From: Methanothermococcus thermolithotrophicus DSM 2095
GTDB lineage: Archaea > AGJL01 > Methanococci > Methanococcales > Methanococcaceae
Length of the DNA stretch: 64,000 nucleotides
Direction of reading: 5' to 3'
NCBI RefSeq assembly: GCF_946463545.1
Contig: NZ_OX296583.1
Coordinates: 558,001-622,000, forward strand
The notes under the pieces are model-generated. The model searched no databases and was not told the origin of the DNA. It saw nothing but the letters and a program-made list of their open reading frames with translations. This document shows positions 1 through 64,000 of the stretch, in pieces. The stretch's first letter is position 1. Each line of letters opens with the position of its first letter. A program made the translations under genes and the position numbers.

Positions 1-504
1 TGGAGCTTCAGTTCCGTTATGGATATACCCACATTCAAGACAAACCCATTCTGTTTCCTCATCTCTTTTAAACATTGTTCCGTTTTCAACTGCTTCAAGG
101 ATTTTTTTGTACCTTGCCTCATGATGCTCTTCTGCCCTACTTATCGCCCTAATTCTTTCTGCTATATCTTTAAGTCCTTCTTTTTCAGCTATTTCTGCAA
201 ATTCTGGATACATGTATGTATTTTCATAATGCTCTCCATCTATCGCAGCTTTTAGGTTTTCCACGGTGTTTCCGCAAACTAATGGTGCTTCAATTTCGGT
301 TTTTATGGCGTCATCTTTTCTAAGTTCCTGAATAAACTCAAAAAAAGTCTCAGCATGTTCTTTTTCATTGTCAGCAGTTTCAAGAAAGACCTTGGATATA
401 AATACATACCCCTCCTTCTTTGCAATCTTTGCATAGAAACTATATCTATTTCTTGCCATACTCTCTCCAGCAAATGCCTTAACCAAGTTTTCAATAGTAC
501 CCAT
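1..504 (-). CDS. Rubrerythrin (C-terminal end outside window)
   Basis: Non-haem diiron peroxidase of oxidative-stress defence. The 168 codons present carry the ferritin-like four-helix domain with the expected Glu/His ligand motifs (GESMARNRY near residue 14, NEKEH near 47, GEHYE near 92, EEHHEARY near 127), followed by the first cysteine pair of a rubredoxin-like FeS4 domain (WVCLECGY). The rest of that domain lies before base 1. Start at the ATG ending at 504, preceded by the strong ribosome site GGGAGGT. It is divergent from purE, so the roughly 100 bp between them holds both promoters. Family assignment is secure from the ligand pattern plus the rubredoxin tail; which peroxide or electron donor it uses cannot be seen. 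Confidence 0.93.
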   Translation of the reverse strand, partial: MGTIENLVKAFAGESMARNRYSFYAKIAKKEGYVFISKVFLETADNEKEHAETFFEFIQELRKDDAIKTEIEAPLVCGNTVENLKAAIDGEHYENTYMYPEFAEIAEKEGLKDIAERIRAISRAEEHHEARYKKILEAVENGTMFKRDEETEWVCLECGYIHNGTEAP

Positions 505-610
505 AGTGTACCTCCCCTATTTTTTGTGAATAAATATATAAATCTCAAACAATAAGAATCTTTCCATACAATATACAATATATAGTTCAAAAATATAAAC
601 GGTGAAAAAG

Positions 611-1081
611 ATGATATGTATTGTAATGGGAAGCGAAAGCGATGTTAAAATAGCCGAAAAGGCTGTTAATATTTTAAAGGACTTTGAAGTAGAATTTGAA
701 GTTAGAGTAGCTTCAGCCCATAGAACACCAGAATTAGTTGAAGAAATAGTTAAAAATTCAGATGCAAAAGTTTTTATAGCGATTGCAGGATTGGCTGCCC
801 ATTTACCAGGTGTTGTAGCATCTTTAACAACAAAACCAGTTGTTGCTGTTCCTGTTGAGAGCAAACTGGATGGAATGGATGCATTACTAAGTGCTGTTCA
901 AATGCCTCCAGGAATCCCAGTAGCTACTGTTGGTGTAGATAGAGGTGAAAATGCTGCTATTTTAGCCCTTGAAATGCTGGCAATATCTGATGAAAACATT
1001 GCATCAAAATTGAAAGATTTCAGAACTAAACAAAAAGAGAAGGTTATGAAATCCGATGAAAAAGTTAAAAACATGTTTTAA
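611..1081 (+). CDS. purE: 5-(carboxyamino)imidazole ribonucleotide mutase / AIR carboxylase
   Basis: De novo purine synthesis: makes 4-carboxy-5-aminoimidazole ribonucleotide. The 156-residue protein has the family signature of a flavodoxin-like fold with GSESD near the N terminus, the conserved SAHRTPE loop and GLAAHLPGV phosphate-binding segment. The first in-frame start is GTG at 602, but GGTGA at 600-604 sits at correct distance for the ATG at 611, which gives the usual N terminus [11 protein letters not shown], so 611 is preferred. Whether it uses N5-CAIR or AIR plus CO2 depends on whether a purK partner exists, which is not in the window. Confidence 0.95.
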
Positions 1082-1082
1082 A

Positions 1083-3050
1083 TTACATCTCAACAAATAT
1101 GTCTTTTCCTTTTTTCATTGCACTTAAGAGCTCTTTTCCAATGGATGTTTTTTTGTTTAATTTTACAGTACCATTTGAACTTACGGTAGCAGAGCAGAGA
1201 TATTCTCCATCAATATAAATTTTAATATTCGCTCCAACAAAATCCTCCCCTGCATCTACAACGATATGTTTTCCAGTCTCAATTAATCTTGTAGTTTCAT
1301 AATCGCTCATATATTCGTACTTATCAACTTCTTCATCATAATGACCTTGAGTTTCAGCTCCAGAATCTGAACCCAATTCTCTAACACTTATTTTTAATCC
1401 TATTATATCTTCCAGCTTGGATATTTCCTTTCCCCCTTTTCCTATAATTGAAGGAATGTACTTCTCATGAACTCTAAGTTCAATTGTATCGTTGCCCAAT
1501 ATTTTAATCTCAGGTTTTGCCTTTTTTGGAATGTATGGTTTCAAAGCCTTCTTTATATTTTCTTCGGCATATTTGTAAACTGGAGGTACTTCGCTAATTT
1601 CTTCTTCCTTTATAGGCATGACTACAACCTGTTCCCCATAGGTGTATATCTCGTATTCGGGTTTTTTTGTTACAAAGTCTTTAATTTCAATAACAGGCCT
1701 TGCCAAATCTGCCTCTTTCATTCCATGCGGAACTTTAACTGTAAAGCCCACTTCATAAACCTTTTCAATTTTTCCATCTTGAATAAATACAACAGTATCT
1801 ACAATCTGAGGAATTATACCGAGCTCTACTCTACCTATGAGTCTCTGTATAGCATCTATTGGCTTTGAAGCATGAACTACCCCAACCATTCCAACTCCTG
1901 CCATTCTCATATCTGCAAATATTTCAAAGTCCCTTGTCTTTCTGACTTCATCGTATATTGTGTAATCAGGCCTTACTAAAAGTAAAATATCGCAGGTTTT
2001 TTCCATACTCCCCTCAAGTGGTGCATACTGAGTAATTTCAGTACCTACCTGTAAATCCCTTGGACTTTCCATTGTTTTTACTATTTTATTGTTGCTCCTA
2101 TAGTACTCTGCCAATGCTGAAACAAACGTTGATTTTCCACTACCTGGAGCTCCTGAAACAAATATACCTTCTGCTTTCTTTAGTCTATCCATTAGATGTT
2201 CTGATAAATTGTAATCATCAAGTGAAACCTTTGTGATAGGCCTTACAGCCGTGACTTCGAGACCTTCTGAAAACGGAGGCCTTGTTATGGCTATTCTCAT
2301 GTTTCCAAGCTGGATTACTGTTGCCCCTCTTCTCTGTATCTCAATTAATCCATTATTTTGCTCACTGTATTTTAAAATATTATCAATTATAGCTTCCATT
2401 TCTTCCCTTGTGAGCTCCTTATCATCTACAGGGGTAAGTTTAACTTCCCCAGGTTTTCCTCTTTTTACATATGGTTTGCAGTTTTCCTTCAAATGAACTG
2501 ATGTTGTTAAAGAGTCAAAATATTTATCCAACACCAATTCAACTTTTTCTTTTTTAACGTGTAGATAGTAGGACTCTATTCCTTGAGCAAGTGCAAGGTT
2601 GTATTGTATTCTATCGCTTGTTAAAAGTATTGAGTCGGTTTCTTTTGCCACATTTCTAATCATTGCATCTATTTCCCCGCTCTTGGCAAGTGAAATAATA
2701 TCAACTGAGGGTCTTTCCCCGTAGTATTCTATTTCAATATTGCTTTCCTTTGCAACATCTACCATTTTCTTCAATTCTTCAATTCCTAAATAACCTATTT
2801 CCCTACCTTTATTTGCCTGAGCTTCCAACTCAGATATAACTGCCTCAGGGATTATTATCTTACTATTTTCTATTACTCCATTCTCTATCAGGTCAGTTAT
2901 TCTACCGTCAATAACTACACAGGTATCTACTGTTATTTTTTTATTTTTTAAATCAGGGATTGTAGTTGGAATATCCTCATCTTCATTTTGTGAACCGCCA
3001 ACAAATATTGGTTCTTGATTTAAACCACTAGAATCTTGTTTATCGTCCAT
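1083..3050 (-). CDS. PIN domain / secretion-type ATPase / KH domain protein
   Basis: A 655-residue three-part protein known across Euryarchaeota but without an assigned role. In order: an acidic N-terminal tail, a PIN nuclease-like domain (about residues 40-165, with Asp-rich [13 protein letters not shown] and the later LLTSDR), a PilT/VirB11-like P-loop ATPase (Walker A GAPGSGKS near 300-307; [10 protein letters not shown] acidic box), and a KH RNA-binding motif ([13 protein letters not shown]) near residue 560. The combination suggests an ATP-driven RNA-processing or RNA-quality-control factor; this is inference. Start chosen at MDDKQ, where AGGTGAT precedes the ATG; an upstream in-frame ATG at 3098 has no ribosome site. 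Its 3' end abuts the convergent purE with one base between them. Confidence 0.85.
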
Positions 3051-3184
3051 ACTATCACCTAAATAAGTTATTAATATGTAAGTAATAAATGCCAACAAAT
3101 TTAGTATTAAACAAAAAAGTTAATTTAACAAAGTTTTTATATTGTATTTTTATTATCGTTCCCGTTAAGGGTATTAAAAATCTT

Positions 3185-3583
3185 TTAGATTTTCATAATT
3201 TTATCCCCTACAATGGATAAATTTCCACTCTCTAAATCTAATTTATAGTGGAAACATGAATAATAGTCTTCGTGACAAGCCCATCCCTTCTGTTTTACAA
3301 CGAATAAAAGAGCATCGCCATCGCAATCACGATAAACTTCTTTAACATATTGTGTATTTCCACTTTCCTCCCCTTTCCTCCAAATCTTATTTCTGCTTGT
3401 TGAATAATAATGCATAATTTTGGTTTCAAGGGTTTTTTTCAGTGATTCCATATTCATGAAAGCGGTCATTAAAATATTTTTGTTCTCATCCATCACAATT
3501 GCAGTTATGAGCTCTCTACCATCAATATTTCTGAACTTCAGATTTAAGTTATTAATTAACTCGTTAGTGTTTGATTTTTCCAT
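3185..3583 (-). CDS. hisI: Phosphoribosyl-AMP cyclohydrolase
   Basis: Third step of histidine synthesis, opening the purine ring of phosphoribosyl-AMP. The 132-residue stand-alone enzyme (not fused to hisE, as usual in archaea) shows the magnesium and zinc ligands: DCDGDALLF for Mg and [15 protein letters not shown] with the paired cysteines for Zn. The ribosome site GGTGAT five bases before the ATG belongs to a hairpin repeat (see 3586-3705), so the leader of this gene ends inside the repeat. HisH, another histidine gene, is at 31150; there is no his operon here. Confidence 0.95.
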
Positions 3584-3585
3584 AA

Positions 3586-3705
3586 GGTATCACCGAACAA
3601 AGTGAAGGTGAGCTATGAGATAAAAACCTTCGGTTTTGAGCAATGAAAACCATCAGGTTTTCATTCAATCCTAAGGATTTCATTCAACCTACTAAACCGT
3701 ATTTC
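3586..3705. repeat. Hairpin repeat, two-hairpin type
   Basis: Member of the window-wide hairpin family. A TCACC...GGTGA arm pair (3590-3611) is followed by the linker GCTATGA, then AAAACC-ttc-GGTTTT (3623-3637), GAAAACC-atca-GGTTTTC, and the terminator-like end ATTCAATC, repeated once more in shortened form. It occupies the hisI leader; read on the minus strand its end supplies the GGTGAT ribosome site of hisI. No ORF or other signal was seen in this gap. Confidence 0.75.
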
Positions 3706-3796
3706 TTTATAAAACTGCAAATATGATTATAAATATAAATTCTATAAATATCTTGAGAAAAGGATAATCAATTCAATCATATTCTGAGACTGTCTC

Positions 3797-4780
3797 TTAT
3801 TCTACTTTATATCCTTTGTTATTTCCAGTAGTTACTATGATCTCGCCTTCTATTCCATTTTCATCAAAAAACTTCTTTGAAGCTTCAATTATTATCTTCT
3901 TATCTCCAATTGAATATATGGTAGGTCCAAAACTGGACAAACCACTGTATGAAACATCCTGCAATGTTTTTAAAAGTTTTTTGACAGTTTCACTCTGAAG
4001 ATCAACCTCTACCTTCTTAAAACCTAAGTTTTGTATATTATTTATAACCTCTCCAAAGGAATTTAAATCTTTTTCAATTATTGATGGCATCATCTTCATT
4101 AGGATTAGATGGCATAGCTTTTGGGTTTCAGATAATGGGATAGGGCAGTATGTCTTAAATATATCTACTTCTTTGTTTCCATGTATATTTTTGCCCCTTG
4201 GTATCGTTAAAACTATATCCCAGTTAAAGTCATGCCTAAAAAGTATGGGCGCAGGCCTTACATTTTTTGACACAGAAGAAGGTCTGAAATCCTCTTTATC
4301 CTTGCCTGGTCCAAATGTGTGCCCCCCATCAACTATAAAACCTCCATTTTCAAATGCTGCAATACCAATACCTGATGTACCGCCTCTCCCAGTTATTTTT
4401 GCAATTTCGGTAGCGCTTAATTCTTTTCCGTAGATTAATGAGGTCAACTTTCCAGTTGAGATTGCCATCTGAGTACCACTGCCTAAACCAGTATGTGGAG
4501 GAATTATATTGCGTATTTTTAAAGATATCCCATCTTCATTTATATGGTTTAAAACCTTTTTTGCAGAATCGTAAATCCTTTTTTCCATATCCTCTTTCAT
4601 ACTTTTATTTAAATCAGCTTTTAAATCTATCTCTATCTCATCGCTTTCTTTACCTTCAATTACGAAATTTGGATAATCTAAGGCTACCCCTACACCACCA
4701 TCTACCCTTCCAATACTGCCGTTCAAGTCAATTAAACTCATGTGTATTCTTGAAGGGGAAGTTAACTTTAATTTCATCAT
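3797..4780 (-). CDS. mptG: Beta-ribofuranosylaminobenzene 5'-phosphate synthase
   Basis: First committed step of methanopterin synthesis: joins 4-hydroxybenzoate (or p-aminobenzoate) to PRPP with loss of CO2 and pyrophosphate. The 327-residue protein is a GHMP-kinase-fold enzyme; PPHTGLGSGTQ near residue 97 is the glycine-rich phosphate loop, with GRGGTSGIG and DGGHTFGPG as further family-specific segments. Two ATGs are adjacent (4780 and 4777); AGGTGAG lies better spaced for the second, a one-residue difference. Two other methanopterin genes, mptD (43013) and mptB (52057), occur in the window but not in the same operon. Confidence 0.93.
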   Translation of the reverse strand: MMKLKLTSPSRIHMSLIDLNGSIGRVDGGVGVALDYPNFVIEGKESDEIEIDLKADLNKSMKEDMEKRIYDSAKKVLNHINEDGISLKIRNIIPPHTGLGSGTQMAISTGKLTSLIYGKELSATEIAKITGRGGTSGIGIAAFENGGFIVDGGHTFGPGKDKEDFRPSSVSKNVRPAPILFRHDFNWDIVLTIPRGKNIHGNKEVDIFKTYCPIPLSETQKLCHLILMKMMPSIIEKDLNSFGEVINNIQNLGFKKVEVDLQSETVKKLLKTLQDVSYSGLSSFGPTIYSIGDKKIIIEASKKFFDENGIEGEIIVTTGNNKGYKVE

Positions 4781-4811
4781 CTCACCTAAACCTGAAACAC
4801 TCCAAATTATA

Positions 4812-5288
4812 CTATTCCTTCTCAGAAACCAGTACCTCTATCAAGTCCCCTCTTGTGACAATTCCAACAAGTTTTCCGTTTTCAACAACGGGAAGTCTCT
4901 TAATTTTATTTTTAATCATTATTTCAGCAGCTTCATTTATTGAAGTTTCGGGTGTAATTGTTATAACATCCCTTGTCATAGCTTCCCATACTTCGGTTTT
5001 TAGGGCATTTTTCATATCTTCTTTGAATTCTTCCATTTTTATAGCTGCTTTTAAAGGTAATTCAATTAAATCCAGTGGAGAAGGTAGTATTAAATCAAAT
5101 CTTTCATCATGGGTTGTAATTGTCTTTACAATATCACTTTCTGAAATGACCCCAACTATTTTACCATCTGCATCCACAACCGGAGCTCCACTTATTCTAT
5201 TTTTTCTAAATAAAGTTATGACATCTTCGATACGGTCATTTTGATTTACCGTTATTGGTTCCTTCATAACTGATCTCACTTCGATCAT
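4812..5288 (-). CDS. Two-CBS-domain protein
   Basis: A 158-residue protein made of a tandem CBS pair (Bateman module): first repeat about residues 1-58 (SVMKEPITV ... GAPVVDADGKIVGVISESDIV), second about 98-155 (AMTRDVITI ... RLPVVENGKLVGIVTRGDL). Such pairs bind adenosyl ligands (AMP, ATP, SAM) and act as sensors. No catalytic domain is attached, so the partner is unknown. It lies 31 bp downstream of nothing on its own strand but just upstream of mptG (gap about 30 bp), so the two may be co-transcribed. Confidence 0.9.
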   Translation of the reverse strand: MIEVRSVMKEPITVNQNDRIEDVITLFRKNRISGAPVVDADGKIVGVISESDIVKTITTHDERFDLILPSPLDLIELPLKAAIKMEEFKEDMKNALKTEVWEAMTRDVITITPETSINEAAEIMIKNKIKRLPVVENGKLVGIVTRGDLIEVLVSEKE

Positions 5289-5367
5289 ATACTCACCAGA
5301 AAATTTATCAACATATTAAAATATATATAACCTCTCTTTTAATATACTTATACTTATGGTGAAAAAA

Positions 5368-6540
5368 ATGCACGTAAGGATTAACAATGGAATAAGTGAA
5401 TGTGATATTCACTTAATAGGTACTGCCCATGTTTCCGACGAAAGTATACATAACGTGGAAAAAGCAATAATGGAAATAGATCCTGATTTAATTGCTGTTG
5501 AACTCGATAAAGACAGATTTCTTTCCATTATGAACAGCGGAAACTCAAAGAATGCGGATAATATACATAATATAGATATTTTAAAGATTATTAAAGAAGG
5601 AAAGATTGGGCTCTTTTTGATTCATACAATTTTAGCGAATTTTCAAAAAAAGATTGGGGAACAGTTTGGCATAAAACCAGGTAGTGAAATGAAAAAAGCG
5701 GTAGATTTGGCTATTTTATATAATAAACCTGTTTCACTTATAGACCGGCCAATAAACATTACTCTTTCAAGGGCCATGAATAAAATGACTTTAAAGGAAA
5801 AAATAGATGTTTTATTGGGGCTCCTAACTGAAAAAAACGATATTGAAATAGATGAAAAATCACTAAACAATATGATAAATAACGCCGAAGATTTAATTTT
5901 AATGTTAAAAGAAGTTTCACCAGCAATTTACGAAGTTCTTGTAGATGAAAGAGATAAGTTCATGGCAAAGAACATTTTTGAATCCAGTAAGGGAAAAGAA
6001 AAAATAGTTGCAGTTGTTGGGGCAGGCCATTTAAATGGAATTGCCAACTATTTAAGGGAACTTGAATCTGGAAAAAATATTGATTTAGGAGAGTTAATGG
6101 AAGTTAAAAAGAAGTCCAACATACTTGGAAAATTGGCGTCAATTGGTTTGGTTTTATTAATCATCTATGGATTTTATATGGCTTCTTCAAATTTAGATGT
6201 TTTAAAAAAACTAACTTTAGATTGGATACTTGTAAATGGAAGTCTTTCATCATTAGGTGTTTTAATCGCCAGGGGACGTATTCAAACTGCAATTGCAGCG
6301 TTTTTAGCTGCACCGATAACTTCCCTAATACCAGTTATTGGAGCAGGGTATATAGCAGGTCTTGTGGAGTTAAAATACAGAAAAATAACTGTTGAAGACA
6401 TAAAAGAATTATTTAACACTGAAGATTTTAAAAAACTAATTAAAAATAATGCAATGAAGGTACTAATAGTGGCTGCACTTGCAAATTTAGGAAGTGCCAT
6501 AGGTACCTTTTACTTTATACCAAGATTTTTAGGATATTAA
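5368..6540 (+). CDS. TraB/PrgY-family membrane protein
   Basis: A 390-residue TraB-family protein. N-terminal soluble part has the family hallmarks IHLIGTAHVS (GxxH motif), the Glu in AVELDKDR and a second histidine motif VVGAGHLNGI near residue 225; these make a metal-protease-like (Tiki/EreA-ChaN) fold. The C-terminal third contains several hydrophobic segments (around residues 255-275, 285-335 and 365-385), indicating membrane anchoring. Function in archaea is not established; bacterial relatives inactivate peptide pheromone. ATG 5356 is in frame, but GGTGA at 5358-5362 precedes ATG 5368, which is preferred. Monocistronic between divergent and convergent neighbours. Confidence 0.85.
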   Translation: MHVRINNGISECDIHLIGTAHVSDESIHNVEKAIMEIDPDLIAVELDKDRFLSIMNSGNSKNADNIHNIDILKIIKEGKIGLFLIHTILANFQKKIGEQFGIKPGSEMKKAVDLAILYNKPVSLIDRPINITLSRAMNKMTLKEKIDVLLGLLTEKNDIEIDEKSLNNMINNAEDLILMLKEVSPAIYEVLVDERDKFMAKNIFESSKGKEKIVAVVGAGHLNGIANYLRELESGKNIDLGELMEVKKKSNILGKLASIGLVLLIIYGFYMASSNLDVLKKLTLDWILVNGSLSSLGVLIARGRIQTAIAAFLAAPITSLIPVIGAGYIAGLVELKYRKITVEDIKELFNTEDFKKLIKNNAMKVLIVAALANLGSAIGTFYFIPRFLGY

Positions 6541-6603
6541 AAAATAAAAAACAAGGAAAAATTTTAAAAATATAGGTGTAATAAAAAAGTAAAATAAAAT
6601 AGC

Positions 6604-7908
6604 TTATAAAAGCTCTTTAACTTTGTCCATCATTCTTTTTAGGATTTCTTTATCTGACATTACATCTTCTGGAGGGTCAATGACTTTTTTAAGAGCGATT
6701 GGAACGCCATCCATCCTATAAGCGGTTCCTCCACATTCAACTCCAGCAATTGCCGGAGGTAGTATTATATTTGCCAGTTCTGTTGTTGGAGTTTGGTGGG
6801 GCTCCATCACTATTAAAGGAATTTCAACCATTCTCTCCACTGCCTTTTGAGGGAAGTGAGCTCCAGGATCTGATGCAAGGTTTAACATGGCATCAGCTTC
6901 TCTTCTCATTAACAGATCGGTTACACTTGTATCCCCTGGATTGAATATAGGGCTTCCACTTGAGTAATCAACACATAGTGGATAACCACTTATCCAGGTG
7001 CACACTTGGTTAAATCCATTCACATTGTAGTGTCCCCTCATCGGTATAAGTGTGAATTTTGTATGGGCATTTAAATCAATAATAAGTTCAATGGCATTGT
7101 CAATATTTCTGTGCTTACTTCCTGATTGGGTGACACCCATACCAAAGAACAAATTTCCAAATTGGGCATTTTTAAGCACATCTATTGCCTCATAAATAGT
7201 TTCCACAGGGATTCCTGCAATTTTTTCCCCTTTCAACTCAAACCCTTTCAATGCCGCCCTCATTGCACTTATTAACTCATAATCTTTATGAGGTTCGACT
7301 TGTAGGTGAACATCTGCTAACTTCGCAGTATCTGTTTTTCTCGGATCTACAACAATTAATGTTCTATCATTTCTCCCTCTTTCTCTGAAAAATCCTCTTG
7401 AAAATACACCATACCTACTCATGTGTCTTGGATGAGCATGCATTGGATTGCATCCCCAATAGATCACTACATCTGCCCTATTTTTTACCTCACCTAATGT
7501 ACAAATAGGATAACCTACATCCTGCAATGCCCAAACACTTGGTCCGTGGCATACTTCTGCAGTATTACTTACTACTCCTTTTACCTTTTCGGCCAATTCT
7601 ATCCCATACACGTGAGCATGACACTCTGTTGCTGAAAATCCATATATCAATGGTTTTTTGGCATTTACTAGTATTTCTGCCGCCTTCTCTATTGCAGTAT
7701 CCCAATCAACCTTTTTAAAATCGTCTTTTTTATTTTCCCTCATTAAAGGTCCTGTGTGTCTTGTAGAACCTTCTCTATGGGTAAATTTACTGTATCCAAT
7801 TCTGCATGCGTTCTTTGTCCCGATTATGTGATTACCTTCAACATAGCACTCTATGTCGTCACATAATGTTCCACAGAATGGACAAACCACATCTTTTATT
7901 ATTTCCAT
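6604..7908 (-). CDS. fwdB: Formylmethanofuran dehydrogenase subunit B, cysteine form
   Basis: Catalytic molybdenum/tungsten-pterin subunit of the enzyme that reduces CO2 onto methanofuran, the first step of methanogenesis. The 434-residue protein begins with the [4Fe-4S] motif CPFCGTLCDDI (residues 9-19) and has the metal-ligating residue in AEVCHGPSVW at Cys120. Methanococcal relatives include a version with selenocysteine at this ligand; here the codon is TGC-type, so this is the selenium-independent form. No fwdA, C, D, F or G gene is present: a lone B subunit, downstream of hdrA and vhc on the same strand, consistent with a replacement subunit used when selenium is short (inference). Ribosome site GGTGGTATT precedes the ATG. 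Confidence 0.93.
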   Translation of the reverse strand: MEIIKDVVCPFCGTLCDDIECYVEGNHIIGTKNACRIGYSKFTHREGSTRHTGPLMRENKKDDFKKVDWDTAIEKAAEILVNAKKPLIYGFSATECHAHVYGIELAEKVKGVVSNTAEVCHGPSVWALQDVGYPICTLGEVKNRADVVIYWGCNPMHAHPRHMSRYGVFSRGFFRERGRNDRTLIVVDPRKTDTAKLADVHLQVEPHKDYELISAMRAALKGFELKGEKIAGIPVETIYEAIDVLKNAQFGNLFFGMGVTQSGSKHRNIDNAIELIIDLNAHTKFTLIPMRGHYNVNGFNQVCTWISGYPLCVDYSSGSPIFNPGDTSVTDLLMRREADAMLNLASDPGAHFPQKAVERMVEIPLIVMEPHQTPTTELANIILPPAIAGVECGGTAYRMDGVPIALKKVIDPPEDVMSDKEILKRMMDKVKELL

Positions 7909-8138
7909 AATACCACCTTCATATGAAACATGAAAAAATATGGGAGCTCCAAGAAGGAGTTACAACTTTGATTTTGTTAATTCTCATGAATCGTAAAATC
8001 TGTTAGGATTTCACCAACCTCCAAAGGAGTGCTAAAACCCAAATGTTTCATTCAATCTTGAGTAAATATACATAAAATTAGGAATTAATCAACGGAATCA
8101 TAGATTCCGTTTTTAAAGTCTTAGATGATTAATTTGAG
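7909..8138. repeat. Gap with degenerate hairpin repeats
   Basis: 230 bp between hdrA and fwdB on the same strand. It contains decayed members of the hairpin family: AAATC-tgttag-GATTT near 7994-8009, CACTCC/GGAG pairings, the TTCATTCAATC end near 8046-8056, and GGAATCatAGATTCC near 8093-8108. One GAGCTC lies at 7944. No ORF was seen. The hairpins could attenuate read-through into fwdB, which is a guess. Confidence 0.55.
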
Positions 8139-10103
8139 TTATGCTGTATCCCTAAACATCCCTTCAATCTGTTTAAACAGTTGTATTGTTTTGAAGTGGT
8201 CTTGTTCTAATGCACCACTAGGACATCCTGCAGGACAGGTTCCACATCCTTTACACAGGGCTGAGATAACTTCAGCTACTACTTTACCGTCTTTTTCAAC
8301 CAATCTTGGAGCTCCGTATGGACATTGTTTTACACAAACTCCACATCCACCACAGATTTCTGCATCTACTGACGCAATTATTGGTTCAACTTCAACTTCT
8401 CCTTTAGCAAGTGGAATCGCAGCTCTTGAAGCAGCGGCAGAACCTTGTGCAACTGATGCAGGGATATCTTTTGGCCCCTGACAAGCTCCAGCAAGATAAA
8501 CACCGTCTGTTGCAGTATCAACAGGTCTTAATTTTGGGTGTGCTTCCATAAAGAACTGGTCAGGTGTTCTTGAAATACCCAATATTTTTTGGACCTCATC
8601 AGCTGATTTTGTTGGTACCATACCTACTGAGAGAACTACTAAATCATATTCTTTTTCAAGTATTTCTCCTAACAAGGTATCTTCTGCCCTAACTACAAGG
8701 TTTCCTGTTTCTGGATCTTCTATAACTTGTGATGGCCTTCCTCTCATGAATTTAATACCGTACTGTTTGGCACTTCTTTCATAGAACTCTTCGTATCCTT
8801 TGCTGAACGCCCTTATATCCATATAATAAATATCTATCTCGGTATCTGGTGATTTTTCCTTAATTAACTGAGAGTTCTTCATTGCATACATACAACAGAC
8901 GTTTGAACAATATTTGTTTCCAACTTTTGCATCCCTTGAACCAACACACTGGATAAATGCGATTCTTTTTGGTTTTTGCCCGTCACTTAACCTTATAACC
9001 TTTCCACCTGTAGGACCAGAGGCGTTAATCATCCTCTCCAATTCAAGTGCAGTTACAACGTTATCATATACTCCATATCCGTACTCTTCCCTAACTGTTG
9101 GATCAAATGCATCATAACCTATTGCACAAATTATCGTACCTACTTCAGCTTCTATAATTTCAGGTTCTTGATCAAAGTCTATGGCATTAGGCCCACAAAC
9201 TTTTGCACACAATCCACATTCTATACAGTGTTCTTTATCAATGGTGTATTTTGCAGGAACTGCCTGTGGAAATGGCTTATAGATGGCTTTTCTCATTCCA
9301 ATGCCCATATCAAACTCATTTGGAACATCTATTGGACATACTTCTGAACACTGCCCGCATCCAGTACATTTTGTTTCATCGATGTATCTTGCCTTTTTCA
9401 TTATTTTGACTTTAAAGTTTCCAACATATCCTTGGACATCTACAACTTCAGAATAGGCATAAAGTTTAACGTTTGGATGCTTTGCAACATCTACCATCTT
9501 TGGAGCTAAAATACAAATAGAACAGTCGTTTGTAGGGAATGTTTTATCAAGTTGGGCCATTCTTCCTCCAACAGAAGGAGTTTTTTCTACCAATATGGTT
9601 TCAAAACCCATATCTCCTAAATCTAGTGCAGTCTGAATACCTGCAACTCCCCCTCCAATAACCAGAGCTCTTTGTGTAACCCCTACTTTGATGAACTCTA
9701 AAGGTTCTAACAACCTTGCCTTTGCAACAGCCATTCTTACTAAATCTTTTGCCTTTTCTGTTGCTTTTTCTTTTTCATGCATGTGTACCCAAGAGCAGTG
9801 TTCTCTTATGTTCGCAAACTCAAATAAGAATGGGTTTAATCCTGCTTCAGCAACACACCTTCTAAATGTTGGCTCGTGTAATCTTGGAGAACATGCAGCT
9901 ACAACCACCCTGTTTAAGTTGTGTTCTTTGATGTCTTTTTTAATCATTTCTTGCCCAGGATCTGCACACATGTATTTGTAATCTCTTGCCACAACAACAT
10001 TCTTTAAGGTTTTAGCAAACTCGGTAACATCTGGACAGTCAACAGTCCCTCCGATGTTGACTCCACAATGGCAAACATATACGCCAATTCTTGGCTCTTC
10101 CAT
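8139..10103 (-). CDS. hdrA: Heterodisulfide reductase subunit A, cysteine form
   Basis: Flavin electron-bifurcating subunit of the HdrABC-hydrogenase complex that couples reduction of CoM-S-S-CoB to reduction of ferredoxin. 654 residues: N-terminal cysteine-rich domain, FAD-binding Rossmann loop [14 protein letters not shown] near 150, the inserted-cluster region with TNDCSIC (residues 191-197), and four [4Fe-4S] ferredoxin motifs, two mid-protein ([23 protein letters not shown]) and two C-terminal ([24 protein letters not shown]). The position that is selenocysteine in the sister isoenzyme reads as cysteine (family knowledge, from memory). A longer in-frame start at 10205 lacks a ribosome site; GGTGAT before MEEPRIG fixes 10103. 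It sits downstream of vhcB, fitting physical assembly with the Vhc hydrogenase. Confidence 0.94.
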
Positions 10104-10204
10104 GTTATCACCAATTTTATAATTCATTTTAATATTTTTGATTATTAACCAATTTACTAATATTGTAATTGGATTTTCTAATATGGTAATATGCAAAATA
10201 TTCA

Positions 10205-10312
10205 AGTCTTTTCAAGCGATGGTAAAATCCGAAGAACCATATAATCCTTCATCTGCTCCGAAGTCGAAGCAAATCATCAACTTTCGTTTATAAATTCCTT
10301 TGGAATTTATGC
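10205..10312. repeat. Hairpin repeat between vhcB and hdrA
   Basis: Part of a 220-bp gap inside the presumed vhc-hdrA transcript. Clearest element is ATAAATTCC-ttt-GGAATTTAT (10290-10298 / 10302-10310), a nine-pair stem with a three-base loop; the same stem with a different flank and loop occurs at 16557-16577. Further weak pairings (TCCGAAG / CTTCATC) lie upstream. No ORF. Confidence 0.6.
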
Positions 10313-10323
10313 TTTATTTCAGC

Positions 10324-11514
10324 TCACTTCAATGCCAGCGCATTTCTTTTAATCTTCTTACAGGCGTCAACACACTTTAAACACATGACACAAAAACCGC
10401 TTAAAGGCATTTTTTCATTTTCAGTTAATTCTAACATATCGTATGGACAAACTTTTACACATTCTCCACATTTATTACACAGAGTAGGGTTGAATTCAAT
10501 CCTATTGTATTCTTTCCCATCATAAGTTACCGTTCCTAGTTTCAATGCTCCAGTTGGACAAACTGTTGTACATGCCCCGCATCTAACGCACATTCTGAAC
10601 TTCTCTTTCTCATCTGTTTTTTTCTTTGTTGGGAGCTCCATACCCCTCTTATTGACAACTTTTATAGCACTTGTTGGACACTTCATAGCACATGAACCGC
10701 AGTAATTGCAGCTCTCTTCAATCCACGCAATGCCTTCCTCACTTACTGGTTTAGGTGGTTTATACTCAACCTCTAAAGTTATGGCATCTACAGGACATGC
10801 ATTTGCACACAGACCACATGCTGGACATCCAACTGGTGGTTTTGCCATCATATCTTCAACTTTTATTAGATTTTTAGGGCATACGTCTGTACAAACCCCA
10901 CACCCAATACATTCCTCATTAACTTCAAATTTCAATATATTTTTGTCTCTTTTTGGAGATTTCTTGCCTGCAACGAATATGGCATTCCATGGGCATGTTT
11001 GAGCACATACGCTACAATAGATACATTTATCCTTGTCAACTACTGCCTTATCATCACTGATTTCTATTGCCTTAACTGGACATTCCTCTGCACAAATTCC
11101 ACATCCCACACAGTCGTCGGTAACTGCTATTGGTTCTTGTGGAATAATTATTTCTTTTTTATTTGGTTCAACAACGCCTTCCATTCCAACGAATTTGTCT
11201 GGACAGGCATCGATACACTTCATACATCCAACACAGAAGCCTTTTAATTTATCATCTTTGATTGTTAGATTATTTGGACAGACTTTAACACATTCTCCAC
11301 ATAAATCACACTTACTTGAGTTGTACTCAATCTGTTTGATTTTTTTGCCATTTAATTCGATTTCTCTTAGGTTTAAGGCATCATTAGGACATGCGTTGAC
11401 ACAATTTCCACACAGCATGCAGACTTTAAGGGGATTAAGTTTTAGTGCCTCAGTAGGACATGCCCTTTCACATGCTTTGCATAAATAGCAATCCTCCGTA
11501 TTTACTACTATCAT
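10324..11514 (-). CDS. vhcB: Polyferredoxin, Vhc-hydrogenase associated
   Basis: Electron carrier of the F420-non-reducing hydrogenase complex. The 396-residue protein consists of six tandem bacterial-type 2[4Fe-4S] ferredoxin domains: twelve CxxCxxCxxxC motifs can be read in order, from CYLCKACERACP at residue 9 to CVMCLKCVDACK near the end, so up to twelve clusters. The last motif is slightly altered (CK instead of CP). It begins one base after the stop of vhcA, with its ribosome site inside the vhcA terminus, so translation is coupled. Likely passes electrons from VhcA/G towards HdrA. Confidence 0.94.
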   Translation of the reverse strand: MIVVNTEDCYLCKACERACPTEALKLNPLKVCMLCGNCVNACPNDALNLREIELNGKKIKQIEYNSSKCDLCGECVKVCPNNLTIKDDKLKGFCVGCMKCIDACPDKFVGMEGVVEPNKKEIIIPQEPIAVTDDCVGCGICAEECPVKAIEISDDKAVVDKDKCIYCSVCAQTCPWNAIFVAGKKSPKRDKNILKFEVNEECIGCGVCTDVCPKNLIKVEDMMAKPPVGCPACGLCANACPVDAITLEVEYKPPKPVSEEGIAWIEESCNYCGSCAMKCPTSAIKVVNKRGMELPTKKKTDEKEKFRMCVRCGACTTVCPTGALKLGTVTYDGKEYNRIEFNPTLCNKCGECVKVCPYDMLELTENEKMPLSGFCVMCLKCVDACKKIKRNALALK

Positions 11515-11515
11515 T

Positions 11516-12937
11516 TTATCCCCTAATTGATTTGACTAATTTATTTTTCTGATAAACATCCAATGATAGGTTATTTGATTCTTCCCCAATTATGTGAGTT
11601 GCACAGGACAAACATGGGTCATAAGCCCTAATGAGCATTTCCATATAGTTTAAAACTTGTGGTGTTGCATCTTCAGGAGCTTTTATATACTTTTCAGCAA
11701 CTTTTCTAACACCAATGTCCATAGCAGGGTTGTTTTGAACTGTTGCAACAACTAAATTAGTATCTGTTATAATTCCATCGTCGTCTGTTTTGAAGTGGTG
11801 TATTAACGTTCCCCTTGGAGCTTCAACACATCCTACTCCATCTCCAACAACTTCCTCTGGTTCAGCTCTTATGTCCTCTCCAACTATTTTATCGTTTTCT
11901 AAAAGTTCTTTTACCATTTCAGCACTTGAGAGGAGCTCTATTAACCTTGCATAGTGGAATAACATTGGATGGTGGCAAGGTTTTCCAAATTCTTTAACAA
12001 ATTCGTCATAATATTTCTGTGCAAGTGGTGTAGCCATCTTGTCGGAAACGTTAAGTCTTGATAATGTATTCACCCTATAAATTCCGTCTTCTTCTCCTTT
12101 ATCTTTTAAATATGGGAATTTTAAGTATGAGTATGGCTTAACTCCTTCGGCAATATAGTTCATGTATTCAGATGGATCAAATTCATATTCAACTTTTCCT
12201 TCTGAATTGACAACCCTAAGTTTTCCATCATATAGGTCATGGACTCCATTATTTACCATACCCATATGAGCTGATTCAAAATAGCCTATGTCCAATAAAT
12301 CCTCATCTTTTATATTTTCAAGTAACTTTTTTCCAACTTCAATAGACTTTTCAGATAACTCTATCGTTCTTTCAGATAGTTTTAGCAATTCGTCTCTTTC
12401 TTCTTCTTTCAGTGATTTTGATTGACCTCCAACTACTGCAGTAACTGGGTGAATTGCTCTACCTCCGACTACTCTAACAACATTCTGTCCTGCTTTTCTC
12501 AATTCAATAGCATCCTTTATAATTTCTGGATGTTCCTTTGCGATACCCATTAAGTTTCTTTTTAAAACATCATCTGTTGTTGGAAACATTAAATCTGGTG
12601 CAGCAAGCATGTAAAAATGGAGTGCATGACTGTGAACTGTTGCCCCTTGATGCATTAAGTTTCTTAAGAGCTCAGCTGTTTCTGGAATTTTCACGCCAAA
12701 TACATTGTCCACCGCTTTTGCACTTGCTAAATGGTGGGCAACTTGACATATTCCACAGATTCTTGGTGTATATATTGGGGCATCTTCAACATACCTTCCT
12801 TCCAAAAACTTTTCAAAACCTCTAACTTCCACAACATGGAAACGAACCTTGTCTAAATTTCCACTATCATCAAAGGATACTGATATTTTTCCATGCCCTT
12901 CAACCCTTGTAACTGGTTCAACTGACAATTTTACCAT
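11516..12937 (-). CDS. vhcA: F420-non-reducing hydrogenase large subunit
   Basis: [NiFe] centre-bearing subunit of the methyl-viologen-type hydrogenase. 473 residues, with the N-terminal Ni ligand motif RICGICQVAHH (59-69) and the C-terminal DPCLSCATH (440-448). Both motifs are complete and all-cysteine in one polypeptide, which distinguishes it from the Vhu isoenzyme, in which the C-terminal motif holds selenocysteine on a separate mini-subunit. A 25-residue tail follows His448 and is expected to be removed by a maturation protease after nickel insertion. Ribosome site GGTGAT precedes the ATG. Lies between vhcG and vhcB. Confidence 0.96.
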   Translation of the reverse strand: MVKLSVEPVTRVEGHGKISVSFDDSGNLDKVRFHVVEVRGFEKFLEGRYVEDAPIYTPRICGICQVAHHLASAKAVDNVFGVKIPETAELLRNLMHQGATVHSHALHFYMLAAPDLMFPTTDDVLKRNLMGIAKEHPEIIKDAIELRKAGQNVVRVVGGRAIHPVTAVVGGQSKSLKEEERDELLKLSERTIELSEKSIEVGKKLLENIKDEDLLDIGYFESAHMGMVNNGVHDLYDGKLRVVNSEGKVEYEFDPSEYMNYIAEGVKPYSYLKFPYLKDKGEEDGIYRVNTLSRLNVSDKMATPLAQKYYDEFVKEFGKPCHHPMLFHYARLIELLSSAEMVKELLENDKIVGEDIRAEPEEVVGDGVGCVEAPRGTLIHHFKTDDDGIITDTNLVVATVQNNPAMDIGVRKVAEKYIKAPEDATPQVLNYMEMLIRAYDPCLSCATHIIGEESNNLSLDVYQKNKLVKSIRG

Positions 12938-12970
12938 TTTATCACCGTTATTTAATCGCTCTCTAAATTA

Positions 12971-13870
12971 TTATTTCAATCTGATAGGAACAAAAGCACT
13001 TGGGAGTGTAAATTTGTAAAAACTTCCTATTTTATCTTTTATTGATTTCGGTAATATCATTGGATCTACATCTCTATCGTTATCAATTCCAAAATCAGAA
13101 CATAGTGCAGAAATCATTTTTGCTCCTTGATCAACAACAGCATCTGTTGGACCACTGCAACCACTACATGGAACACCTGAGCTCGGACATGGTGCCCCAC
13201 AACCTTCCCTTGTTGCGATACCTAAGCAGATATATCCTTGTTCCAATAGACATTTTTCAGGATCTGGATTTCCTTCATAGTTTCTTTTTATTGTTTCAAT
13301 TGCAACTCCTTCTTCACTTTTCTTCCTTGCACACTCTTCACATAAATTCTTCTTAGGCAATTCTGGTTCTTTTCCTTCTAACAATGCTTTTACAACTTCA
13401 GCAATCATTTCAGGATTTGGTGGACATCCTGGGATGAAGTAATCGACTTCTATAACCTCAGATAGCGGTTTAACCCTTGAGACTAATTCTGGAACTTCTT
13501 CGTTTGGAATAATTCCATCGTCGTTTTTTGTAGTGATAGTTGTTTTATAGGCCTTGTCCAATAACTCATCGTTGGAATACAGATTACCTAACCCTGGAAC
13601 ACCTCCAAATGCAGCACAGGTTCCAAATGCTATGACTATTTTTGCCCTTTCCCTCATTTCTTTTGCAATTTCCAGGTTTTCTTCGTTTCTTATTCCACCT
13701 TCAATCAATGCAACTTCAACTTCATCAGGGATTTCTTTAACATCCATAAGCACAGGACAATGAACAAGTTCAACATTTTCCAGCAAATTCAAAAGTTCTT
13801 CGTGTAAATCTAACAAACTTATATGACATCCGGAACAACCGCCTAACCATGTTGTTGCTATTTTTACCAT
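12971..13870 (-). CDS. vhcG: F420-non-reducing hydrogenase small subunit
   Basis: Iron-sulfur subunit that carries electrons from the [NiFe] site. 299 residues: [16 protein letters not shown] at the N terminus and [12 protein letters not shown] and PGCPPNPE further in supply the proximal-cluster cysteines; a C-terminal half with about ten more cysteines ([37 protein letters not shown]) supplies two further clusters. No twin-arginine signal, so the enzyme is cytoplasmic, as expected for a Hdr-coupled hydrogenase. 14 bp downstream of vhcD and 33 bp upstream of vhcA. Confidence 0.95.
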
Positions 13871-13884
13871 CTAAATCACCAATT

Positions 13885-14307
13885 TTATTTGTCTAATTCT
13901 TCTTTTAGTTTGCAAGGTCCAAGAGCTTCTATTTTATTATAGAAATCCTTCATCGTATTTTGGAATTTTTCACCTTCTGATGCAGAAATCCATTCATGGT
14001 TTAATCTTTCTTTTTCAATGCCTAATTCTTCCAATAATTCGTAGAGCATCATAACTCTTCTTTGCCATTTATAATTCCCAGAATCGTAGTGGCAATCTCC
14101 TAAGTGGCAACCTCCGACAAAAACACCATCTGCCCCTTCTTTAAACGCTTTTAAAATAAGGGATGGTTCAATTCTTCCAGAGCACATTACTCTAATTATT
14201 CTTATACTTGGTGGGTATTGCATCCTTCCAACACCGGCAGTGTCTGCTCCACCATAGGTACACCAATTACAACAAAATCCAATAATTTTTGGTTCCCATT
14301 CAGACAT
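13885..14307 (-). CDS. vhcD: Hydrogenase iron-sulfur linker subunit D
   Basis: 140-residue MvhD-type protein with a [2Fe-2S] cluster that links hydrogenase to HdrA. Cysteine motifs visible: [12 protein letters not shown] (residues 11-22), RVMCSGRI and [11 protein letters not shown]. In the Vhu isoenzyme the D subunit contains selenocysteine; every position here is Cys with no in-frame TGA. First gene of the minus-strand operon, with GGTGAT at correct distance from the ATG. Its promoter must lie in the shared spacer with frcA. Confidence 0.93.
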
Positions 14308-14669
14308 AGAATCACCATTAAATAGTTTAATATCTATATTACAAAAACTAATTACATACTACATAAATCATAGATGTACATAAAATTTTTTATACAGCCC
14401 AAATAGAAAACTTTATATAACGTATTAGGAAATCTAATGGATATATCCATCAAATTAAATTTTTGAAAATTTAAACGTAAAAATAAATACGAAAAACAAT
14501 GATTTGAATTTTTTATTACTATTTTTTAAATTTTTATTATTACCTTAATAAAAATATTGAAAATTATTTTAACATATATACCTTTTTATTTTAACTAAAT
14601 AAGAAATTTTAATAGATATCATACTTTATAATAGATATATTAATTATCCAAATAAGGTAGGTGATTAAT
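14308..14669. promoter_or_regulatory. Divergent vhc / frc control region
   Basis: 362 bp, very A+T-rich, between the start codons of vhcD and frcA. It holds a 14-bp perfect palindrome ATGGATATATCCAT at 14437-14450, near the vhc side of centre, and a possible TATA element TTTATAATAG near 14624 followed by the frcA ribosome site GGTAGGTGAT (14657-14665). In Methanococcus voltae the equivalent vhc-frc spacer is known to hold elements that silence both operons when selenium is available and activate them when it is absent. Assigning the palindrome as that operator is inference; the divergent arrangement is seen directly. Confidence 0.7.
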
Positions 14670-15902
14670 ATGGGGAAAATTGTAGAAATCCACCCTACAA
14701 CAAGGCATGAAGGGCATACAAAGTTGGTTTTGAAGGTCGATGATGAAGGTATTGTTGAAAAAGGAGCTTATCTAAGCGTAACCCCAGTAAGAGGTTTTGA
14801 AAAATTCTTAGTTGGAAAACCTGCAGAATTTGCTCCTATTGCAGTATCAAGATTTTGTGGAATTTGTCCCGTAGCTCATGCAACTTCAGCAGTAGAGGCA
14901 ATTGAAGATGCATGTGATATAACACCACCAAAAGATGGGTTGTTGTTAAGAGAACTATGTGGAATAGGCAATAAAATGCACTCACACCCATTACATCAAT
15001 TTTTGATATCTCCTGACTACGTACCCAAGGATGATTCAAATGAGTTTATTAAAAGGGTTCAGGCAATGAGAAGAATAGGACAATATATTGTTGATGCCGT
15101 TGGAGGAGAAGCAATTCACTCTCCAAATATCAAGGTTGGAGGAATGGCAAAGCAAATTACCGAAAGTACAAAGGCAAAGATGTACTACAAATGCAAAGAA
15201 TATGAAAAACTTGCAAAGGAACAGCTGGAGTATTTAATCCCAATATTTGAAAGTAGAACCTTGAATGATGGAACTGAGCTCCCAGAAAAACTTGGATATC
15301 ATGATTTTGGATATATTGCAACACATCCAACTTACGGGGATAGAACCAAAATAGACCAAGATAAGGTTGTTGAATATACTCCTTTTGATGTGTACGACAA
15401 AGACGTAGCAATTCAGTCATCTACTACAGTTCCAACCTATAATGGAAGATTGATGGAAGTTGGTCCAAGGGCAAGATTTAGTAAATTCTTCGATTTCAAA
15501 GAAAAAGGTGCTATGGCATTACATATAGCAAGAGCATATGAAATTTCTGTTCTTGTTAAAAGAGCCATGGAGATTCTTGACGAATTAAATGTAAATGGAA
15601 AAACCATGTCCGATGAGCCAATAGTCGGAGATGGTGAAAAATTAGGTTTAGGTGTTCATGAGGCTGCAAGAGGGCATAACACTCACCAGGCAGTAATTGA
15701 TAAAGATGGAAACATAGTTTATTACAACGCAATTGTTGCAACAACGTGGAACATTCCTGTTATTAGTAAGGCTGTTGAAGGAACCCATTACAAGTTTGCA
15801 GAACATATTGTTAGAGCCTATGATCCATGTATCTCATGTGCAACCCATATGATCATCAAGGATTATGATGACAAAATAATTGGTGAGAAGATACTGAAAT
15901 AA
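14670..15902 (+). CDS. frcA: F420-reducing hydrogenase alpha subunit, cysteine form
   Basis: [NiFe] large subunit of the hydrogenase that reduces coenzyme F420 with H2. 410 residues, with [11 protein letters not shown] (61-71) and DPCISCATH (385-393) as the nickel ligands, followed by a 17-residue tail to be cleaved during maturation. In the FruA isoenzyme one ligand is selenocysteine; here both motifs are cysteine only. An in-frame GTG at 14661 is part of the ribosome site GGTAGGTGAT, so the ATG at 14670 is the start. First gene of frcADGB, divergent from vhc. Confidence 0.95.
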
Positions 15903-15916
15903 ACTGAGGTGAGTAT

Positions 15917-16429
15917 TTGCCAGATTACCTTAATAAAGAGATTTTAATCCTCGGGTGTGGGAATATTCTGTTTGGCGATGATGGATTTGGATATGCTGTA
16001 ATAAACAAGCTGAAAGAAATCCGAGATAATTATCCCATCTCGAAATGTGCAAAATTAAATTCTGACAAAATAGAAATTATTGATGCGGGAACTGGGGCTT
16101 CTCACTTCATACTATCGTTAATTGATAAAGACACGCCGATCAAGAAGATCATAATCATAGATGCAATCGATTTTGGTTTAAAACCTGGTGAATTAACAAA
16201 ACTATATCCTGAAGATTTGCCAAACATAAAAAAATATCACATAGATGCCCACGATATGCCCCTTGCAGAAATGATAAAGGAAATTAATGAAAAGTATGGC
16301 GTAAAAACCGTAGTTATTGGATGCCAATCGAAGAACATGACTGCACCAGACATATGTCTTGAATTATCAGAAGAAGTTAAAAATGCAGTTGATAACGCAG
16401 TTGAAATGGTTTTAGATGAATTATTGTAA
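15917..16429 (+). CDS. frcD: Hydrogenase maturation endopeptidase for FrcA
   Basis: 170-residue HyaD/HycI-type protease that removes the C-terminal tail of the F420-reducing hydrogenase large subunit after nickel insertion. Family features are the N-terminal ILGCGNILFGDDGFG (Glu/Asp metal ligands), IDAGTGASH and the later HIDAHDMPLAEM. Start is a TTG at 15917, supported by GAGGTGAG immediately upstream; no ATG or GTG is available in a sensible place. It follows frcA by 14 bp and is separated from frcG by a 205-bp hairpin-filled gap. Confidence 0.92.
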   Translation: MPDYLNKEILILGCGNILFGDDGFGYAVINKLKEIRDNYPISKCAKLNSDKIEIIDAGTGASHFILSLIDKDTPIKKIIIIDAIDFGLKPGELTKLYPEDLPNIKKYHIDAHDMPLAEMIKEINEKYGVKTVVIGCQSKNMTAPDICLELSEEVKNAVDNAVEMVLDELL

Positions 16430-16634
16430 ATGCTGATCTTTGTCTCGAAGACTTAACTGTAGAGCTCGTTGAATAAATATTCATGTTTATAACCACCAAT
16501 CGAATTGTAGTTTCTTACTACCCGTTTCCCGACAAATCTTCGATTTGTCTAAATCTGTAAATTCCAAAGGAATTTACTTCGACACTTGAATGCTCAGCCA
16601 AATTTTGCTTAATCATTAATAGGAAGGTGAGATC
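16430..16634. repeat. Hairpin repeats inside the frc operon
   Basis: 205-bp gap between frcD and frcG. Two perfect hairpins with three-base loops: GACAAATC-ttc-GATTTGTC (16531-16549) and GTAAATTCC-aaa-GGAATTTAC (16557-16577). One GAGCTC at 16462. The frcG ribosome site GGAAGGTGAG ends the gap. No ORF was seen. The stems are long enough to affect read-through within frcADGB, but there is no direct sign that they do. Confidence 0.65.
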
Positions 16635-17360
16635 ATGGTTAAAATAGCACATATACACTTGTGTGGATGCACAGGCTGTTTAATATCTCTTGCAGATACT
16701 TACGAGCAGCTTTTAGATATTTTAAATAGTGTAGAGCTGGTTTATGCATTGACTTTGGTAGATGAAAAAACCGAGATAAGAGAAACTGACGATAAAATAC
16801 TCATTGAGAGAGAAATTCCCGATGATATTGACATAGCACTTGTAGAAGGTAGCGTCTGTTTAGAGGACGAACATTCAATGAAAGATGTCTTCGACGCAAG
16901 AAGAAAATCAAAAATTGTTGTTGCTTTAGGGGCATGTGCTGCGACTGGTGGAATAACCAGGTTTTGCAGAGGCGGACAAATGTCAAAACCAGTTCATAGT
17001 TCATTTGTTCCAATAGGGGATTTAATAAAGGTTGATTTGGCACTTCCAGGATGTCCTCCATCGCCTGAAGCCCTTGTAAACCTAATCACTGCCGCATTAA
17101 ATGGAGATACTGAATATTTGGAAATTTATGCCGAGTTAGCGAAAAAAACAGAAGCCTGTGGTTGCGACCTATTGGTTAACGTGATCAACAAGTCTCTTTG
17201 TATGGGATGTGGATCATGTGCCGCATCATGCCCTACAAGAGCTATAGAGATGATTGACGGAAAACCAAACGTCTTAAAGGAGCTCTGTATTAAGTGCGGG
17301 GCATGTAGTTTACAGTGTCCAAGAATAAGATTTCCTAAATTAATTGAAGAAATTGAGTAA
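16635..17360 (+). CDS. frcG: F420-reducing hydrogenase gamma subunit
   Basis: Electron-transfer subunit of 241 residues. N-terminal HLCGCTGC (residues 8-15), [10 protein letters not shown] and LPGCPPSPE ligate the proximal cluster; the C terminus is a 2[4Fe-4S] ferredoxin ([12 protein letters not shown] and [12 protein letters not shown]), giving three cubane clusters in all. ATG is preceded by AGGAAGGTGAG. Third gene of frcADGB, 52 bp before the frcB start. Confidence 0.95.
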
Positions 17361-17412
17361 AAAGCCAGTACTTATTTTGATAAAACTTCTCAAAAGTTTT
17401 GAGGTGGTATGT

Positions 17413-18261
17413 ATGGATCCCTTTGGAAAGTATAAAACTGTGGTATCTGCAAGAGCTGCAGATAAAACCATACTGAAAAAATGTCAAGATGGAGGTATTG
17501 TTTCAGCCGCATATATATACGGTTTGGAAAATGGCCTCTTGGATGGTGTTATTGTTGCAGATAAAGATGACAAATTACAAACAACTCCTAAAGTTGCAAC
17601 AACAGTTGATGAAGTTTTAGAGGCTGCTGGAACCAAATACACAGTCTGTCCAACTATAAGTGTGATAAAGAGTGCAGTTAGAGAGTATGGATGTGAAAAA
17701 CTTGGAGTTGTTGGAACTCCATGCCAAATAATTGCAACTAGAAAATTAATGAAATATCCTATAGGATTTAGGCACGTTCCTGATAAACTGGCATTAATTG
17801 TGGGAATATTCTGTATGGAAAACTTCCCATACAATGGTATGAAAACCATCATCGAGGAACACTGTGGAATAAAGATGGAAGATGTTGCTAAAACTGATAT
17901 TGGAAAAGGTAAATTCTGGGTATATTCCAAATGGGGAGATGTTAAATCCATCAAATTAAAAGAAACCCACCCATACGAACAACAATCCTGCCACGTATGT
18001 ATGGATTACACAGCTGAATTGGCTGATATTTCCACAGGTTCGGTGGGAAGCCCAGATGGCTGGAGTACAGTATTCATAAGAACTGCTCAAGGAGAAGAGT
18101 TCTTTAACAAAATGGTTGAAGCCGGAGCATTGGAAGTTAAACCAATAGAAGAAGTTAAACCTGGTTTAGGATTAGTTGAGAAACTATCACTAACTAAAAA
18201 AGAGAAAAACGCAAAAGAAATCGAACATAGAAAAGAAATTGGATTACCAGTTCCTTATTAG
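17413..18261 (+). CDS. frcB: F420-reducing hydrogenase beta subunit
   Basis: FAD and [4Fe-4S] subunit that binds and reduces coenzyme F420. 282 residues in the FrhB/FdhB family: [16 protein letters not shown] near the N terminus, [12 protein letters not shown] mid-protein, [15 protein letters not shown] near residue 210. The frame is open from 17344, but GAGGTGG before the ATG at 17413 sets the start. Odd feature: the last six codons plus the stop region are repeated 150 bp downstream (18240-18260 and 18390-18410, 21 identical bases). The first copy ends in TAG formed at the junction with inserted DNA, the second would end in TAA. Confidence 0.95.
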
Positions 18262-18410
18262 AATCTTTAATTACTCACGGCTTTACCGTGATAATGCAAA
18301 AAGTTTCGTGAGTTCGACGAAACTTCGTTGGATGATTAAGCTTTCAGTTTTGGGATCCAACACTTTTTATAAAAGGGTTGGAAGGAGAATGGATTACCAG
18401 TTCCTTATTA
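18240..18410 (+). repeat. Insertion flanked by a 21-bp duplication of the frcB 3' end
   Basis: Two identical 21-base copies (18240-18260, 18390-18410) encoding the C terminus GLPVPY flank 129 bp of hairpin-family DNA. The insert contains CACGG-ctttac-CGTG-like and GTTTCG-tgagttcga-CGAAAC pairings, then a 32-base hairpin beginning TGGGATCCAACAC (18351-18382) that is nearly identical to 51823-51853 on the other strand. The likely history is an insertion at the stop codon with duplication of the target; copy two, with TAA, would be the original end. Confidence 0.7.
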
Positions 18411-18494
18411 ACTATCTAAAAGGCACTACCAAGCATTTTCTTTCTATTTTTTTATTTATTCTATTTTATTCGGTGGAACTGATATTGATACTCT

Positions 18495-18674
18495 TTAACA
18501 TACCCTTGGGACAGGATCCCACATGAAACTTTTAAAAAAAGTTGAACGAAAACGTTTAGGTTTTCGTTGCATTGAAAGTTTTCAACTTTCAAAGCTTGAA
18601 ATTGCTTTGCAATTTCATGCTCGAAACAAAGTTTCGATTTCATCAAAATTAACATACCCTTGGGATAGGGTCCC
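18495..18674 (-). repeat. Insertion flanked by a duplication of the hypE 3' end
   Basis: The last codons of hypE on the minus strand (DPIPRVC plus stop, about 24 bp from 18649) recur 154 bp downstream at 18495-18518, encoding DPVPRVC plus stop with two substitutions. Between them lie four hairpins: GAAAAC-gtttag-GTTTTC, GAAAGTT-ttc-AACTTTC (18574-18590), GAAATTGC-ttt-GCAATTTC (18598-18616) and CGAAAC-aaa-GTTTCG (18622-18636). Same architecture and size as the neighbouring frcB duplication, facing the opposite gene. Confidence 0.7.
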
Positions 18675-19653
18675 CTATCGGCGTATCAATTATTCTTTTT
18701 CCTACGATGGTTTCCATTAAAACCCCATTGTATTCTGAGGTAACCTCGCCAATTATTTGAGCATTTTTTCCAAGAGGGTGACTTCTTAAAATTTCTAGAG
18801 CTCTTTCTGCATCATCCTTTTTAACTGCCATTACTACCTTACCTTCATTTGCAACTGTTAGGGGATCTATTCCAAGAGCATCGGCTATTGACTGCACTTC
18901 ATCACTTATTGGTATTTTATCTTCATATATGGTTATTCCCAAACCGCTTTTTTCTGCCATCTCATTTAAGGAATCTGCCAAACCTCCCCTTGTAGGGTCC
19001 TTCATAGCATGAACTTCTATCCCCTCATCTAAAACCTTATGAATCAATTCATTCAAAGGTGCAACATCGGATTTTAAATCAGTCTCAAAATCAAATCCTT
19101 CCCTCGTAAGTAAAATCGCCATTCCATGTTCTCCAATATTTCCAGAAACTATTATGGTATCTCCTTCTTTCATTCCGCAGTCTCTTATCGCCTTTCCAGT
19201 ATCCACAATCCCAATTCCTGCAGATGAGATTATAATATCATCTACATTTGAAACTTTTGTATCCCCGGTTATTACTGAAACATTTGCTTCTTTACAAGCT
19301 TCATTTATGGATTTCATGATTCTATCAAGTTTTTCTATATCAAAACCTTCTGGAAGTATCAAGGACAAGGAAATAGCAAGGGGTTTTGCCCCCATAACCG
19401 AAAGGTCGTTCACCGTACCACAGACAGATAATCTTCCAATATCGCCACCTGGGAAAAATATTGGCTTAACTGTATGACCGTCAACTGTAAAAACAATTTC
19501 TTTATCCCCTATAGGTATTGTCGATGCGTCATCTAGATCCTTTAATCCTATTCCTCCATTTACAGAGGTATTCTCCAAATTACCTAAAATTGTATTTTTA
19601 ATTAGGTCTTGCATAACCTTTCCGCCAGCACCATGCATTCTAGTAATTCTCAT
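18649..19653 (-). CDS. hypE: Hydrogenase maturation protein HypE
   Basis: Makes the cyanide ligand of the [NiFe] centre: dehydrates the thiocarbamate placed on its C-terminal cysteine by HypF. 334 residues with the PurM/ThiL-type fold (HGAGGK near residue 6, FTVDGHTVKP, ITGDTKV, DPTRGGLADSLNEMAE) and the diagnostic C terminus DPIPRVC ending in the catalytic Cys. The ORF extends to 19689, but GGAGATGG and comparison with the short family N terminus favour the ATG at 19653. Sits beside the hydrogenase operons it serves, convergent with frcB; its 3' end is duplicated downstream. Confidence 0.94.
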   Translation of the reverse strand: MRITRMHGAGGKVMQDLIKNTILGNLENTSVNGGIGLKDLDDASTIPIGDKEIVFTVDGHTVKPIFFPGGDIGRLSVCGTVNDLSVMGAKPLAISLSLILPEGFDIEKLDRIMKSINEACKEANVSVITGDTKVSNVDDIIISSAGIGIVDTGKAIRDCGMKEGDTIIVSGNIGEHGMAILLTREGFDFETDLKSDVAPLNELIHKVLDEGIEVHAMKDPTRGGLADSLNEMAEKSGLGITIYEDKIPISDEVQSIADALGIDPLTVANEGKVVMAVKKDDAERALEILRSHPLGKNAQIIGEVTSEYNGVLMETIVGKRIIDTPIGDPIPRVC

Positions 19654-19706
19654 AAAACCATCTCCAAATGTTTTAAAGCCATATGTCATATTATTCGATT
19701 ATAATT

Positions 19707-19847
19707 TATAGTAGTGTGCATTTTAACTAACTTATAGATATTATAAAATTTAAAAATACAAAAAACTACTTTATTTTTAATTCAACGAATAATTAATATA
19801 CCCATAAATAACTGTATTATTGGTGTAATGTAATATACACCACTATA
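19707..19847. mobile_element. Candidate MITE, copy B
   Basis: 141 bp with imperfect terminal inverted repeats: TATAGTAGTGTGCA (19707-19720) against TATACACCACTATA (19834-19847), 11 of 14 matching. The left end matches the ends of copy A (40756-40891) at 13 of 14 positions and the lengths agree (141 and 136 bp). The interior is A+T-rich with no ORF and no obvious similarity between copies. It fills the hypE-comA gap; the remainder of that gap (to 20058) holds only A+T-rich promoter-like DNA. Confidence 0.5.
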
Positions 19848-20058
19848 ATCCCCTATTCATCTAATACTTATAAATTATAATGTACATGTTATTATGATCT
19901 ATAACTATTAATAATTCCAATTATCCAAATCGTATTATAAAAAGAATTTCTTAAAGAAATCGACAATTATATAAATTATCGTCCTTATATTGTTTAATAA
20001 TATCATTTTAGTACTAATCACCATATGATTTTTTCTTATAAGAAAGGATGTGATAAAT

Positions 20059-20814
20059 ATGAACGCATTTTCATTTTTAAATATTAATACTAGAAATGGA
20101 GTAACAATGGTTTTAGACAAAGGTTTACCTCCCCATTTCACCAAAGACTACCTTAAAACCTGTGGAAAATACATAACATTTGCTAAATTTGGATGGGGAA
20201 CCAGTGCAGTTCAAGAACGGGATGTTTTAAAAGAAAAAATAAGATACTACAAAGAATACGGAATTAAAGTGTATCCTGGAGGAACACTATTTGAAGCTTC
20301 TTTTTTAAAAGGGGTTTTTCAGGAATATTTGGATGAATGTAAAGAACTAGGATTTGAGTGTATAGAAATATCCGATGGTTCAATGGACTTAAGCCTGGAA
20401 GACCGAGCATATGCAATAAAGAAAGTTAAAAACGAAGGATTTCTTGCAATTACTGAAGTAGGAAAAAAGAGTATTGAAAAAGACAAAGAACTATCCATAG
20501 AGGACAGAATAGAACTTATAAATCACGACTTAAAAGCCGGAGCAGATTATGTGATTATGGAAGGAAGAGAAAGTGGTAGATCGATAGGACTATTCGACGA
20601 ATGTGGAAAGATAAAGAAAGACGAACTTGAAACACTTGCTGAAAATGTAGATATTGAAAAAATTATCTTTGAAGCCCCAAATAAGAACCAGCAAGTTGAA
20701 TTTATACTCAGATTTGGCAATAGTGTAAATTTAGGAAATATAGCTCATGATGAAGTTATTTCTTTAGAAACGTTGAGAAGAGGTTTAAGGGGAGATACCT
20801 TTGGAAAAATCTAA
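20059..20814 (+). CDS. comA: Phosphosulfolactate synthase
   Basis: First step of coenzyme M synthesis from phosphoenolpyruvate and sulfite. 251 residues, TIM-barrel family member with LDKGLPPHF, KFGWGTSAV, VYPGGTLFEAS, ECIEISDGSM and the C-terminal RRGLRGDTFGKI. The frame begins with GTG at 20050, but this GTG lies in the ribosome site GGATGTGAT and the ATG at 20059 is the better start. Monocistronic; comB or comC are not in the window. Confidence 0.95.
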   Translation: MNAFSFLNINTRNGVTMVLDKGLPPHFTKDYLKTCGKYITFAKFGWGTSAVQERDVLKEKIRYYKEYGIKVYPGGTLFEASFLKGVFQEYLDECKELGFECIEISDGSMDLSLEDRAYAIKKVKNEGFLAITEVGKKSIEKDKELSIEDRIELINHDLKAGADYVIMEGRESGRSIGLFDECGKIKKDELETLAENVDIEKIIFEAPNKNQQVEFILRFGNSVNLGNIAHDEVISLETLRRGLRGDTFGKI

Positions 20815-20820
20815 TTGATC

Positions 20821-21059
20821 ATACCCTGGATACGTAGTATTATAAACCTTAACTAAATCAAAATCATTGGCGGACATATAAACTGAGGGGTTCTAATAAA
20901 AGTTAGAGAATCAGCTGTAAAAAAGGAGAAATATTGGGGTAGTAAGGTCTACATGGAGTGTTGAATCAAATTTAATGAGCGTAAACCATTATTGGCGTAA
21001 AAAAGTTCATAACAGTGTGGTTACAAAAGTTGAAGAAAAAAGAGCTCGTATCCAGGTAT
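20821..21059. mobile_element. Possible decayed insertion element with terminal inverted repeats
   Basis: 239 bp bounded by ATACCCTGGATACG (20821-20834) and CGTATCCAGGTAT (21047-21059), which pair along 13 positions with one extra C. On the plus strand the interior reads as short coding-like runs (for example KVRESAVKKEKYWGSK from about 20899) interrupted by stops, suggesting the remnant of a transposase-like gene. An alternative is a structured RNA closed by the end-pairing. No intact ORF. The element starts six bases after the comA stop codon. Confidence 0.4.
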
Positions 21060-21085
21060 GGATTTAAAAATCAGATAAATATATA

Positions 21086-22300
21086 CTAAAAATTATAAAC
21101 CTCTCTAATTTTTTCATTTGCGGCCCTTACAACACTCCTAAGTGGAATATTTAATTCATTTGCTATTTTTTTTAGATCTTCATACTCTGGCTTTATATTT
21201 ACTACTTTATCCCCCAATTTTGAGATTTTAACATTGAATTGAAATTTTTTACCACATAATTTAATTTCATGCAGTTTTTCTGATCGACATGCTTTTATCT
21301 TTGTGAATTCGTTTATTCTTACCCCTAAAGTTCCTGTTTCTTCCATAAGAATTTCCACAAACTTTTCGTATTTTGAATAAGGGGCAATTACCGAAATAAT
21401 ATCCACAGGCCTGTTCTTTTTACCCATTGCAGATGTTACGAAAACATCAGGAGCTCCTTCTCTTAAAAGCCTTTCCACAGTATAGCCAATAACTTCCCCT
21501 GGAACATCATCCACATTTGTCTCAAGAATAACCGTTCTCTCTTTAAGTTTGGATGTCTCCATTCCTTCAACTACCCTAAGAACATTTGGGATGTCCTTCA
21601 TCCTCCTTATCCCTGCCCCATAACCTACCTTAATTGGAGTTGTTGGAGGATAAACATCAACAATTTTATCTATAACATTTACCAAAATCGCAGCTCCTGT
21701 TGGTGTTGTAAGTTCAAAGTTTGCCTGTAAGTTTGAATACTTTATCTTATGTTTGCACAAAATTTCAAGGGTTGCAGGAGCTGGAGCTGGTATAATACCA
21801 TGTTCCATTTTTACATGCCCTCCCCCAAGTGCTGGAGGTGTGGAATAGATATTTCCGTCTAAAAACCCATTTTTATCGAGTAAAAAGACAGAACCTACTA
21901 CATCAAAAATGGTATCGAGAGAGGCCACCTCGTGAAGATGAAAATGATCTTTATGAAGTTTTTTTTCAGCATATATCAGATCATCTATAATATTTTCTGT
22001 TATTTTACGGGCTTTTTCGGACAAATTAAGTTTTTTAGATACTTTAACTATAGCATCCTTTAAATCTTTAGGATCCTCTAGTCTCTCCTCAGATATTTTC
22101 ATGTCGAGTTTTTTTGCCATTATCCCATTTACCTTTTCTTCAACTACATCTACTTTAAACTCTTGGCAGTTTTCAAGTTCATTTATGGCATTTTCAAGTT
22201 GTTTAACTATTTCAAAAGATTCTGTGAGATCCAGAAGTGCAGAAATAAACATATCACCAGATATCCCGGCAATCTTTGGATCGATGATTAAAGTCTTCAT
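21086..22300 (-). CDS. larC: LarC-type nickel insertion protein
   Basis: 404-residue member of the LarC (UPF0272) family, which in bacteria inserts nickel into the pincer cofactor of lactate racemase. N terminus MKTLIIDPKIAGISGDMF, DHFHLHEVASLDTI, STPPALGGGHVKMEHG and ETNVDDVPGEV are family segments with likely metal-binding His and Asp. Whether this archaeon has larB, larE and a racemase cannot be seen; a role in nickel handling would suit a cell with many nickel enzymes, but this is inference. Start at 22300 from AGGTGGAATT; the ORF runs on to 22327 without support. A 12-bp inverted repeat lies just upstream. Confidence 0.88.
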   Translation of the reverse strand: MKTLIIDPKIAGISGDMFISALLDLTESFEIVKQLENAINELENCQEFKVDVVEEKVNGIMAKKLDMKISEERLEDPKDLKDAIVKVSKKLNLSEKARKITENIIDDLIYAEKKLHKDHFHLHEVASLDTIFDVVGSVFLLDKNGFLDGNIYSTPPALGGGHVKMEHGIIPAPAPATLEILCKHKIKYSNLQANFELTTPTGAAILVNVIDKIVDVYPPTTPIKVGYGAGIRRMKDIPNVLRVVEGMETSKLKERTVILETNVDDVPGEVIGYTVERLLREGAPDVFVTSAMGKKNRPVDIISVIAPYSKYEKFVEILMEETGTLGVRINEFTKIKACRSEKLHEIKLCGKKFQFNVKISKLGDKVVNIKPEYEDLKKIANELNIPLRSVVRAANEKIREVYNF

Positions 22301-22314
22301 AATTCCACCTATGA

Positions 22315-22368
22315 ATAGTCGTTCCAACCATTTTTTACAATATTCTGCATTAATTGTGGAACGACTAT
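22315..22368. promoter_or_regulatory. 12-bp inverted repeat in the larC leader
   Basis: ATAGTCGTTCCA (22315-22326) and TGGAACGACTAT (22357-22368) form a perfect 12-bp inverted repeat separated by 30 bases, 15 bp upstream of the larC start. It could be a two-site operator or an mRNA hairpin. It does not match the NikR dyad spacing I know (GTATGA-N16-TCATAC). The rest of the larC-truA gap is A+T-rich with one GAGCTC at 22513. Confidence 0.5.
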
Positions 22369-22559
22369 AGAGAAAAGAATTAATTTTTTATATCTTTTAA
22401 ATACTTTTATTTAAGTAAGATTTGTACAATTTATTTAACTATGTTATGGAGTCAGTCCCTATTTATTATATATTTATTCTCTTGCTTCAAATCTTGATTA
22501 GTATATTTGTTAGAGCTCGTAGAGAATTTTGTGTTTTGATAGTACCCCATGGTGATTAA

Positions 22560-23342
22560 ATGTATATCTTAAAAATAGCCTACGATGGAAGATACAGTTT
22601 TCAAAAGCAGCCCCATAAAAATACAGTTTGTGATGTATTAATGGATACACTTGAAGAGTGTAATTATTTAAACGATGGGAGAATTATATACTACGGAGGA
22701 AGAACCGACAAAGGGGTGTCTGCACTTGGAAACTTTGTAGTTGTTGATTTGAAAAAAGAGCCAATTTTATCACATATTTACTCAAAATTAAAAGGAAAAG
22801 GCGTTTGGGTACTAGGATATCAAGAGATAGACGAAATCCCGGCGGTAAATTATAGACATTATAGGTATATACTACCAAACGAAGGCCACGATATTGAACT
22901 GATGAAAAAAGCTTCAAAGAAACTTATAGGAACTCATTCATTTCACAATCTATCTAGAAAGGACAAAAGCAAAGAAAGAGATCCAATAAGAACAATATAT
23001 GATATTAAATTAAGTGAGAACGAATATTTCATTACAATTGATATAGTTGGAAAAAGCTTTTTATGGAATATGGTTAGAAGGATGGTTTCTGTTCTGTCCA
23101 AGGTCGGTAAAAAAGAAATTGAAAACTGGGACGAATATCTAAATAAAATTTTGAGTAAAGAACACAGAGAAGGTGTTTCTCCCGCCCCTGCAGAAGGGCT
23201 GATATTGGTAGATGCAAATGTTAGTTTAAACTACATCTATGATAATTACGTCCTAAAAAGGTTTAAAGAAGAATGGAAAGAAACCTGGAGAAAGAGTGTA
23301 ATGACTATGGGAATCTGTAAAACCATTGATGCAACTATTTAA
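22560..23342 (+). CDS. truA: tRNA pseudouridine synthase A
   Basis: Isomerises uridines 38-40 in the tRNA anticodon arm. 260 residues; catalytic aspartate is Asp50 in GGRTDKGVSALG; GTHSFHNLSRKD and FLWNMVRRMVSVL are the other conserved segments. ATG preceded by CATGGTGATTAA. Followed after 14 bp by a gene of unknown function on the same strand, so the two are probably co-transcribed. Confidence 0.95.
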   Translation: MYILKIAYDGRYSFQKQPHKNTVCDVLMDTLEECNYLNDGRIIYYGGRTDKGVSALGNFVVVDLKKEPILSHIYSKLKGKGVWVLGYQEIDEIPAVNYRHYRYILPNEGHDIELMKKASKKLIGTHSFHNLSRKDKSKERDPIRTIYDIKLSENEYFITIDIVGKSFLWNMVRRMVSVLSKVGKKEIENWDEYLNKILSKEHREGVSPAPAEGLILVDANVSLNYIYDNYVLKRFKEEWKETWRKSVMTMGICKTIDATI

Positions 23343-23356
23343 AGAGATGAGCGGCT

Positions 23357-24082
23357 ATGTCACAATTATATATTTCATCGATAGGTGTGGATATATCTTC
23401 AAATGATGTTCAGACAAATCCAAGGGTAAACGAAAAAATAGAAAGAGAACTAAAATTAGAGCTATCAAAAATTGGGGTTAAATCTGCCTTAACAAACATT
23501 ACTGGGGACGACATCGTAATTACATCCCTTGTTCCAGACAAACTTGTAGAAGAAACCAACAAAAAAATATTTCAGATGTTAAAAAAACATGCTGAAAGCT
23601 TTGATGATCTAGAAGGCGTTAGTAAAAATCCTGAAACTGCTGGAGAAGGAGTATCCTATGCCATTGCAGAAGCTGGATCAGAATACGGAGATTCAATAAT
23701 AGTTTCATTTGATACATACTGTGGCGAAAGTATTGTAAATGAAATGGCGTTGTTTGTAGAAGAGATAGGTAGGAAATTTGGATACGATTCAAGCTCAAGT
23801 GTATCATCTAAACCAGTTGAAATCCCTGGAATAGGCTACTCTGGAACATGCACCGATGATCCGGTAGTTGTTATAACCATTGAAAATATTCAAAATCTAC
23901 CAAAATTAGCTGGAATGATTTATGGGGGACTTTTAGGGTTTGATAGAGTTTACTTCACAAGAATGAGCTCTCCAACAAATATAGTGCCACCAGGGGTAAT
24001 ATACACAATGTCTGCATTCTTAAACGGAAATGTTATTGATTTGTACGATGGCATAATAGGAAGATTTAACACAATTGGTTAA
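23357..24082 (+). CDS. Conserved methanogen protein of unknown function
   Basis: 241 residues, no membrane segment or signal peptide, two cysteines of note (DTYCGESIVN and GYSGTCTDD). Recognisable conserved-looking stretches are AGEGVSYAIAEAGSEYGDS, SSKPVEIPGIGYSGTC, MIYGGLLGFDR and SSPTNIVPPGVIYTMS. I believe it has orthologues next to truA in other Methanococcales but cannot name a family or function. The serine-rich strip SSSSVSS at about 149 is unusual for this genome. Lies 14 bp after truA and 45 bp before the MarC gene. Confidence 0.85.
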   Translation: MSQLYISSIGVDISSNDVQTNPRVNEKIERELKLELSKIGVKSALTNITGDDIVITSLVPDKLVEETNKKIFQMLKKHAESFDDLEGVSKNPETAGEGVSYAIAEAGSEYGDSIIVSFDTYCGESIVNEMALFVEEIGRKFGYDSSSSVSSKPVEIPGIGYSGTCTDDPVVVITIENIQNLPKLAGMIYGGLLGFDRVYFTRMSSPTNIVPPGVIYTMSAFLNGNVIDLYDGIIGRFNTIG

Positions 24083-24127
24083 AAGTTAAAAGTTCAGATA
24101 AATAATTTAAAAAATTAGTGGGAAAAT

Positions 24128-24748
24128 ATGGATTATCAATTTGTATTACTGGCATTCACATCATTATTTGCAATAATAAATCCCGTTGGGCTAGTTCCAA
24201 TATACGTAGCATTAACTTCTCAATACACTCATGAAGAGAAACTTAAAATAATAAAAAAAACCACAATGGCAACTCTCTTAATATTGGTCACCTTTGCACT
24301 GATGGGAAAGTATATTCTATTATTTTTTGGAATATCCATTCAGGCATTTAGCATAGCAGGGGGAATATTGTTATTCACTATTTCATTAGATATGCTTCAT
24401 GGGAAAATTTCAGGAGTTAGGCATTCAAAAACAGAACAGGAAGCTGCAACAGAATTGGATGATATAGCAGTCATCCCTCTTGCAATGCCATTATTGGCAG
24501 GTCCCGGAGCCATAACTTCAGTAATAGTCCTAATGACAAAAGCGCAGGGCTATAATGATAAATTAGCAGTCCTCTTAGCAATATTCCTTTGTGTTATTGC
24601 TGCCCATGTGACTTTAAAATCATCGGAGAAAATAGAAGATAGACTAAGTCCAATAGGAATTAAAATAATGACAAGAATGATGGGGTTAATATTGGCCGCT
24701 ATATCTGTCCAAATGATGTTGGGAGGAATTAAAGAAATATTCTTTTAA
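24128..24748 (+). CDS. MarC/SnatA-family membrane protein
   Basis: 206-residue integral membrane protein with about six hydrophobic segments (starting near residues 5, 45, 70, 115, 143 and 185) and the family motifs NPVGLVPIY at residue 18 and PLAMPLLAGPGAIT near 121. A Thermococcus relative (SnatA) transports neutral amino acids; most MarC proteins are uncharacterised, so substrate is not assigned. Start ATG has a weak upstream AGTGGGA. Confidence 0.9.
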   Translation: MDYQFVLLAFTSLFAIINPVGLVPIYVALTSQYTHEEKLKIIKKTTMATLLILVTFALMGKYILLFFGISIQAFSIAGGILLFTISLDMLHGKISGVRHSKTEQEAATELDDIAVIPLAMPLLAGPGAITSVIVLMTKAQGYNDKLAVLLAIFLCVIAAHVTLKSSEKIEDRLSPIGIKIMTRMMGLILAAISVQMMLGGIKEIFF

Positions 24749-24795
24749 TCTTTTTTAATATTATTTTAATCATCTCTTTTTAAAGAAAACTATAT

Positions 24796-25857
24796 TTAAT
24801 CATCCTTCTTTAGATATACCGTCTGAGTCGGGAATGCCATTTCAATACCTTCTTTTTCAAATTCTTCCTTTATTTTCAGGTTTATTTCATCTATTGTATT
24901 TAAGTAGTAATCAAAACCAAAATTTCTGATAAAGTATTCTACCCTTATGTTCAGAGAAAAATCCCCAAACTCTTTAAATGTTATTCTTATAGGCAGTATA
25001 ACTCCGCGGTGCTCATCTAAAATGTTTTTAATTATTTCTTTGGCTCTCTTCAATTTTTCAACTGGAGTATCGTATGTTAGACCAATATTAATCAAAACCC
25101 TTCTCTTTCTCATTGCAGAGAAATTTTCAATCTCTGTTCTTAGAATGTTCGCATTTGGAACCACAATTAAACTATCATCAAATGTCCTAATTCTTGTGCT
25201 TCTAATGCCTACTTCCTCCACAATTCCTTCGGAGCTCCCAAATTTTATCCAGTCCCCCATGCCAAATGGCTTATCCATTATAATCAAAATCCCTGCAATA
25301 AAATTCTCCACAGTTTCCTTTGATGCCAGTGCTACCGCCAAACCTCCAATACCCAATCCTGCAAGGAGTGTTGTTATATCGTAACCAATATTATCCAACA
25401 TCACCAAAAAACCTATTACTATAATTAAAATCCTCACTAACTTCCTCAAAGGAGGAATTACATGATCATCTAACTTAGTTTCCGACTTTTCTGCAAGTGG
25501 GGCGATGAATTCGATAATAAAATCATCAACAAACTTAACAAGAAACCAAACTCCAGATAATGTAACAACAACGTTAATAGCCTCATTAGCTAGAATTCCA
25601 ATCTTTTGTGGGAGAACTAGATAGTTTAAACCATACCAGAAAAATCCTGCAAAAATCAAAATTATTAAGGGCATATCGAGTGCATCTAAAAGTATGTCAT
25701 CAAATTTTGTTTTTGTCTTACCTGCAAGAGCTCTTAAATATTTTGTAGTTATAATTCTAACAAGTTTTCCAAAAAATACCCCTAAAAAAATGAAAACCAA
25801 AAATAAAATATAATTTTTTAGTGGATTTCCCAGATATATGGCATCCAGTATCGTCAT
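24796..25857 (-). CDS. Small-conductance mechanosensitive channel (MscS family)
   Basis: 353 residues. Several N-terminal transmembrane segments, then the pore-lining helix LAGLGIGGLAVALASKETVENF near residues 165-187, rich in Gly/Ala as in MscS TM3, and a cytoplasmic beta domain (GDWIKFGSSEGIVEEVGIRSTRIRT, PNANILRTEIEN). Length matches the MscMJ-type channels of methanococci rather than the short E. coli MscS. Releases osmolytes on hypo-osmotic shock. Starts 14 bp after nothing but lies directly downstream of tyrS (gap 14 bp before its start), so probably read with it. Confidence 0.92.
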   Translation of the reverse strand: MTILDAIYLGNPLKNYILFLVFIFLGVFFGKLVRIITTKYLRALAGKTKTKFDDILLDALDMPLIILIFAGFFWYGLNYLVLPQKIGILANEAINVVVTLSGVWFLVKFVDDFIIEFIAPLAEKSETKLDDHVIPPLRKLVRILIIVIGFLVMLDNIGYDITTLLAGLGIGGLAVALASKETVENFIAGILIIMDKPFGMGDWIKFGSSEGIVEEVGIRSTRIRTFDDSLIVVPNANILRTEIENFSAMRKRRVLINIGLTYDTPVEKLKRAKEIIKNILDEHRGVILPIRITFKEFGDFSLNIRVEYFIRNFGFDYYLNTIDEINLKIKEEFEKEGIEMAFPTQTVYLKKDD

Positions 25858-25871
25858 AAAGTCACCATTGG

Positions 25872-26801
25872 CTATTTATTCAGCCTTTCCCTTATAGGCG
25901 TTAAAATTTTTATGATTTCCTCAGAAACTACGTTTTTTAAGTCCATAGGATGTAAACCCTCAATATATGCTGATTCTAATTCTTCATAGCTGTTAAAAGT
26001 TACATCTCCACCGAATTTTTCAGGTCTTTTTACGGTAACCGGATATTCCAAATAGTACTTTGCGATTTCCATTATAGGGTTACCTTCAACAACTTTAATT
26101 GGACAGTATGCCTTTTTTATCTTTGATTTTATTGTATTTGGTTCATCATCTACTGCTATAAAGTTTCCTTTTGAAGATGACATTTTACCTTCCCCATCTA
26201 ACCCAGTAAGTACTGGGTTATGTATACAAACCGGAGCTCTGAATCCCATACTTGGTAAAACTTCCCTTGCAAGCATGTGGATCTTTCTCTGTTCCATTCC
26301 TCCAACTGCCACATCAACACCTAAGTGTTTAATGTCGTTCACCTGCATGAGGGGGTAAACCACTTCTGCAACTTTCGGGTTATCATCGTCCCTTGCTATA
26401 ACTTCCATACTTCTTCTCGCTCTTTTTAATGTGGTTTTTAATGCAAGTTGATATACGTCCAATGTGTATTCCCTTTCAAGTTGGAATTCACTACCGTAAA
26501 TATAGGTAGCATTTAAACCCATGGCTTCAAATACTCTTTTGTTGTATTCTGCCAATTCCCTTATTTCTTCCATTGTTCCTTTCTGGTTCAGGTAGGCGTG
26601 TAAGTCAGCTAACAGTATAATAACTTCAAAACCTGCATTTTGTAAATCTATCATCTTCTTAATTTGAAGGTAGTGCCCCAGATGTATTTTTCCACTGGGC
26701 TCAAAACCTATATATGCCTTTTTTTCTTTCTTGTTTATTACTTCCTTTAGTTCTTCAACTGATACAACTTCTAAAGCGTTTTTTAAAATATCCTCAATCA
26801 T
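25872..26801 (-). CDS. tyrS: Tyrosyl-tRNA synthetase
   Basis: Class I aminoacyl-tRNA synthetase of 309 residues, the short archaeal form lacking the bacterial C-terminal S4 domain. Signature motifs: [15 protein letters not shown] (HIGH-type) near residue 32 and GKMSSSKGN (KMSKS) near 204. The frame stays open to 26858, but that extension only translates a hairpin repeat; AGGTGA five bases upstream of ATG 26801 sets the start. This ribosome site is the last part of the repeat at 26806-26858. Confidence 0.95.
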
Positions 26802-26805
26802 TTTT

Positions 26806-26858
26806 TCACCTGAACGAAGTGAAGGTGAGTTATAAAAAACCTTCGGTTTTTTATTCAA
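26806..26858. repeat. Two-hairpin repeat abutting the tyrS ribosome site
   Basis: Plus-strand order: TCACCT...AGGTGA arms (about 26806-26829), linker GTTATA, AAAAAACC-ttc-GGTTTTTT (26834-26852), end ATTCAATC. On the minus strand the unit ends in AGGTGA, which is the tyrS Shine-Dalgarno. Same placement as at hisI. The remaining gap to 27123 contains only A+T-rich promoter-like DNA. Confidence 0.75.
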
Positions 26859-27123
26859 TCCCTCTACCTAAATTATAAAATCAATAAAAATGATAAAATA
26901 ACCATACATATATTTAATATATTAGTATTGTGACATATAGAATGTAAGGTTTTTATATTTTCTCAATTGCGGTAAAGTTGTGATATAATAGATTTTATGT
27001 CTTACTACTAAAACCTGACCTTTAAGATTTTATCCACAACCAATTCCCATACTACTATTTTGGATATCATTTAATTACTATTACTATAATTTATTAGTTT
27101 ATTGATTATACGTGGTGCTGCCT

Positions 27124-27753
27124 ATGAAAAGGGTTATTACTGTAAAGGGATCTAACAAAGAAATCATGGAAATATGTGATGAAATATCTAAGATGAACAT
27201 TGACTGTGCCATTGAAACAAAAAAAGCAAGTTATTCAGAAGATATCGATGCCAGTGAAAATATAATAAGAATAAAAATATATGGTTACGATAGAAACAAA
27301 ATGGTTGAAAATCATAAGGATATTTTAAATTTAATAAACAGAATACATAAAAAATATAGTGCAGATTCTCGAGGCTTTTATGAATATAGATTGAGTGATC
27401 TGAAAGTTCCTATAAACAAGGAGCTAATAATTGACACCCTTGAAGCTTTAAAAATTAATTTTAAATACATAAAGGATGAAAACTTAATTAAGTGCCCAGT
27501 TGAAATACAAGAACTTAACAAGATTTTAGAAGAGCTCCATGCCATAAACTCAGAGCTCAATTTTATGAACATTGGATCCAAACCTGTAAAAAATGTCATT
27601 GTATTAGCATCCTACATGACTGGAAGAGCTGTTGAAGATATTATTGATGAATGTCTTGAAAAAGAATTTTTCAGGGAAGAAGACGAAAGAATTGTATTAA
27701 ACAAAGACATTAATCTAGTTAAAAAACATTTGTTAGAGGGAAACAATGAGTGA
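27124..27753 (+). CDS. DUF2067-like archaeal protein
   Basis: 209 residues, soluble, charged, no cysteine motif. N terminus MKRVITVKGSNKEIMEIC resembles a small ferredoxin-like alpha/beta domain; a second half (about 95-200) has repeating helix-strand pattern. I recognise it as the DUF2067-type family by its position directly before rpoL, recalled rather than checked. Its 3' end overlaps rpoL by 8 bp, so the two are translated together; a role tied to transcription or RNA is possible by context only. Start ATG 27124 is preferred over GTG 27112, which lies in the GTGGTG ribosome site. Confidence 0.8.
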   Translation: MKRVITVKGSNKEIMEICDEISKMNIDCAIETKKASYSEDIDASENIIRIKIYGYDRNKMVENHKDILNLINRIHKKYSADSRGFYEYRLSDLKVPINKELIIDTLEALKINFKYIKDENLIKCPVEIQELNKILEELHAINSELNFMNIGSKPVKNVIVLASYMTGRAVEDIIDECLEKEFFREEDERIVLNKDINLVKKHLLEGNNE

Positions 27754-28039
27754 GTTTATAAAAATAATCCATAAAACAGAAAATGATATTGAACTAGAAT
27801 TATTAAATGAAGACCATTCCTTATGTAATGTTCTAAAAGACATTTTATTAGAGAAAGATGGAGTTTTAATGGCCTCCTATGCTATAGACCATCCAGTTTT
27901 AGATCCTGAAACTGGTAGGTACATTTCCAATCCAAAGTTAATTATTAAGACCTCAGAAGGAGTTAATGCAGAAGAAGTTCTAAAGGATGTTCTAAAGGAA
28001 GTAATAGGGTTATGTAATCAAGTTTTAGAAGACTTATAA
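27746..28039 (+). CDS. rpoL: DNA-directed RNA polymerase subunit L
   Basis: 97-residue archaeal RNA polymerase assembly subunit, counterpart of eukaryotic Rpb11 and the bacterial alpha N-terminal domain; pairs with subunit D. Visible signature is NEDHSLCNVLKDILL followed by MASYAIDHPVLDP. Start overlaps the end of the preceding gene by 8 bp with GGGAAACAATG, giving translational coupling. Confidence 0.96.
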   Translation: MSEFIKIIHKTENDIELELLNEDHSLCNVLKDILLEKDGVLMASYAIDHPVLDPETGRYISNPKLIIKTSEGVNAEEVLKDVLKEVIGLCNQVLEDL

Positions 28040-28232
28040 ACTAGCTATTCAACTAAATATATTTCTCCAAGTGTGGAAATGAAAGAAGTATAAAGACCAA
28101 AACACGGTCAAAAAACTTCCAAAAAGTTTATAATATATATTATCATAATCTTTATATAATAGATATTTTATAGTAGGTTTGCTCCATGTTCAAAACCGCA
28201 TATTGCGGTTAATAAATACAGGAGGCCACAAC

Positions 28233-28874
28233 ATGGACAGAGAAAATATATTGAAAGCAGTGAAGGAGGCTCGTTCTCTCGCAAAGCCGCGAAACTTCAC
28301 ACAGTCACTAGACTTGATTATAAACTTAAAAGAACTTGACCTCTCAAGACCTGAAAACAGGTTGAAAGAACAGGTAGTATTACCTAACGGGAGAGGCAAG
28401 GAACCTAAGATAGCTGTAATTGCAAAAGGTGACTTAGCGGCACAAGCTGAAGAGATGGGCCTCACTGTTATAAGACAGGATGAATTGGAAGAATTAGGGA
28501 AAAATAAAAAAATGGCTAAGAAAATCGCTAATGAACACGATTTCTTTATAGCTCAGGCAGATATGATGCCACTTGTAGGTAAAACTTTAGGTCCTGTTTT
28601 AGGTCCTAGAGGAAAAATGCCACAGCCAGTTCCTGCAAATGCAAACTTAACCCCACTGGTTGAAAGACTTAAGAAAACAGTTTTAATAAACACGAGAGAT
28701 AAACCATTATTCCATGTTTTAGTTGGAAACGAAAAAATGAGTGACGAAGAACTTGCTGAGAACATTGAAGCAATTCTAAACACCGTTTCCAGAAAATATG
28801 AGAAAGGGCTTTATCACGTTAAGAGTGCATATACAAAACTTACAATGGGGCCGCCAGCCCAAATAGAAAAATAA
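28233..28874 (+). CDS. rpl1: Large ribosomal subunit protein L1
   Basis: uL1, binds 23S rRNA at the mobile L1 stalk near the exit site. 213 residues with the N-terminal [17 protein letters not shown] and the hallmark [19 protein letters not shown]. First gene of the L1-L10-L12 operon. Start fixed by GGAGG four bases... eight bases upstream of ATG 28233; the frame upstream is untranslated leader. In Methanococcus vannielii L1 represses its own operon by binding mRNA about 30 nt inside its coding region; a matching hairpin is present here (28260-28300). Confidence 0.96.
28260..28300 (+). promoter_or_regulatory. L1 autoregulatory mRNA hairpin
   Basis: Inside rpl1, 27 nt after its ATG: GTGAAG (28260-28265) pairs with CTTCAC (28295-28300), with a nested GGCT/AGCC stem (28268-28271 / 28285-28288) and an asymmetric purine-rich internal loop. 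Position and shape match the L1-binding translational operator described for the Methanococcus vannielii L1 operon. The pairing is seen; the function is by analogy. Confidence 0.65.
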
Positions 28875-28886
28875 GGGGTTGAAAAT

Positions 28887-29903
28887 ATGATAACGGCAGA
28901 ATCCGAACATAAAATTGCCCCTTGGAAGATTGAGGAAGTTAACAAATTAAAAGAATTACTTAAAAATGGCCAAATTGTCGCATTGGTAGACATGATGGAA
29001 GTCCCTGCAAGACAACTTCAGGAAATCAGGGACAAAATTAGGGGAACAATGACCCTAAAAATGTCAAGAAACACCTTAATCGAGAGGGCTATCAAAGAGG
29101 TTGCTGAAGAAACCGGTAACCCAGAGTTTGCAAAATTAGCAGACTATATCGATAAAGGGGCAGCAATCATAACCACAGATATGAACCCATTTAAGTTATA
29201 CAAAACCTTAGAAGAAAGCAAAAGTCCTGCACCTATAAAAGGTGGGGCAGTTGCTCCTTGCGATATCGAGGTTAAAGCGGGATCAACTGGAATGCCTCCA
29301 GGACCATTCCTAGGTGAATTAAAAAGCGTAGGAATTCCTGCTGCAATTGAAAAAGGTAAAATAGGAATTAAAGAAGATAAAGTAGTTGCTAAAGCTGGAG
29401 AAGTTGTTTCACACAAACTCGCAGTTGTGCTCTCTGCATTGGGTATAAAACCTGTTACAGTAGGTTTAAACTTATTAGCAGCTTACGAAGATGGTGTCAT
29501 TTACACACCAGATGTGTTAAAAATAGACGAAGAAGAATTCGTACAAAAAATACAAGATGCTTACAGCAAGGCATTCAACTTGTCAGTCAACGCTGCAATA
29601 CCAACAGCACAGACAATCGAAACATTGTTGCAAAAAGCATTTGCTAACGCAAGAGCTGTATCTATTGAGAGCGCATTCTTGACTGAAAAAACCACAGATG
29701 ACATCCTTGGAAAAGCATACTCACAAATGCTTGCTGTTGCAAGAGAAGTTGGTGACGATGCTTTAGATGATGAATTAAAAGAAAAATTATCTACTGCAGT
29801 TGTTGAAACCAAAGCTGAAGTAGAAGAAGCTAAAGAAGAAGAGAAAGAAGAGAAAAAAGAAGAAGCAGCTCCTGCAGCAGCTGGTTTAGGATTACTCTTC
29901 TAA
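28887..29903 (+). CDS. rpl10: Large ribosomal subunit protein L10 (P0)
   Basis: uL10, the base of the ribosomal stalk that carries L12 dimers and recruits elongation factors. 338 residues, long archaeal type: rRNA-binding N-terminal domain ([11 protein letters not shown]), insertion domain, helical spine for L12 dimers, and an acidic C terminus ([13 protein letters not shown]) closing with GLGLLF, shared in style with L12. Follows rpl1 by 12 bp with GGGGTTGA upstream. Confidence 0.96.
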
Positions 29904-29995
29904 GTTCTTAAAAGTAGTAAATATTCTAACCGAAAAAAATATATATTCAAATAAATAATCAAAGAAAAAGGAAATTTATATTCGGAGGTGTAATT

Positions 29996-30301
29996 ATGGA
30001 ATACATATACGCATCATTATTATTACACTCAGCAGGTAAAGAAATTACAGAAGACGCTGTTAAAGCTGTATTAAGCGCAGCTGGTGTTGAAGTAGAAGAC
30101 GCTAGAGTTAAAGCTTTAGTAGCTGCATTAGAAGGAGTAGACATTGAAGAAGCTATCGAAAAAGCTGCTATGCCAGTTGCAGCTGCAGCAGCTCCTGCAG
30201 CAGCTCCTGCTGAAGAACCTAAAGAAGAAAAGAAAGAAGAGAAAAAAGAAGAAGACACCACAGCTGCAGCTGCAGCAGGTCTCGGTGCTTTATTCGGATA
30301 A
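29996..30301 (+). CDS. rpl12: Large ribosomal subunit protein L12 (P1)
   Basis: Stalk protein of 101 residues, present as several dimers on L10. N-terminal dimerisation domain [16 protein letters not shown], alanine-rich hinge (about residues 58-72), acidic lysine-glutamate run and the C-terminal GLGALFG that contacts elongation factors. Preceded by GGAGGTGTAATT. Third gene of the operon, 92 bp after rpl10. The hinge is encoded by a GCTGCAGCAGC-type low-complexity stretch, which explains long open shadows on the other strand. Confidence 0.96.
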
Positions 30302-30441
30302 GTTTGCAACTTTGTTTGCAACAAATTTCTTCTTTATTTTTTATTTTAGGCAAATTAATCCATATATTTAAATATACTATATAAATATTTATATAATATA
30401 TAACCAAAACATATAAGGTATATAAATACATGGTGAAAAGG

Positions 30442-30987
30442 ATGGAACCTGAAATAAAAATTGTAAACGTGGTTGTCTCCACACAGATTGGAACAGATAT
30501 AGACTTGGAATATGCTGCTGATATATTAGACAATGCAGAATACGAACCTGAACAGTTTCCTGGCTTGGTTTGTAGATTAAGTGATCCAAAAGTTGCATTG
30601 CTTATATTTAGAAGCGGTAAATTAAATTGTACCGGTGCTAAGAGCAAAGAAGATGCTGAAATAGCGATAAAAAAAATAATAAAAGAGTTAAAAGACGCAG
30701 GAATGGACATAATAGATAATCCAGAAGTTAATGTTCAAAACATGGTGGCTACAGCAGACCTAGGTATTGAACCTAACTTGGATGATATCTCAACACTTGA
30801 AGGTACTGAATACGAACCTGAACAGTTTCCTGGTTTAGTTTACAGACTGAGCGACCCAAAAGTTGTTGTCTTAATATTTGGCAGTGGTAAAGTTGTTATC
30901 ACCGGCTTAAAGAAAAAAGACGATGCATATTTAGCACTTGATAAAATCTTGAGCACATTAAAAGAACTAGAAGAAGAATATTACTAA
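30442..30987 (+). CDS. tbp: TATA-box-binding protein
   Basis: General transcription factor, 181 residues of two direct repeats of about 90 residues; the repeat signature EYEPEQFPGLV appears in both halves (near residues 36 and 128), as does the LIF(R/G)SGK strand. Binds the archaeal TATA element and recruits TFB. An in-frame ATG at 30430 is upstream, but GGTGA at 30432-30436 is positioned for ATG 30442 (MEPEIKIVNVVVS), the usual N terminus. Single gene after the ribosomal operon. Confidence 0.97.
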   Translation: MEPEIKIVNVVVSTQIGTDIDLEYAADILDNAEYEPEQFPGLVCRLSDPKVALLIFRSGKLNCTGAKSKEDAEIAIKKIIKELKDAGMDIIDNPEVNVQNMVATADLGIEPNLDDISTLEGTEYEPEQFPGLVYRLSDPKVVVLIFGSGKVVITGLKKKDDAYLALDKILSTLKELEEEYY

Positions 30988-31149
30988 ATTTTATTTTTAT
31001 AGTTGGTCGCATAATTAGTACTATATCGACGTTAATATACCCATACCTATGACCACTATATTTTGAACATCAACTTGATCTACTTTTTAAAATCATCATA
31101 ATGTCTCATTGTTCAAAAGTTGTCTAAAAATAAGTTTAATAGTGATATC

Positions 31150-31767
31150 GTGATTGCAATAATCGACTACAATGCTGGGAATTTAAGAAGTATTGAAAAA
31201 GCTGTTGAACTATATACTAACGATGTAGTTGTAACTAGCGATCCTGAAACCATTTTAAGTGCGGATAAACTTATATTACCTGGTGTGGGAAATTTCGGAG
31301 ACGCGGTGAAAAACTTATCCAAAAGCGTAGATAAAGACGAGAGCTCATTAAAGGATATTATTAACAATAGCATCAATAAAGTTCCATTCTTAGGCATATG
31401 CTTAGGGATGCAGTTGCTCTTAGAGAGAAGTGAAGAGAACAGTGCTTTAAGTGGTTTAGGTGCCATAAAAGGAAATGTAGTTAAATTCAAAGACGTAGGA
31501 AAGATACCGCACATGGGATGGAACAACGTAGAACAGGTTAAAGATATTCCACTTTTCGAAGGAATAAAAAATAACGAATACTTTTATTTTGTTCATTCCT
31601 ATCACGTAAACCCTTCAGAAAAAGAAGTTATAGCAGGTCTATGCGAATATGGATATAGTTTTCCATGCGTATTGAACAAAGATAACATATACGCTACGCA
31701 ATTTCATCCTGAAAAAAGTGGAAAATCTGGCTTAAAAATGATAGAAAACTTTGTAGAATTAATTTAA
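31150..31767 (+). CDS. hisH: Imidazole glycerol phosphate synthase, glutaminase subunit
   Basis: Class I glutamine amidotransferase that supplies ammonia to HisF in histidine synthesis. 205 residues; catalytic Cys in LGICLGMQLLLE and the His-Glu pair in ATQFHPEKSG; PGVGNFGDA is the oxyanion strand. Start set at GTG 31150 (MIAIIDYNAGNLRS) with GTGAT seven bases upstream; an alternative TTG at 31120 would add ten unusual residues. No other his gene is adjacent. Confidence 0.95.
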   Translation: MIAIIDYNAGNLRSIEKAVELYTNDVVVTSDPETILSADKLILPGVGNFGDAVKNLSKSVDKDESSLKDIINNSINKVPFLGICLGMQLLLERSEENSALSGLGAIKGNVVKFKDVGKIPHMGWNNVEQVKDIPLFEGIKNNEYFYFVHSYHVNPSEKEVIAGLCEYGYSFPCVLNKDNIYATQFHPEKSGKSGLKMIENFVELI

Positions 31768-31796
31768 AATAAAAATTAATAATGCTATTGAAAGTA

Positions 31797-32684
31797 TTAA
31801 AATACTTCTTTTAATTTAGCCTTGGCTTTCTTTTTTAGATAGAAGTTTCCGAGAATTCCTGCAACTATTGGAAGTGGCGTGGCAATATAGATCAATCCTC
31901 CAAAAACTGCATGGAGCTTTTTAACCCTTGATGTAGGCATTTTGAAAATTGTATCTTCCTTTCTAACTGCCGATTTTAATAAAATTTTTTCCGATACATA
32001 AACTACATTGTAGCTCCATAGAATTATATCTGAAAGCGGAGTTGGAGCTCCTCCAAATGAAGTTTTCCTCTTAACTATTGCATCATATAAATCATCAGCT
32101 GAATTTCCCTTAAATTTTGTATGGCCATTTCCAACCATCTTAGCAAGATGAGCATCACTATTACCTAAAACTGCTATAGGACATTTGTGATAGTTTTTCA
32201 TAATTCTATCCAATGCAAGATTATTTACAATACCATCCCTATGGTATGCATTGAATACCTCAGCTCCATCAAGTTTCAATTCAAAAATTTTATCTCCAAG
32301 GGCCTTACATATTGGGCTGTATGGATGGGGAGCTATTGCCAAACCTCCTTGTTCGTGTATTTTTTCGATTGTTTCCTCTGCTGACAGTCCAGCTGGAATT
32401 TCTTGGTTTAAAAACAAACCAATGATCTCCCCATCCTTTGACATTATCTCGCTTCCCACAATGACCTCAACACCATATTCCTTTTCCAGTTTTTTGGTTT
32501 CTAGAGCTCCCCTTATAGTATTATGATCTGTGATTGCCACAACATCTATATCGTTTTTTCTTGCCCATTTCATCACATTTTTTGGTTCTTCCACAGAATC
32601 TGGGAATTTTAAACCCATGTATTTCATCAATCCCGAATATTTGGTGTGTATGTGCATATCTGCTTTGATATTATCTTTATCCAT
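31797..32684 (-). CDS. PHP-domain metal-dependent phosphoesterase
   Basis: 295 residues. PHP domain with the four metal motifs: DMHIHTKYSG, AITDHNTIRG, APHPYSP and GNSDAH. About 70 C-terminal residues end in a hydrophobic hairpin (GGLIYIATPLPIVAGILGNF) and a basic tail, suggesting a membrane-attached hydrolase. Relatives act on nucleotide or histidinol phosphates, but the substrate here is open. Start 32684 chosen from GGGGGAT; ATG 32696 lies within that ribosome site. Confidence 0.88.
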   Translation of the reverse strand: MDKDNIKADMHIHTKYSGLMKYMGLKFPDSVEEPKNVMKWARKNDIDVVAITDHNTIRGALETKKLEKEYGVEVIVGSEIMSKDGEIIGLFLNQEIPAGLSAEETIEKIHEQGGLAIAPHPYSPICKALGDKIFELKLDGAEVFNAYHRDGIVNNLALDRIMKNYHKCPIAVLGNSDAHLAKMVGNGHTKFKGNSADDLYDAIVKRKTSFGGAPTPLSDIILWSYNVVYVSEKILLKSAVRKEDTIFKMPTSRVKKLHAVFGGLIYIATPLPIVAGILGNFYLKKKAKAKLKEVF

Positions 32685-32709
32685 AAAATCCCCCAAATAT
32701 CTTTAAAAA

Positions 32710-34296
32710 TTACCCAAAGAGTTTCAAAACTTTAGGAATGTTATCAATAATATCCATTGAAGTGTAATAATATCCCTTTTTTTTCAGCATTAAATCTCCA
32801 CAGTAACCATTGATAAAAGCTCCACAACAGGACGACACAAAAGGTTCATTTTTAGCAAACAATGCTCCAATAATCCCACAAAGAACATCACCAGTACCCC
32901 CAACAGTCATTCCAGGATTACCGGTTTTATTTATCTTGATCTTGTGTCTATTGAATATTATGTCGTATCTTCCCTTTAAAACTATCGTTGAATTAAAGGT
33001 ATTTTGTTCAATATACTCTTTCATATATTCAAACTCTCCTTTGTGGGGTGTAAAAATAAAGTTATCCTTAAATTCAAAATTTGAATAATCTATTACTTTT
33101 ATAGCATCTGCATCAATAACAACTTTTTTATCAGTCTTTTTAAGGAAAGAGTTTACAAATTCCTTAGTTCTATTATTCACTCCTAAACCACTACCCAAAA
33201 CTATACAATCATATTTTTTGGAAACCGACAGTATTTCATCAATATGCTCCTCTCCAACATAATCGCCTTCTAATTCATAACCCATTAATTCAGGATAATT
33301 CCTTAATGCATCCATAACATTCCTTACAGAAGCTACGGTTACTAAATCGGCCATTTTTGAAGCTGCCAGTGCGGATAAAATCGGAGCTCCGAAAAACTCC
33401 TTTGAACCGCCAACAACTAAAACTTTTCCATTCTCTCCCTTATGTGAGTCTGAACCTCTTTTAATCAGTGTTTTAAAGTCTCCAGTACCGACGATAAACT
33501 CTGCAGATTTTGGAATGCCTATTGACTTAACAACTAAATTATCATCATTTGAATTCCTACTGGATTCGAAAACCGAAGGTTTTCGTAACCTACTGGATTC
33601 GAAAATCTCTGATTTTCGTAATATGGTCTTTCTCTTGTGGAATGTAACAACCTTGTCGGCATTTAGATCTCCAGTTTCAACGTCCACACTTACTATTTTT
33701 AGGGATTCTTTAAATTCTTTTTTTATTCTGTTTAATTCAGTTACTGCAGTTTTAAAAGGCTCCCTTAATTCCCCCTTAACTCCAGTTCCCAACATTGCAT
33801 CTATTACAATAACTTCGCCTTTTTTTGTATTTTGTTCAATCCTTTCAATTATGTCCAAAATATCATTGGGTAATATAACTTCTTCAATGGTTAAATCCCC
33901 AAATTCTGAAATGTTTTTTAAAATCTTAAAATTCTCCCTACTTTCATAGGTTTTTATATTCTCGCTCCTGCCGAGTAAAATCAGGCTAACATCATAACAC
34001 TTAGAAAGATGTCTGGCAACTACAAACCCATCCCCGCCATTATTTCCTGTCCCACAAAAAACATATATTTTTTCGTTGGAATTAAGAATTTTTAAGAGCT
34101 CTTCATACACTGCCCTTCCAGCATTTTCCATAAGTAAAATTTTTGGAATTCCAAGATATTCACAGTTGTTATCTATTACTTCCATTTCTTTTGGGGTTAT
34201 GACATCCTTTTCTTTAATATTTAACTTATTGACTATGTACCTAAACATTTGTAGGTCTTTTTGAGGTACTTTATTGTCGATAGTTTCTTTTTTCAT
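32710..34296 (-). CDS. nnrDE: Bifunctional NAD(P)H-hydrate epimerase / dehydratase
   Basis: Repairs damaged nicotinamide cofactors (NADHX and NADPHX). 528 residues: N-terminal epimerase (YjeF_N) with LMENAGRAVYEE and GTGNNGGDGFVVARHL, C-terminal ADP-dependent dehydratase (YjeF_C) with VVGGSKEFFGAP, LGSGLGVNNRT, FTPHKGEFE and NPGMTVGGTGDVLCGI. Oddities: the epimerase loop usually reading like VDVPSGLNADTG is here VDVETGDLNADKV, and residues 226-247 are two tandem 11-residue units (LRKSEIFESSR, LRKPSVFESSR) encoded by a 2 x 33-bp hairpin repeat inserted in frame near the domain junction. ATG preceded by GGGGAT. Confidence 0.92.
   Translation of the reverse strand: MKKETIDNKVPQKDLQMFRYIVNKLNIKEKDVITPKEMEVIDNNCEYLGIPKILLMENAGRAVYEELLKILNSNEKIYVFCGTGNNGGDGFVVARHLSKCYDVSLILLGRSENIKTYESRENFKILKNISEFGDLTIEEVILPNDILDIIERIEQNTKKGEVIVIDAMLGTGVKGELREPFKTAVTELNRIKKEFKESLKIVSVDVETGDLNADKVVTFHKRKTILRKSEIFESSRLRKPSVFESSRNSNDDNLVVKSIGIPKSAEFIVGTGDFKTLIKRGSDSHKGENGKVLVVGGSKEFFGAPILSALAASKMADLVTVASVRNVMDALRNYPELMGYELEGDYVGEEHIDEILSVSKKYDCIVLGSGLGVNNRTKEFVNSFLKKTDKKVVIDADAIKVIDYSNFEFKDNFIFTPHKGEFEYMKEYIEQNTFNSTIVLKGRYDIIFNRHKIKINKTGNPGMTVGGTGDVLCGIIGALFAKNEPFVSSCCGAFINGYCGDLMLKKKGYYYTSMDIIDNIPKVLKLFG
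33556..33621. repeat. In-frame tandem hairpin repeat inside nnrDE
   Basis: Two 33-bp units (33556-33588 and 33589-33621). Each begins CCTACTGGATTC and ends GTAA; the middle is a hairpin whose stem differs between units but stays self-complementary: GAAAACC-gaa-GGTTTTC in the first, GAAAATC-tct-GATTTTC in the second. The same CCTACTGGATTC lead occurs at 47217-47228 inside a pilin gene. Length is 66 bp, a multiple of three, so the host frame is kept. Confidence 0.85.
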
Positions 34297-34389
34297 TCTA
34301 ATCCCCTTTCATCATATATCCTAAAACCGTATTATAGTGTGTACGAATTTATAGTCTCGGACATAACAAACTTAAATATATCCTTCAAA

Positions 34390-34600
34390 ATATACCTACT
34401 CAACTTCGTTGAGTAGGTATCGGGTTTTGGAATCACCAACGAAGTTGGTGAGCTATGAAAACCGTTAGGTTTTCGTTCAATCAAAACCTCTCGACGAAAC
34501 CGAAGGTTTCGTGAGTTCGACAAAAACCAAAGGTTTTTGTGAATCGACAAATCACTTTGTGATTTGTCTCGATCAGCAAATCGAAGATTTGCTTCGATTT
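34390..34600. repeat. Array of about seven hairpins
   Basis: Largest cluster of the hairpin family, in the 573-bp gap between nnrDE and the acetyl-CoA synthetase. In order: TACCTACTCAAC-ttc-GTTGAGTAGGTA (34393-34419), TCACCAAC-gaa-GTTGGTGA (34433-34451), linker GCTAT, GAAAACC-gtta-GGTTTTC (34457-34474), GTTCAATC, then GAAACC-gaa-GGTTTC, ACAAAAACC-aaa-GGTTTTTGT, GACAAATCAC-ttt-GTGATTTGTC and AGCAAATC-gaa-GATTTGCT. Linkers resemble GTGAGTTCGAC or GTGAATCGAC. The rest of the gap (34601-34869) is A+T-rich promoter-like DNA for the downstream gene; no ORF. Confidence 0.8.
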
Positions 34601-34869
34601 TTTAAAAGGTTTTGTCCTACACTATACATTCATTATAATTCCAATAAGAAATTTAAAGAAAATTAAAAAAATTTAACTTAAATTTAAACATAATAAATTA
34701 ACACCGAATTTACTAAATCTCAATAATTTCTTTGACGCATACTTGATATAATCCAACATACAGATATATACACAATGTAGGATACTAAAGTATCTATATC
34801 TCAAACTATATAATTTTTTTATATTTTAAAATAAAAAATAAAATTATAACCGTTTATCGGGGGGAAAAT

Positions 34870-36987
34870 GTGAATGATTTTAACCATTTATTTAATCCAA
34901 AATCAGTTGCCATTATTGGAGCTTCTGAAACTGAAGGAAAAGTTGGGTACTCCATACTTAAAAATTTGATATCATTTAAAGAAAAAGGTGGCGAAGTATA
35001 TCCAATAAACCCAAAGTATGAAGAAATATTGGGCATTAAATGCTACAAATCAGTACTGGATGTTCCAAATAATATAGATCTGGCAGTTGTAGTTGTTCCT
35101 GCGCAGTTTATTCCTGGAGTCATGGAAGAGTGCGGTAAAAAAGGAATAAAAGGGGCCGTGATAATCTCAGCAGGATTTTCAGAAGTTGGAAATATTGAAC
35201 TTGAGGAAGAAGTCAAGAAAATAATAAAAAAATACAATATAAGAACAATAGGTCCGAACTGTTTAGGAATAATCAACATGCATAACAGATTAAACGCATC
35301 ATTTAGCAAGGAATACTTTAAAGAAGGAAATATAACTTTTATTTCACAGAGTGGTGCAATATTAACTGCAATATTGGACATAGCTCCCCTTTTAAATCTT
35401 GGATTTTCAAAAATTATTAGCATGGGCAATAAGATAGATATTCAAGAAAGCGATCTAATGGAATACCTGGCAGAGGATGAAACTACAGAAGTTATTGTAC
35501 TATACATTGAAGGTTTGAAAGATAGTAAGTTCATAGAATCTGCAAAAAAACTTGCCAAAATTAAACCGGTTATTGTATTAAAAAGTGGTAGGACAGAAGA
35601 AGGGGCAAAAGCAGCTTCTTCCCATACTGGAAGTTTGGCAGGAGATATCCAAATATACTCTGCAGCATTTAAAAAGGGAAAAGTGATAACAGTTGAAACT
35701 TTTGAAGAGCTCGTAAACTTAATGCACGTATTTTCAACTCAACCTATCATGAAATCCAACAAAATAGGTATAGTGACCAATGCCGGCGGTTTTGGAGTAT
35801 TGGCTGCAGATATGTGTAAAAAGTATGGACTAAAACTTGGAGAATTTGAAGAATCTACAGTAAATGAGTTAAAAAAATATCTTCCAAAAACATCATCCAT
35901 TTCAAATCCTCTTGATTTAATTGGTGATGCAGACACTGAAAGATACAAGAGGTCACTAAATATACTTAAAAAAGACAAGAATATAGACGGTTTATTGGTT
36001 ATTCTGACTCCGCAAGAGATGACCAAACCTATGGAAGTTGCAGAGGAAATAATCAATATAAAAAGATCCATGGAATGTGAAAATAACAATAAGCCAATTG
36101 TTGCATCCTTTGTTGGTGGAAAATCCATTAAAGGGGCAAAGAGTCACCTGCGAAAAAATGGAATACCTGCGTATATTTCCCCAGAAAATGGTATTGAAGC
36201 ACTATCAAACCTGTATAATTACTATTTAATGAAGATAGAGGACGAGAATATTGAATATGTAAACAAAATTAGAGAAGAAGTTCTTGAAATAAAGAACAAA
36301 AATAGTGAAACTATCGAGAATTTACTTAACAATCCAAATGAATACAATGCCAAAAAATTCTTAGAGCTCCATGGGATCAACACCCCAAAGAGATACTTGG
36401 CAAAAACTGCTGAAGAAGCAAAAAAATATGCCGCTGAGCTGAACAATAATGTAGTTATGAAAATATCCTCTTCAGACATTCTTCATAAATCGGATGCAGG
36501 ATGCGTAGTTGTAAAACCTGAAAACATTGAGGAAGCATTTAACACCATAATGGAAAATGGAAAGAATTATTTGGCTAGAAACAAACCAGATGGAATCATT
36601 GACGGAGTGTTAATTGAAGAATTTGTTGAAGGATTGGAGCTCATAGTTGGTGGAAAACGGGATAAAGTGTTTGGTCCTGTAACCATGGTGGGGCTTGGAG
36701 GTATCTTTGTAGAAGTTTTAAAAGATGTTTCATTTGGAATTCATCCAATAACAAAGGAATACGGTCTTAAAATGCTAAAGGAGCTAAAATCATACAAAGT
36801 CCTTGAAGGAGTTAGGGGACAACCTAAAAGAGATATAGAATTTATAGTGGAATTAATAACAAAAATCGGAGTGATTATGGAGCTCTACGATGAAATAAAA
36901 GAAATAGACATCAATCCGTTATTTGTAAAAGAAGATGGAAAAGGTGGATGTGTAGGCGATGCACTGATAATAGTCAATAGTCAATAA
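34870..36987 (+). CDS. acd: ADP-forming acetyl-CoA synthetase, fused alpha-beta
   Basis: Archaeal acetate (acyl)-CoA ligase that makes ATP from acetyl-CoA, ADP and phosphate, or runs in reverse. 705 residues with the alpha part first (FNPKSVAIIGASETEGKVG CoA-binding start, TIGPNCLGI, phospho-histidine in SSHTGSLAGD near residue 255) and the beta ATP-grasp part at the C terminus (VMKISSSDILHKSDAGCV, GLELIVGGKRDK, EIDINPLFV). Start is GTG at 34870 after GGGGG; the overlapping ATG at 34868 is out of frame. Gives a link between acetyl-CoA and acetate in an autotroph. Single gene. Confidence 0.93.
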   Translation: MNDFNHLFNPKSVAIIGASETEGKVGYSILKNLISFKEKGGEVYPINPKYEEILGIKCYKSVLDVPNNIDLAVVVVPAQFIPGVMEECGKKGIKGAVIISAGFSEVGNIELEEEVKKIIKKYNIRTIGPNCLGIINMHNRLNASFSKEYFKEGNITFISQSGAILTAILDIAPLLNLGFSKIISMGNKIDIQESDLMEYLAEDETTEVIVLYIEGLKDSKFIESAKKLAKIKPVIVLKSGRTEEGAKAASSHTGSLAGDIQIYSAAFKKGKVITVETFEELVNLMHVFSTQPIMKSNKIGIVTNAGGFGVLAADMCKKYGLKLGEFEESTVNELKKYLPKTSSISNPLDLIGDADTERYKRSLNILKKDKNIDGLLVILTPQEMTKPMEVAEEIINIKRSMECENNNKPIVASFVGGKSIKGAKSHLRKNGIPAYISPENGIEALSNLYNYYLMKIEDENIEYVNKIREEVLEIKNKNSETIENLLNNPNEYNAKKFLELHGINTPKRYLAKTAEEAKKYAAELNNNVVMKISSSDILHKSDAGCVVVKPENIEEAFNTIMENGKNYLARNKPDGIIDGVLIEEFVEGLELIVGGKRDKVFGPVTMVGLGGIFVEVLKDVSFGIHPITKEYGLKMLKELKSYKVLEGVRGQPKRDIEFIVELITKIGVIMELYDEIKEIDINPLFVKEDGKGGCVGDALIIVNSQ

Positions 36988-37063
36988 CCAATTAATCAAA
37001 ATAAATGACAAAATATAATTAAAGATAAAATCGATATTAAAATAAAATTTAGACAGAGTATCC

Positions 37064-37115
37064 GGCTCCTATTCACTAACTTAATCCCGTCTGGGTTCTT
37101 AAGTTAGCAAGAGCC
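37064..37115 (-). promoter_or_regulatory. SECIS element
   Basis: Archaeal selenocysteine insertion element read on the minus strand. The core is a nine-pair helix CTAACTTAA / TTAAGTTAG (37099-37107 / 37076-37084), then the diagnostic asymmetric loop GAA opposite a single A, then a short GC helix CCC/GGG closed by the loop AGAC. GGCTC and GAGCC (37111-37115 / 37064-37068) extend the base. This matches the archaeal consensus fully. The 5' arm overlaps the stop codon and last coding base of the selenoprotein gene instead of lying wholly in the 3' untranslated region. Confidence 0.93.
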
Positions 37116-37403
37116 GCCACCAAATCCTTTAACAGCTAAGCGAGGTCCACCAAATAGTGATTTTTTCAGTATTATGTGGACTTCATTTAAAAACTGCTTA
37201 GCTATTTTGTCCAGATATATTTTGAAATCTCCTTCATAAATTAATTCATCGCCTTCTTTTGGAGATTTCAAAACATCTATTGAGAATTTAGGTCCTGCTC
37301 ATCCAAACCCTTCAAAGAATATTATTAAAGAATCGGAATCTCCATGCTTCAATTTCTCCTTAATAAAATTCATTGCATCATCAGATATAGTTACTGGTAC
37401 CAT
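37104..37403 (-). CDS. HesB-like selenoprotein (Sec at codon 35)
   Basis: Small iron-sulfur-biogenesis-like (HesB/IscA family) protein of 99 residues. It reads through one in-frame TGA at 37299-37301, in the context EGFG-Sec-AGPKF, the place of the first conserved HesB cysteine; the C terminus GFGGGSC supplies the remaining thiol. Evidence that the TGA is selenocysteine rather than a broken gene: frame and HesB-like sequence continue on both sides, AGGTGAT precedes the ATG, and a perfect archaeal SECIS follows. HesB-like selenoproteins are known in methanococci. Function is not established; by family it may carry or assemble Fe-S clusters. Standard translation splits this gene. Confidence 0.93.
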
Positions 37404-37659
37404 AAGATCATCACCTCGTACCTATAAATAGGATATTAGATTTTATAATATATAAATGTTGTGACATAAACATGCACATATGCGTTATAACAAAATATAT
37501 TATGTAAAATCAATTACTAACACAATGACGATTAAAAATAATATAAAAAGATAAGTATATATAAAATAATAAGATGTAAATAACTATAACTGTAGATTTA
37601 AAGGTTTACCAATATTATCAAACATTATTAAATCCGATTAACATCGTGGAGGGAATTTT

Positions 37660-38445
37660 ATGCAAATGGTTCCAACATCAGGATACGACAGAGCAATTAC
37701 AGTTTTTAGCCCTGAAGGAAGGCTTTACCAAGTCGAATACGCTAGGGAAGCGGTAAGAAGAGGTACTACAGCGGTGGGCATTAAATGTAAAAATGGGGTT
37801 ATTTTAGCTGTTGACAGAAGAATAACTAGTAATTTAATAGAAACGTGTTCAATTGAAAAGATATTCCAGATAGATGATCATATCGTGGCAGCTACCTCAG
37901 GTTTGGTTGCAGATGCTAGAGTATTAGTCGATAAAGCGAGAATAGAAGCCCAGGTAAATAAAATAACATACGGAGAGCCAGTGACTGTTGAATCTCTTGC
38001 AAAAAAAATCTGTGACATTAAACAGGCATACACACAACACGGTGGTGCGAGACCTTTTGGTGTAGCTTTACTAATAGCAGGTATAGACAGACATAGTGCA
38101 AGATTATTTGAAACCGATCCTAGTGGTGCTTTAATCGAATATAAGGCAACTGCAATAGGTTCTGGAAGACCGCTAGCAATGGAAATATTGGAAGAAAAAT
38201 ATAGTGAAGAGATAACTGTTAAAGAAGCTTTAGAATTGGCAATATATGCATTGAGCAAAACTACTGAAGAGTTAAAGCCTGAAAATATAGATATGGCGGT
38301 TATAAAAGATGACGATAAAATCGTAGAAAGAATACCTCTGGAAGAAATTGAAAAATTAGTTAAGAGAGCATCTGAAAAATTAGAGGCTGAAGAAGAAGAA
38401 AAAGAGAAAGAAGAGAAATCTGAAGAAGAAAAAGAAGAAGAATAA
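37660..38445 (+). CDS. psmA: Proteasome alpha subunit
   Basis: Outer-ring subunit of the 20S proteasome. 261 residues; N-terminal gate helix [21 protein letters not shown] is the alpha-subunit signature, followed by [20 protein letters not shown]. The C terminus is extended by an unusually charged Lys/Glu tail (about residues 233-261). Strong ribosome site GGAGGGAATTTT. Opens the archaeal superoperon psmA-sdo1-rpl37Ae-rpoP-brix-pcc1-pfdB. Confidence 0.96.
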
Positions 38446-38611
38446 TATATTACCCTTTTTTAATCATATTTCTATTTTATATTTAGTTGGGGAGAATGGA
38501 TAATTAAGATCCAGGGGGCTACTGAGGTTTTGTTCAATATTTGCCAGTGTTGTTGAACATTTATTTTTAATTTAAATATGGAAAGGTATATAAATAAAAA
38601 GAAGGGATATT

Positions 38612-39316
38612 ATGGTGTCATTAGACAAGGCAGTTATAGCAAGATTTCAATCCCACGGGGAAAAGTTTGAAATACTTGTGGACCCTTATTTAGCAGCTAA
38701 ATTCAAAGAAGGGCAAAAAATAGATATTTCTGAAATTTTAGCAGCTGAAGCAGTTTATAAAGATTCTGGAAAAGGAGAAAAAGTTCCAGAAGATTTATTA
38801 AATAAAGTTTTTGGAACTACGGATGTTAAAGAAATAGCTAAAAAGATTATATTGAAAGGGCAAGTTCAACTTACTGCCCAACAAAGAAAGGAAATGAAGG
38901 AACAGAAAAAAAAGCAAATCATTTCCATAATCTCAAGAAACACCATAAATCCTCAAACAGATACTCCGCATCCTCCAAAAAGGATTGAAAACGCCCTAGA
39001 GGAAGCCAGGGTGAACATTGATATTTATAAAAGTGCTGAAGAACAAGTTCCAAACGTTATCAAAGAACTTAGGAAAATTTTACCTATTAAATTCGAAAAA
39101 AGAGATATTGCCGTTAGAATTCCCTCAGAGTATGCGGGGACAGCATACCATACGCTCCACGAGTATGGTACTATAAAACAGGAGGAATGGCAACCTGATG
39201 GTTCCCTAATAGTTGTTATTGAAATTCCGAGTGGGATTGAAAGTGAATTTTACGCACACTTAAATAAAATTACAAAGACAAACGTCCAAACAAAGATACT
39301 AAAAAGATACGACTAA
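38612..39316 (+). CDS. SBDS/Sdo1 ribosome maturation protein
   Basis: Archaeal orthologue of the Shwachman-Bodian-Diamond protein, which releases the anti-association factor aIF6 from new large subunits. 234 residues: FYSH domain at the N terminus ([21 protein letters not shown]), helical middle with [15 protein letters not shown], ferredoxin-like C-terminal domain. In many archaea the exosome genes rrp4, rrp41 and rrp42 come next; here the next gene is rpl37Ae, 36 bp on, consistent with the absence of exosome in Methanococcales. Confidence 0.94.
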
Positions 39317-39352
39317 CAGTTAATAACAGTTAATTAAAAGGAAGGTGATATA

Positions 39353-39643
39353 ATGCCAGAATTTAGCCATACAAAAAAAGTAGGTTCAGCAGGAAGATTT
39401 GGATCAAGATACGGTAGAAAAATTAGAGTAAGATTAAGAGATGTTGAAATAAAACAAAAGAAAAACTATAAATGTCCAGTTTGTGGATTCCCTAAATTAA
39501 AAAGAATGAGTACATCAATCTGGGTCTGCAAAAAGTGTAACGCTAAAATAGCAGGAGGAGCTTACACTCCAGAAACTGGTGCTGGTAAAGTAGTAACCAA
39601 AGCTATCAGAAGAGTCATTGAAAGTAAAAGCAGAGAAATCTAA
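39353..39643 (+). CDS. rpl37ae: Large ribosomal subunit protein L37Ae
   Basis: Zinc-binding ribosomal protein (eL43) of 96 residues. Four-cysteine zinc ribbon CPVCGF ... CKKCNA around residues 42-63, basic N terminus with the SAGRFGSRYGRKIR segment. AAGGTGATATA precedes the ATG. In the superoperon between sdo1 and rpoP. Confidence 0.95.
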   Translation: MPEFSHTKKVGSAGRFGSRYGRKIRVRLRDVEIKQKKNYKCPVCGFPKLKRMSTSIWVCKKCNAKIAGGAYTPETGAGKVVTKAIRRVIESKSREI

Positions 39644-39773
39644 GATTTGAAGATCCTAAGAACCATAAGATACATATATTTCCTTTTTATCTTATTTGAT
39701 AAACACAATTACTATTTTGATTTTTTTGATATTAACTGATAGATGGTAAATATATCCCAATATTGGTGAGATT

Positions 39774-39914
39774 ATGGCAGAGTATAAATGTTCAAACTGT
39801 GGTAGAATCGTAACTTTAGATGAAATAGGCCTTAAAGCCAAGTGTCCACACTGTAGTAACAGAATATTGATAAAATTAAGACCAAGAATAGTTAAAAAAA
39901 TACAGGCTAGGTAA
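39774..39914 (+). CDS. rpoP: DNA-directed RNA polymerase subunit P
   Basis: 46-residue zinc-ribbon subunit, counterpart of eukaryotic Rpb12. Reads MAEYKCSNCGRIV, then AKCPHCSNRILIKLRP, with the CxxC pairs binding zinc and the conserved arginine-rich end. Its size hides it from most length cut-offs. GGTGAG five bases upstream of the ATG. Position between rpl37ae and the Brix gene is the usual archaeal order. Confidence 0.95.
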   Translation: MAEYKCSNCGRIVTLDEIGLKAKCPHCSNRILIKLRPRIVKKIQAR

Positions 39915-39952
39915 AATTCAGGAACTACAATATTTCCTAAAGGTTCGATAAA

Positions 39953-40471
39953 ATGATAATTACAACATCGAGAAAACCCTCTCAAAGAACAAGAAGTTTT
40001 GTAAAAGATTTAGCTTCTGTTTTAGGTATTAAAATATTAAATAGGGGGAAAACTCCATTAAAAGATATCCTTGAAACTTATGATAATTTCATAGTTGTCG
40101 AGGAATTCAAGGGAAATCCCGGAAAACTAAAATTTTACAATACTAAAAAGAACGAGGTACTCTCGTTAATAATTGCCACTAAGCTTCAAAAAGAAGTATG
40201 TGGGGAAAATGTGGGCATGATTAAAAAATTAGGTGCAGAATTTGATAAAAGCACCAGCGAATATAAAAATGTATTTTACGATTTTCTGTTCAAAAACTTG
40301 GATAGTTTTGACGAATTAAATGAAGATGATAATGAATCCAGTTTTAAAGTTGGCTTTAAAAAGTCGTCAAAAGATGATAATGTTTTTTATATTCAATTCT
40401 ACAAGGGAGATAAAGAATTGGGTCCACTAATCAAGGTCAAGTCTGTTAAAATAATGGATATTGAATCCTAA
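39953..40471 (+). CDS. Brix-domain ribosome biogenesis protein
   Basis: 172-residue archaeal Brix (Imp4-like) protein, expected to bind rRNA during large- or small-subunit assembly. N terminus IITTSRKPSQRTRSFVKDLA is the family hallmark; second half ends GPLIKVKSVKIMDIES. Ribosome site is weak (AGGTTCGAT). In the superoperon after rpoP and 9 bp before pcc1. Confidence 0.9.
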   Translation: MIITTSRKPSQRTRSFVKDLASVLGIKILNRGKTPLKDILETYDNFIVVEEFKGNPGKLKFYNTKKNEVLSLIIATKLQKEVCGENVGMIKKLGAEFDKSTSEYKNVFYDFLFKNLDSFDELNEDDNESSFKVGFKKSSKDDNVFYIQFYKGDKELGPLIKVKSVKIMDIES

Positions 40472-40480
40472 GTTGATAAT

Positions 40481-40741
40481 ATGGACGTTAAACCTTCTTT
40501 TAGTTTAAAGATAAAATTCGACTCTACAAAAGAGGCTAAGGTTGTCTATGAAAGTATTTTTTTAGAACATTTAGATTCTCAGATAAAATCAAAATGCGTT
40601 ATGAAACTTGAAGGAGATACCTTGTATTTAGAGGGGGCTGCCGATGAACTGAGTATTTTAAAAGCTTCCGTTTACTCCTACCTAAGATGGATAAAGGTTG
40701 CAGAAAATATATATAACCTAACAAGAAATGAAAATAAATGA
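40481..40741 (+). CDS. KEOPS complex subunit Pcc1
   Basis: 86-residue dimerisation subunit of KEOPS, the complex that makes N6-threonylcarbamoyladenosine at position 37 of ANN-decoding tRNAs. Pattern matches Pcc1: two-strand start SFSLKIKFDSTKEAKVVYESI and the end SILKASVYSYLRWIKVAENI. Usual location between Brix and prefoldin beta genes supports the call. GTTGATAAT precedes the ATG. Confidence 0.88.
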   Translation: MDVKPSFSLKIKFDSTKEAKVVYESIFLEHLDSQIKSKCVMKLEGDTLYLEGAADELSILKASVYSYLRWIKVAENIYNLTRNENK

Positions 40742-40755
40742 AAATAAGAACTAAA

Positions 40756-40891
40756 TATGGTGGTGTGCATTACGTACTTAATTAATGGATACAATTAATT
40801 TTGTTAATATAAAATTCTTGTTAAATCGAAATATAGGTTTTATTTACTTCATATATAATATTTTGATTTCACTTAATTGCACACCACTATA
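40756..40891. mobile_element. Candidate MITE, copy A
   Basis: 136 bp with terminal inverted repeats TATGGTGGTGTGCA (40756-40769) and TGCACACCACTATA (40878-40891), 13 of 14 matching, and possible 6-bp target duplication TAAATA on both sides (40752-40757, 40890-40895). A+T-rich interior without ORF. Shares its ends and length with copy B (19707-19847). It separates pcc1 from pfdB inside the superoperon, so it may contain or disrupt a promoter. Confidence 0.55.
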
Positions 40892-40962
40892 AATAACACT
40901 AACATATATAAACTCATAATTAATTTAATAATTAATATTATAATAAAAACAGGAGGGAAATT

Positions 40963-41301
40963 ATGGAATTACCACCAAATGTTCAAAATCAGTTAATGCA
41001 GTTTCAACAACTTCAACAGCAGTTACAAATGATAGTTTACCAAAAACAGCAAATAGAAACTCAGTTGAAAGAAATGGAAAAGGCTCTCGAAGAAATGGAA
41101 AAATCCACATCTAATGAAGTATTCAAAATGGCTGGGGGCATCCTTGTAAAGAGAGAAAAAGAAGAAGTTAAAGAAGAAATTAATGAAAAAATTGAAACTT
41201 TAAAGTTAAAAGTTACTAGCTTAGAAAAACAGGAAGAAAAAATGCAAAAAAGACTCATGGAATTACAGGAAAACCTACAAAAAAACCTACAAGGTAACTA
41301 A
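40963..41301 (+). CDS. pfdB: Prefoldin beta subunit
   Basis: Chaperone subunit, 112 residues, nearly all coiled coil: N-terminal helix rich in Gln/Leu ([16 protein letters not shown]), short beta hairpin [16 protein letters not shown]-terminal helix. Forms the alpha2-beta4 hexamer that delivers unfolded proteins to the thermosome. GGAGGG precedes the ATG. Last gene of the superoperon, followed 58 bp later by a DHH protein. Confidence 0.95.
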
Positions 41302-41359
41302 TATCTAAGTTTTTTTATTATTGTTTTATTAATTTTTTTATCTTTTTTAAGGTGCTTTT

Positions 41360-42358
41360 ATGAATGAACTACTGAAAAAGTATTTAAAAACTGCCAATGA
41401 AATACTGTTTCTATGTCACCACAATGCAGATCCTGATGCAATAGGTGCTGCAATTGGTTTAAAATATCTGGCAACTTCTTTTAAAAACCACAAATCCAAA
41501 AACATTAGAATTTCTGCCAATTCTGTAAGCAAGTTATCAAGATCCATTATAGAGGAACTAAACGAAGAAATAGAAATTGTAGAGTACCCTAAACTTCCAG
41601 AGCTCGTATTTTTAGTAGATACATCCAGCCTAAATCAAATAACGGTAAATGAAAATCAGTTAAAAGAATCAAAAGTAATTCTAATAGACCACCATAAAAA
41701 AACAGACCTGGTAAATATTTGTGATCTTTATATTGTTGATGAAAATTCGCCTTCCACATGTGAAATTGTTTCTAAGATTTTTCGAGATATGAACATATAC
41801 CCTCCAAAAAAGGTAAGAATGGCACTCTTGTGTGGCATACTCTACGATACAAAGCACCTTAAAATAGCAAAGGAATCCACCTTCAATATCATATCCTGGT
41901 TAATTAAGGATATAAGCTTCCAAAAAATTTTATATCTCCTTTCACAAGAGAGTGAGCCTAGTAAAAGAATTGCACACTTAAAAGCCTGTAGCAGGATGGA
42001 GTTAAAAGAATTAGATAAATATATTGTAGCTCTTTCACATATAAGCTCACATGAAGCATCCTGTGCAAAGACTATCGTCAGTATTGGAGCAGATGCTGCC
42101 TTTGTAGTTGCAGTTAGAAAAAGAGATAAAGAAATAAGAGTAAGTGCAAGATGTAGGAAGGCGCTATCTAAAAAGGTTCATCTCGGATATTTAATGGAAA
42201 AAATCGGAAAAGAACTTGGCGGGGAAGGTGGGGGCCATGCAGAAGCTGCAGGTTTAAATGCTAAGTATGAAAAAGGGAAAAGCAAAGACGAAGTTATAAA
42301 AGAAGTCCTTGAATTATGCTATACTTCGTTAGAAAAAGCCCTAAATAATAAAAATTAA
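41360..42358 (+). CDS. DHH-family phosphoesterase
   Basis: 332 residues with N-terminal DHH domain (CHHNADPDAIGAAIGL, FLVDTSS, LIDHHKK, LCGILYDTKHL) and C-terminal DHHA1 domain ending in GEGGGHAEAAG. Related to RecJ-like nucleases and oligoribonucleases; substrate not known from sequence. Methanococcal relatives of similar size have been reported as RecJ-type exonucleases, but I cannot say which subgroup this is. Start ATG after AAGGTGC. Confidence 0.88.
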   Translation: MNELLKKYLKTANEILFLCHHNADPDAIGAAIGLKYLATSFKNHKSKNIRISANSVSKLSRSIIEELNEEIEIVEYPKLPELVFLVDTSSLNQITVNENQLKESKVILIDHHKKTDLVNICDLYIVDENSPSTCEIVSKIFRDMNIYPPKKVRMALLCGILYDTKHLKIAKESTFNIISWLIKDISFQKILYLLSQESEPSKRIAHLKACSRMELKELDKYIVALSHISSHEASCAKTIVSIGADAAFVVAVRKRDKEIRVSARCRKALSKKVHLGYLMEKIGKELGGEGGGHAEAAGLNAKYEKGKSKDEVIKEVLELCYTSLEKALNNKN

Positions 42359-42360
42359 GA

Positions 42361-42900
42361 TTATGGATCCTGTATTTTAACATCATACTGACAAAAATCA
42401 TCTCCAAGACCTATACAATGGGTCTCGGTTGCCAGTACCTTTTTACACAATATATTTTCAAAACATCCTGCAATAAAGCCTCCTTCAAAATCACATAAAG
42501 TTTTTCCAACGTTAGGCAAACCCGTGCAAGTTATACAGTCATTTATCCTTATTTTTAATGGATTTTCGCTTATTATTTCAATATAACCCACATTATTACA
42601 TTTGCAGTATTCTATAAACCCCCATACTGAAGATAAGCTTAAAGACCTTCCAAACTGTTTTCCTATCGAATACAATAGGGAACCTACTTCCATATCCACA
42701 TTTCCCAAGTAATTTACAGGGATGCAACGAATAAATCTAAATAAACATATGTCAAATTCCCTTTCAGGAGTATTTCTATTTTCTTTTGATTGATTGACCA
42801 TAGATAGTATTTTCATATAAGATCTACAGAGCTCACCAGTGACTTCATCTAGGGGTATATTCAGACTTCTTGCAGTCTGAACTTTATATCTATTGTTCAT
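42361..42900 (-). CDS. V4R-domain (4-vinyl reductase-like) protein
   Basis: 179 residues. C-terminal two thirds resemble the V4R domain, a small-molecule-binding fold found in methanogens and in regulators: GSLLYSIGKQFGRSL, CITCTGLPNVGKTLCDFEGGFIAGCFE, TETHCIGLGDDFCQYDV. Seven to eight cysteines suggest metal or thiol chemistry. N-terminal 60 residues are unclassified. Start at 42900 where AGGGGATG fits; the frame runs open to 42948. Two bases after the convergent DHH gene. Confidence 0.8.
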   Translation of the reverse strand: MNNRYKVQTARSLNIPLDEVTGELCRSYMKILSMVNQSKENRNTPEREFDICLFRFIRCIPVNYLGNVDMEVGSLLYSIGKQFGRSLSLSSVWGFIEYCKCNNVGYIEIISENPLKIRINDCITCTGLPNVGKTLCDFEGGFIAGCFENILCKKVLATETHCIGLGDDFCQYDVKIQDP

Positions 42901-43012
42901 TATTTTCATCCCCTTTAAAACCATATAGTTATATGAGGAATATTGCATATAAAATGCGTGTGTTTAATCATAAAATTCTTAAAAGCAGTTTACGATTAAA
43001 AGGGAGGATATC

Positions 43013-43387
43013 ATGGTAAAAAAACTTGAAAAAGATGAGATATTTGACTCCTACTTCAAAAACTTAAGTGACCGAGAGAGGGCAGTTTTTGAGGGTGGAA
43101 TCACACTTGGAGCTCTATTCCATCAGTTTGTCGGAGCTCCTGTAAGTTTAAATACGAAAGAATCTCTGGAAAAAGCCATGGAAGAGTCTATGAAAAATCA
43201 GCCGTTTGTAGATGATATTGAAGTAAAAATAGTCGGAGACCTTAAAAAAGATTCCTATGTGTCCCTAACTGGGGAAATGCTGGATGTTAAACTTAAAATA
43301 AGGGTAAAAGAAACTGTTGCTATTTTAAAATTAAATTATGTTAAAGAAATTGACTATCCTTTGATGTATGTTGAAAAAATTGAATAA
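43013..43387 (+). CDS. mptD: Archaeal dihydroneopterin aldolase
   Basis: 124-residue enzyme of methanopterin synthesis, cleaving 7,8-dihydroneopterin to 6-hydroxymethyl-dihydropterin and glycolaldehyde. Recognised by ERAVFEGGITLGALFHQFVG near residue 22, the archaeal family distinct from bacterial FolB. GGGAGGAT precedes the ATG. Divergent from the V4R gene. Its 3' end runs directly into a hairpin repeat. Confidence 0.82.
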   Translation: MVKKLEKDEIFDSYFKNLSDRERAVFEGGITLGALFHQFVGAPVSLNTKESLEKAMEESMKNQPFVDDIEVKIVGDLKKDSYVSLTGEMLDVKLKIRVKETVAILKLNYVKEIDYPLMYVEKIE

Positions 43388-43438
43388 AAAATCCTGTAAG
43401 GGATTTATAGCTCACCTTCGTTTCACTCAGGTGATTAA
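43388..43438. repeat. Two-hairpin repeat after mptD
   Basis: Minus-strand reading gives the standard unit: TCACCTGAGTGAAACGAAGGTGA arms, linker GCTATA, AATCCC-tta-CAGGATT hairpin, then a degraded ATTCAATT end. In plus orientation it lies immediately after the mptD stop and may act as a transcription terminator. Confidence 0.65.
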
Positions 43439-43459
43439 ATAAAAAATTTATTTAATTTT

Positions 43460-45235
43460 TTAATTTATCCTAATGCCATATCCCCATGTATTTTCATTTT
43501 TTCCTGCCAACATGTCTATTATCGATGGTGAACTGTTATCCTCCACAAAGTAAGGGTTATAACTAATATCTCCTATTTCTCCGTAGTGAGTGCTATAATC
43601 TCTTGGAGGAGATATGTAAATAAGCTTTTTGTCAGTAATGACTATAGGCTCTTTTTCAGCATACTTTCTTACTCTGAAGTTGTCAAAGTATATATCTTGA
43701 CCTGGAGAGTTAAATCCCGCGGAAGTACCAAGTTCAAAGTAATTTCCATGGGTATCCGGTACATTATAATTTATCATCCAATCTGGCTCATTGTTATTTA
43801 GGTAATCGTCTATTGTATAATATTTACCAGATACCATTCTATTATTTACTATTTGTATTTTTACCCTGTACCAAGTAAGGATACGTGGTACTTCATTAGC
43901 ATTGATTTCAAGCCGAGCTCTATGAATGTCCAGAATATTACTTTTGCCGGCACTACCATTTTCTGGATATTCATGACTTATCTGTAAATTATCAAAATCA
44001 TTATCATATGCTAACCAGATTAAATCGCCATTTGGTATGAATTGAAGAGCAGCCCCATTTCCATCCACTCTCCCTCCCAATTCCAACGTATAGAATTCAT
44101 CAGGATGCCTGTCATCGTTGAAGTAGCTCTTATTTGCAAAATATCCTACCATTATATTTGGGGTGTTATATGAAGTACTATATCCCTTGGCATCGACTTC
44201 AATTATATAACTATCCAAGTTCGTATTATCCTGCGAAATCATTCTAGCAACGGGTGGAGCCTTCTCATACTGAATCATTTGTTTATTATACAATTCATTA
44301 TATAGCGGACTATCAACCTCGCCATAGTTCCAACCTGAATTAATGGATGTGTAATTCCATTTGTAGTTTATGGAATTTTTATCCTCAAAATCATCAAACA
44401 ACTCAAATACCAAATCCCCATTACTGGATGTACTATAATAGGTTGAAACAATTTTCACTACTGCATTACCATTTGCATCAATATTGGGCACTTTTATCCA
44501 AACTATGGCTTTATTGGCCACATTATCCCAATATTCTATCCAATATGGAATCGTGTTGTTATTTTCATCATAGAACCCCAAACCTATTCCATCAGGGTCA
44601 CTACTAAAATCATAATTGGAGTTATCTAATATTATCTTTACCTGAAAATCAGTTAAACTATAGTTGTTTGGATTGTAGATTGTAATAAAACCCCTGCCAG
44701 ATGATTTTACATAGTGATATGCATCTATAACAGTTTTTACAGTGCAGTATTGATAGGAATTTATAGATTTTGACTTAAATACCCCATCTTTAGATAACGT
44801 ATAATTAAATGAATAACCTACTTTAAAAGTAAATCCATCCACCATTGATATATTGGTTATGTTAAAATCATAGGTTAGATTATATCCTGATTTACCATAT
44901 TCCTTACTAACATTTTTCAAATAGTTATTAACCATTTTTGACACGTTAGTTTCTAAAAACAATAGAACCTCGTCTGTACTATTAAAAAATGGGTCTGTTT
45001 CTCCCGAATTATACTTATTTATAACCCTGAGCTCTGCATCGTTTAGTACCTTGTTAAATACGATAGGAAGGGAAGTTTCAACAGCATTTTCAACTGTTGA
45101 TGATTTTAAATCCACAGAGGATGCCTTCATTTCATTTAAAACTTGATCTTTTTGAATATCAATTGTTTGATAAAGTAAAGTACCCGTAAGGAACAACAAT
45201 AAAACAAGTGTAGTCATTGTTTGAGATAGGTACAT
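43460..45235 (-). CDS. Secreted DUF2341-type protein of the pilus cluster
   Basis: 591 residues. N-terminal hydrophobic segment (residues 6-22, TMTTLVLLLFLTGTLLYQ) anchors or exports it; the rest is extracytoplasmic, rich in Asn, Asp, Ser, Tyr with many N-glycosylation sequons (NYT, NNT, NVS). Residues about 180-270 match a DUF2341 module (VKIILDNSNYDFSSDPDG, GLGFYDENNNTIPYW), followed by a concanavalin-like jelly-roll region (about 280-530). Likely a cell-surface adhesin or minor pilus component. GGTGAT before ATG; 3 bp after the stop of the upstream gene. Confidence 0.8.
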   Translation of the reverse strand: MYLSQTMTTLVLLLFLTGTLLYQTIDIQKDQVLNEMKASSVDLKSSTVENAVETSLPIVFNKVLNDAELRVINKYNSGETDPFFNSTDEVLLFLETNVSKMVNNYLKNVSKEYGKSGYNLTYDFNITNISMVDGFTFKVGYSFNYTLSKDGVFKSKSINSYQYCTVKTVIDAYHYVKSSGRGFITIYNPNNYSLTDFQVKIILDNSNYDFSSDPDGIGLGFYDENNNTIPYWIEYWDNVANKAIVWIKVPNIDANGNAVVKIVSTYYSTSSNGDLVFELFDDFEDKNSINYKWNYTSINSGWNYGEVDSPLYNELYNKQMIQYEKAPPVARMISQDNTNLDSYIIEVDAKGYSTSYNTPNIMVGYFANKSYFNDDRHPDEFYTLELGGRVDGNGAALQFIPNGDLIWLAYDNDFDNLQISHEYPENGSAGKSNILDIHRARLEINANEVPRILTWYRVKIQIVNNRMVSGKYYTIDDYLNNNEPDWMINYNVPDTHGNYFELGTSAGFNSPGQDIYFDNFRVRKYAEKEPIVITDKKLIYISPPRDYSTHYGEIGDISYNPYFVEDNSSPSIIDMLAGKNENTWGYGIRIN

Positions 45236-45238
45236 TTT

Positions 45239-45790
45239 TTAATCACCATAAACCTTCAGTGTTACTTTTATAGGAGTATTATTTTTAAAATAAAAAATGG
45301 CTTTTTTGTAATGATAAGAACGGTAAATATCCTTTTTCAAATGGTTATATGCATCCTCCTCGCTTATAAAGTGCTTATCAGTAATTTTTAATTCGTTATC
45401 GTCTCCATAAACACCATACCATCCCTCAGTTCTGTTCATTAGAATTACAGCTGAAACTAGTACAAAATTACTGGTGTTTATTCCTTCGTTGGTGTTTGTT
45501 CCATTGACGCTGTAGTTTCCTATTGTTAAATTGTAATTTCTAAACCTTATCCTGTTTTTAATTACCTTTTCTGCCACATCAGCATTGTTGTTATTCATAA
45601 GCAGTATTGCAGTTTCAAGGGTTCCATCTGTGACAAGAGTTTTCAGTTGATACGTAACCTTATCGTGTAAAATGTTTGTTTTTATCGCATCCATATAGTT
45701 ATCCGTGTGTTCCACCATAGAAGAAGTAAAAAAAGCCATTCCAACTAACATAATAAGAACAGCAGCTACTAAATCACTATCAAACAGCAT
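45239..45790 (-). CDS. Pilus-cluster protein with N-terminal membrane anchor
   Basis: 183 residues of unknown family. One hydrophobic stretch near the start (DLVAAVLIMLVGMAFFTSSMV), then an extracytoplasmic domain with several N-glycosylation sequons (NLT, NYS, NGT). No class III signal motif, so it resembles a pseudopilin-like minor component only by size and topology. Tightly packed between its neighbours (3 and 10 bp), pointing to one transcript. Confidence 0.75.
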   Translation of the reverse strand: MLFDSDLVAAVLIMLVGMAFFTSSMVEHTDNYMDAIKTNILHDKVTYQLKTLVTDGTLETAILLMNNNNADVAEKVIKNRIRFRNYNLTIGNYSVNGTNTNEGINTSNFVLVSAVILMNRTEGWYGVYGDDNELKITDKHFISEEDAYNHLKKDIYRSYHYKKAIFYFKNNTPIKVTLKVYGD

Positions 45791-45800
45791 ATAAAATCAC

Positions 45801-46649
45801 CTAATTCATATCAACAATACCTGATATATTGTAAGGCCTGAGCTGTGCCACATAAATTGTAGAGGATTGATTGTAAACAATGGTTATATTAACAGGTATG
45901 CCATTTGCGGTACTCAATAATCTAATTTCATTAGGTTCGTAACCATCTGAATTATAAGTTGCTATAACCTTTCCAAACTCTGTTATACTCGGCGTATTAC
46001 TTACAGTTAATTTAAATGGCACTCCATTAACAGAAAATATGGCTATTTCATTGGAGGATGTATTGATGGTGGATGCGTTAATATAAACGAGCTCTGATGA
46101 ATTTCCAACTGCAAAATATAATATATCCCCTTCTTTTAGAATTTCATATATTCTACTCGTATTTGAATATCTATATGTTTTTATAGGTACAAGAAGGTTT
46201 CTAGTCTTTACATACGAGTTGTTACCATATTCAGCGATATATTCTATAGATGTTGTACTAACATTTGATGTATAACCACCTATTGAAACATTAAAATGAA
46301 CACATTTCACTGGATCCTCTGTATTTGTATCCAAACTATCTATGGCATAAATATCAAATGTCCCAGGTATTTTCTTAGAGTTACCGTATCTAATTGTTAG
46401 GTTGCCTAAAAATCCTTTATAACTATCATTATAATTATCTGAAGGAAATTCATGCTCTTTAAATAACATGTCTGTCATCAAGTTAGCTTTTTCAAAATCT
46501 TCAATATTTCTTCTTTCCTCCTGAAAAGATAGGTAATTATGAGAATACGTAAAGTATGTTATGTAAAATAGTACTACAAACAACATGGCCACTACTACAG
46601 CCTCATAGGTAAATACATAACCTTTATTTGATTTTAATTTTGCTAACAT
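45801..46649 (-). CDS. Pilus-cluster membrane-anchored protein
   Basis: 282 residues of unknown family. After a basic N terminus (LAKLKSNKGYVF) comes a hydrophobic segment EAVVVAMLFVVLFYITYF, then a glycosylation-sequon-rich extracellular part. The KGYVFTYEAV region is similar in layout to a class III prepilin cleavage site (Gly followed by aromatic and Glu at +5), though the Q at +1 is missing. Start moved to 46649, where GAGGGG sits seven bases upstream; the ORF opens at 46697. Confidence 0.72.
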   Translation of the reverse strand: MLAKLKSNKGYVFTYEAVVVAMLFVVLFYITYFTYSHNYLSFQEERRNIEDFEKANLMTDMLFKEHEFPSDNYNDSYKGFLGNLTIRYGNSKKIPGTFDIYAIDSLDTNTEDPVKCVHFNVSIGGYTSNVSTTSIEYIAEYGNNSYVKTRNLLVPIKTYRYSNTSRIYEILKEGDILYFAVGNSSELVYINASTINTSSNEIAIFSVNGVPFKLTVSNTPSITEFGKVIATYNSDGYEPNEIRLLSTANGIPVNITIVYNQSSTIYVAQLRPYNISGIVDMN

Positions 46650-46750
46650 AATACCCCTCAATAACATATATCCTAAAAACCTCTCTCCATATAACAAGTA
46701 AATATATCAAATATCAATAAACTTTAAAATTTATTAAAAAAGTTCTTTAA

Positions 46751-47320
46751 TCATTTAATTCTTACGGTAAGGTTTTTATACACATAAAACTCCCCAAATG
46801 ATATGTTCACAATGTTTTGAGGTAAATTAAGACCACTGGGGGCTTTTCCTGTAATATGTATATAGACGCCATTTTCATCATATTCTGGCGTAAATATTAC
46901 ATTTGTTTCATTCTTAACTTCTATTTTTTTATCTGAGAAATAAATAGTATAATTTAAATTCCCCATAGATTTAAAAGTTGTATTTATGGCGACTTCCTTT
47001 GAATAAGAGGTCAATACATAATTTTCAAAGACATCAATTGTTGCATGTGCCCGTTCAGCCTTCTCGGATTCCTTAAAACTATTTGCAGTATTTAGCACAT
47101 TGTAACCTATAAGAGAAAATACAATTAAAAGAAACAAAATAGCGATTACGGCGTCTAGAGATACTTGCCCTTTTATACCACTCTTCGAGTTTTTGTTCAA
47201 TCTTTGATTTTTGTAACCTACTGGATTCGAAAACCACCACGATAGTGGTGGGCTACAAAAACTCTTTGAGTTTTTGTTTAATCTTTGATTTTTGTAACCT
47301 TTGGAAAATAGTTTCCACAT
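46751..47320 (-). CDS. Class III signal-peptide pilin-like protein with repeat-extended N terminus
   Basis: 189 residues. The processing site reads GIKG-QVSLDAVIAILFLL (residues 48-66), the methanococcal prepilin pattern with Asp in place of the usual Glu at +5, followed by the hydrophobic assembly helix. Normally about ten residues precede the site; here about fifty do, because a 39-bp hairpin repeat occurs twice in frame (two copies of GYKNQRLNKNSKS) with another hairpin between. The extension stays basic, as a signal n-region should. ATG at 47320 with GATGTGAT upstream; there is no ATG after the repeats. Confidence 0.82.
   Translation of the reverse strand: MWKLFSKGYKNQRLNKNSKSFCSPPLSWWFSNPVGYKNQRLNKNSKSGIKGQVSLDAVIAILFLLIVFSLIGYNVLNTANSFKESEKAERAHATIDVFENYVLTSYSKEVAINTTFKSMGNLNYTIYFSDKKIEVKNETNVIFTPEYDENGVYIHITGKAPSGLNLPQNIVNISFGEFYVYKNLTVRIK
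47180..47299. repeat. Duplicated 39-bp hairpin repeat inside a pilin gene
   Basis: Copies at 47180-47218 and 47261-47299 (plus strand, beginning ACTCTTCGAG and ACTCTTTGAG) differ at two bases. Each contains AATC-ttt-GATT. Between them are CCTACTGGATTC, also seen in nnrDE, and the hairpin CCACCAC-gata-GTGGTGG with linker GCTAC. The 81-bp offset is a multiple of three and no stop codon arises on the minus strand. Confidence 0.85.
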
Positions 47321-47399
47321 AATTAATCACATCTTAAAAAATTATTTGTGAGCTCCAACACCAAAGTAAAGAAATAAGAAAATTGCGTTTATTTATGTT

Positions 47400-47807
47400 T
47401 CATGTTTCGTAAAATCCAATACGTATATAGGTATCATGTCTTTCTAAAACAACCTTTATGGTACTCATATTAGTGGAAAAAGGAACGGTAGTTGAATTAA
47501 CAATGTCAATATTGCAGGTTGTACGTATAGTAAACCCATTTCCTGAGACTGTAATGTTTTCTCCAGTTATATCCCATTCCGCTGGAGGGGATTTAATATA
47601 TATTGTCTTTGAAGAACCCGCATCTGCCACAGAAAGCATTTCTACATTGTTCTTAACATTGGAAAGTGCAGCATGAGCTAAACTTGCAGCAGACACCTTA
47701 ACAGATTTATCAAGGCCATATATTCCAGGCACCATTGTCGAAATAATAATTGCGACTAAAAGTGCTAAAAATAATATGGTAAATTCCAGTGAAACTTGGC
47801 CTCTCAT
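47400..47807 (-). CDS. Class III signal-peptide pilin-like protein
   Basis: 135 residues. Minimal signal: MRG directly followed by QVSLEFTILFLALLVAIIIS, the canonical Q-x-S-x-E motif and hydrophobic helix recognised by the EppA-type peptidase, cleavage expected after Gly3. Remainder is a small extracellular head with several N-glycosylation sequons. Likely a pilus structural subunit or minor pilin. GGTGATAT precedes the ATG. Confidence 0.87.
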   Translation of the reverse strand: MRGQVSLEFTILFLALLVAIIISTMVPGIYGLDKSVKVSAASLAHAALSNVKNNVEMLSVADAGSSKTIYIKSPPAEWDITGENITVSGNGFTIRTTCNIDIVNSTTVPFSTNMSTIKVVLERHDTYIRIGFYET

Positions 47808-47839
47808 ATCACCACAGCCATTTATTTGATTTTAATTTT

Positions 47840-48703
47840 TTAATAATATAGTCGCTTATCTTCTTCCTTCCAGTACATTTTATACGAAAACTCGACATCC
47901 TTCGAAGATGATGTAGTATAACTTATTGCAGGTATGTCGAATGGTTTTAGGGATATAGTATTTATTTCATAGCCAATAGTAGGTATTAAAGAGTTATCCA
48001 AAAGCCAGTTGCTGTATTCGGTATCATAATACTTTCTCTTTGATGTATGGTCCTCTACCCATTTAGAATAAGAGTCCATCCATATATCGGCATCATATCT
48101 TCCCATTATTTTATTGAACCTATAGTAATCCTTTAAAATCATCGGTGCGGGAATCACTATCCCCAATACATCAGTATTTTCCTTTTTTATCGTTCCTCTT
48201 ACATACAACTTAAAATCCCCTAATTTTATCCCATTTCTTTTAGCCATTGGGAAAATCTCACTAGGGTTAATTATTCCGGTGGTAGTTACAACACCCGGAC
48301 CACTAACATCAAAATTCTCTTGGGCATTATCTGCAACTAAAGAATATGTCCCATTTCCATATATTTTTATTTTTGTTGTAGTATATGGAGGAATCCAGAA
48401 TCCTTCCTTTCCGTTTAATGTAGTTATATGCTCTTTGTCAGGTATAATCATATCGTAGTAACTAAGGCCTTCGATTAAACTCACAGTTAAAAAATCCTGA
48501 GATGATTTAAGGGTTTTTTCAGAATATGTTATATTATCAGGTACTGCGACAAATACGGAGTAGGGATATAGATTTGTAATTTCCCCAGTTAAACTCCAAT
48601 ACACATCCATACTAGCAATAGTTGTTTCTGAATAACCTAAGGGTATCACTAAAGCCAAGATCGTAAAAATTATAAGTTTTTTTGGATCTAGTGGAGAATT
48701 CAT
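47840..48703 (-). CDS. Exported protein of the pilus cluster
   Basis: 287 residues. Sec-type signal peptide (KKLIIFTILALVIPLGYSE, residues 8-26), then a beta-rich extracellular domain with aromatic residues and few cysteines. No family recognised. Overlaps the upstream DUF515-like gene by 4 bp (ATGA), so the two are translationally coupled. Probably an accessory surface factor of the pilus. Confidence 0.78.
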   Translation of the reverse strand: MNSPLDPKKLIIFTILALVIPLGYSETTIASMDVYWSLTGEITNLYPYSVFVAVPDNITYSEKTLKSSQDFLTVSLIEGLSYYDMIIPDKEHITTLNGKEGFWIPPYTTTKIKIYGNGTYSLVADNAQENFDVSGPGVVTTTGIINPSEIFPMAKRNGIKLGDFKLYVRGTIKKENTDVLGIVIPAPMILKDYYRFNKIMGRYDADIWMDSYSKWVEDHTSKRKYYDTEYSNWLLDNSLIPTIGYEINTISLKPFDIPAISYTTSSSKDVEFSYKMYWKEEDKRLYY

Positions 48704-49851
48704 AGACTACCACCTGTTGATTGCACAATATAGAGATCTTCTGAATTATGTGATATTAAGTTAGGAACCTGTTCTGAAGGAACTATTATAATTAGTAAAT
48801 AATCAACGTTTTCATCAAAGATTTGAGTATCCTCTTCAATTTTATTTAGTTTCTCACCATATCTACCAAATTTCTCCCTTATAGTTTCATAGTCAAGTTT
48901 ATCTGCGGCGGTAGCATGTAAAACTCCCGGTAAATTATCCAAACTGTATGATATCGATGATGAACTTGAAATTGAGGTAGTATCTCCATTATCACTTACA
49001 GTACTTGAAGCTGATTTTTGTTCTGAATATCCTATAGATGGAAGTATAACATAGGCAGAATCAACAATCGCATACTCTGGAGGTTCTTGAAGATCTTTCT
49101 TGTTGTATATTAGAATGGTATCTCCTGAAAGTGGAATCTTACCACATTGTTTTGCAGAAACTACTATTGTAAGTTTACTTAATTGGGATACTGGTTCCAC
49201 ACTGAGCTCCTTAAGTTGGGATATACTTAAGGACTTCATGAACTCTACGAAATCTTCTTTTGACATGAATCTTCTCTCATCACCCATTTTAATATAATAG
49301 TATTCATCGTCAGAAGATAATATTTTCATTAGTTTTTCATTTAACATGGTCCTAACTTCATTTTCAATATTTGATTCTCTGAATAGCTCATCAACTTCTT
49401 GCTGAGTTTTTGCCATTGTTATTTTACGTACCAATTCCTGAGCTTTTGTGTTTTCATTGTAATATATCCCATAACTATTTTTAATCTGATTGATGGCGTC
49501 CTCTTTATATTTCTTCAGCTCTATGTAATCCCTTGCTTCGTCAATGATCTTGTTTATGTCTTCTATATTGTCTTTTTGTTTGATTTTACCAATAAACACA
49601 GCCTTTTGAGTATCATGGGGGTACTTTGAAAATAGAGCATTAATGGTATCTATTGCCACCTGCTTATTACCATCCAATTCCTGAAGTTCCTTGGTTTTTG
49701 ATACATAATATAGGTTATAAGCCTCAAAAATTATTATAAACAATACGATAACTATTAACGCCAATTTCAACTGTTTCGGAGGAATCTTTGATGTTCTTTT
49801 GGATTTGGTTTTTAAAGTTTTCAACTTATTGCTAAATTCTTCCTCAGCCAT
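48700..49851 (-). CDS. DUF515-like membrane-anchored protein
   Basis: 383 residues. Short basic cytoplasmic tail, one transmembrane helix (about residues 29-48, LKLALIVIVLFIIIFEAYNLY), a helical/coiled region up to about 215, then a beta-type domain with a serine-rich strip (STVSDNGDTTSISSSSSISYS). I assign it to the DUF515-type family of Methanococcales, from memory of the same gene neighbourhood (pilins, nrdD, mptB); the role is unknown but it may be a structural part of the pilus assembly apparatus. Confidence 0.75.
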   Translation of the reverse strand: MAEEEFSNKLKTLKTKSKRTSKIPPKQLKLALIVIVLFIIIFEAYNLYYVSKTKELQELDGNKQVAIDTINALFSKYPHDTQKAVFIGKIKQKDNIEDINKIIDEARDYIELKKYKEDAINQIKNSYGIYYNENTKAQELVRKITMAKTQQEVDELFRESNIENEVRTMLNEKLMKILSSDDEYYYIKMGDERRFMSKEDFVEFMKSLSISQLKELSVEPVSQLSKLTIVVSAKQCGKIPLSGDTILIYNKKDLQEPPEYAIVDSAYVILPSIGYSEQKSASSTVSDNGDTTSISSSSSISYSLDNLPGVLHATAADKLDYETIREKFGRYGEKLNKIEEDTQIFDENVDYLLIIIVPSEQVPNLISHNSEDLYIVQSTGGSL

Positions 49852-49927
49852 TATGATACCCCACTAATTAAAATTACAAGGATGTATGTATTAACTTAAA
49901 TATTTAGTTAATAGTTTAAATATATTT

Positions 49928-50311
49928 TTATTGGACAATAATATTAATATCATATTTGTTGGGATCGATATTTTGACTCTCTACAATATAATTTATTATA
50001 AAATCTTCAACTGAATTTATTTCAGCCTCATCCCCTCGAATATAAATTGTAACATTGTAAGTTCCATCATCAACTTTATTCCAGCTCACTCCAGAATACG
50101 ATATTGTACGACTTACACTCGTTCCATTGTATCCTGAATTAACCATTGAAACTGCAGTTTTAGCTGCAATATCTATTTTATCAATCGTCCTATCCTCTTC
50201 ACTGAACGAATTATTTAAAAAATGAGTAATGGAGTATACTGAAAGTACCAATACTGCCAATGCAAGTATTGAGAACTCCAAAGACATTTGACCTCTTCGG
50301 GCATGAAACAT
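49928..50311 (-). CDS. Class III signal-peptide pilin-like protein
   Basis: 127 residues. MFHARRG precedes QMSLEFSILALAVLVLSV: the Q-x-S-x-E site with cleavage after Gly7, then the assembly helix. The mature head contains glycosylation sequons NGT and NVT. GTGATATT precedes the ATG. Placed 9 bp after the peptidase gene that probably processes it. Confidence 0.87.
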   Translation of the reverse strand: MFHARRGQMSLEFSILALAVLVLSVYSITHFLNNSFSEEDRTIDKIDIAAKTAVSMVNSGYNGTSVSRTISYSGVSWNKVDDGTYNVTIYIRGDEAEINSVEDFIINYIVESQNIDPNKYDINIIVQ

Positions 50312-50320
50312 AATATCACG

Positions 50321-51370
50321 CTATTTAATTGTAAAATGTAGTGCAATAATCACCATATAAGATAAAAGAACAAATGGAACAAAAGGATACGTCTTTAAAA
50401 TGTTTAGTTCTTTTGGGACCTTTCCATTTTTATATAAATTTTTTATTAGATCTATATCTTCATTGGATAAACCCTCACCATCCGTTAAAATTATCCTCTC
50501 AGTTTTGTCCGATTTTCTCAATTCATCATAAACCATTTGTTTGAATCTCTTTATCAAATTTGCATTTTCCACCACAACGTTCCCGTCATCCTTTATAGTG
50601 ATTATATCCCGTAATATATCTCCTTCTTTAAGTTCTTCAACTGATTTCTTGGATGAGACTTCAGCTCCTGTTATGGCATATATGACTATTGAAAGGATAA
50701 TCAACTCCCCAACATAGATTAAAAAAGATGTTAATACATTATTCTGGATAAAATAACCATTATCAAAAACATACAATCCCAACAAATAAATCGGAGCAAC
50801 ATATCCTATTTTTCTCGTTATATCCTTGTAGTTTTTTATTTTTCTTGACACAAATATTGAAATTATAACATACGCCCATACAATTAATTTAGCGTATTTA
50901 ATATGATAAAAATCGGTCAAATAAATAATAAAACTTAATACAGTAGCCAGATAAGCTGATGAAGGTACTATCTCCTTCCAGTATCTTTTAAATATATTCA
51001 ACATTGGAAAAAACGCTGCAAATGCAGCACTTAACCCTATGAGCAATAAAATACCATTTGGAACATAGTATTGAGTTTCATAGGCAAAAATTGGAGAAAG
51101 GGCCGTGAATATCTTTACATCGCCGCCCCCCATACCAACTCCTAATATCAAACATAACAATAACGTTGCAAAGAATGCTATAATCGCATCAAACCCAAAA
51201 TAATAATATCCAATAGGTAAATTAACCAATAACATTAAAATAACTACAAAATGGGGTATTATTCTCTCCTTAATATCCGTTATAGTGGCAACTCCCAAAA
51301 GTATCAAATTGAATAAATACACTCCAACCAATATGCTGTCATAACCAAACATGTTATCTGCCAAGATCAT
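50321..51370 (-). CDS. Prepilin peptidase (EppA-like, A24 family)
   Basis: 349-residue membrane aspartyl protease with about nine hydrophobic segments. Two catalytic aspartates are in TDIKERIIPH (near residue 32) and GVGMGGGDVKIFTAL (GxGD, near residue 84). A soluble insertion rich in charged residues (about 240-320) lies before the final helix, larger than in archaellin peptidase FlaK. Genomic neighbours with Q-x-S-x-E signals make it the likely processor of these class III prepilins, as EppA does in Methanococcus maripaludis. Confidence 0.88.
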   Translation of the reverse strand: MILADNMFGYDSILVGVYLFNLILLGVATITDIKERIIPHFVVILMLLVNLPIGYYYFGFDAIIAFFATLLLCLILGVGMGGGDVKIFTALSPIFAYETQYYVPNGILLLIGLSAAFAAFFPMLNIFKRYWKEIVPSSAYLATVLSFIIYLTDFYHIKYAKLIVWAYVIISIFVSRKIKNYKDITRKIGYVAPIYLLGLYVFDNGYFIQNNVLTSFLIYVGELIILSIVIYAITGAEVSSKKSVEELKEGDILRDIITIKDDGNVVVENANLIKRFKQMVYDELRKSDKTERIILTDGEGLSNEDIDLIKNLYKNGKVPKELNILKTYPFVPFVLLSYMVIIALHFTIK

Positions 51371-51464
51371 CCTTATTAATATATTATAAAGCTTTTTTTG
51401 AAATATTTAACACTTTTAACACTTATTTGTTGTCCCCCTAATAAATATAGTTTTAAAATATAGT

Positions 51465-51812
51465 TTATTTATTTTTCACTTTTTCTTTGATCTTTAATAC
51501 TAACTCCCTATTATCAAGGAGCTCTATGGATTCATCCAATCCCTTGTCCTTTGTAAGTTCAAGAATCTCTTTTAATACTTCACAGGCTACTTCTGGTTTA
51601 TGTATCCAATGGCAGTTCATACAGCTCCACACTTTAGAACCATCTTTTCTTTGAATCCACTCCCCTAACTCATCATCCTCACATGGATAAAATGGACAAT
51701 AACACCACAGACAGCACTGACCGTCAAAATGACATGGATAATATTCACAGTCCCTATTTGCACCACATATTGTAAGTACTTTTTTTAAATGATCTTTCGC
51801 AAGGTCTATCAT
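51465..51812 (-). CDS. Cysteine-rich small-domain protein
   Basis: 115 residues, about ten cysteines in CGANRDCEYYPCHFDGQC, CLWCYCPFYPC and SCMNCHWIHKP. Matches the archaeal cysteine-rich small domain, a likely metal (zinc or Fe-S) binder of unknown function. The frame is open to 51875, but that stretch translates a 31-bp hairpin repeat (51823-51853) shared with 18351-18382; GGTGAT before ATG 51812 sets the start. Confidence 0.8.
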   Translation of the reverse strand: MIDLAKDHLKKVLTICGANRDCEYYPCHFDGQCCLWCYCPFYPCEDDELGEWIQRKDGSKVWSCMNCHWIHKPEVACEVLKEILELTKDKGLDESIELLDNRELVLKIKEKVKNK

Positions 51813-51822
51813 TCCATCACCA

Positions 51823-51853
51823 TCCAACCCTTTTAAAAAAGTGTTGGATCCCA
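51823..51853 (-). repeat. 31-bp hairpin shared with the frcB insertion
   Basis: On the minus strand it begins TGGGATCCAACACTTTT and ends AAAAGGGTTGGA; the sequence at 18351-18382 is identical except for one extra base. Self-complementary TCCAAC/GTTGGA with inner CTTTT/AAAAG. It lies directly before the ribosome site of the cysteine-rich protein gene. Confidence 0.75.
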
Positions 51854-52056
51854 AAAATATAAGTTTGGCATCCAAGACTCTTTAAAGGCTTAGCTATTAA
51901 ACTACGAAAATCTAAAGTTGAAAATTTTTATTTCTAAACCTAATAAATTTAACAACATATAATAACTCATAGTTATTGTTAATGACCATACATAATATAT
52001 ATTCATTGATTATTTATTATTTTTATTATTATGTATTGCATTAAAAAGGTGAATAA

Positions 52057-52746
52057 ATGGAAAAACTTATTGAGTTAGCAAATAAAATAGAGAACAAAGA
52101 TTTAAGGGAAAGAGTTATTGATTTTCTAAAAAATCCACTACCCACCCATAAAGACATTGATGATACAGGGATAAAAGTCGAAAATTCTCCTGCAAGTGTA
52201 AAAAGGCATCACAAATATTCAGGGGGATTGATAGAGCATATACTGGCCGTTACAGAGATGGCCCTAAAAATGGCAGAAGTGTTGGACGAAGTTTATGGGC
52301 TGAGTTTGGATAAAGACCTAATAATCGCAGGGGGATTGCTTCACGATATCATGAAACCTCAAAATTATATCGAAGACGGGGAGAAATTCGACCATATACC
52401 AAATTTCCATCTAGATCATCTAACCTTGGGGGTTGCAGAGCTATACAAAAGAGATTTCCCTATCGAAGTTATCAAAATAGTTGCAAACCATCATGGGGAA
52501 TACAGCCCATCAAGGCCGGATTCAATTGAAGCTTGGTTGCTGCACTATGCAGATAATGTAGATGCTTCAATAAATGATATTGCCATAAAAGTATGTCAGG
52601 CCAGAGCTCGGGATCTAAATGTAGAAGAATCTGAAATTTATAAGAAAGTAACCCCATTAAAAATCTATGAAATGAGATCAAAGGAAGGTAAAGAGAAACT
52701 AAAAGAATTTTTAAAAGAAACCTTGGATCTGGAGGAGGAATATTAG
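52057..52746 (+). CDS. mptB: HD-domain phosphodiesterase, probable MptB
   Basis: 229-residue HD-superfamily metal hydrolase: RHHKYSGGLIEHILAVTEMA, GGLLHDIMKP, NHHGEYSP and HYADNVDA give the H...HD...H...D ligands. Methanopterin synthesis uses an Fe(II) HD enzyme, MptB, to open dihydroneopterin cyclic phosphate. Similarity of neighbourhood to Methanocaldococcus jannaschii (pilin genes, nrdD and the MptB gene close together, recalled) supports MptB; other HD phosphohydrolases cannot be excluded. Start ATG after AAGGTGAAT. Its last 4 bp overlap trm1 tail to tail. Confidence 0.72.
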   Translation: MEKLIELANKIENKDLRERVIDFLKNPLPTHKDIDDTGIKVENSPASVKRHHKYSGGLIEHILAVTEMALKMAEVLDEVYGLSLDKDLIIAGGLLHDIMKPQNYIEDGEKFDHIPNFHLDHLTLGVAELYKRDFPIEVIKIVANHHGEYSPSRPDSIEAWLLHYADNVDASINDIAIKVCQARARDLNVEESEIYKKVTPLKIYEMRSKEGKEKLKEFLKETLDLEEEY

Positions 52747-53858
52747 GGTTTATTGTACTCCACTATAGATTCAATAACATCAATTAATTTTGCATCTGTT
52801 TTAACTCCATTTGAATTATAATGTACTCTTGTTGCATTAAAACCCTTTTCTTTTAGATTATCTATCAATTCAGAAATCGGAGGTGCCAATTTCTTTATAA
52901 AACTGCAAATTTCATGAATATCATAACATCCTATTTGATTTAACTCGCATTCTTTGGAAATCGAATCTAAGACATTTATGGCCTTTTGTGAATAGTTTCT
53001 TTCAATGGACACTTTTAGCGCATCGTTAACGATATTTGGATCATTTATAGGGCCCAAATACAGCGGACCGCCAAATCCTTTTTCATAACCATTATTAAAG
53101 CTTCTAAATATTTTTTCTTCATTTATACTCTTCATATAACCTAATTCTCCTATGGCATTATCAGCTTTATTTGCCCCTCGTTCAGTAACTAAAAAAGTTC
53201 TTACATAGTGGTCAGTTGCATGGGAAAATATAGGTTTAAGTCCGATATCGTACTTTGAGGCCATTCTTATAGCATAGCCTATCAAAATCCTTACTGCCAC
53301 CTCCTTATCTTTTCTTAAAGGTATAGCATTGTATCTTCTAATACAGGATTTTCTGTAAGCACCGCATAACACCGCCGTATCTGTGGCAGTCATACACAAA
53401 ACTCCATTTTTTGTAATTGTGGCCCTTATGGCACTATCCAAATATGGAGCTGGAGAACCAAATGGATCCAGATCAACTACATTAAAGACTCTAAAATTCC
53501 TCGACAACAGAACATTTGCATCCTCGTGAAAGATCTCAACGTTATCGTTTCCATTTAATTTTAAATTTTCATTTGCCAGTTTTACTGCATTTGGATTTAT
53601 ATCTCCTATAACAACTTTTAAATCTCCCTTAAACTTTAATTCATTTGCATACCTTAAACCCCTAGCACCACTACCTCCCAACGGATCGCAAATTAAAAAT
53701 TCATCCCTTTGGAAATTATTTAAAAAACTTTGAATTACGGAAACAGATATATCTCTATTAACTTCCATGATAGGATTATAGAATACCTTATCCTTCTTTG
53801 ATAGTGTTTGACTTTCAGGAACCATTAATTTTGTTTCACCCTCTTCAATGATTTTCAT
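52743..53858 (-). CDS. trm1: tRNA (guanine26-N2)-dimethyltransferase
   Basis: SAM-dependent enzyme that dimethylates G26 in tRNA. 371 residues: N-terminal EGETKLMVPE and FYNPIMEVNRD, SAM-binding DPLGGSGARGLRYA and GDINPNAV, catalytic VDLDPFGSPAPYLDSA, then MTATDTAVLCGA. Length is typical of archaeal Trm1. Ribosome site GGTGAGATAAA. Confidence 0.95.
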   Translation of the reverse strand: MKIIEEGETKLMVPESQTLSKKDKVFYNPIMEVNRDISVSVIQSFLNNFQRDEFLICDPLGGSGARGLRYANELKFKGDLKVVIGDINPNAVKLANENLKLNGNDNVEIFHEDANVLLSRNFRVFNVVDLDPFGSPAPYLDSAIRATITKNGVLCMTATDTAVLCGAYRKSCIRRYNAIPLRKDKEVAVRILIGYAIRMASKYDIGLKPIFSHATDHYVRTFLVTERGANKADNAIGELGYMKSINEEKIFRSFNNGYEKGFGGPLYLGPINDPNIVNDALKVSIERNYSQKAINVLDSISKECELNQIGCYDIHEICSFIKKLAPPISELIDNLKEKGFNATRVHYNSNGVKTDAKLIDVIESIVEYNKP

Positions 53859-54212
53859 TTTATCTCACCGATGATTTGTGTTTTATTTTGTTATATTTTA
53901 TTATTCCTATCTATTTGAATTTAGATGAATTAATTACAAAAAATGTTATATAAGTTGGAATGTAAAATTTAGTGTATATCACAGAGTATAATAATACCGT
54001 GTATGGTAGTGAATATAATTGCAATAATATCTATAGATACATATGTATGCAGTATTTAAAATAGATAAAAACTAAGATCACTAAACTATACTTCCAGTTA
54101 ATACGAAATTCATCCTATTTAGTCCGTTTTTCGACGAAATTATTACGATATTTTGATATATTATAACTCACAAAATGATTATAGATCATTACTATTTTGC
54201 GAAGGTGGTTAA
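53859..54212. other. Gene-free spacer between trm1 and nrdD
   Basis: 354 bp, divergent promoters expected. A+T-rich with small perfect palindromes TATCTATAGATA near 54030 and ATACATATGTAT near 54041. No hairpin repeat, ORF or RNA signature seen. The nrdD ribosome site GAAGGTGG ends it. Confidence 0.5.
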
Positions 54213-56516
54213 ATGGCAACTAACACAAAATACGACAATTTTAAAGTTAGTGTAGTTAAAAGAAACGGAAGAGGTGAAAAATTCAATATAACCAAACTTG
54301 TAAAATCTCTTTTAAACTCCGGGGTTGATTATGAATACTTAGATCCAATAGTTGACCAAATATCCAGTAAGATTTACGAGGGAATTTCAACAGACGATTT
54401 AAAGGACATCGTATATGAAACACTAAAGGAATTCGATAAAAAAACCGGGAAAAATTATGCAAATAACTACAGATCCGAGAACTGTTTAAAAATAAGAACC
54501 TCAGAAAAAGAATTTGAACCATTTAACAAAGAAAAGATAGTTCACGCTTTAGTTCAAGAAGCCGGGGCAGATGAAAAAACAGCTAACAAAATAGCAGATG
54601 AAGTGGAAAAAGAGATAAAAAAATTGGGCGTTAAATACCTCACAGCTCCGATGATTAGGGAAGTTGTAAACGCTAAACTTATTGAATTCGGTTTGGAAGA
54701 ATTAAGACACAAACACACTAGATTGGGGATTCCTGTTTATGATATTTTTAAATTAATCAAAAAAGGTACAAGGGAGAATGCAAACCTAATGCACAATCCT
54801 GAAAGTATTCATAAGTGGGTAGCTGACGAAACAATGAAGCAGTTTGCACTGTTAGAAATTTTCCCAAGATTTATAGCAGATGCTCACATGAGGGGGGACA
54901 TTCACTTACACGATTTAGAATACTCTGCGATAAGACCAGTATGCTGCCAGCACGATTTAAGAAACTTCTTTATGTATGGGCTTAAAGTCGATGGAACCGG
55001 GAGACATACAAGTGTTTCAAAACCTGCAAAACACGCTGAAGTAGCCATACAACACGCCGCTAAGGTATTGAGTGCTGCACAGTGTGAAATGAGTGGTGGA
55101 CAAAGTATTGATGAATTTAACATTTGGCTGGCCCCATATGTGAAAGGATTGAGTTATGAAAGAGTTATACAGTTAATGCAAATGTTCATCTATGAAATGA
55201 ACCAAATGTACGTGGCCCGTGGAGGTCAAACCGTATTTAGTAGTATAAACTTAGAACTAGAAATTCCTGAGTACTTAAAAGGCAAACCTGCCATAAAAGC
55301 CGGTCAAGTTGTTGGAACCTACGAGGAATACGAAGATGAAGCCAAAATGATTGCTGAAGCATTAGTTGATGTTTTAATGGAAGGGGATGCAATAGGAAAA
55401 CCGTTTTTGTTCCCTAACGTTATATTCAAATTAAGGGACAACGCATTTAAAAATGAAAACAAAGATTTGATATTCAAGATTCATGAATTAAGTGCCAAAT
55501 GGGGGCTCCCATACTTCATCAATATGATGGCAGACTACCAAGAGGGTAACACCAACGCCATGGGTTGTAGAACAAGGTTAAGTGGAGATTGGAAAAACCC
55601 TGAAGAAGGCACCTTAAGAACAGGGAACATGCAATGGTACACCCTCAACCTTCCAAGAATAGCTTATGAAGCTAATGGTGACGATGATAAATTATTTGAG
55701 ATCCTAGGGGAGAAATTGGATGTTATAAGGCAGGCTTTAACCATCAAACACGAGATTACACTTGAAAGACTACATAAAGATAGGGTATTACCATTCCTAA
55801 CTCAAAAATTCGGTGAAGACCAATACTATAGATTTGACAATACAACTAAGACATTTGGATTTGTAGGGTTGAATGAACTACTTAAATACCACCTTGGCGA
55901 AGAATTGCACGCCTCAAAAGATGCTTTAGAATTTGGAGAGAAGGTTATAGAATTCATAAGAAAATATGCAGATGATTTGAAAAAAGAGACTGGTTTAAGA
56001 TGGACTGTCACTCAAACTCCTGCAGAAAGTACTGCAGGAAGATTTGCTAGATTGGATTACAAATACTACAAGGAAGAAACACGCTCAGTTATAAATGGGG
56101 ATTTAAACGATATTGGAAGTTTATATTACACCAACTCTTCACACGTTAGAGTTAATGCGCCAGTATCCTTAGGAGACAAAATAAAAGTTGAAGAAAAATT
56201 CCACCCACTATGTAATGGTGGGCATATTGGGCACTTCTGGAATACAGAAGCCTACGCTAATCCTGAAGTATTAATGGATATTACTAAAAAGATAACAAAA
56301 ACAAATATCGGTTTCTGGACCTACACAAAGAATTTAAGTATCTGTGAAAACTGCAATATGGGAATGAGCGGATTAAGAGACAAATGTATAAGCTGTGGAA
56401 GTGAAAATGTAGAAAGATTTAGCAGAATAACAGGTTATCTTCAAAATGTTTCAAACTGGAACAAAGCAAAACAACGTGAGTTAGTAGATAGAAGGAGTAA
56501 CATACCTAGAATCTAA
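54213..56516 (+). CDS. nrdD: Anaerobic ribonucleoside-triphosphate reductase
   Basis: Class III glycyl-radical reductase that makes deoxyribonucleotides. 767 residues: two ATP-cone regions (about 8-75 and 92-165) for allosteric control, catalytic barrel (AQCEMSGGQSIDEFN, NAMGCRTRLSG), zinc site CENCNMGMSGLRDKCISC near 714-732 and glycyl radical at Gly741 in RITGYL. No intein is present, unlike the Methanocaldococcus jannaschii gene as I recall it. The activase nrdG is not in the window. Confidence 0.96.
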   Translation: MATNTKYDNFKVSVVKRNGRGEKFNITKLVKSLLNSGVDYEYLDPIVDQISSKIYEGISTDDLKDIVYETLKEFDKKTGKNYANNYRSENCLKIRTSEKEFEPFNKEKIVHALVQEAGADEKTANKIADEVEKEIKKLGVKYLTAPMIREVVNAKLIEFGLEELRHKHTRLGIPVYDIFKLIKKGTRENANLMHNPESIHKWVADETMKQFALLEIFPRFIADAHMRGDIHLHDLEYSAIRPVCCQHDLRNFFMYGLKVDGTGRHTSVSKPAKHAEVAIQHAAKVLSAAQCEMSGGQSIDEFNIWLAPYVKGLSYERVIQLMQMFIYEMNQMYVARGGQTVFSSINLELEIPEYLKGKPAIKAGQVVGTYEEYEDEAKMIAEALVDVLMEGDAIGKPFLFPNVIFKLRDNAFKNENKDLIFKIHELSAKWGLPYFINMMADYQEGNTNAMGCRTRLSGDWKNPEEGTLRTGNMQWYTLNLPRIAYEANGDDDKLFEILGEKLDVIRQALTIKHEITLERLHKDRVLPFLTQKFGEDQYYRFDNTTKTFGFVGLNELLKYHLGEELHASKDALEFGEKVIEFIRKYADDLKKETGLRWTVTQTPAESTAGRFARLDYKYYKEETRSVINGDLNDIGSLYYTNSSHVRVNAPVSLGDKIKVEEKFHPLCNGGHIGHFWNTEAYANPEVLMDITKKITKTNIGFWTYTKNLSICENCNMGMSGLRDKCISCGSENVERFSRITGYLQNVSNWNKAKQRELVDRRSNIPRI

Positions 56517-56705
56517 TATTTTTAGTTTATTTTTTAGTTTTGAAGTTTTTACTTACGTCAATTTATATCGTGTACTTCTATTTTCGGCAGTTAAATATTT
56601 TAAACCTCTCTTCTTTAAATTATTCAATAGTAAAAAACTTTAATATATATTTAAATATACATAATTAGGAATAGAAATACAAATGGAAAAATTAAAGGTG
56701 TTTTT

Positions 56706-57404
56706 ATGAAAGCGGTTTGTGTTTTAAGTGGGGGATTGGATTCAACTGTCGCTGCTTTAGTGGCTAAAAGTAAAGGTTATGAACTATACACGATTACATT
56801 CAACTACGGACAGCAGGCCGTGGAAAAAGAAATAAATTCTGCAAAAAAAATTTCTGAAGTTTTAAGTGCAGAACATAAGGTTATTGAGTTATCGTTTGTG
56901 AAGGAATTCAGTAAAAGCGGACTAACCACTGGAAATATCCCAGAACTAAGTTTTGAAGACTTGGATGATAGTGAAAAAACTGTTGAAACCATGAAGGCCG
57001 TATGGGTTCCTGCAAGAAATATGATTATGTTTTCGATTGCCTCAGGGTTTGCAGAATCTGTTGGAGCTAAAAAAATCTTTACAGGATTAAACAAAGAAGA
57101 AGGAGTAACATTTCCAGACAATACTAAAGAATTCATAGATATATTTAATAAAAGCTTAGAGTACGGAACTTTGAATAAGGTTAAAATGGAAGCTCCGCTT
57201 TATGACTACGATAAAACTGAAATAGTTAAGCTTGGAAAAAAACTCGAAGATGAATTGAAACTGGAAATCCTAAAATACAGTTATTCTTGCTATAAAGACA
57301 ATGGAAAAGATTTCTTACACTGTGGATCATGTGAAAGCTGTATGAGAAGAAAAAGGGCATTCCAAAATGCAGAAATTGAAGATCCAACAGAGTATATCAT
57401 TTAA
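56706..57404 (+). CDS. queC: 7-cyano-7-deazaguanine synthase
   Basis: Makes preQ0, precursor of archaeosine at tRNA position 15. 232 residues; ATP pyrophosphatase loop SGGLDST (8-14), [27 protein letters not shown] and the C-terminal zinc site C(10)[22 protein letters not shown] precedes the ATG. Followed after 20 bp by egsA. Confidence 0.95.
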
Positions 57405-57424
57405 ATTTACAACTAAGTGAAAAA

Positions 57425-58429
57425 ATGATAGTAATTCCAAGATACGTACTAATTGAAGAGAAGGCGACAGATAAAATCTTCACAATACTTTCCAAACTTA
57501 ATCTAAAAAAACCACTTGTAATAACTGGAAAAAAAACCAAAAAATACAATATAGGTTTTGAATACCTATACTACGATGAAATAGATCTTAACGATCTGGA
57601 CTCTATTGTAAAAAACGCCAAAGAATACGATTCTATAATAGGAATAGGTGGGGGAAAATCACTTGATATTGGAAAATTTATCTCCTACCACATAGAAAAA
57701 CCATTTATAAGCGTTCCAACTACTGCATCAAACGATGGTATTGCATCCCCAATTGTCTCCATAAAACAGCCTTCGTTTATGGCAGAGAGTCCAATCGCCA
57801 TAATTGCAGATGTAGATATCATAAAAAAATCTCCTAAAAAACTCCTAAGTGCAGGGATGGGAGATATTGTATCCAACATTACGGCAGTTTTAGATTGGAA
57901 ACTGGCCCATAAGGAAACTGGAGAAAAATACAGCGATAGTTCAGGGATATTCTCAAAAACAATTGCAATGGAGCTAATAGACTACGTCCTAAACTCAAAT
58001 CTTGACGAGTACCCAAAAAAGTTAGTTAAGGCATTGATAGCCAGTGGAATAACCATATCAATAGCTCATTCCTCTAGACCAGCTTCTGGAAGTGAACACC
58101 TATTTTCTCATGCCTTAGACCATCTAAAGAAAGAATATGATTTAAAAACGAATTCCCTGCATGGAGAACAGTGTGGTATTGGAACAATTGCAGTTTCATA
58201 TTTGCATAATCAGGAAGACATGTTGAAGTTTGAAACCATGGAAAAGATAAAAAATTCCCTTGAAAAAGTTGGAGCTCCGATTGATAAAAAAGGTCTTGGA
58301 ATTGATGAAGATATTTTAATAGAAGCTCTATCTATTGCCCATAAAATAAGGGATAGACATACTATATTGAGAAACGGACTAACAAAAGAACAGGCACGAG
58401 AAATACTGGAAAAAACCGAGATTATTTAA
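57425..58429 (+). CDS. egsA: sn-Glycerol-1-phosphate dehydrogenase
   Basis: Defines archaeal membrane-lipid stereochemistry by reducing dihydroxyacetone phosphate to sn-glycerol 1-phosphate. 334 residues, iron-dependent-alcohol-dehydrogenase fold with NAD loop [13 protein letters not shown] (about 75-87), [14 protein letters not shown] and metal ligands in [19 protein letters not shown] and LHGEQCGIG. Probably co-transcribed with queC. Confidence 0.95.
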
Positions 58430-58472
58430 AATCTAATAAAAATAAGATAAAATAAAAAAAGATAATTTTAAC

Positions 58473-59735
58473 TTATAATTTTTTAAAGCTCTCTTCTATA
58501 GCATTTAACGTATTATTTATATCTTCATCGCTGTGTTTTATTGATGTAAAGCAGCATTCGAACTGTGAAGGTGGTATAAACACTCCATTCTCAAGTAGTC
58601 CATAGAAGTACTTCATAAATCTTTCTGTATCGCTCTTTTTTGCAATTTCATAATCTAAAACTTCGTTCTCATTGAAGTATATCTGGAACATTGAAGATAT
58701 GTTGTAAACTTTTGCAGGAATATTGAACTTTTCAGCAGTTTCCCTTAGGAAATCAGCTATTACTTTGGCTTTTTTTGAATTTTCTTTATAGAAGCTGTCA
58801 TCAAGGTTTTTAAGAGTTTCAAGCCCTGCGGTTATTGATATTGGATTTCCGTTAAATGTTCCTGCCTGATATACTGGTCCAGCAGGTGAAAAGTTTTCCA
58901 TAAGCTCCTTCTTACCAACTATAGCTCCTATTGGGAATCCGCCCCCCAATATTTTACCAAGGGTAGCTAAATCAGGAGTTACACCAAAGTATTCTTGAGC
59001 ACCACCTTTTGAAAGTCTAAAACCAGTTATAACTTCGTCAAATATTAATACTATATCGTTTTCTTCAGTTATTTCTCTTAAAAATTTCAAATAATCGTCT
59101 TTAGGTAAAATACAGCCAACATTGCCCATTACTGGCTCCACAATTAAACAGGCTATTTCATCTTTGTTTTCTGCTATGGCTTTTTTTATTGCATCTTCGT
59201 CATTAAATGGAACCAGTATTGTATTTTTAGTTGTTTCTTCAGGTATACCTGGTGAATTAGGGGTTCCATGTGTTAGAGCTCCGCTTCCACTTTTTACAAG
59301 TACGTAGTCATGGGCACCGTGGTATGCACCATCAAATTTTATTATTTTCTTTTTGCCTGTAACCCCCCTTGCAAGCCTTATAGCGCTCATGGTAGCTTCA
59401 GTTCCAGAATTTACAAATCTAACCATCTCAGCACATGGGATTCTCTTTATAACTTCTTTGGCTAAAGTTATCTCCTTCTCTGTTGGAGCTCCGTAGGCAG
59501 TTCCCAATTCAAGTTGTTCTTTTACTGCATTTGATATATTCTCGTTTGCATGACCAAGAACCATTGGACCATAGGCAAGGCAGTAATCTATGTATTTATT
59601 CCCATCTACATCGTAAATATAACTGTCCTTAGCTTTTTCAACAAAAAATGGATAAGGTTTAAAATACCTAACAGGACTGTTTACACCACCAACTAAGTAT
59701 TTTTTTGCCTCATCGAATAATGCTTTTGAATTCAT
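58473..59735 (-). CDS. hemL: Glutamate-1-semialdehyde 2,1-aminomutase
   Basis: PLP enzyme that makes 5-aminolevulinate for tetrapyrroles (F430, cobalamin, sirohaem). 420 residues: [16 protein letters not shown] start, [27 protein letters not shown], and the PLP lysine in [27 protein letters not shown] precedes the ATG. Convergent with egsA. Confidence 0.96.
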
Positions 59736-59799
59736 ATTATACCTCCTTTTTAATTAATAAATATAAACACTCTCTCCTATCAAAAGCTCTTTTAAAAGG

Positions 59800-60075
59800 T
59801 TAAAAAGCCCCATTGTACTTTAAAACCCAGAAAACAACCCAAGTAAAGAAAAATGGAACTACACCACTTCCAAGCCATTGTTTTCCATCCATACTATCTC
59901 TACCAAATATAAGTGCAGTTATGTGTCCAGTTATTAACAAGCTAAATATCATAAATAACAAGGCAGCTAAACCACTAAAAAATCCTAATCCAGACAGGTA
60001 AACATAGTTTGTAAGTAATCCGCATATCGAACCACCTACAGTATGCAATATGGCAACCTTTCCATCTAAATCCAT
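59800..60075 (-). CDS. Small membrane protein
   Basis: 91 residues with three predicted transmembrane helices (about 8-28, 32-55 and 70-88). Conserved-looking GGSICGLLTNYVYLSGLG and GKQWLGSGVVPFFFTW. I recall similar short proteins in other methanogens but not a function. Start at 60075 chosen from AGGTG; the frame opens nine bases earlier. Confidence 0.75.
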   Translation of the reverse strand: MDLDGKVAILHTVGGSICGLLTNYVYLSGLGFFSGLAALLFMIFSLLITGHITALIFGRDSMDGKQWLGSGVVPFFFTWVVFWVLKYNGAF

Positions 60076-60139
60076 ATAAAACACCTATTATTTGTTATTT
60101 TTTCACATAATTCAGTATCATTGATATTGTTGCATATCA

Positions 60140-60379
60140 TTATTCCCTTGATATATCATTAATTGTATATATTGTAATAGTTTCCTTTGGTCTCTTACTA
60201 TCGGTTGTTGAATAATCTAAAACAATATCAACTTCATCATTTGCATAAAAAGTATCGTCAACCAATATTTTATCCCCCTTTTCCAATAAAAAAGCAAACT
60301 TTCTTTTTGTTTTTAAGGATCCTTTATCGATTAATATTTTCTCTTCTTTTAAAATCGGTTTTATTATTGAGTAGTGCAT
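60140..60379 (-). CDS. Small conserved protein of unknown function
   Basis: 79 residues, soluble, beta-rich pattern (KRKFAFLLEKGDKILVDDTF, EVDIVLDYSTTD). No domain recognised. The frame opens at 60415; GGGGATGAG immediately upstream of ATG 60379 sets the start. That ribosome site overlaps a GAGCTC palindrome (60381-60386). Possibly in one transcript with the small membrane protein 55 bp downstream. Confidence 0.68.
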   Translation of the reverse strand: MHYSIIKPILKEEKILIDKGSLKTKRKFAFLLEKGDKILVDDTFYANDEVDIVLDYSTTDSKRPKETITIYTINDISRE

Positions 60380-60589
60380 AGAGCTCATCCCCAGATATGG
60401 TGTGTTTATTACCAATTGCTATTTAACTTTAAATAAATTAGGATATATAACTTTTAAAAAATCTTTTAGGCATTGTTCTTATTTATAAAAATTTTATAAT
60501 ATATAGTTTAATGTCGTTATTTCGTAAATGATCGTAATATTCATTAAATCAATAAAATAAAAAAGAGTATGTTATTTTATTTAAAATAC

Positions 60590-61513
60590 CTATTGATTGT
60601 AGTATGTTTCAAGAGGCGGAACTACCTGTTTTTTTCTTGACATTACTCCGTCTAAGAATACACTATTTCCTTCAAGCTTTACATTAAATGCATTTTCAAA
60701 TGCTTCTTTGTTACCTGCAACTAAAACTTCACTGCCTTCCTTCATTATATCAGTTATTAAGAAGAGTATGAGATCATAACCTTCGTTCTTTAATTTTTCT
60801 TCTATGACTTTGTATATGTCATCTTTTTTATTTTCTACTTCAGCTGTATCAATAACTTCAACCTGCCCAATTCCTACCTTGTTTCCATTTAAATCGAAAT
60901 CTTTGTAATCTATTGAAACTATTTCTTCAGGTTTCATTTTTCCTACAGTGGATTTTGCCTTAAGCATTTCCATTCCATATTCTTCTATGTTGTCGATTCC
61001 TGCAATTTCTGCTAATTTTTGGGCCATTTCCTTATCGAGCTCTGTTGTAGTAACTGACTTAAAGAGTACAGTATCGGATAAAATTGCTGAAAGTAACAAT
61101 CCTGCTAAATCAGGTTTTAATTCTTTGTTTTTTCCACCGATGTAATCCATAATTCCTTTAAAGTAAAGTTCTGCAATAATTGTTGCCGTACACCCAACAG
61201 GTTTTGCCAAGTACAGTATAGGTTCGGATGTGGAAATATTTATTTTGTGGTGGTCAATTATTCCAATTAATTTTCCATTGTCTAAGTCATCCAAAGCTTG
61301 GGTTTTTTCAGCATGATCTACTAAAAAAATATCCTTTCCTTCTGCAGAGGTTATTAATTCAGGCTCCATTAATCCGAACTTCTTTAATACAAATTCAGTT
61401 TCAGGGTTTAAGTCCCCCTGTCTTGCTGGGTAACCATCTAAAAAGTGAGCTAAAACTATTGCTGAACAAACACTATCTGTATCTGGGTTTTTATGGCCTA
61501 CAACATACAACAT
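60590..61513 (-). CDS. ppaC: Manganese-dependent inorganic pyrophosphatase
   Basis: Family II pyrophosphatase (DHH superfamily) hydrolysing pyrophosphate released by biosynthesis. 307 residues: VGHKNPDTDSVCSA, FLVDHAEKTQ, IGIIDHHKI and SAILSDTVLFKS are the metal motifs; C-terminal SRKKQVVPPL is the substrate-binding signature. No CBS insert. GGTGATAG precedes the ATG. Confidence 0.96.
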   Translation of the reverse strand: MLYVVGHKNPDTDSVCSAIVLAHFLDGYPARQGDLNPETEFVLKKFGLMEPELITSAEGKDIFLVDHAEKTQALDDLDNGKLIGIIDHHKINISTSEPILYLAKPVGCTATIIAELYFKGIMDYIGGKNKELKPDLAGLLLSAILSDTVLFKSVTTTELDKEMAQKLAEIAGIDNIEEYGMEMLKAKSTVGKMKPEEIVSIDYKDFDLNGNKVGIGQVEVIDTAEVENKKDDIYKVIEEKLKNEGYDLILFLITDIMKEGSEVLVAGNKEAFENAFNVKLEGNSVFLDGVMSRKKQVVPPLETYYNQ

Positions 61514-61637
61514 CCTATCACCAACTATTTTTACATTTATTTTGATATTTTACGTTTGTCTTATTATGGTTAATATCAATAACACGGTTAAATAATAAAA
61601 TAAGATATAAATATAAATAGGTAATGTAATATAACTA

Positions 61638-61797
61638 TATACGCCTCCAATAAACCGACCTACATGAAGCCTGTGGATTACCTTGCTGTGATAGAGGGTT
61701 CGAAATTGGAGGTACAATTTTATTACACTCTCGACATGGGTTAGCTACCTGACGTGGCGTATGCTTAGAATGAAGGATCAGTGTTAATGTCGGGAGA
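61638..61797 (+). ncRNA. Candidate structured RNA
   Basis: About 160 bp, visibly richer in G+C than its A+T-rich surroundings, in a 468-bp gap between divergent ppaC and arsR. Two strong domains fold on the plus strand: CCTCCAAT / ATTGGAGG (61644-61651 / 61705-61712) and CTCTCGACAT / ATGTCGGGAG (61728-61737 / 61787-61796, ten pairs, one G-U). ATACG at 61639-61643 can pair with CGTAT in the second loop (61758-61762), suggesting a pseudoknot. TATAAATATAAAT lies about 30 bp upstream as a promoter. No tRNA cloverleaf, RNase P or SRP core motif was found. G+C islands in thermophilic methanogens often mark RNA genes. Strand is inferred. Confidence 0.55.
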
Positions 61798-61949
61798 CAG
61801 CTATTCAATATCTAACAGGTACTATTCAATACTATTTAACACATTACATAATTTTAATTGTTATCAATATTCGAATTTTCGAGTGTAGTGTGTGATTATT
61901 TTTATACTTTATTTGCATGTTAAAAATATACAATAATTATAAATAACAT

Positions 61950-61965
61950 TTGAACAAATGTTCAA
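61950..61965. promoter_or_regulatory. ArsR/SmtB-type operator
   Basis: Near-palindrome TTGAACAAATGTTCAA, 16 bp before the arsR start codon. It resembles the 12-2-12-type half-sites (TGAACA) bound by ArsR/SmtB metal sensors. Its place between promoter and ribosome site fits autorepression of the arsR-ATPase operon. Confidence 0.7.
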
Positions 61966-61981
61966 TTGAACTGGTGATATA

Positions 61982-62329
61982 ATGTCTTATATTTGTGAAG
62001 TTTACAAAGAACATAGGGAAAAAATAAAAAAAGTAAATAAAAATCTTCCAGAAAACGACACAATTAAAGAACTTTCAAACTTCTTTGATGCATTTGGGGA
62101 TCCAACAAGACTTAAAATTTTACTTGCCCTTAAAGAAGAGGAACTTTGCACCTGTGACCTATCGAATATTACCGGACTCTCGGTTTCGGCAATTTCACAT
62201 CAGCCCAGGGTTTTGAAGGACAGAAAAATTGTCAATTATAGAAGGGATGGAAAAAATGTATTCTATCGTTTGGAGGATGAACACCTTAAGGAGATCTTAA
62301 AAGTTGCACTAGAACATTTAGGTGAGTAA
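61982..62329 (+). CDS. ArsR/SmtB-family metal-sensing repressor
   Basis: 115-residue winged-helix repressor. CadC-like layout: N-terminal cysteine (YICEVYKEH), DPTRLKILLAL, metal-binding helix ELCTCDLSNITGL, recognition helix SVSAISHQPRVLKD, then wing NYRRDGKNVFYRL. The ELCTCD cysteines plus the N-terminal Cys suit Cd, Pb or Zn sensing, with derepression of the adjacent ATPase on metal binding. GGTGATATA precedes the ATG. Confidence 0.93.
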   Translation: MSYICEVYKEHREKIKKVNKNLPENDTIKELSNFFDAFGDPTRLKILLALKEEELCTCDLSNITGLSVSAISHQPRVLKDRKIVNYRRDGKNVFYRLEDEHLKEILKVALEHLGE

Positions 62330-62330
62330 A

Positions 62331-64000
62331 ATGTCAAAAAAACTTAAATTGAAAGGTTTAGATTGTGCAAACTGTGCATATAAGATTGAAAATGCCTTAA
62401 AAAAAGAGGGGTTTGAGTCTGCATCAGTTAACTTCGCTACCGGTGAGCTCACCATTGAAGGGGATATAGAAAAAGCCAAAAATATAGTGAAGAAAGTTGA
62501 TTCAGGGGTTGAAGTAATAGAAAAAGAAGAACATCACCATGACTGCCATGATCACGGTGAAGATCCAAAGAAAATGCTTTACTTCATAGTTCCATCGTTA
62601 ATTCTTTTTGTAATTGGGGTACTACTTAGGTACTACTACAACTACGACAATATTTTTGTATTTGGAATATTTGTCGTAGGCTATATGTTAGTAGGGTGGA
62701 AAGTTCTAAGGAACGCTGTTGTAAACTCCATCCACGGAAATGTCTTTGATGAGAACTTTCTTATGACAATAGCCACTTTAGGAGCCTTTGCTATTGGAGA
62801 ATATCCTGAAGCCGTAGGTGTTATGCTCTTCTATATGGTGGGTGAGTTCTTCCAGAACTTATCAATAAATCGTTCTAGAAAATCAATTAAAGGGTTGTTA
62901 GCATTAAAGGCAGACTACGCAAACTTAAAGATTGGAGATAAGACAATTAAAGTTAAACCTGAGGATGTTAAAGTTGGTGATCTAATCTTAGTAAAACCTG
63001 GAGAACGGGTACCATTGGACGGATTGGTGATTGAAGGTTCATCAACTGTTGACTCTTCAGCACTAACTGGTGAAAGTATACCTAGGGTAGTCAAAGAAGG
63101 AGATGAGCTCCTATCAGGAATATTAAACTTAAATGGTCTTTTAACAGTTAAGGTTACAAAGGAGCTCAAAGAATCGACAATTTCAAGAATCTTTGAACTA
63201 GTTGAGAACGCAAGTGCAAGAAAAGCAAAAACAGAGCGTTTTATTACCAGATTTTCCAGATACTATACTCCAATAGTCGTAGGTTTAGCAGTACTCATAG
63301 CCACAATCCCACCCCTGGTTTTTGGAGAACCTTTATCCAATTGGGTATATAGGGCATTGGTACTATTGGTTATATCCTGTCCATGTGCATTGGTGCTTTC
63401 AATTCCTTTAGGCTACTTCGGAGGAATTGGAAAGTCTGCCAAAGAGGGAATACTCGTCAAAGGTTCAAACTTTCTCGATGCACTAAGCAAAGCTAGAATT
63501 GTGGCATTTGATAAAACAGGGACTTTAACAAAAGGAGTATTTAAAACGGTACAGATAGTCGCAAAGAACAGCTTTAACAAAGATGAAATCTTAAAGTTTA
63601 TGGCATTGGCTGAAGCTCATTCAAGTCATCCAATAGCAAATGCAATAAAAGAGGCTTATGGAAAAGAAATTAATGAAAACGAGATTAAAGAACATGAGGA
63701 AATACCAGGGTATGGAGTTAGAGCCAAAATTAATGGAAAAGAAATAATGGTTGGAAACGATAGGCTTTTGCATAAATTTAACATCAAACATGACACCTGT
63801 CATGTAAAAGGTACGGTTGTCCATGTGGTTGTTGATGGAGAGTATGCAGGTTACGTAATAATATCCGACGAGATAAAAAAAGATGCTTTAGAAACCATAC
63901 AGGAGCTCAGAAAACTTGGAGTTAAAAAGATTGTAATGCTTACCGGTGACAGCAAGGATGTTGCAGAAGAGATAGCAAAAAAAATCGGCTTAGATGAGTT
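62331..64000 (+). CDS. Heavy-metal (Zn/Cd/Pb-type) P1B ATPase, 3' truncated by window end
   Basis: Metal export pump; 556 codons present. Order: N-terminal heavy-metal-associated domain with GLDCANC (9-15), His/Cys-rich linker EEHHHDCHDHGED near 66-78, transmembrane pairs, actuator SALTGES, membrane metal site SCPCALVLSIP, phosphorylation DKTGTLTKG, SSHPIANAI and MLTGDSKDVA. The CPC motif with the His-rich linker favours Zn/Cd/Pb over copper. It starts one base after the arsR stop, with GGTGAG inside the arsR terminus, so both are co-translated under the same operator. The C terminus is beyond base 64000. Confidence 0.93.
   Translation, partial: MSKKLKLKGLDCANCAYKIENALKKEGFESASVNFATGELTIEGDIEKAKNIVKKVDSGVEVIEKEEHHHDCHDHGEDPKKMLYFIVPSLILFVIGVLLRYYYNYDNIFVFGIFVVGYMLVGWKVLRNAVVNSIHGNVFDENFLMTIATLGAFAIGEYPEAVGVMLFYMVGEFFQNLSINRSRKSIKGLLALKADYANLKIGDKTIKVKPEDVKVGDLILVKPGERVPLDGLVIEGSSTVDSSALTGESIPRVVKEGDELLSGILNLNGLLTVKVTKELKESTISRIFELVENASARKAKTERFITRFSRYYTPIVVGLAVLIATIPPLVFGEPLSNWVYRALVLLVISCPCALVLSIPLGYFGGIGKSAKEGILVKGSNFLDALSKARIVAFDKTGTLTKGVFKTVQIVAKNSFNKDEILKFMALAEAHSSHPIANAIKEAYGKEINENEIKEHEEIPGYGVRAKINGKEIMVGNDRLLHKFNIKHDTCHVKGTVVHVVVDGEYAGYVIISDEIKKDALETIQELRKLGVKKIVMLTGDSKDVAEEIAKKIGLDE

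Follow-up and report, generated by a model that had tools for sequence, protein, structure and literature searches.

Palindromic units at the locus

The window analysed here is a stretch of 64,000 nucleotides from Methanothermococcus thermolithotrophicus DSM 2095, corresponding to positions 558001-622000 of a 1,706,496-bp contig. It holds 74 perfect hairpins (stem of at least 7 bp, loop of 3 to 9 bases), where three simulations matched to it in dinucleotide statistics gave 40-43. The excess lies in three-base loops, which number 25 in the window against 3, 10 and 6 in the simulations. When the sites named in the initial annotation were read and the whole genome searched, several modules of one short-hairpin system emerged: a two-hairpin unit, a class with TCGA linkers (class B), a 33-bp class (class D) and a 120-bp multi-hairpin element. 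The main module reads, in gene sense, ATTGAA-H2-TAGC-H1, where H2 is a hairpin with a loop of mostly three bases and H1 is most often TCACC-loop-GGTGA. The sites are as follows, in window coordinates and with the strand where one is assigned.

3590-3669, minus: two-hairpin unit with a nested extra hairpin (R1, 34.6 bits)
3188-3583, minus: hisI (phosphoribosyl-AMP cyclohydrolase), with the GGTGA of unit 3590-3669 as its Shine-Dalgarno, 6 nt before the ATG
8009-8057, minus: probable decayed two-hairpin unit, judged from its letters; at most a decayed copy, not recovered by the covariance model at E<=0.01
10290-10310: single hairpin with a 9-bp stem and loop TTT, from the perfect-hairpin scan; class uncertain
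16531-16583: two class B hairpins (TCGA-linked), read from the sequence
18298-18325: class B remnant with linker GTGAGTTCGAC, read from the sequence
18525-18644, plus: full 120-bp multi-hairpin element ending in TTTCATC, with a near-identical second copy at G000:1215280
26806-26859, minus: two-hairpin unit (R1, 59.9 bits)
25875-26801, minus: tyrosine-tRNA ligase, with the GGTGA of unit 26806-26859 as its Shine-Dalgarno at a spacing of 4 nt
33556-33621, minus: two tandem 33-bp class D units encoding LRKSEIFESSRLRKPSVFESSR, which lie inside the NAD(P)HX epimerase/dehydratase gene (32713-34296, minus) and keep its reading frame
34350-34626: carrier repeat with ends TATAGT..ACTATA and, inside it, a single two-hairpin unit and a single class B array; compared with L009, L010, L011 and 14 copies
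34433-34482, minus: two-hairpin unit within the carrier repeat (R1, 48.2 bits)
34490-34597, plus: class B array of four hairpins, missing at the same place in nine other carrier copies
43379-43434, plus: two-hairpin unit between convergent ORFs (R1, 55.9 bits), whose ATTGAATAA provides ORF 43013-43387 with its stop codon
47178-47283, minus: composite in which a two-hairpin unit (47234-47282; R1, 48.0 bits) is combined with class D sequence, in-frame close to the beginning of a pilin-like ORF (46751-47320, minus)

The initial annotation had described one design recurring at ten or more sites. This stands for five of them (3590, 26806, 34433, 43379 and 47234), whereas most of the others are different modules. 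The TTCAATC that it had taken for the end of the unit is not an end; it consists of the linker TTCAA and, in tandem units, the first two bases (TC) of the hairpin that follows. Its statement that no gene explains the family also has to be revised: many copies coincide precisely with ribosome-binding sites, and others form translated, in-frame parts of genes. In Rfam, the window had no match at the gathering threshold.

Abundance and architecture in the genome

The whole-genome search proposed at the outset was performed with a covariance model built on equal-length sequences with N-padded loops. In the 1.7-Mb genome of the strain itself (G000), it returned at least 87 matches at E<=0.1, the best at 6e-11, where about 0.1 would be expected by chance; counts from this model are lower bounds, with up to 150 candidates scored per genome. 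The exact two-linker pattern matched 12 times and the reversed pattern not at all. Across 63 hairpins, three-base loops occur in 40, most commonly TTC (22) and then GAA (11), as had been noted from the listed sites, and the same 63 hairpins contain 40 different H2 stems. Some sites do lie between convergent genes (43379 and 18525), a placement that would suit ordinary terminators or chance hairpins in A+T-rich DNA, but this explanation is refuted by the genome-wide counts, and the low E-values, the conserved linkers, the unmatched reversed pattern and the presence of copies before gene starts and inside ORFs leave it with a negligible probability.

Insertion at ribosome-binding sites

Of 47 copies in the genome, 10 have the GGTGA of H1 placed before a start codon that opens an ORF of 60 or more codons, eight of them at exactly 4 nt, while a start codon follows the opposite end of the unit in none of the 47. 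At random positions, an ATG opening an ORF of at least 60 codons is found at 4 nt in 0.33% of cases, gene starts being taken from ORFs. Genes behind a unit-borne Shine-Dalgarno include tyrosine-tRNA ligase, hisI and aksF, and a tandem array of units ends at the start of MCM. An insertion within GGTGAT would put the GGTGA of the element where the original one had stood relative to the start codon; since H1 usually ends in GGTGA, the Shine-Dalgarno would be kept with its spacing unchanged. The junctions could account for the location before gene starts, and no special targeting would need to be invoked. We considered GGTGA as a required target and rejected it, as copies away from Shine-Dalgarno sites share only AT or ATT at the junction when read by eye; GGTGA is part of the element and is also present in some of its targets. 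Judging by their position, these insertions would be harmless.

Units translated within genes

Inside genes, units of 33 bp, or others that keep the frame, would be read through. Class D is present at 11 sites in the genome and at one in G007; a search of the other 20 family genomes gave no match. It encodes YENQRFSNPVG or LRKSEIFESSR and lies in-frame in MetRS (two copies), Trm5b (two), AksF and UPF0146 (three), as well as in the NAD(P)HX-repair gene, a metallo-beta-lactamase-fold protein and the pilin-like ORF. Alignment with solved homologs places the inserts between conserved blocks, at query positions 283-313 against 284-289 in MetRS and 64-95 against 51-58 in Trm5b. The NAD(P)HX-repair protein of this strain has 22 extra residues, equal to the two 33-bp units and missing from the orthologs read, and G004, G015 and G009 share an insert of another kind, made of two hairpins and about 16 residues long, elsewhere in the protein. 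One copy of the main module breaks into a HepT-like RNase at the point where the match to the family ends, between LYNGLR and NAIVHKY, which we take to be the RNxxxH active-site motif.

Empty sites and carriers

Sites with and without units were found at three kinds of loci, in line with the empty sites expected of a mobile family. Before the ATG of a UPF0179-like gene, a single GGTGA is present in G000, G004, G012, G002, G016 and others; in G009 and G015 the place is occupied by two tandem units bounded by GGTGA, and the last GGTGA again stands 4 bases before the ATG. In the carrier repeat, the two-hairpin unit sits at the same place in the 14 copies read, while the class B array beside it is present in 5 and absent from 9; L066 and L065 are almost identical carrier copies that differ in its presence. 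The third kind is formed by the orthologs that lack the in-frame inserts. Units also nest in one another, form tandem arrays and ride in carrier repeats and TnpB transposons. Collectively, these comparisons, made across orthologs of other genomes and carrier copies in a single strain of the host, indicate that the units have been mobile: copies have inserted and would persist where the insertion does no harm.

Covariation of the stem arms

Stems were said to vary with both arms changing together, and this held up. In 48 distinct copies from the genome, 91.3% of stem cells pair (77.5% after shuffling), double-sided changes occur in 13 of 17 stem pairs, and the covariation score is 0.321, compared with at most 0.076 when partners are slid by 1-3 columns. 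The pattern was replicated in relatives, where an independent set made up only of copies from G004, G015 and G009 scored 0.364 against 0.125 shuffled. Fitting both covariation alignments to the model tilts the outcome somewhat in its favour.

Such covariation could reflect RNA regulation, with TCACC-loop-GGTGA hiding the Shine-Dalgarno as a switch or thermometer and selection for RNA pairing keeping the arms complementary. The GGTGA of H1 does serve as a Shine-Dalgarno in ten or more copies, and its predicted pairing drops between 37 and 65 C in most cases. Nevertheless, predicted Shine-Dalgarno accessibility is uneven among copies, covariation is equal in carrier copies that have no downstream gene, and units are also found inside ORFs and at transposon ends. 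Among the few departures of H2 from Watson-Crick pairing, G-U (3) is no commoner than A-C (4), so that the wobble excess expected of a selected RNA is missing. We regard RNA regulation as quite unlikely. An RNA thermometer in particular was set aside, the fold energies being equivocal.

The carrier copies and the loops point to another origin. The 14 carrier copies, which presumably descend from one insertion, differ in both arms 159 times and in one arm 33 times, where 42 double differences would be expected if the arms were independent. Among near-identical hairpins with three-base loops, exact loop inversion distinguishes 8 pairs (about five independent cases), single substitutions 7 and double substitutions none. 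Bacteria and plastids are known to mutate by template switching at quasi-palindromes and by hairpin loop inversion. Taken together, the loop inversions, the lack of a G-U excess and the double-arm differences in carrier copies lead us to infer that the co-change of arms probably stems from copying of one arm off the other at the DNA level, and not from selection on RNA; template switching at quasi-palindromes would copy one arm from the other and occasionally flip the loop.

Distribution in Methanococcales

Occurrence in other Methanococcales, which had been suggested as a check, was confirmed by both the covariance model and searches with terminal sequences. The termini GAAACTTTTA..AAAAGTTGA of the 18525 element recur in eight genomes of three genera (seven besides that of the strain itself), and their reversed pattern had no match in the same search. 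Several of the eight contain complete 70-bp versions, GAAAC-..-H2-GTAGC-H1-TTTCATC. G028 (1,664,970 bp) has at least 14 model matches at E<=0.1, among them complete 70-bp units with the same linkers. Outside the order, no units were found in one genome (G036) with the model or in 25 with the exact pattern, the few matches of that pattern outside the family being unlike the hairpin units in appearance.

Candidate agents of mobility

A resident RAYT or IS200-type transposase had been proposed as the mover. Several features speak for REP-like elements moved by such a Y1 tyrosine transposase: the scale and palindromic design are similar, GTAG precedes H1 where the outer H2 pair is C-G (28 of 48 copies), and TnpA is intact in two related genomes. 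These two, G003 and G029, are however the only ones among 36 Methanococcales with an intact Y1 TnpA; most genomes that carry elements have a broken copy or none, and the genome richest in copies, that of the strain itself, has no match to PF01797 (Y1 transposase/RAYT). A resident enzyme of this type is therefore unsupported, and we rejected it as a candidate. In addition, the G of GTAG is just the last base of a stem that varies, with A in its place, giving ATAG, where the outer pair is U-A (16 of 48). The REP/RAYT explanation is unlikely on these grounds, if less so than RNA regulation. Dispersal might instead depend on a hairpin-recognising enzyme acting in trans, perhaps of IS200/IS605 type and since lost here, or on another enzyme.

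Matches beside TnpB in G026 and G030 prompted us to consider that the units derive from the right ends (omegaRNA region) of TnpB transposons. Units do stand at TnpB transposon ends in G004, G003, G015, G028 and G030, and all 13 genomes with matches at E<=1e-3 fall within the 17 of 36 that have TnpB (hypergeometric 1e-6), a co-occurrence confounded by phylogeny and by TnpB-borne copies. This origin is weakened by L196 and L203, TnpB copies free of the unit, which identify the unit in L204 as an insertion in the TnpB 3' end, and neither of the two TnpB loci read in the genome of the strain carries a unit. We consider the derivation very unlikely, slightly more so than RNA regulation, and take TnpB transposons to be carriers of the units.

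An integrated view of the family

With at least 87 genomic copies, covarying stems, empty sites and relatives elsewhere in Methanococcales, the central proposal of the initial annotation, a non-autonomous palindromic element family, has gained substance. The reading that we consider likely as a whole is that these are modules of very small non-autonomous mobile palindromic elements of Methanococcales, with arms re-copied at the DNA level and with a mover acting in trans. Evenly poised between right and wrong, in our estimate, is the more specific proposal of a mobile element with a portable Shine-Dalgarno in its 3' hairpin arm, which would enter the ribosome-binding sites of essential genes (TyrRS, MCM and hisI) without loss of translation and whose hairpins would be re-copied arm to arm, with loops flipped, at the DNA level.

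These observations suggest how selfish DNA of minute size can live at the most tightly constrained positions in a compact archaeal genome, either by bringing a ribosome-binding motif with it or by leaving the reading frame intact. Two questions can be put to the test in this family: whether selection or DNA copying produces the compensatory changes of repeat hairpins, and by what means palindromic repeats move in genomes where a RAYT is lacking. It also carries a warning, namely that stem covariation in repeats of this kind does not prove a functional RNA.

Relationship to known systems

Palindromic ends are found in the PATEs and other IS200/IS605 derivatives of halophilic archaea. The units described here resemble PATEs in being archaeal, in having palindromic ends and in being tied to genomes with TnpB; they differ in that units, although present at some TnpB ends, are in at least one case an insertion there, as L204 compared with L196 and L203 indicates. 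Double-hairpin elements of fungal and algal mitochondria, thought to be mobile, combine a conserved linker with two hairpins, but these are organellar and the likeness would be one of analogy only.

The RPE and WPE of Rickettsia and Wolbachia are likewise short palindromes lying in-frame in essential genes, a trait matched here by the inserts in the NAD(P)HX-repair gene, MetRS and Trm5b that orthologs lack. However, RPE and WPE belong to another domain of life and differ in sequence and length. RPEs end in a CGTC tag (PMC3733652), which does not appear in the two-hairpin consensus, whose ends are ATTGAA and GGTGA. Bacterial REPs are short multi-copy hairpins, with families that have alternative complementary stem bases and some members inside genes, and the GTAG repeats surveyed come from bacterial phyla only (PMC3733652). 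The present family shares the short palindrome and the high copy number with REPs, but its GTAG tag is not invariant and the genome is without a RAYT.

The closest counterparts are repeats of M. jannaschii that are palindromic and have coding potential (Suyama 2005; cited in PMC2229807 and PMC2996958). They occur in the same archaeal order, and the citing papers describe some of them as fused in-frame into protein genes. The units are likely to be members of that group, the likeness being to the descriptions in the citing papers and not to a consensus. Set apart from the M. jannaschii repeats as those papers describe them, the features added here are insertion at Shine-Dalgarno sites, loop inversion, the 33-bp class D and the order-wide spread.

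Hairpin units within and at the borders of coding sequences

Comparison of the two 120-bp full elements of the M. thermolithotrophicus genome (G000; stretches L214 and L220) shows one hairpin that is identical in both copies apart from its loop, which reads TTT in one and AAA in the other, i.e., an inversion. Members of the hairpin family also lie in, or contribute to, the following genes, named by the stretches around search matches (L numbers), with the genome in brackets where assigned (G000 or a related Methanococcales genome, G004):

L003:1196-1672, + strand: HepT-like RNase ORF with an in-frame hairpin unit
L070:2-1474 (G000), - strand, and L078 (G004): RACo-like ferredoxin-domain proteins
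L067:1152-1688, + strand: gamma-carbonic-anhydrase-like protein
L077:2003-2350 (G004), + strand: DDE transposase fragment (PF01609)
L004:1482-1534 and L148:786-1901 (G000, about 77.1-78.0 kb): aksF locus

Because the unit in the HepT-like RNase sits inside the apparent RNxxxH active-site motif, the enzyme is probably inactivated, although the frame is kept and the ORF is still open. The RACo-like proteins of the two genomes are very similar and carry in-frame hairpin inserts at the identical position, which suggests an inherited insert or gene transfer. Elsewhere, the unit encodes a protein terminus: the N-terminal part of the transposase fragment and residues 1 to ~25 of the gamma-carbonic-anhydrase-like protein, whose similarity to solved structures begins at residue 26. 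At window 43013-43434, the inserted unit supplies the stop codon of ORF 43013-43387, and the C-terminus of the protein may therefore be altered. In aksF, a two-hairpin unit apparently occupies the Shine-Dalgarno sequence, and the coding sequence apparently also holds a different element, the 33-bp unit.

A candidate selenoprotein gene

Reading of the sequence revealed a further ORF:

Window 37104-37403, - strand: HesB-like ORF, 99 codons

Its codon 35 is an in-frame TGA (..FFEGFG-TGA-AGPKF..), and it has a 3' hairpin, CTTAAGAACCCAGACGGGATTAAG; an Rfam search of this region returned no match. The ORF probably encodes a HesB-like selenoprotein, with the 3' hairpin as its archaeal SECIS.

Follow-up and report, generated by a model that had tools for sequence, protein, structure and literature searches.

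Duplicated 3′ ends of hypE, frcB and other genes around palindromic inserts in Methanothermococcus thermolithotrophicus suggest element insertion with regeneration of the gene terminus

Why should the last codons of a gene, together with its stop codon, be found a second time a short distance downstream, and why should the neighbouring gene that faces it show the same arrangement? This question was raised by a 64,000-nucleotide stretch (the window) of the Methanothermococcus thermolithotrophicus DSM 2095 genome (G000; relatives also carry G numbers). In this window, the ORF of hypE, with its AIRS and AIRS_C domains, occupies 18649..19689 on the minus strand, and the 3′ end in use (the proximal copy, GDPIPRVC-stop) lies at 18649..18674. 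A repeat search of the window paired this end (TTAACATACCCTTGGGATAGGGTCCC, 18649-18674) with TTAACATACCCTTGGGACAGGATCCC at 18495-18520, and minus-strand reading of this distal, stranded copy gave DPVPRVC-stop, as the initial annotation had proposed. The two copies are spaced by 154 bp and are identical at 24 of 26 positions (92%); one of the two differences is an Ile/Val change and the other is synonymous. On the plus strand, frcB (17416..18261), an ORF with FrhB_FdhB domains for the coenzyme F420 hydrogenase beta subunit, ends in KEIGLPVPY-stop (18232..18261), and the repeat search also found a stranded copy of that end, TGGATTACCAGTTCCTTATTAA, at 18389..18411 of the same strand. The frcB repeat pair (18232-18260 and 18382-18410) has a spacing of 150 bp and an exact core of 21 nt, TGGATTACCAGTTCCTTATTA. 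The hypE and frcB pairs face each other with their stops 387 bp apart, so that the earlier picture of two similarly spaced duplications facing each other in one gap of about 390 bp was accurate.

The DNA between the copies was then delimited by genome search and folding. Within the hypE pair lies a 128-bp palindromic element of five consecutive hairpins (18521..18648, minus strand), of which the left end, TTTTGATGAAATCG, abuts the hypE stop and the right end is AAAAGTTTCATG. The frcB pair encloses a second, different palindromic insert (18262..18388, plus strand). Both inserts folded well above shuffled sequences (z of -6.7 for hypE and -5.8 for frcB; a third value obtained was -5.4), which supports the claim that both duplications flank hairpins, and the presence of different inserts at different genes upholds the view that two independent events took place. 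The inserts had no match in Rfam at the gathering score, nor near it; in strong hairpin potential combined with no known RNA family, and in dispersed copies with defined ends, they conform to the MJRE-like class of palindromic elements. When the whole G000 genome (1.7 Mb, one contig) was searched, a 96% identical copy of the hypE insert, 127 bp long and with matching ends, was found at G000:C1:1215277-1215403. Because the same 127 bp occur at this second locus (L002), the hypE insert is a dispersed mobile element with precise ends. The L002 copy lies 18 bp past the stop of an S-layer gene and is accompanied by no duplication; comparison with orthologs showed that the end of the S-layer gene itself is normal, and the idea that the flank of the L002 element is a gene-end remnant was accordingly rejected.

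The right unit of the frcB insert, GGGATCCAACACTTTTTATAAAAGGGTTGGAAGGAGA, is also dispersed, with 17 genome matches to window positions 18321-18410 (self included), and the dispersed unit that ends this insert runs GGATCCAAC...GTTGGAAGGAG. Units of the GGATCC type terminate at the ends of frcB, an aroB'-like gene and a dapF-like gene. Within the insert at the end of the aroB'-like gene (L003 1487-1647; G000:C1:745066-745226), the frcB end and its downstream DNA are carried as a passenger; this fragment is flanked by two GGATCC-type hairpin units, which indicates that a pair of hairpins can carry a gene end along between them. An frcB paralogue (G000:C1:275061-275903), compared with window positions 17416-18258, encodes a 100% identical protein and shows the same end duplication around different inserts, with zero differences in the core at both loci. 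Gene conversion between the two frcB copies is likely, and such conversion can also reset the clock; the suggestion that two differences at hypE against none at frcB point to different ages was not supported.

To determine how widespread this form is within the genome, nucleotide and protein scans were run over a sampled 464 kb of G000. About 10 gene 3′ ends were found to recur 40-260 bp downstream with hairpins between the copies, among them those of frcB, its identical paralogue, hypE, rps15-like, dapF-like and aroB'-like genes, and others. At a protein score of at least 30, 12 of 415 gene ends matched their own downstream DNA, compared with 1.0 when downstream regions were swapped, and at a score of at least 28 the figures were 14 of 389 and 0.3, respectively; as the scans covered samples of the genomes, and the G000 stretches were partly picked around element matches, these rates are not an unbiased genome average. 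A scan for non-coding duplications around hairpins showed that such repeats lying entirely outside genes are almost absent. Across events, the duplication measures 21 to about 63-78 bp and the listed inserts 37-258 bp, and the duplicated part mostly stops at or just past the stop codon, extending further out in some cases, such as G006 (109510) and hypE of G028. At one locus (241271; L041, G000:C1:240988-241330), a single gene end occurs three times in series with hairpins between; the G006 ortholog of this gene has a 63-bp end duplication too. The sampled DNA also contains large CRISPR arrays in L039 (G000:C1:87471 onward) and L055 (G000:C1:1420226-1421608); their repeat, of 37 bp, is GTCTGAAAGACTCATCCATTAAAACAAGGATGGAAAC.

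The same structure was also found in relatives. Among 36 genomes of the order, it occurs with different inserts at hypE in G023, G028 and G032, and at frcB in G003, G006 (twice) and G028, so that genomes of the Methanotorris and Methanocaldococcus types carry the form, again at these two genes; we take G028 to be M. jannaschii, and the names Methanotorris and FS406-22 are presumed here from kinship. Within hypE, species differ in where the stranded copy starts (-26, -42 and about -60). G029 and G024 have an empty hypE site, and the sequence that follows the stranded hypE copies of G023 and G028 matches the native downstream DNA of G029. Because this empty-site DNA follows the stranded copy, it is that copy which keeps its native surroundings in G023 and G028; by analogy, the stranded copy is probably also the native one in the window's hypE. 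In a gene of 216 residues, five Methanocaldococcus-type genomes share one insertion, at an identical codon, which five others (G024, G026, G030, G022 and G035) lack. In Methanocaldococcus sp. SG1 (G026), a duplication of the same form is short, at 6 bp, and G006 has a nearly identical pair (62/63). A mirrored 5′ form was observed in G029, where a hairpin insert is flanked by two copies of a 46-bp stretch that spans a start codon, and the coding differences are synonymous only. Recurrence does not extend to every target, as the rps15-like duplication was confined to G000 among 30 genomes. With these further cases in the genome and its relatives, the prospect that a scan for repeats including a stop codon would yield none beyond the first two is refuted, and a defined process, as had been argued from those two, is likely. 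In a jannaschii stretch (L200, 5588-5668) compared with G029, hairpin arrays seem to grow by units entering earlier hairpins, accompanied by duplications of 3-4 bp (AGTT, GTT).

If the copies simply aged after duplication, as was assumed when the number of differences was taken as a measure of age, the stranded copy should lose its coding character. The copies differ by 0 to about 27%. In 17 pairs found at the nucleotide level, 53 synonymous and 8 amino-acid codon differences were counted, compared with 36 amino-acid changes (range 24-46, 500 simulations) expected for a neutral stranded copy. Nine pairs found at the protein level showed 16 amino-acid changes versus 34 expected (23-44); detection at this level favours coding-conserved pairs, a bias that was controlled by including the detection filter in the simulation, though not wholly removed. 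In the 216-residue gene, the stranded copy is essentially coding in all five carriers, and in M. jannaschii the copies have 13 synonymous differences and no others. Amino-acid changes equal or exceed synonymous ones in two pairs (G000 241271 and G028 1446305), and in L070 and L100 the stranded copies are visibly decayed. Because the differences are mostly synonymous and the stranded copy still reads as coding sequence, copy divergence is not a simple clock, and the difference count cannot be read as age.

Comparison of G027 with G033 revealed one difference in 329 nt upstream and two in roughly 60 nt between the copies; the two copies differ at 7 and at least 7 positions, in 72 nt each. Changes common to both copies, together with swapped codons, point to exchange between copies. 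Introgression of a single long foreign tract was rejected for this pair of genomes, given that the DNA between and around the copies is little diverged. Generally fast-evolving gene ends were also rejected, as tail and body gave the same value (0.237 each) in 141 jannaschii/FS406-type orthologs. A synonymous excess of the end over the body was clear in 2 of about 6 jannaschii/FS406-type duplication genes, and not in the others. In a long gene compared between SG1 (L158, near 9419) and G030 (L197), each of the last six codons carries a synonymous change and the preceding 130 nt are identical. In the insert-free gene end of L279 and L280 (G026 and G030), four synonymous changes fall within the last 80 nt, against a single further difference over about 670 nt; this cluster is perhaps the trace of a lost insertion or of a small conversion.

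Taken together, these data make it highly probable that a palindromic element was inserted and that the gene end was regenerated. In the sequence of steps that we propose, a dispersed MJRE-like palindromic element would settle at the very end of hypE, cutting off the native last ~26 bp of the gene and leaving them behind the element, and the hypE body ahead of it would be joined to a further copy of that terminus, which runs as far as the stop codon. Regeneration of the terminus would make insertion at gene ends tolerable. HypE needs its C-terminal cysteine to function, and this need would account for the survival of only those insertions that preserve the end. The extra terminus may have been supplied by a sister or diverged allele, through recombination or template switching at the hairpin, which would give copies that differ by 0 to about 27%; to this origin from allelic recombination we give somewhat less than an even chance. 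Exact copies would tend to be lost by recombination, and the stranded copy could be kept from decay, until the structure is fixed, if the copies later exchange sequence with each other or with intact alleles. As a whole, a mobile MJRE-like palindrome at the hypE end, with the terminus regenerated and recombination keeping both copies coding, is rather likely and is the best overall explanation.

Ordinary transposition, in which insertion at the stop codon produces a long and variable target-site duplication of 20-80 bp, would account for a precise element flanked by duplications, for the 6-bp duplication in SG1 and for pairs that are identical or nearly so (the frcB core, 21/21, and the G006 pair, 62/63). 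However, duplication does not accompany every insertion, as the L002 copy of the hypE insert has none; duplication length is not constant; duplications around hairpins in non-coding DNA are almost absent; and synonymous divergence reaches 27% in stranded copies that have not decayed. A simple target-site duplication followed by decay was therefore rejected as the whole story on the grounds of L002 and the synonymous bias, and we regard long-duplication transposition in general as unlikely.

Equally, the stranded and restored ends recall site-specific integration of the att type, for which the elements would carry a diverged end of the target gene and the small inserts would be remnants. A regenerated target with a displaced fragment is the signature of an island (PMC4383910), and both a restored and a displaced end were found here; moreover, the long gene with six recoded last codons in SG1 is followed by DNA unrelated to that of G030. 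Against this, the same hairpin families occur at many unrelated genes rather than one target per element, inserts of 37-260 bp are too short for an integrase gene, and the start of the stranded hypE copy shifts among species, all of which make integration of this kind quite improbable. Tandem duplication on one chromosome, by slippage or template switching at a hairpin with subsequent drift, would fit the three successive gene ends at locus 241271 and the second hairpin that follows the stranded copy of the frcB paralogue. It leaves unexplained the mostly synonymous divergence and the lack of a second element behind most stranded copies, and we likewise consider it doubtful. A further reading, that elements move between species as gene-specific cassettes comprising the palindrome and a synonymously recoded target terminus, seems a long shot; if true, the cassette would restore the gene on insertion and resist excision because the ends are no longer identical, and such cassettes would be a naturally occurring parallel to a recoded rescue design.

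With insertion and regeneration of the terminus as the favoured explanation, the inserts may be compared with known systems. Suyama, Lathe and Bork are said to have described, in 2005, the MJRE of M. jannaschii as hairpin-rich, dispersed elements of ~100 bp that are mostly extragenic and in some cases intragenic. The present inserts are similarly hairpin-rich, dispersed and about 100 bp long in the same archaeal order, which makes the likeness one of description. To our knowledge, regenerated or duplicated gene termini were not described for MJRE, and they are the distinguishing feature of the present inserts. REP and REPIN sequences, too, are short palindromes that move, their mobilisation probably occurring in trans, and we know of no gene-end regeneration for them. 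PMC2229807 cites the palindromic MJRE elements of Methanocaldococcus jannaschii, and the same paper describes YPAL/RU-2 of Yersinia, a small palindrome whose insertion duplicates 3-26 bp of the target. YPAL/RU-2 thus resembles the present case in combining a small palindrome with a flanking duplication; its duplication is of the target site, whereas the one seen here goes with gene ends, can be as long as about 63-78 bp and shows synonymous divergence. In tRNA and tmRNA genomic islands (Islander), the split target is regenerated and a fragment displaced (PMC4383910). A regenerated target with a displaced fragment at the far side is common to both, but those islands encode an integrase, are of kilobase size and target tRNA genes, whereas the inserts here are non-coding palindromes of 37-260 bp at many protein genes. 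In the open literature, to which our search was confined, no description of a palindromic insert combined with a regenerated gene end was found.

These findings mean that palindromic mobile elements can settle in the ends of essential genes harmlessly, and that a regenerated end together with a stranded one is a readable record of insertion. There are cases in which a seemingly non-functional fragment of 20-75 nt keeps its coding sequence across species, and such coding-conserved stranded fragments make local recombination and gene conversion measurable in Methanococcales. Caution is also warranted, as the 3′ ends of genes here can differ in history from the gene body. For methanogenic archaea, the combined data suggest a continual rewriting of gene ends by mobile palindromes and recombination that leaves the proteins unharmed.
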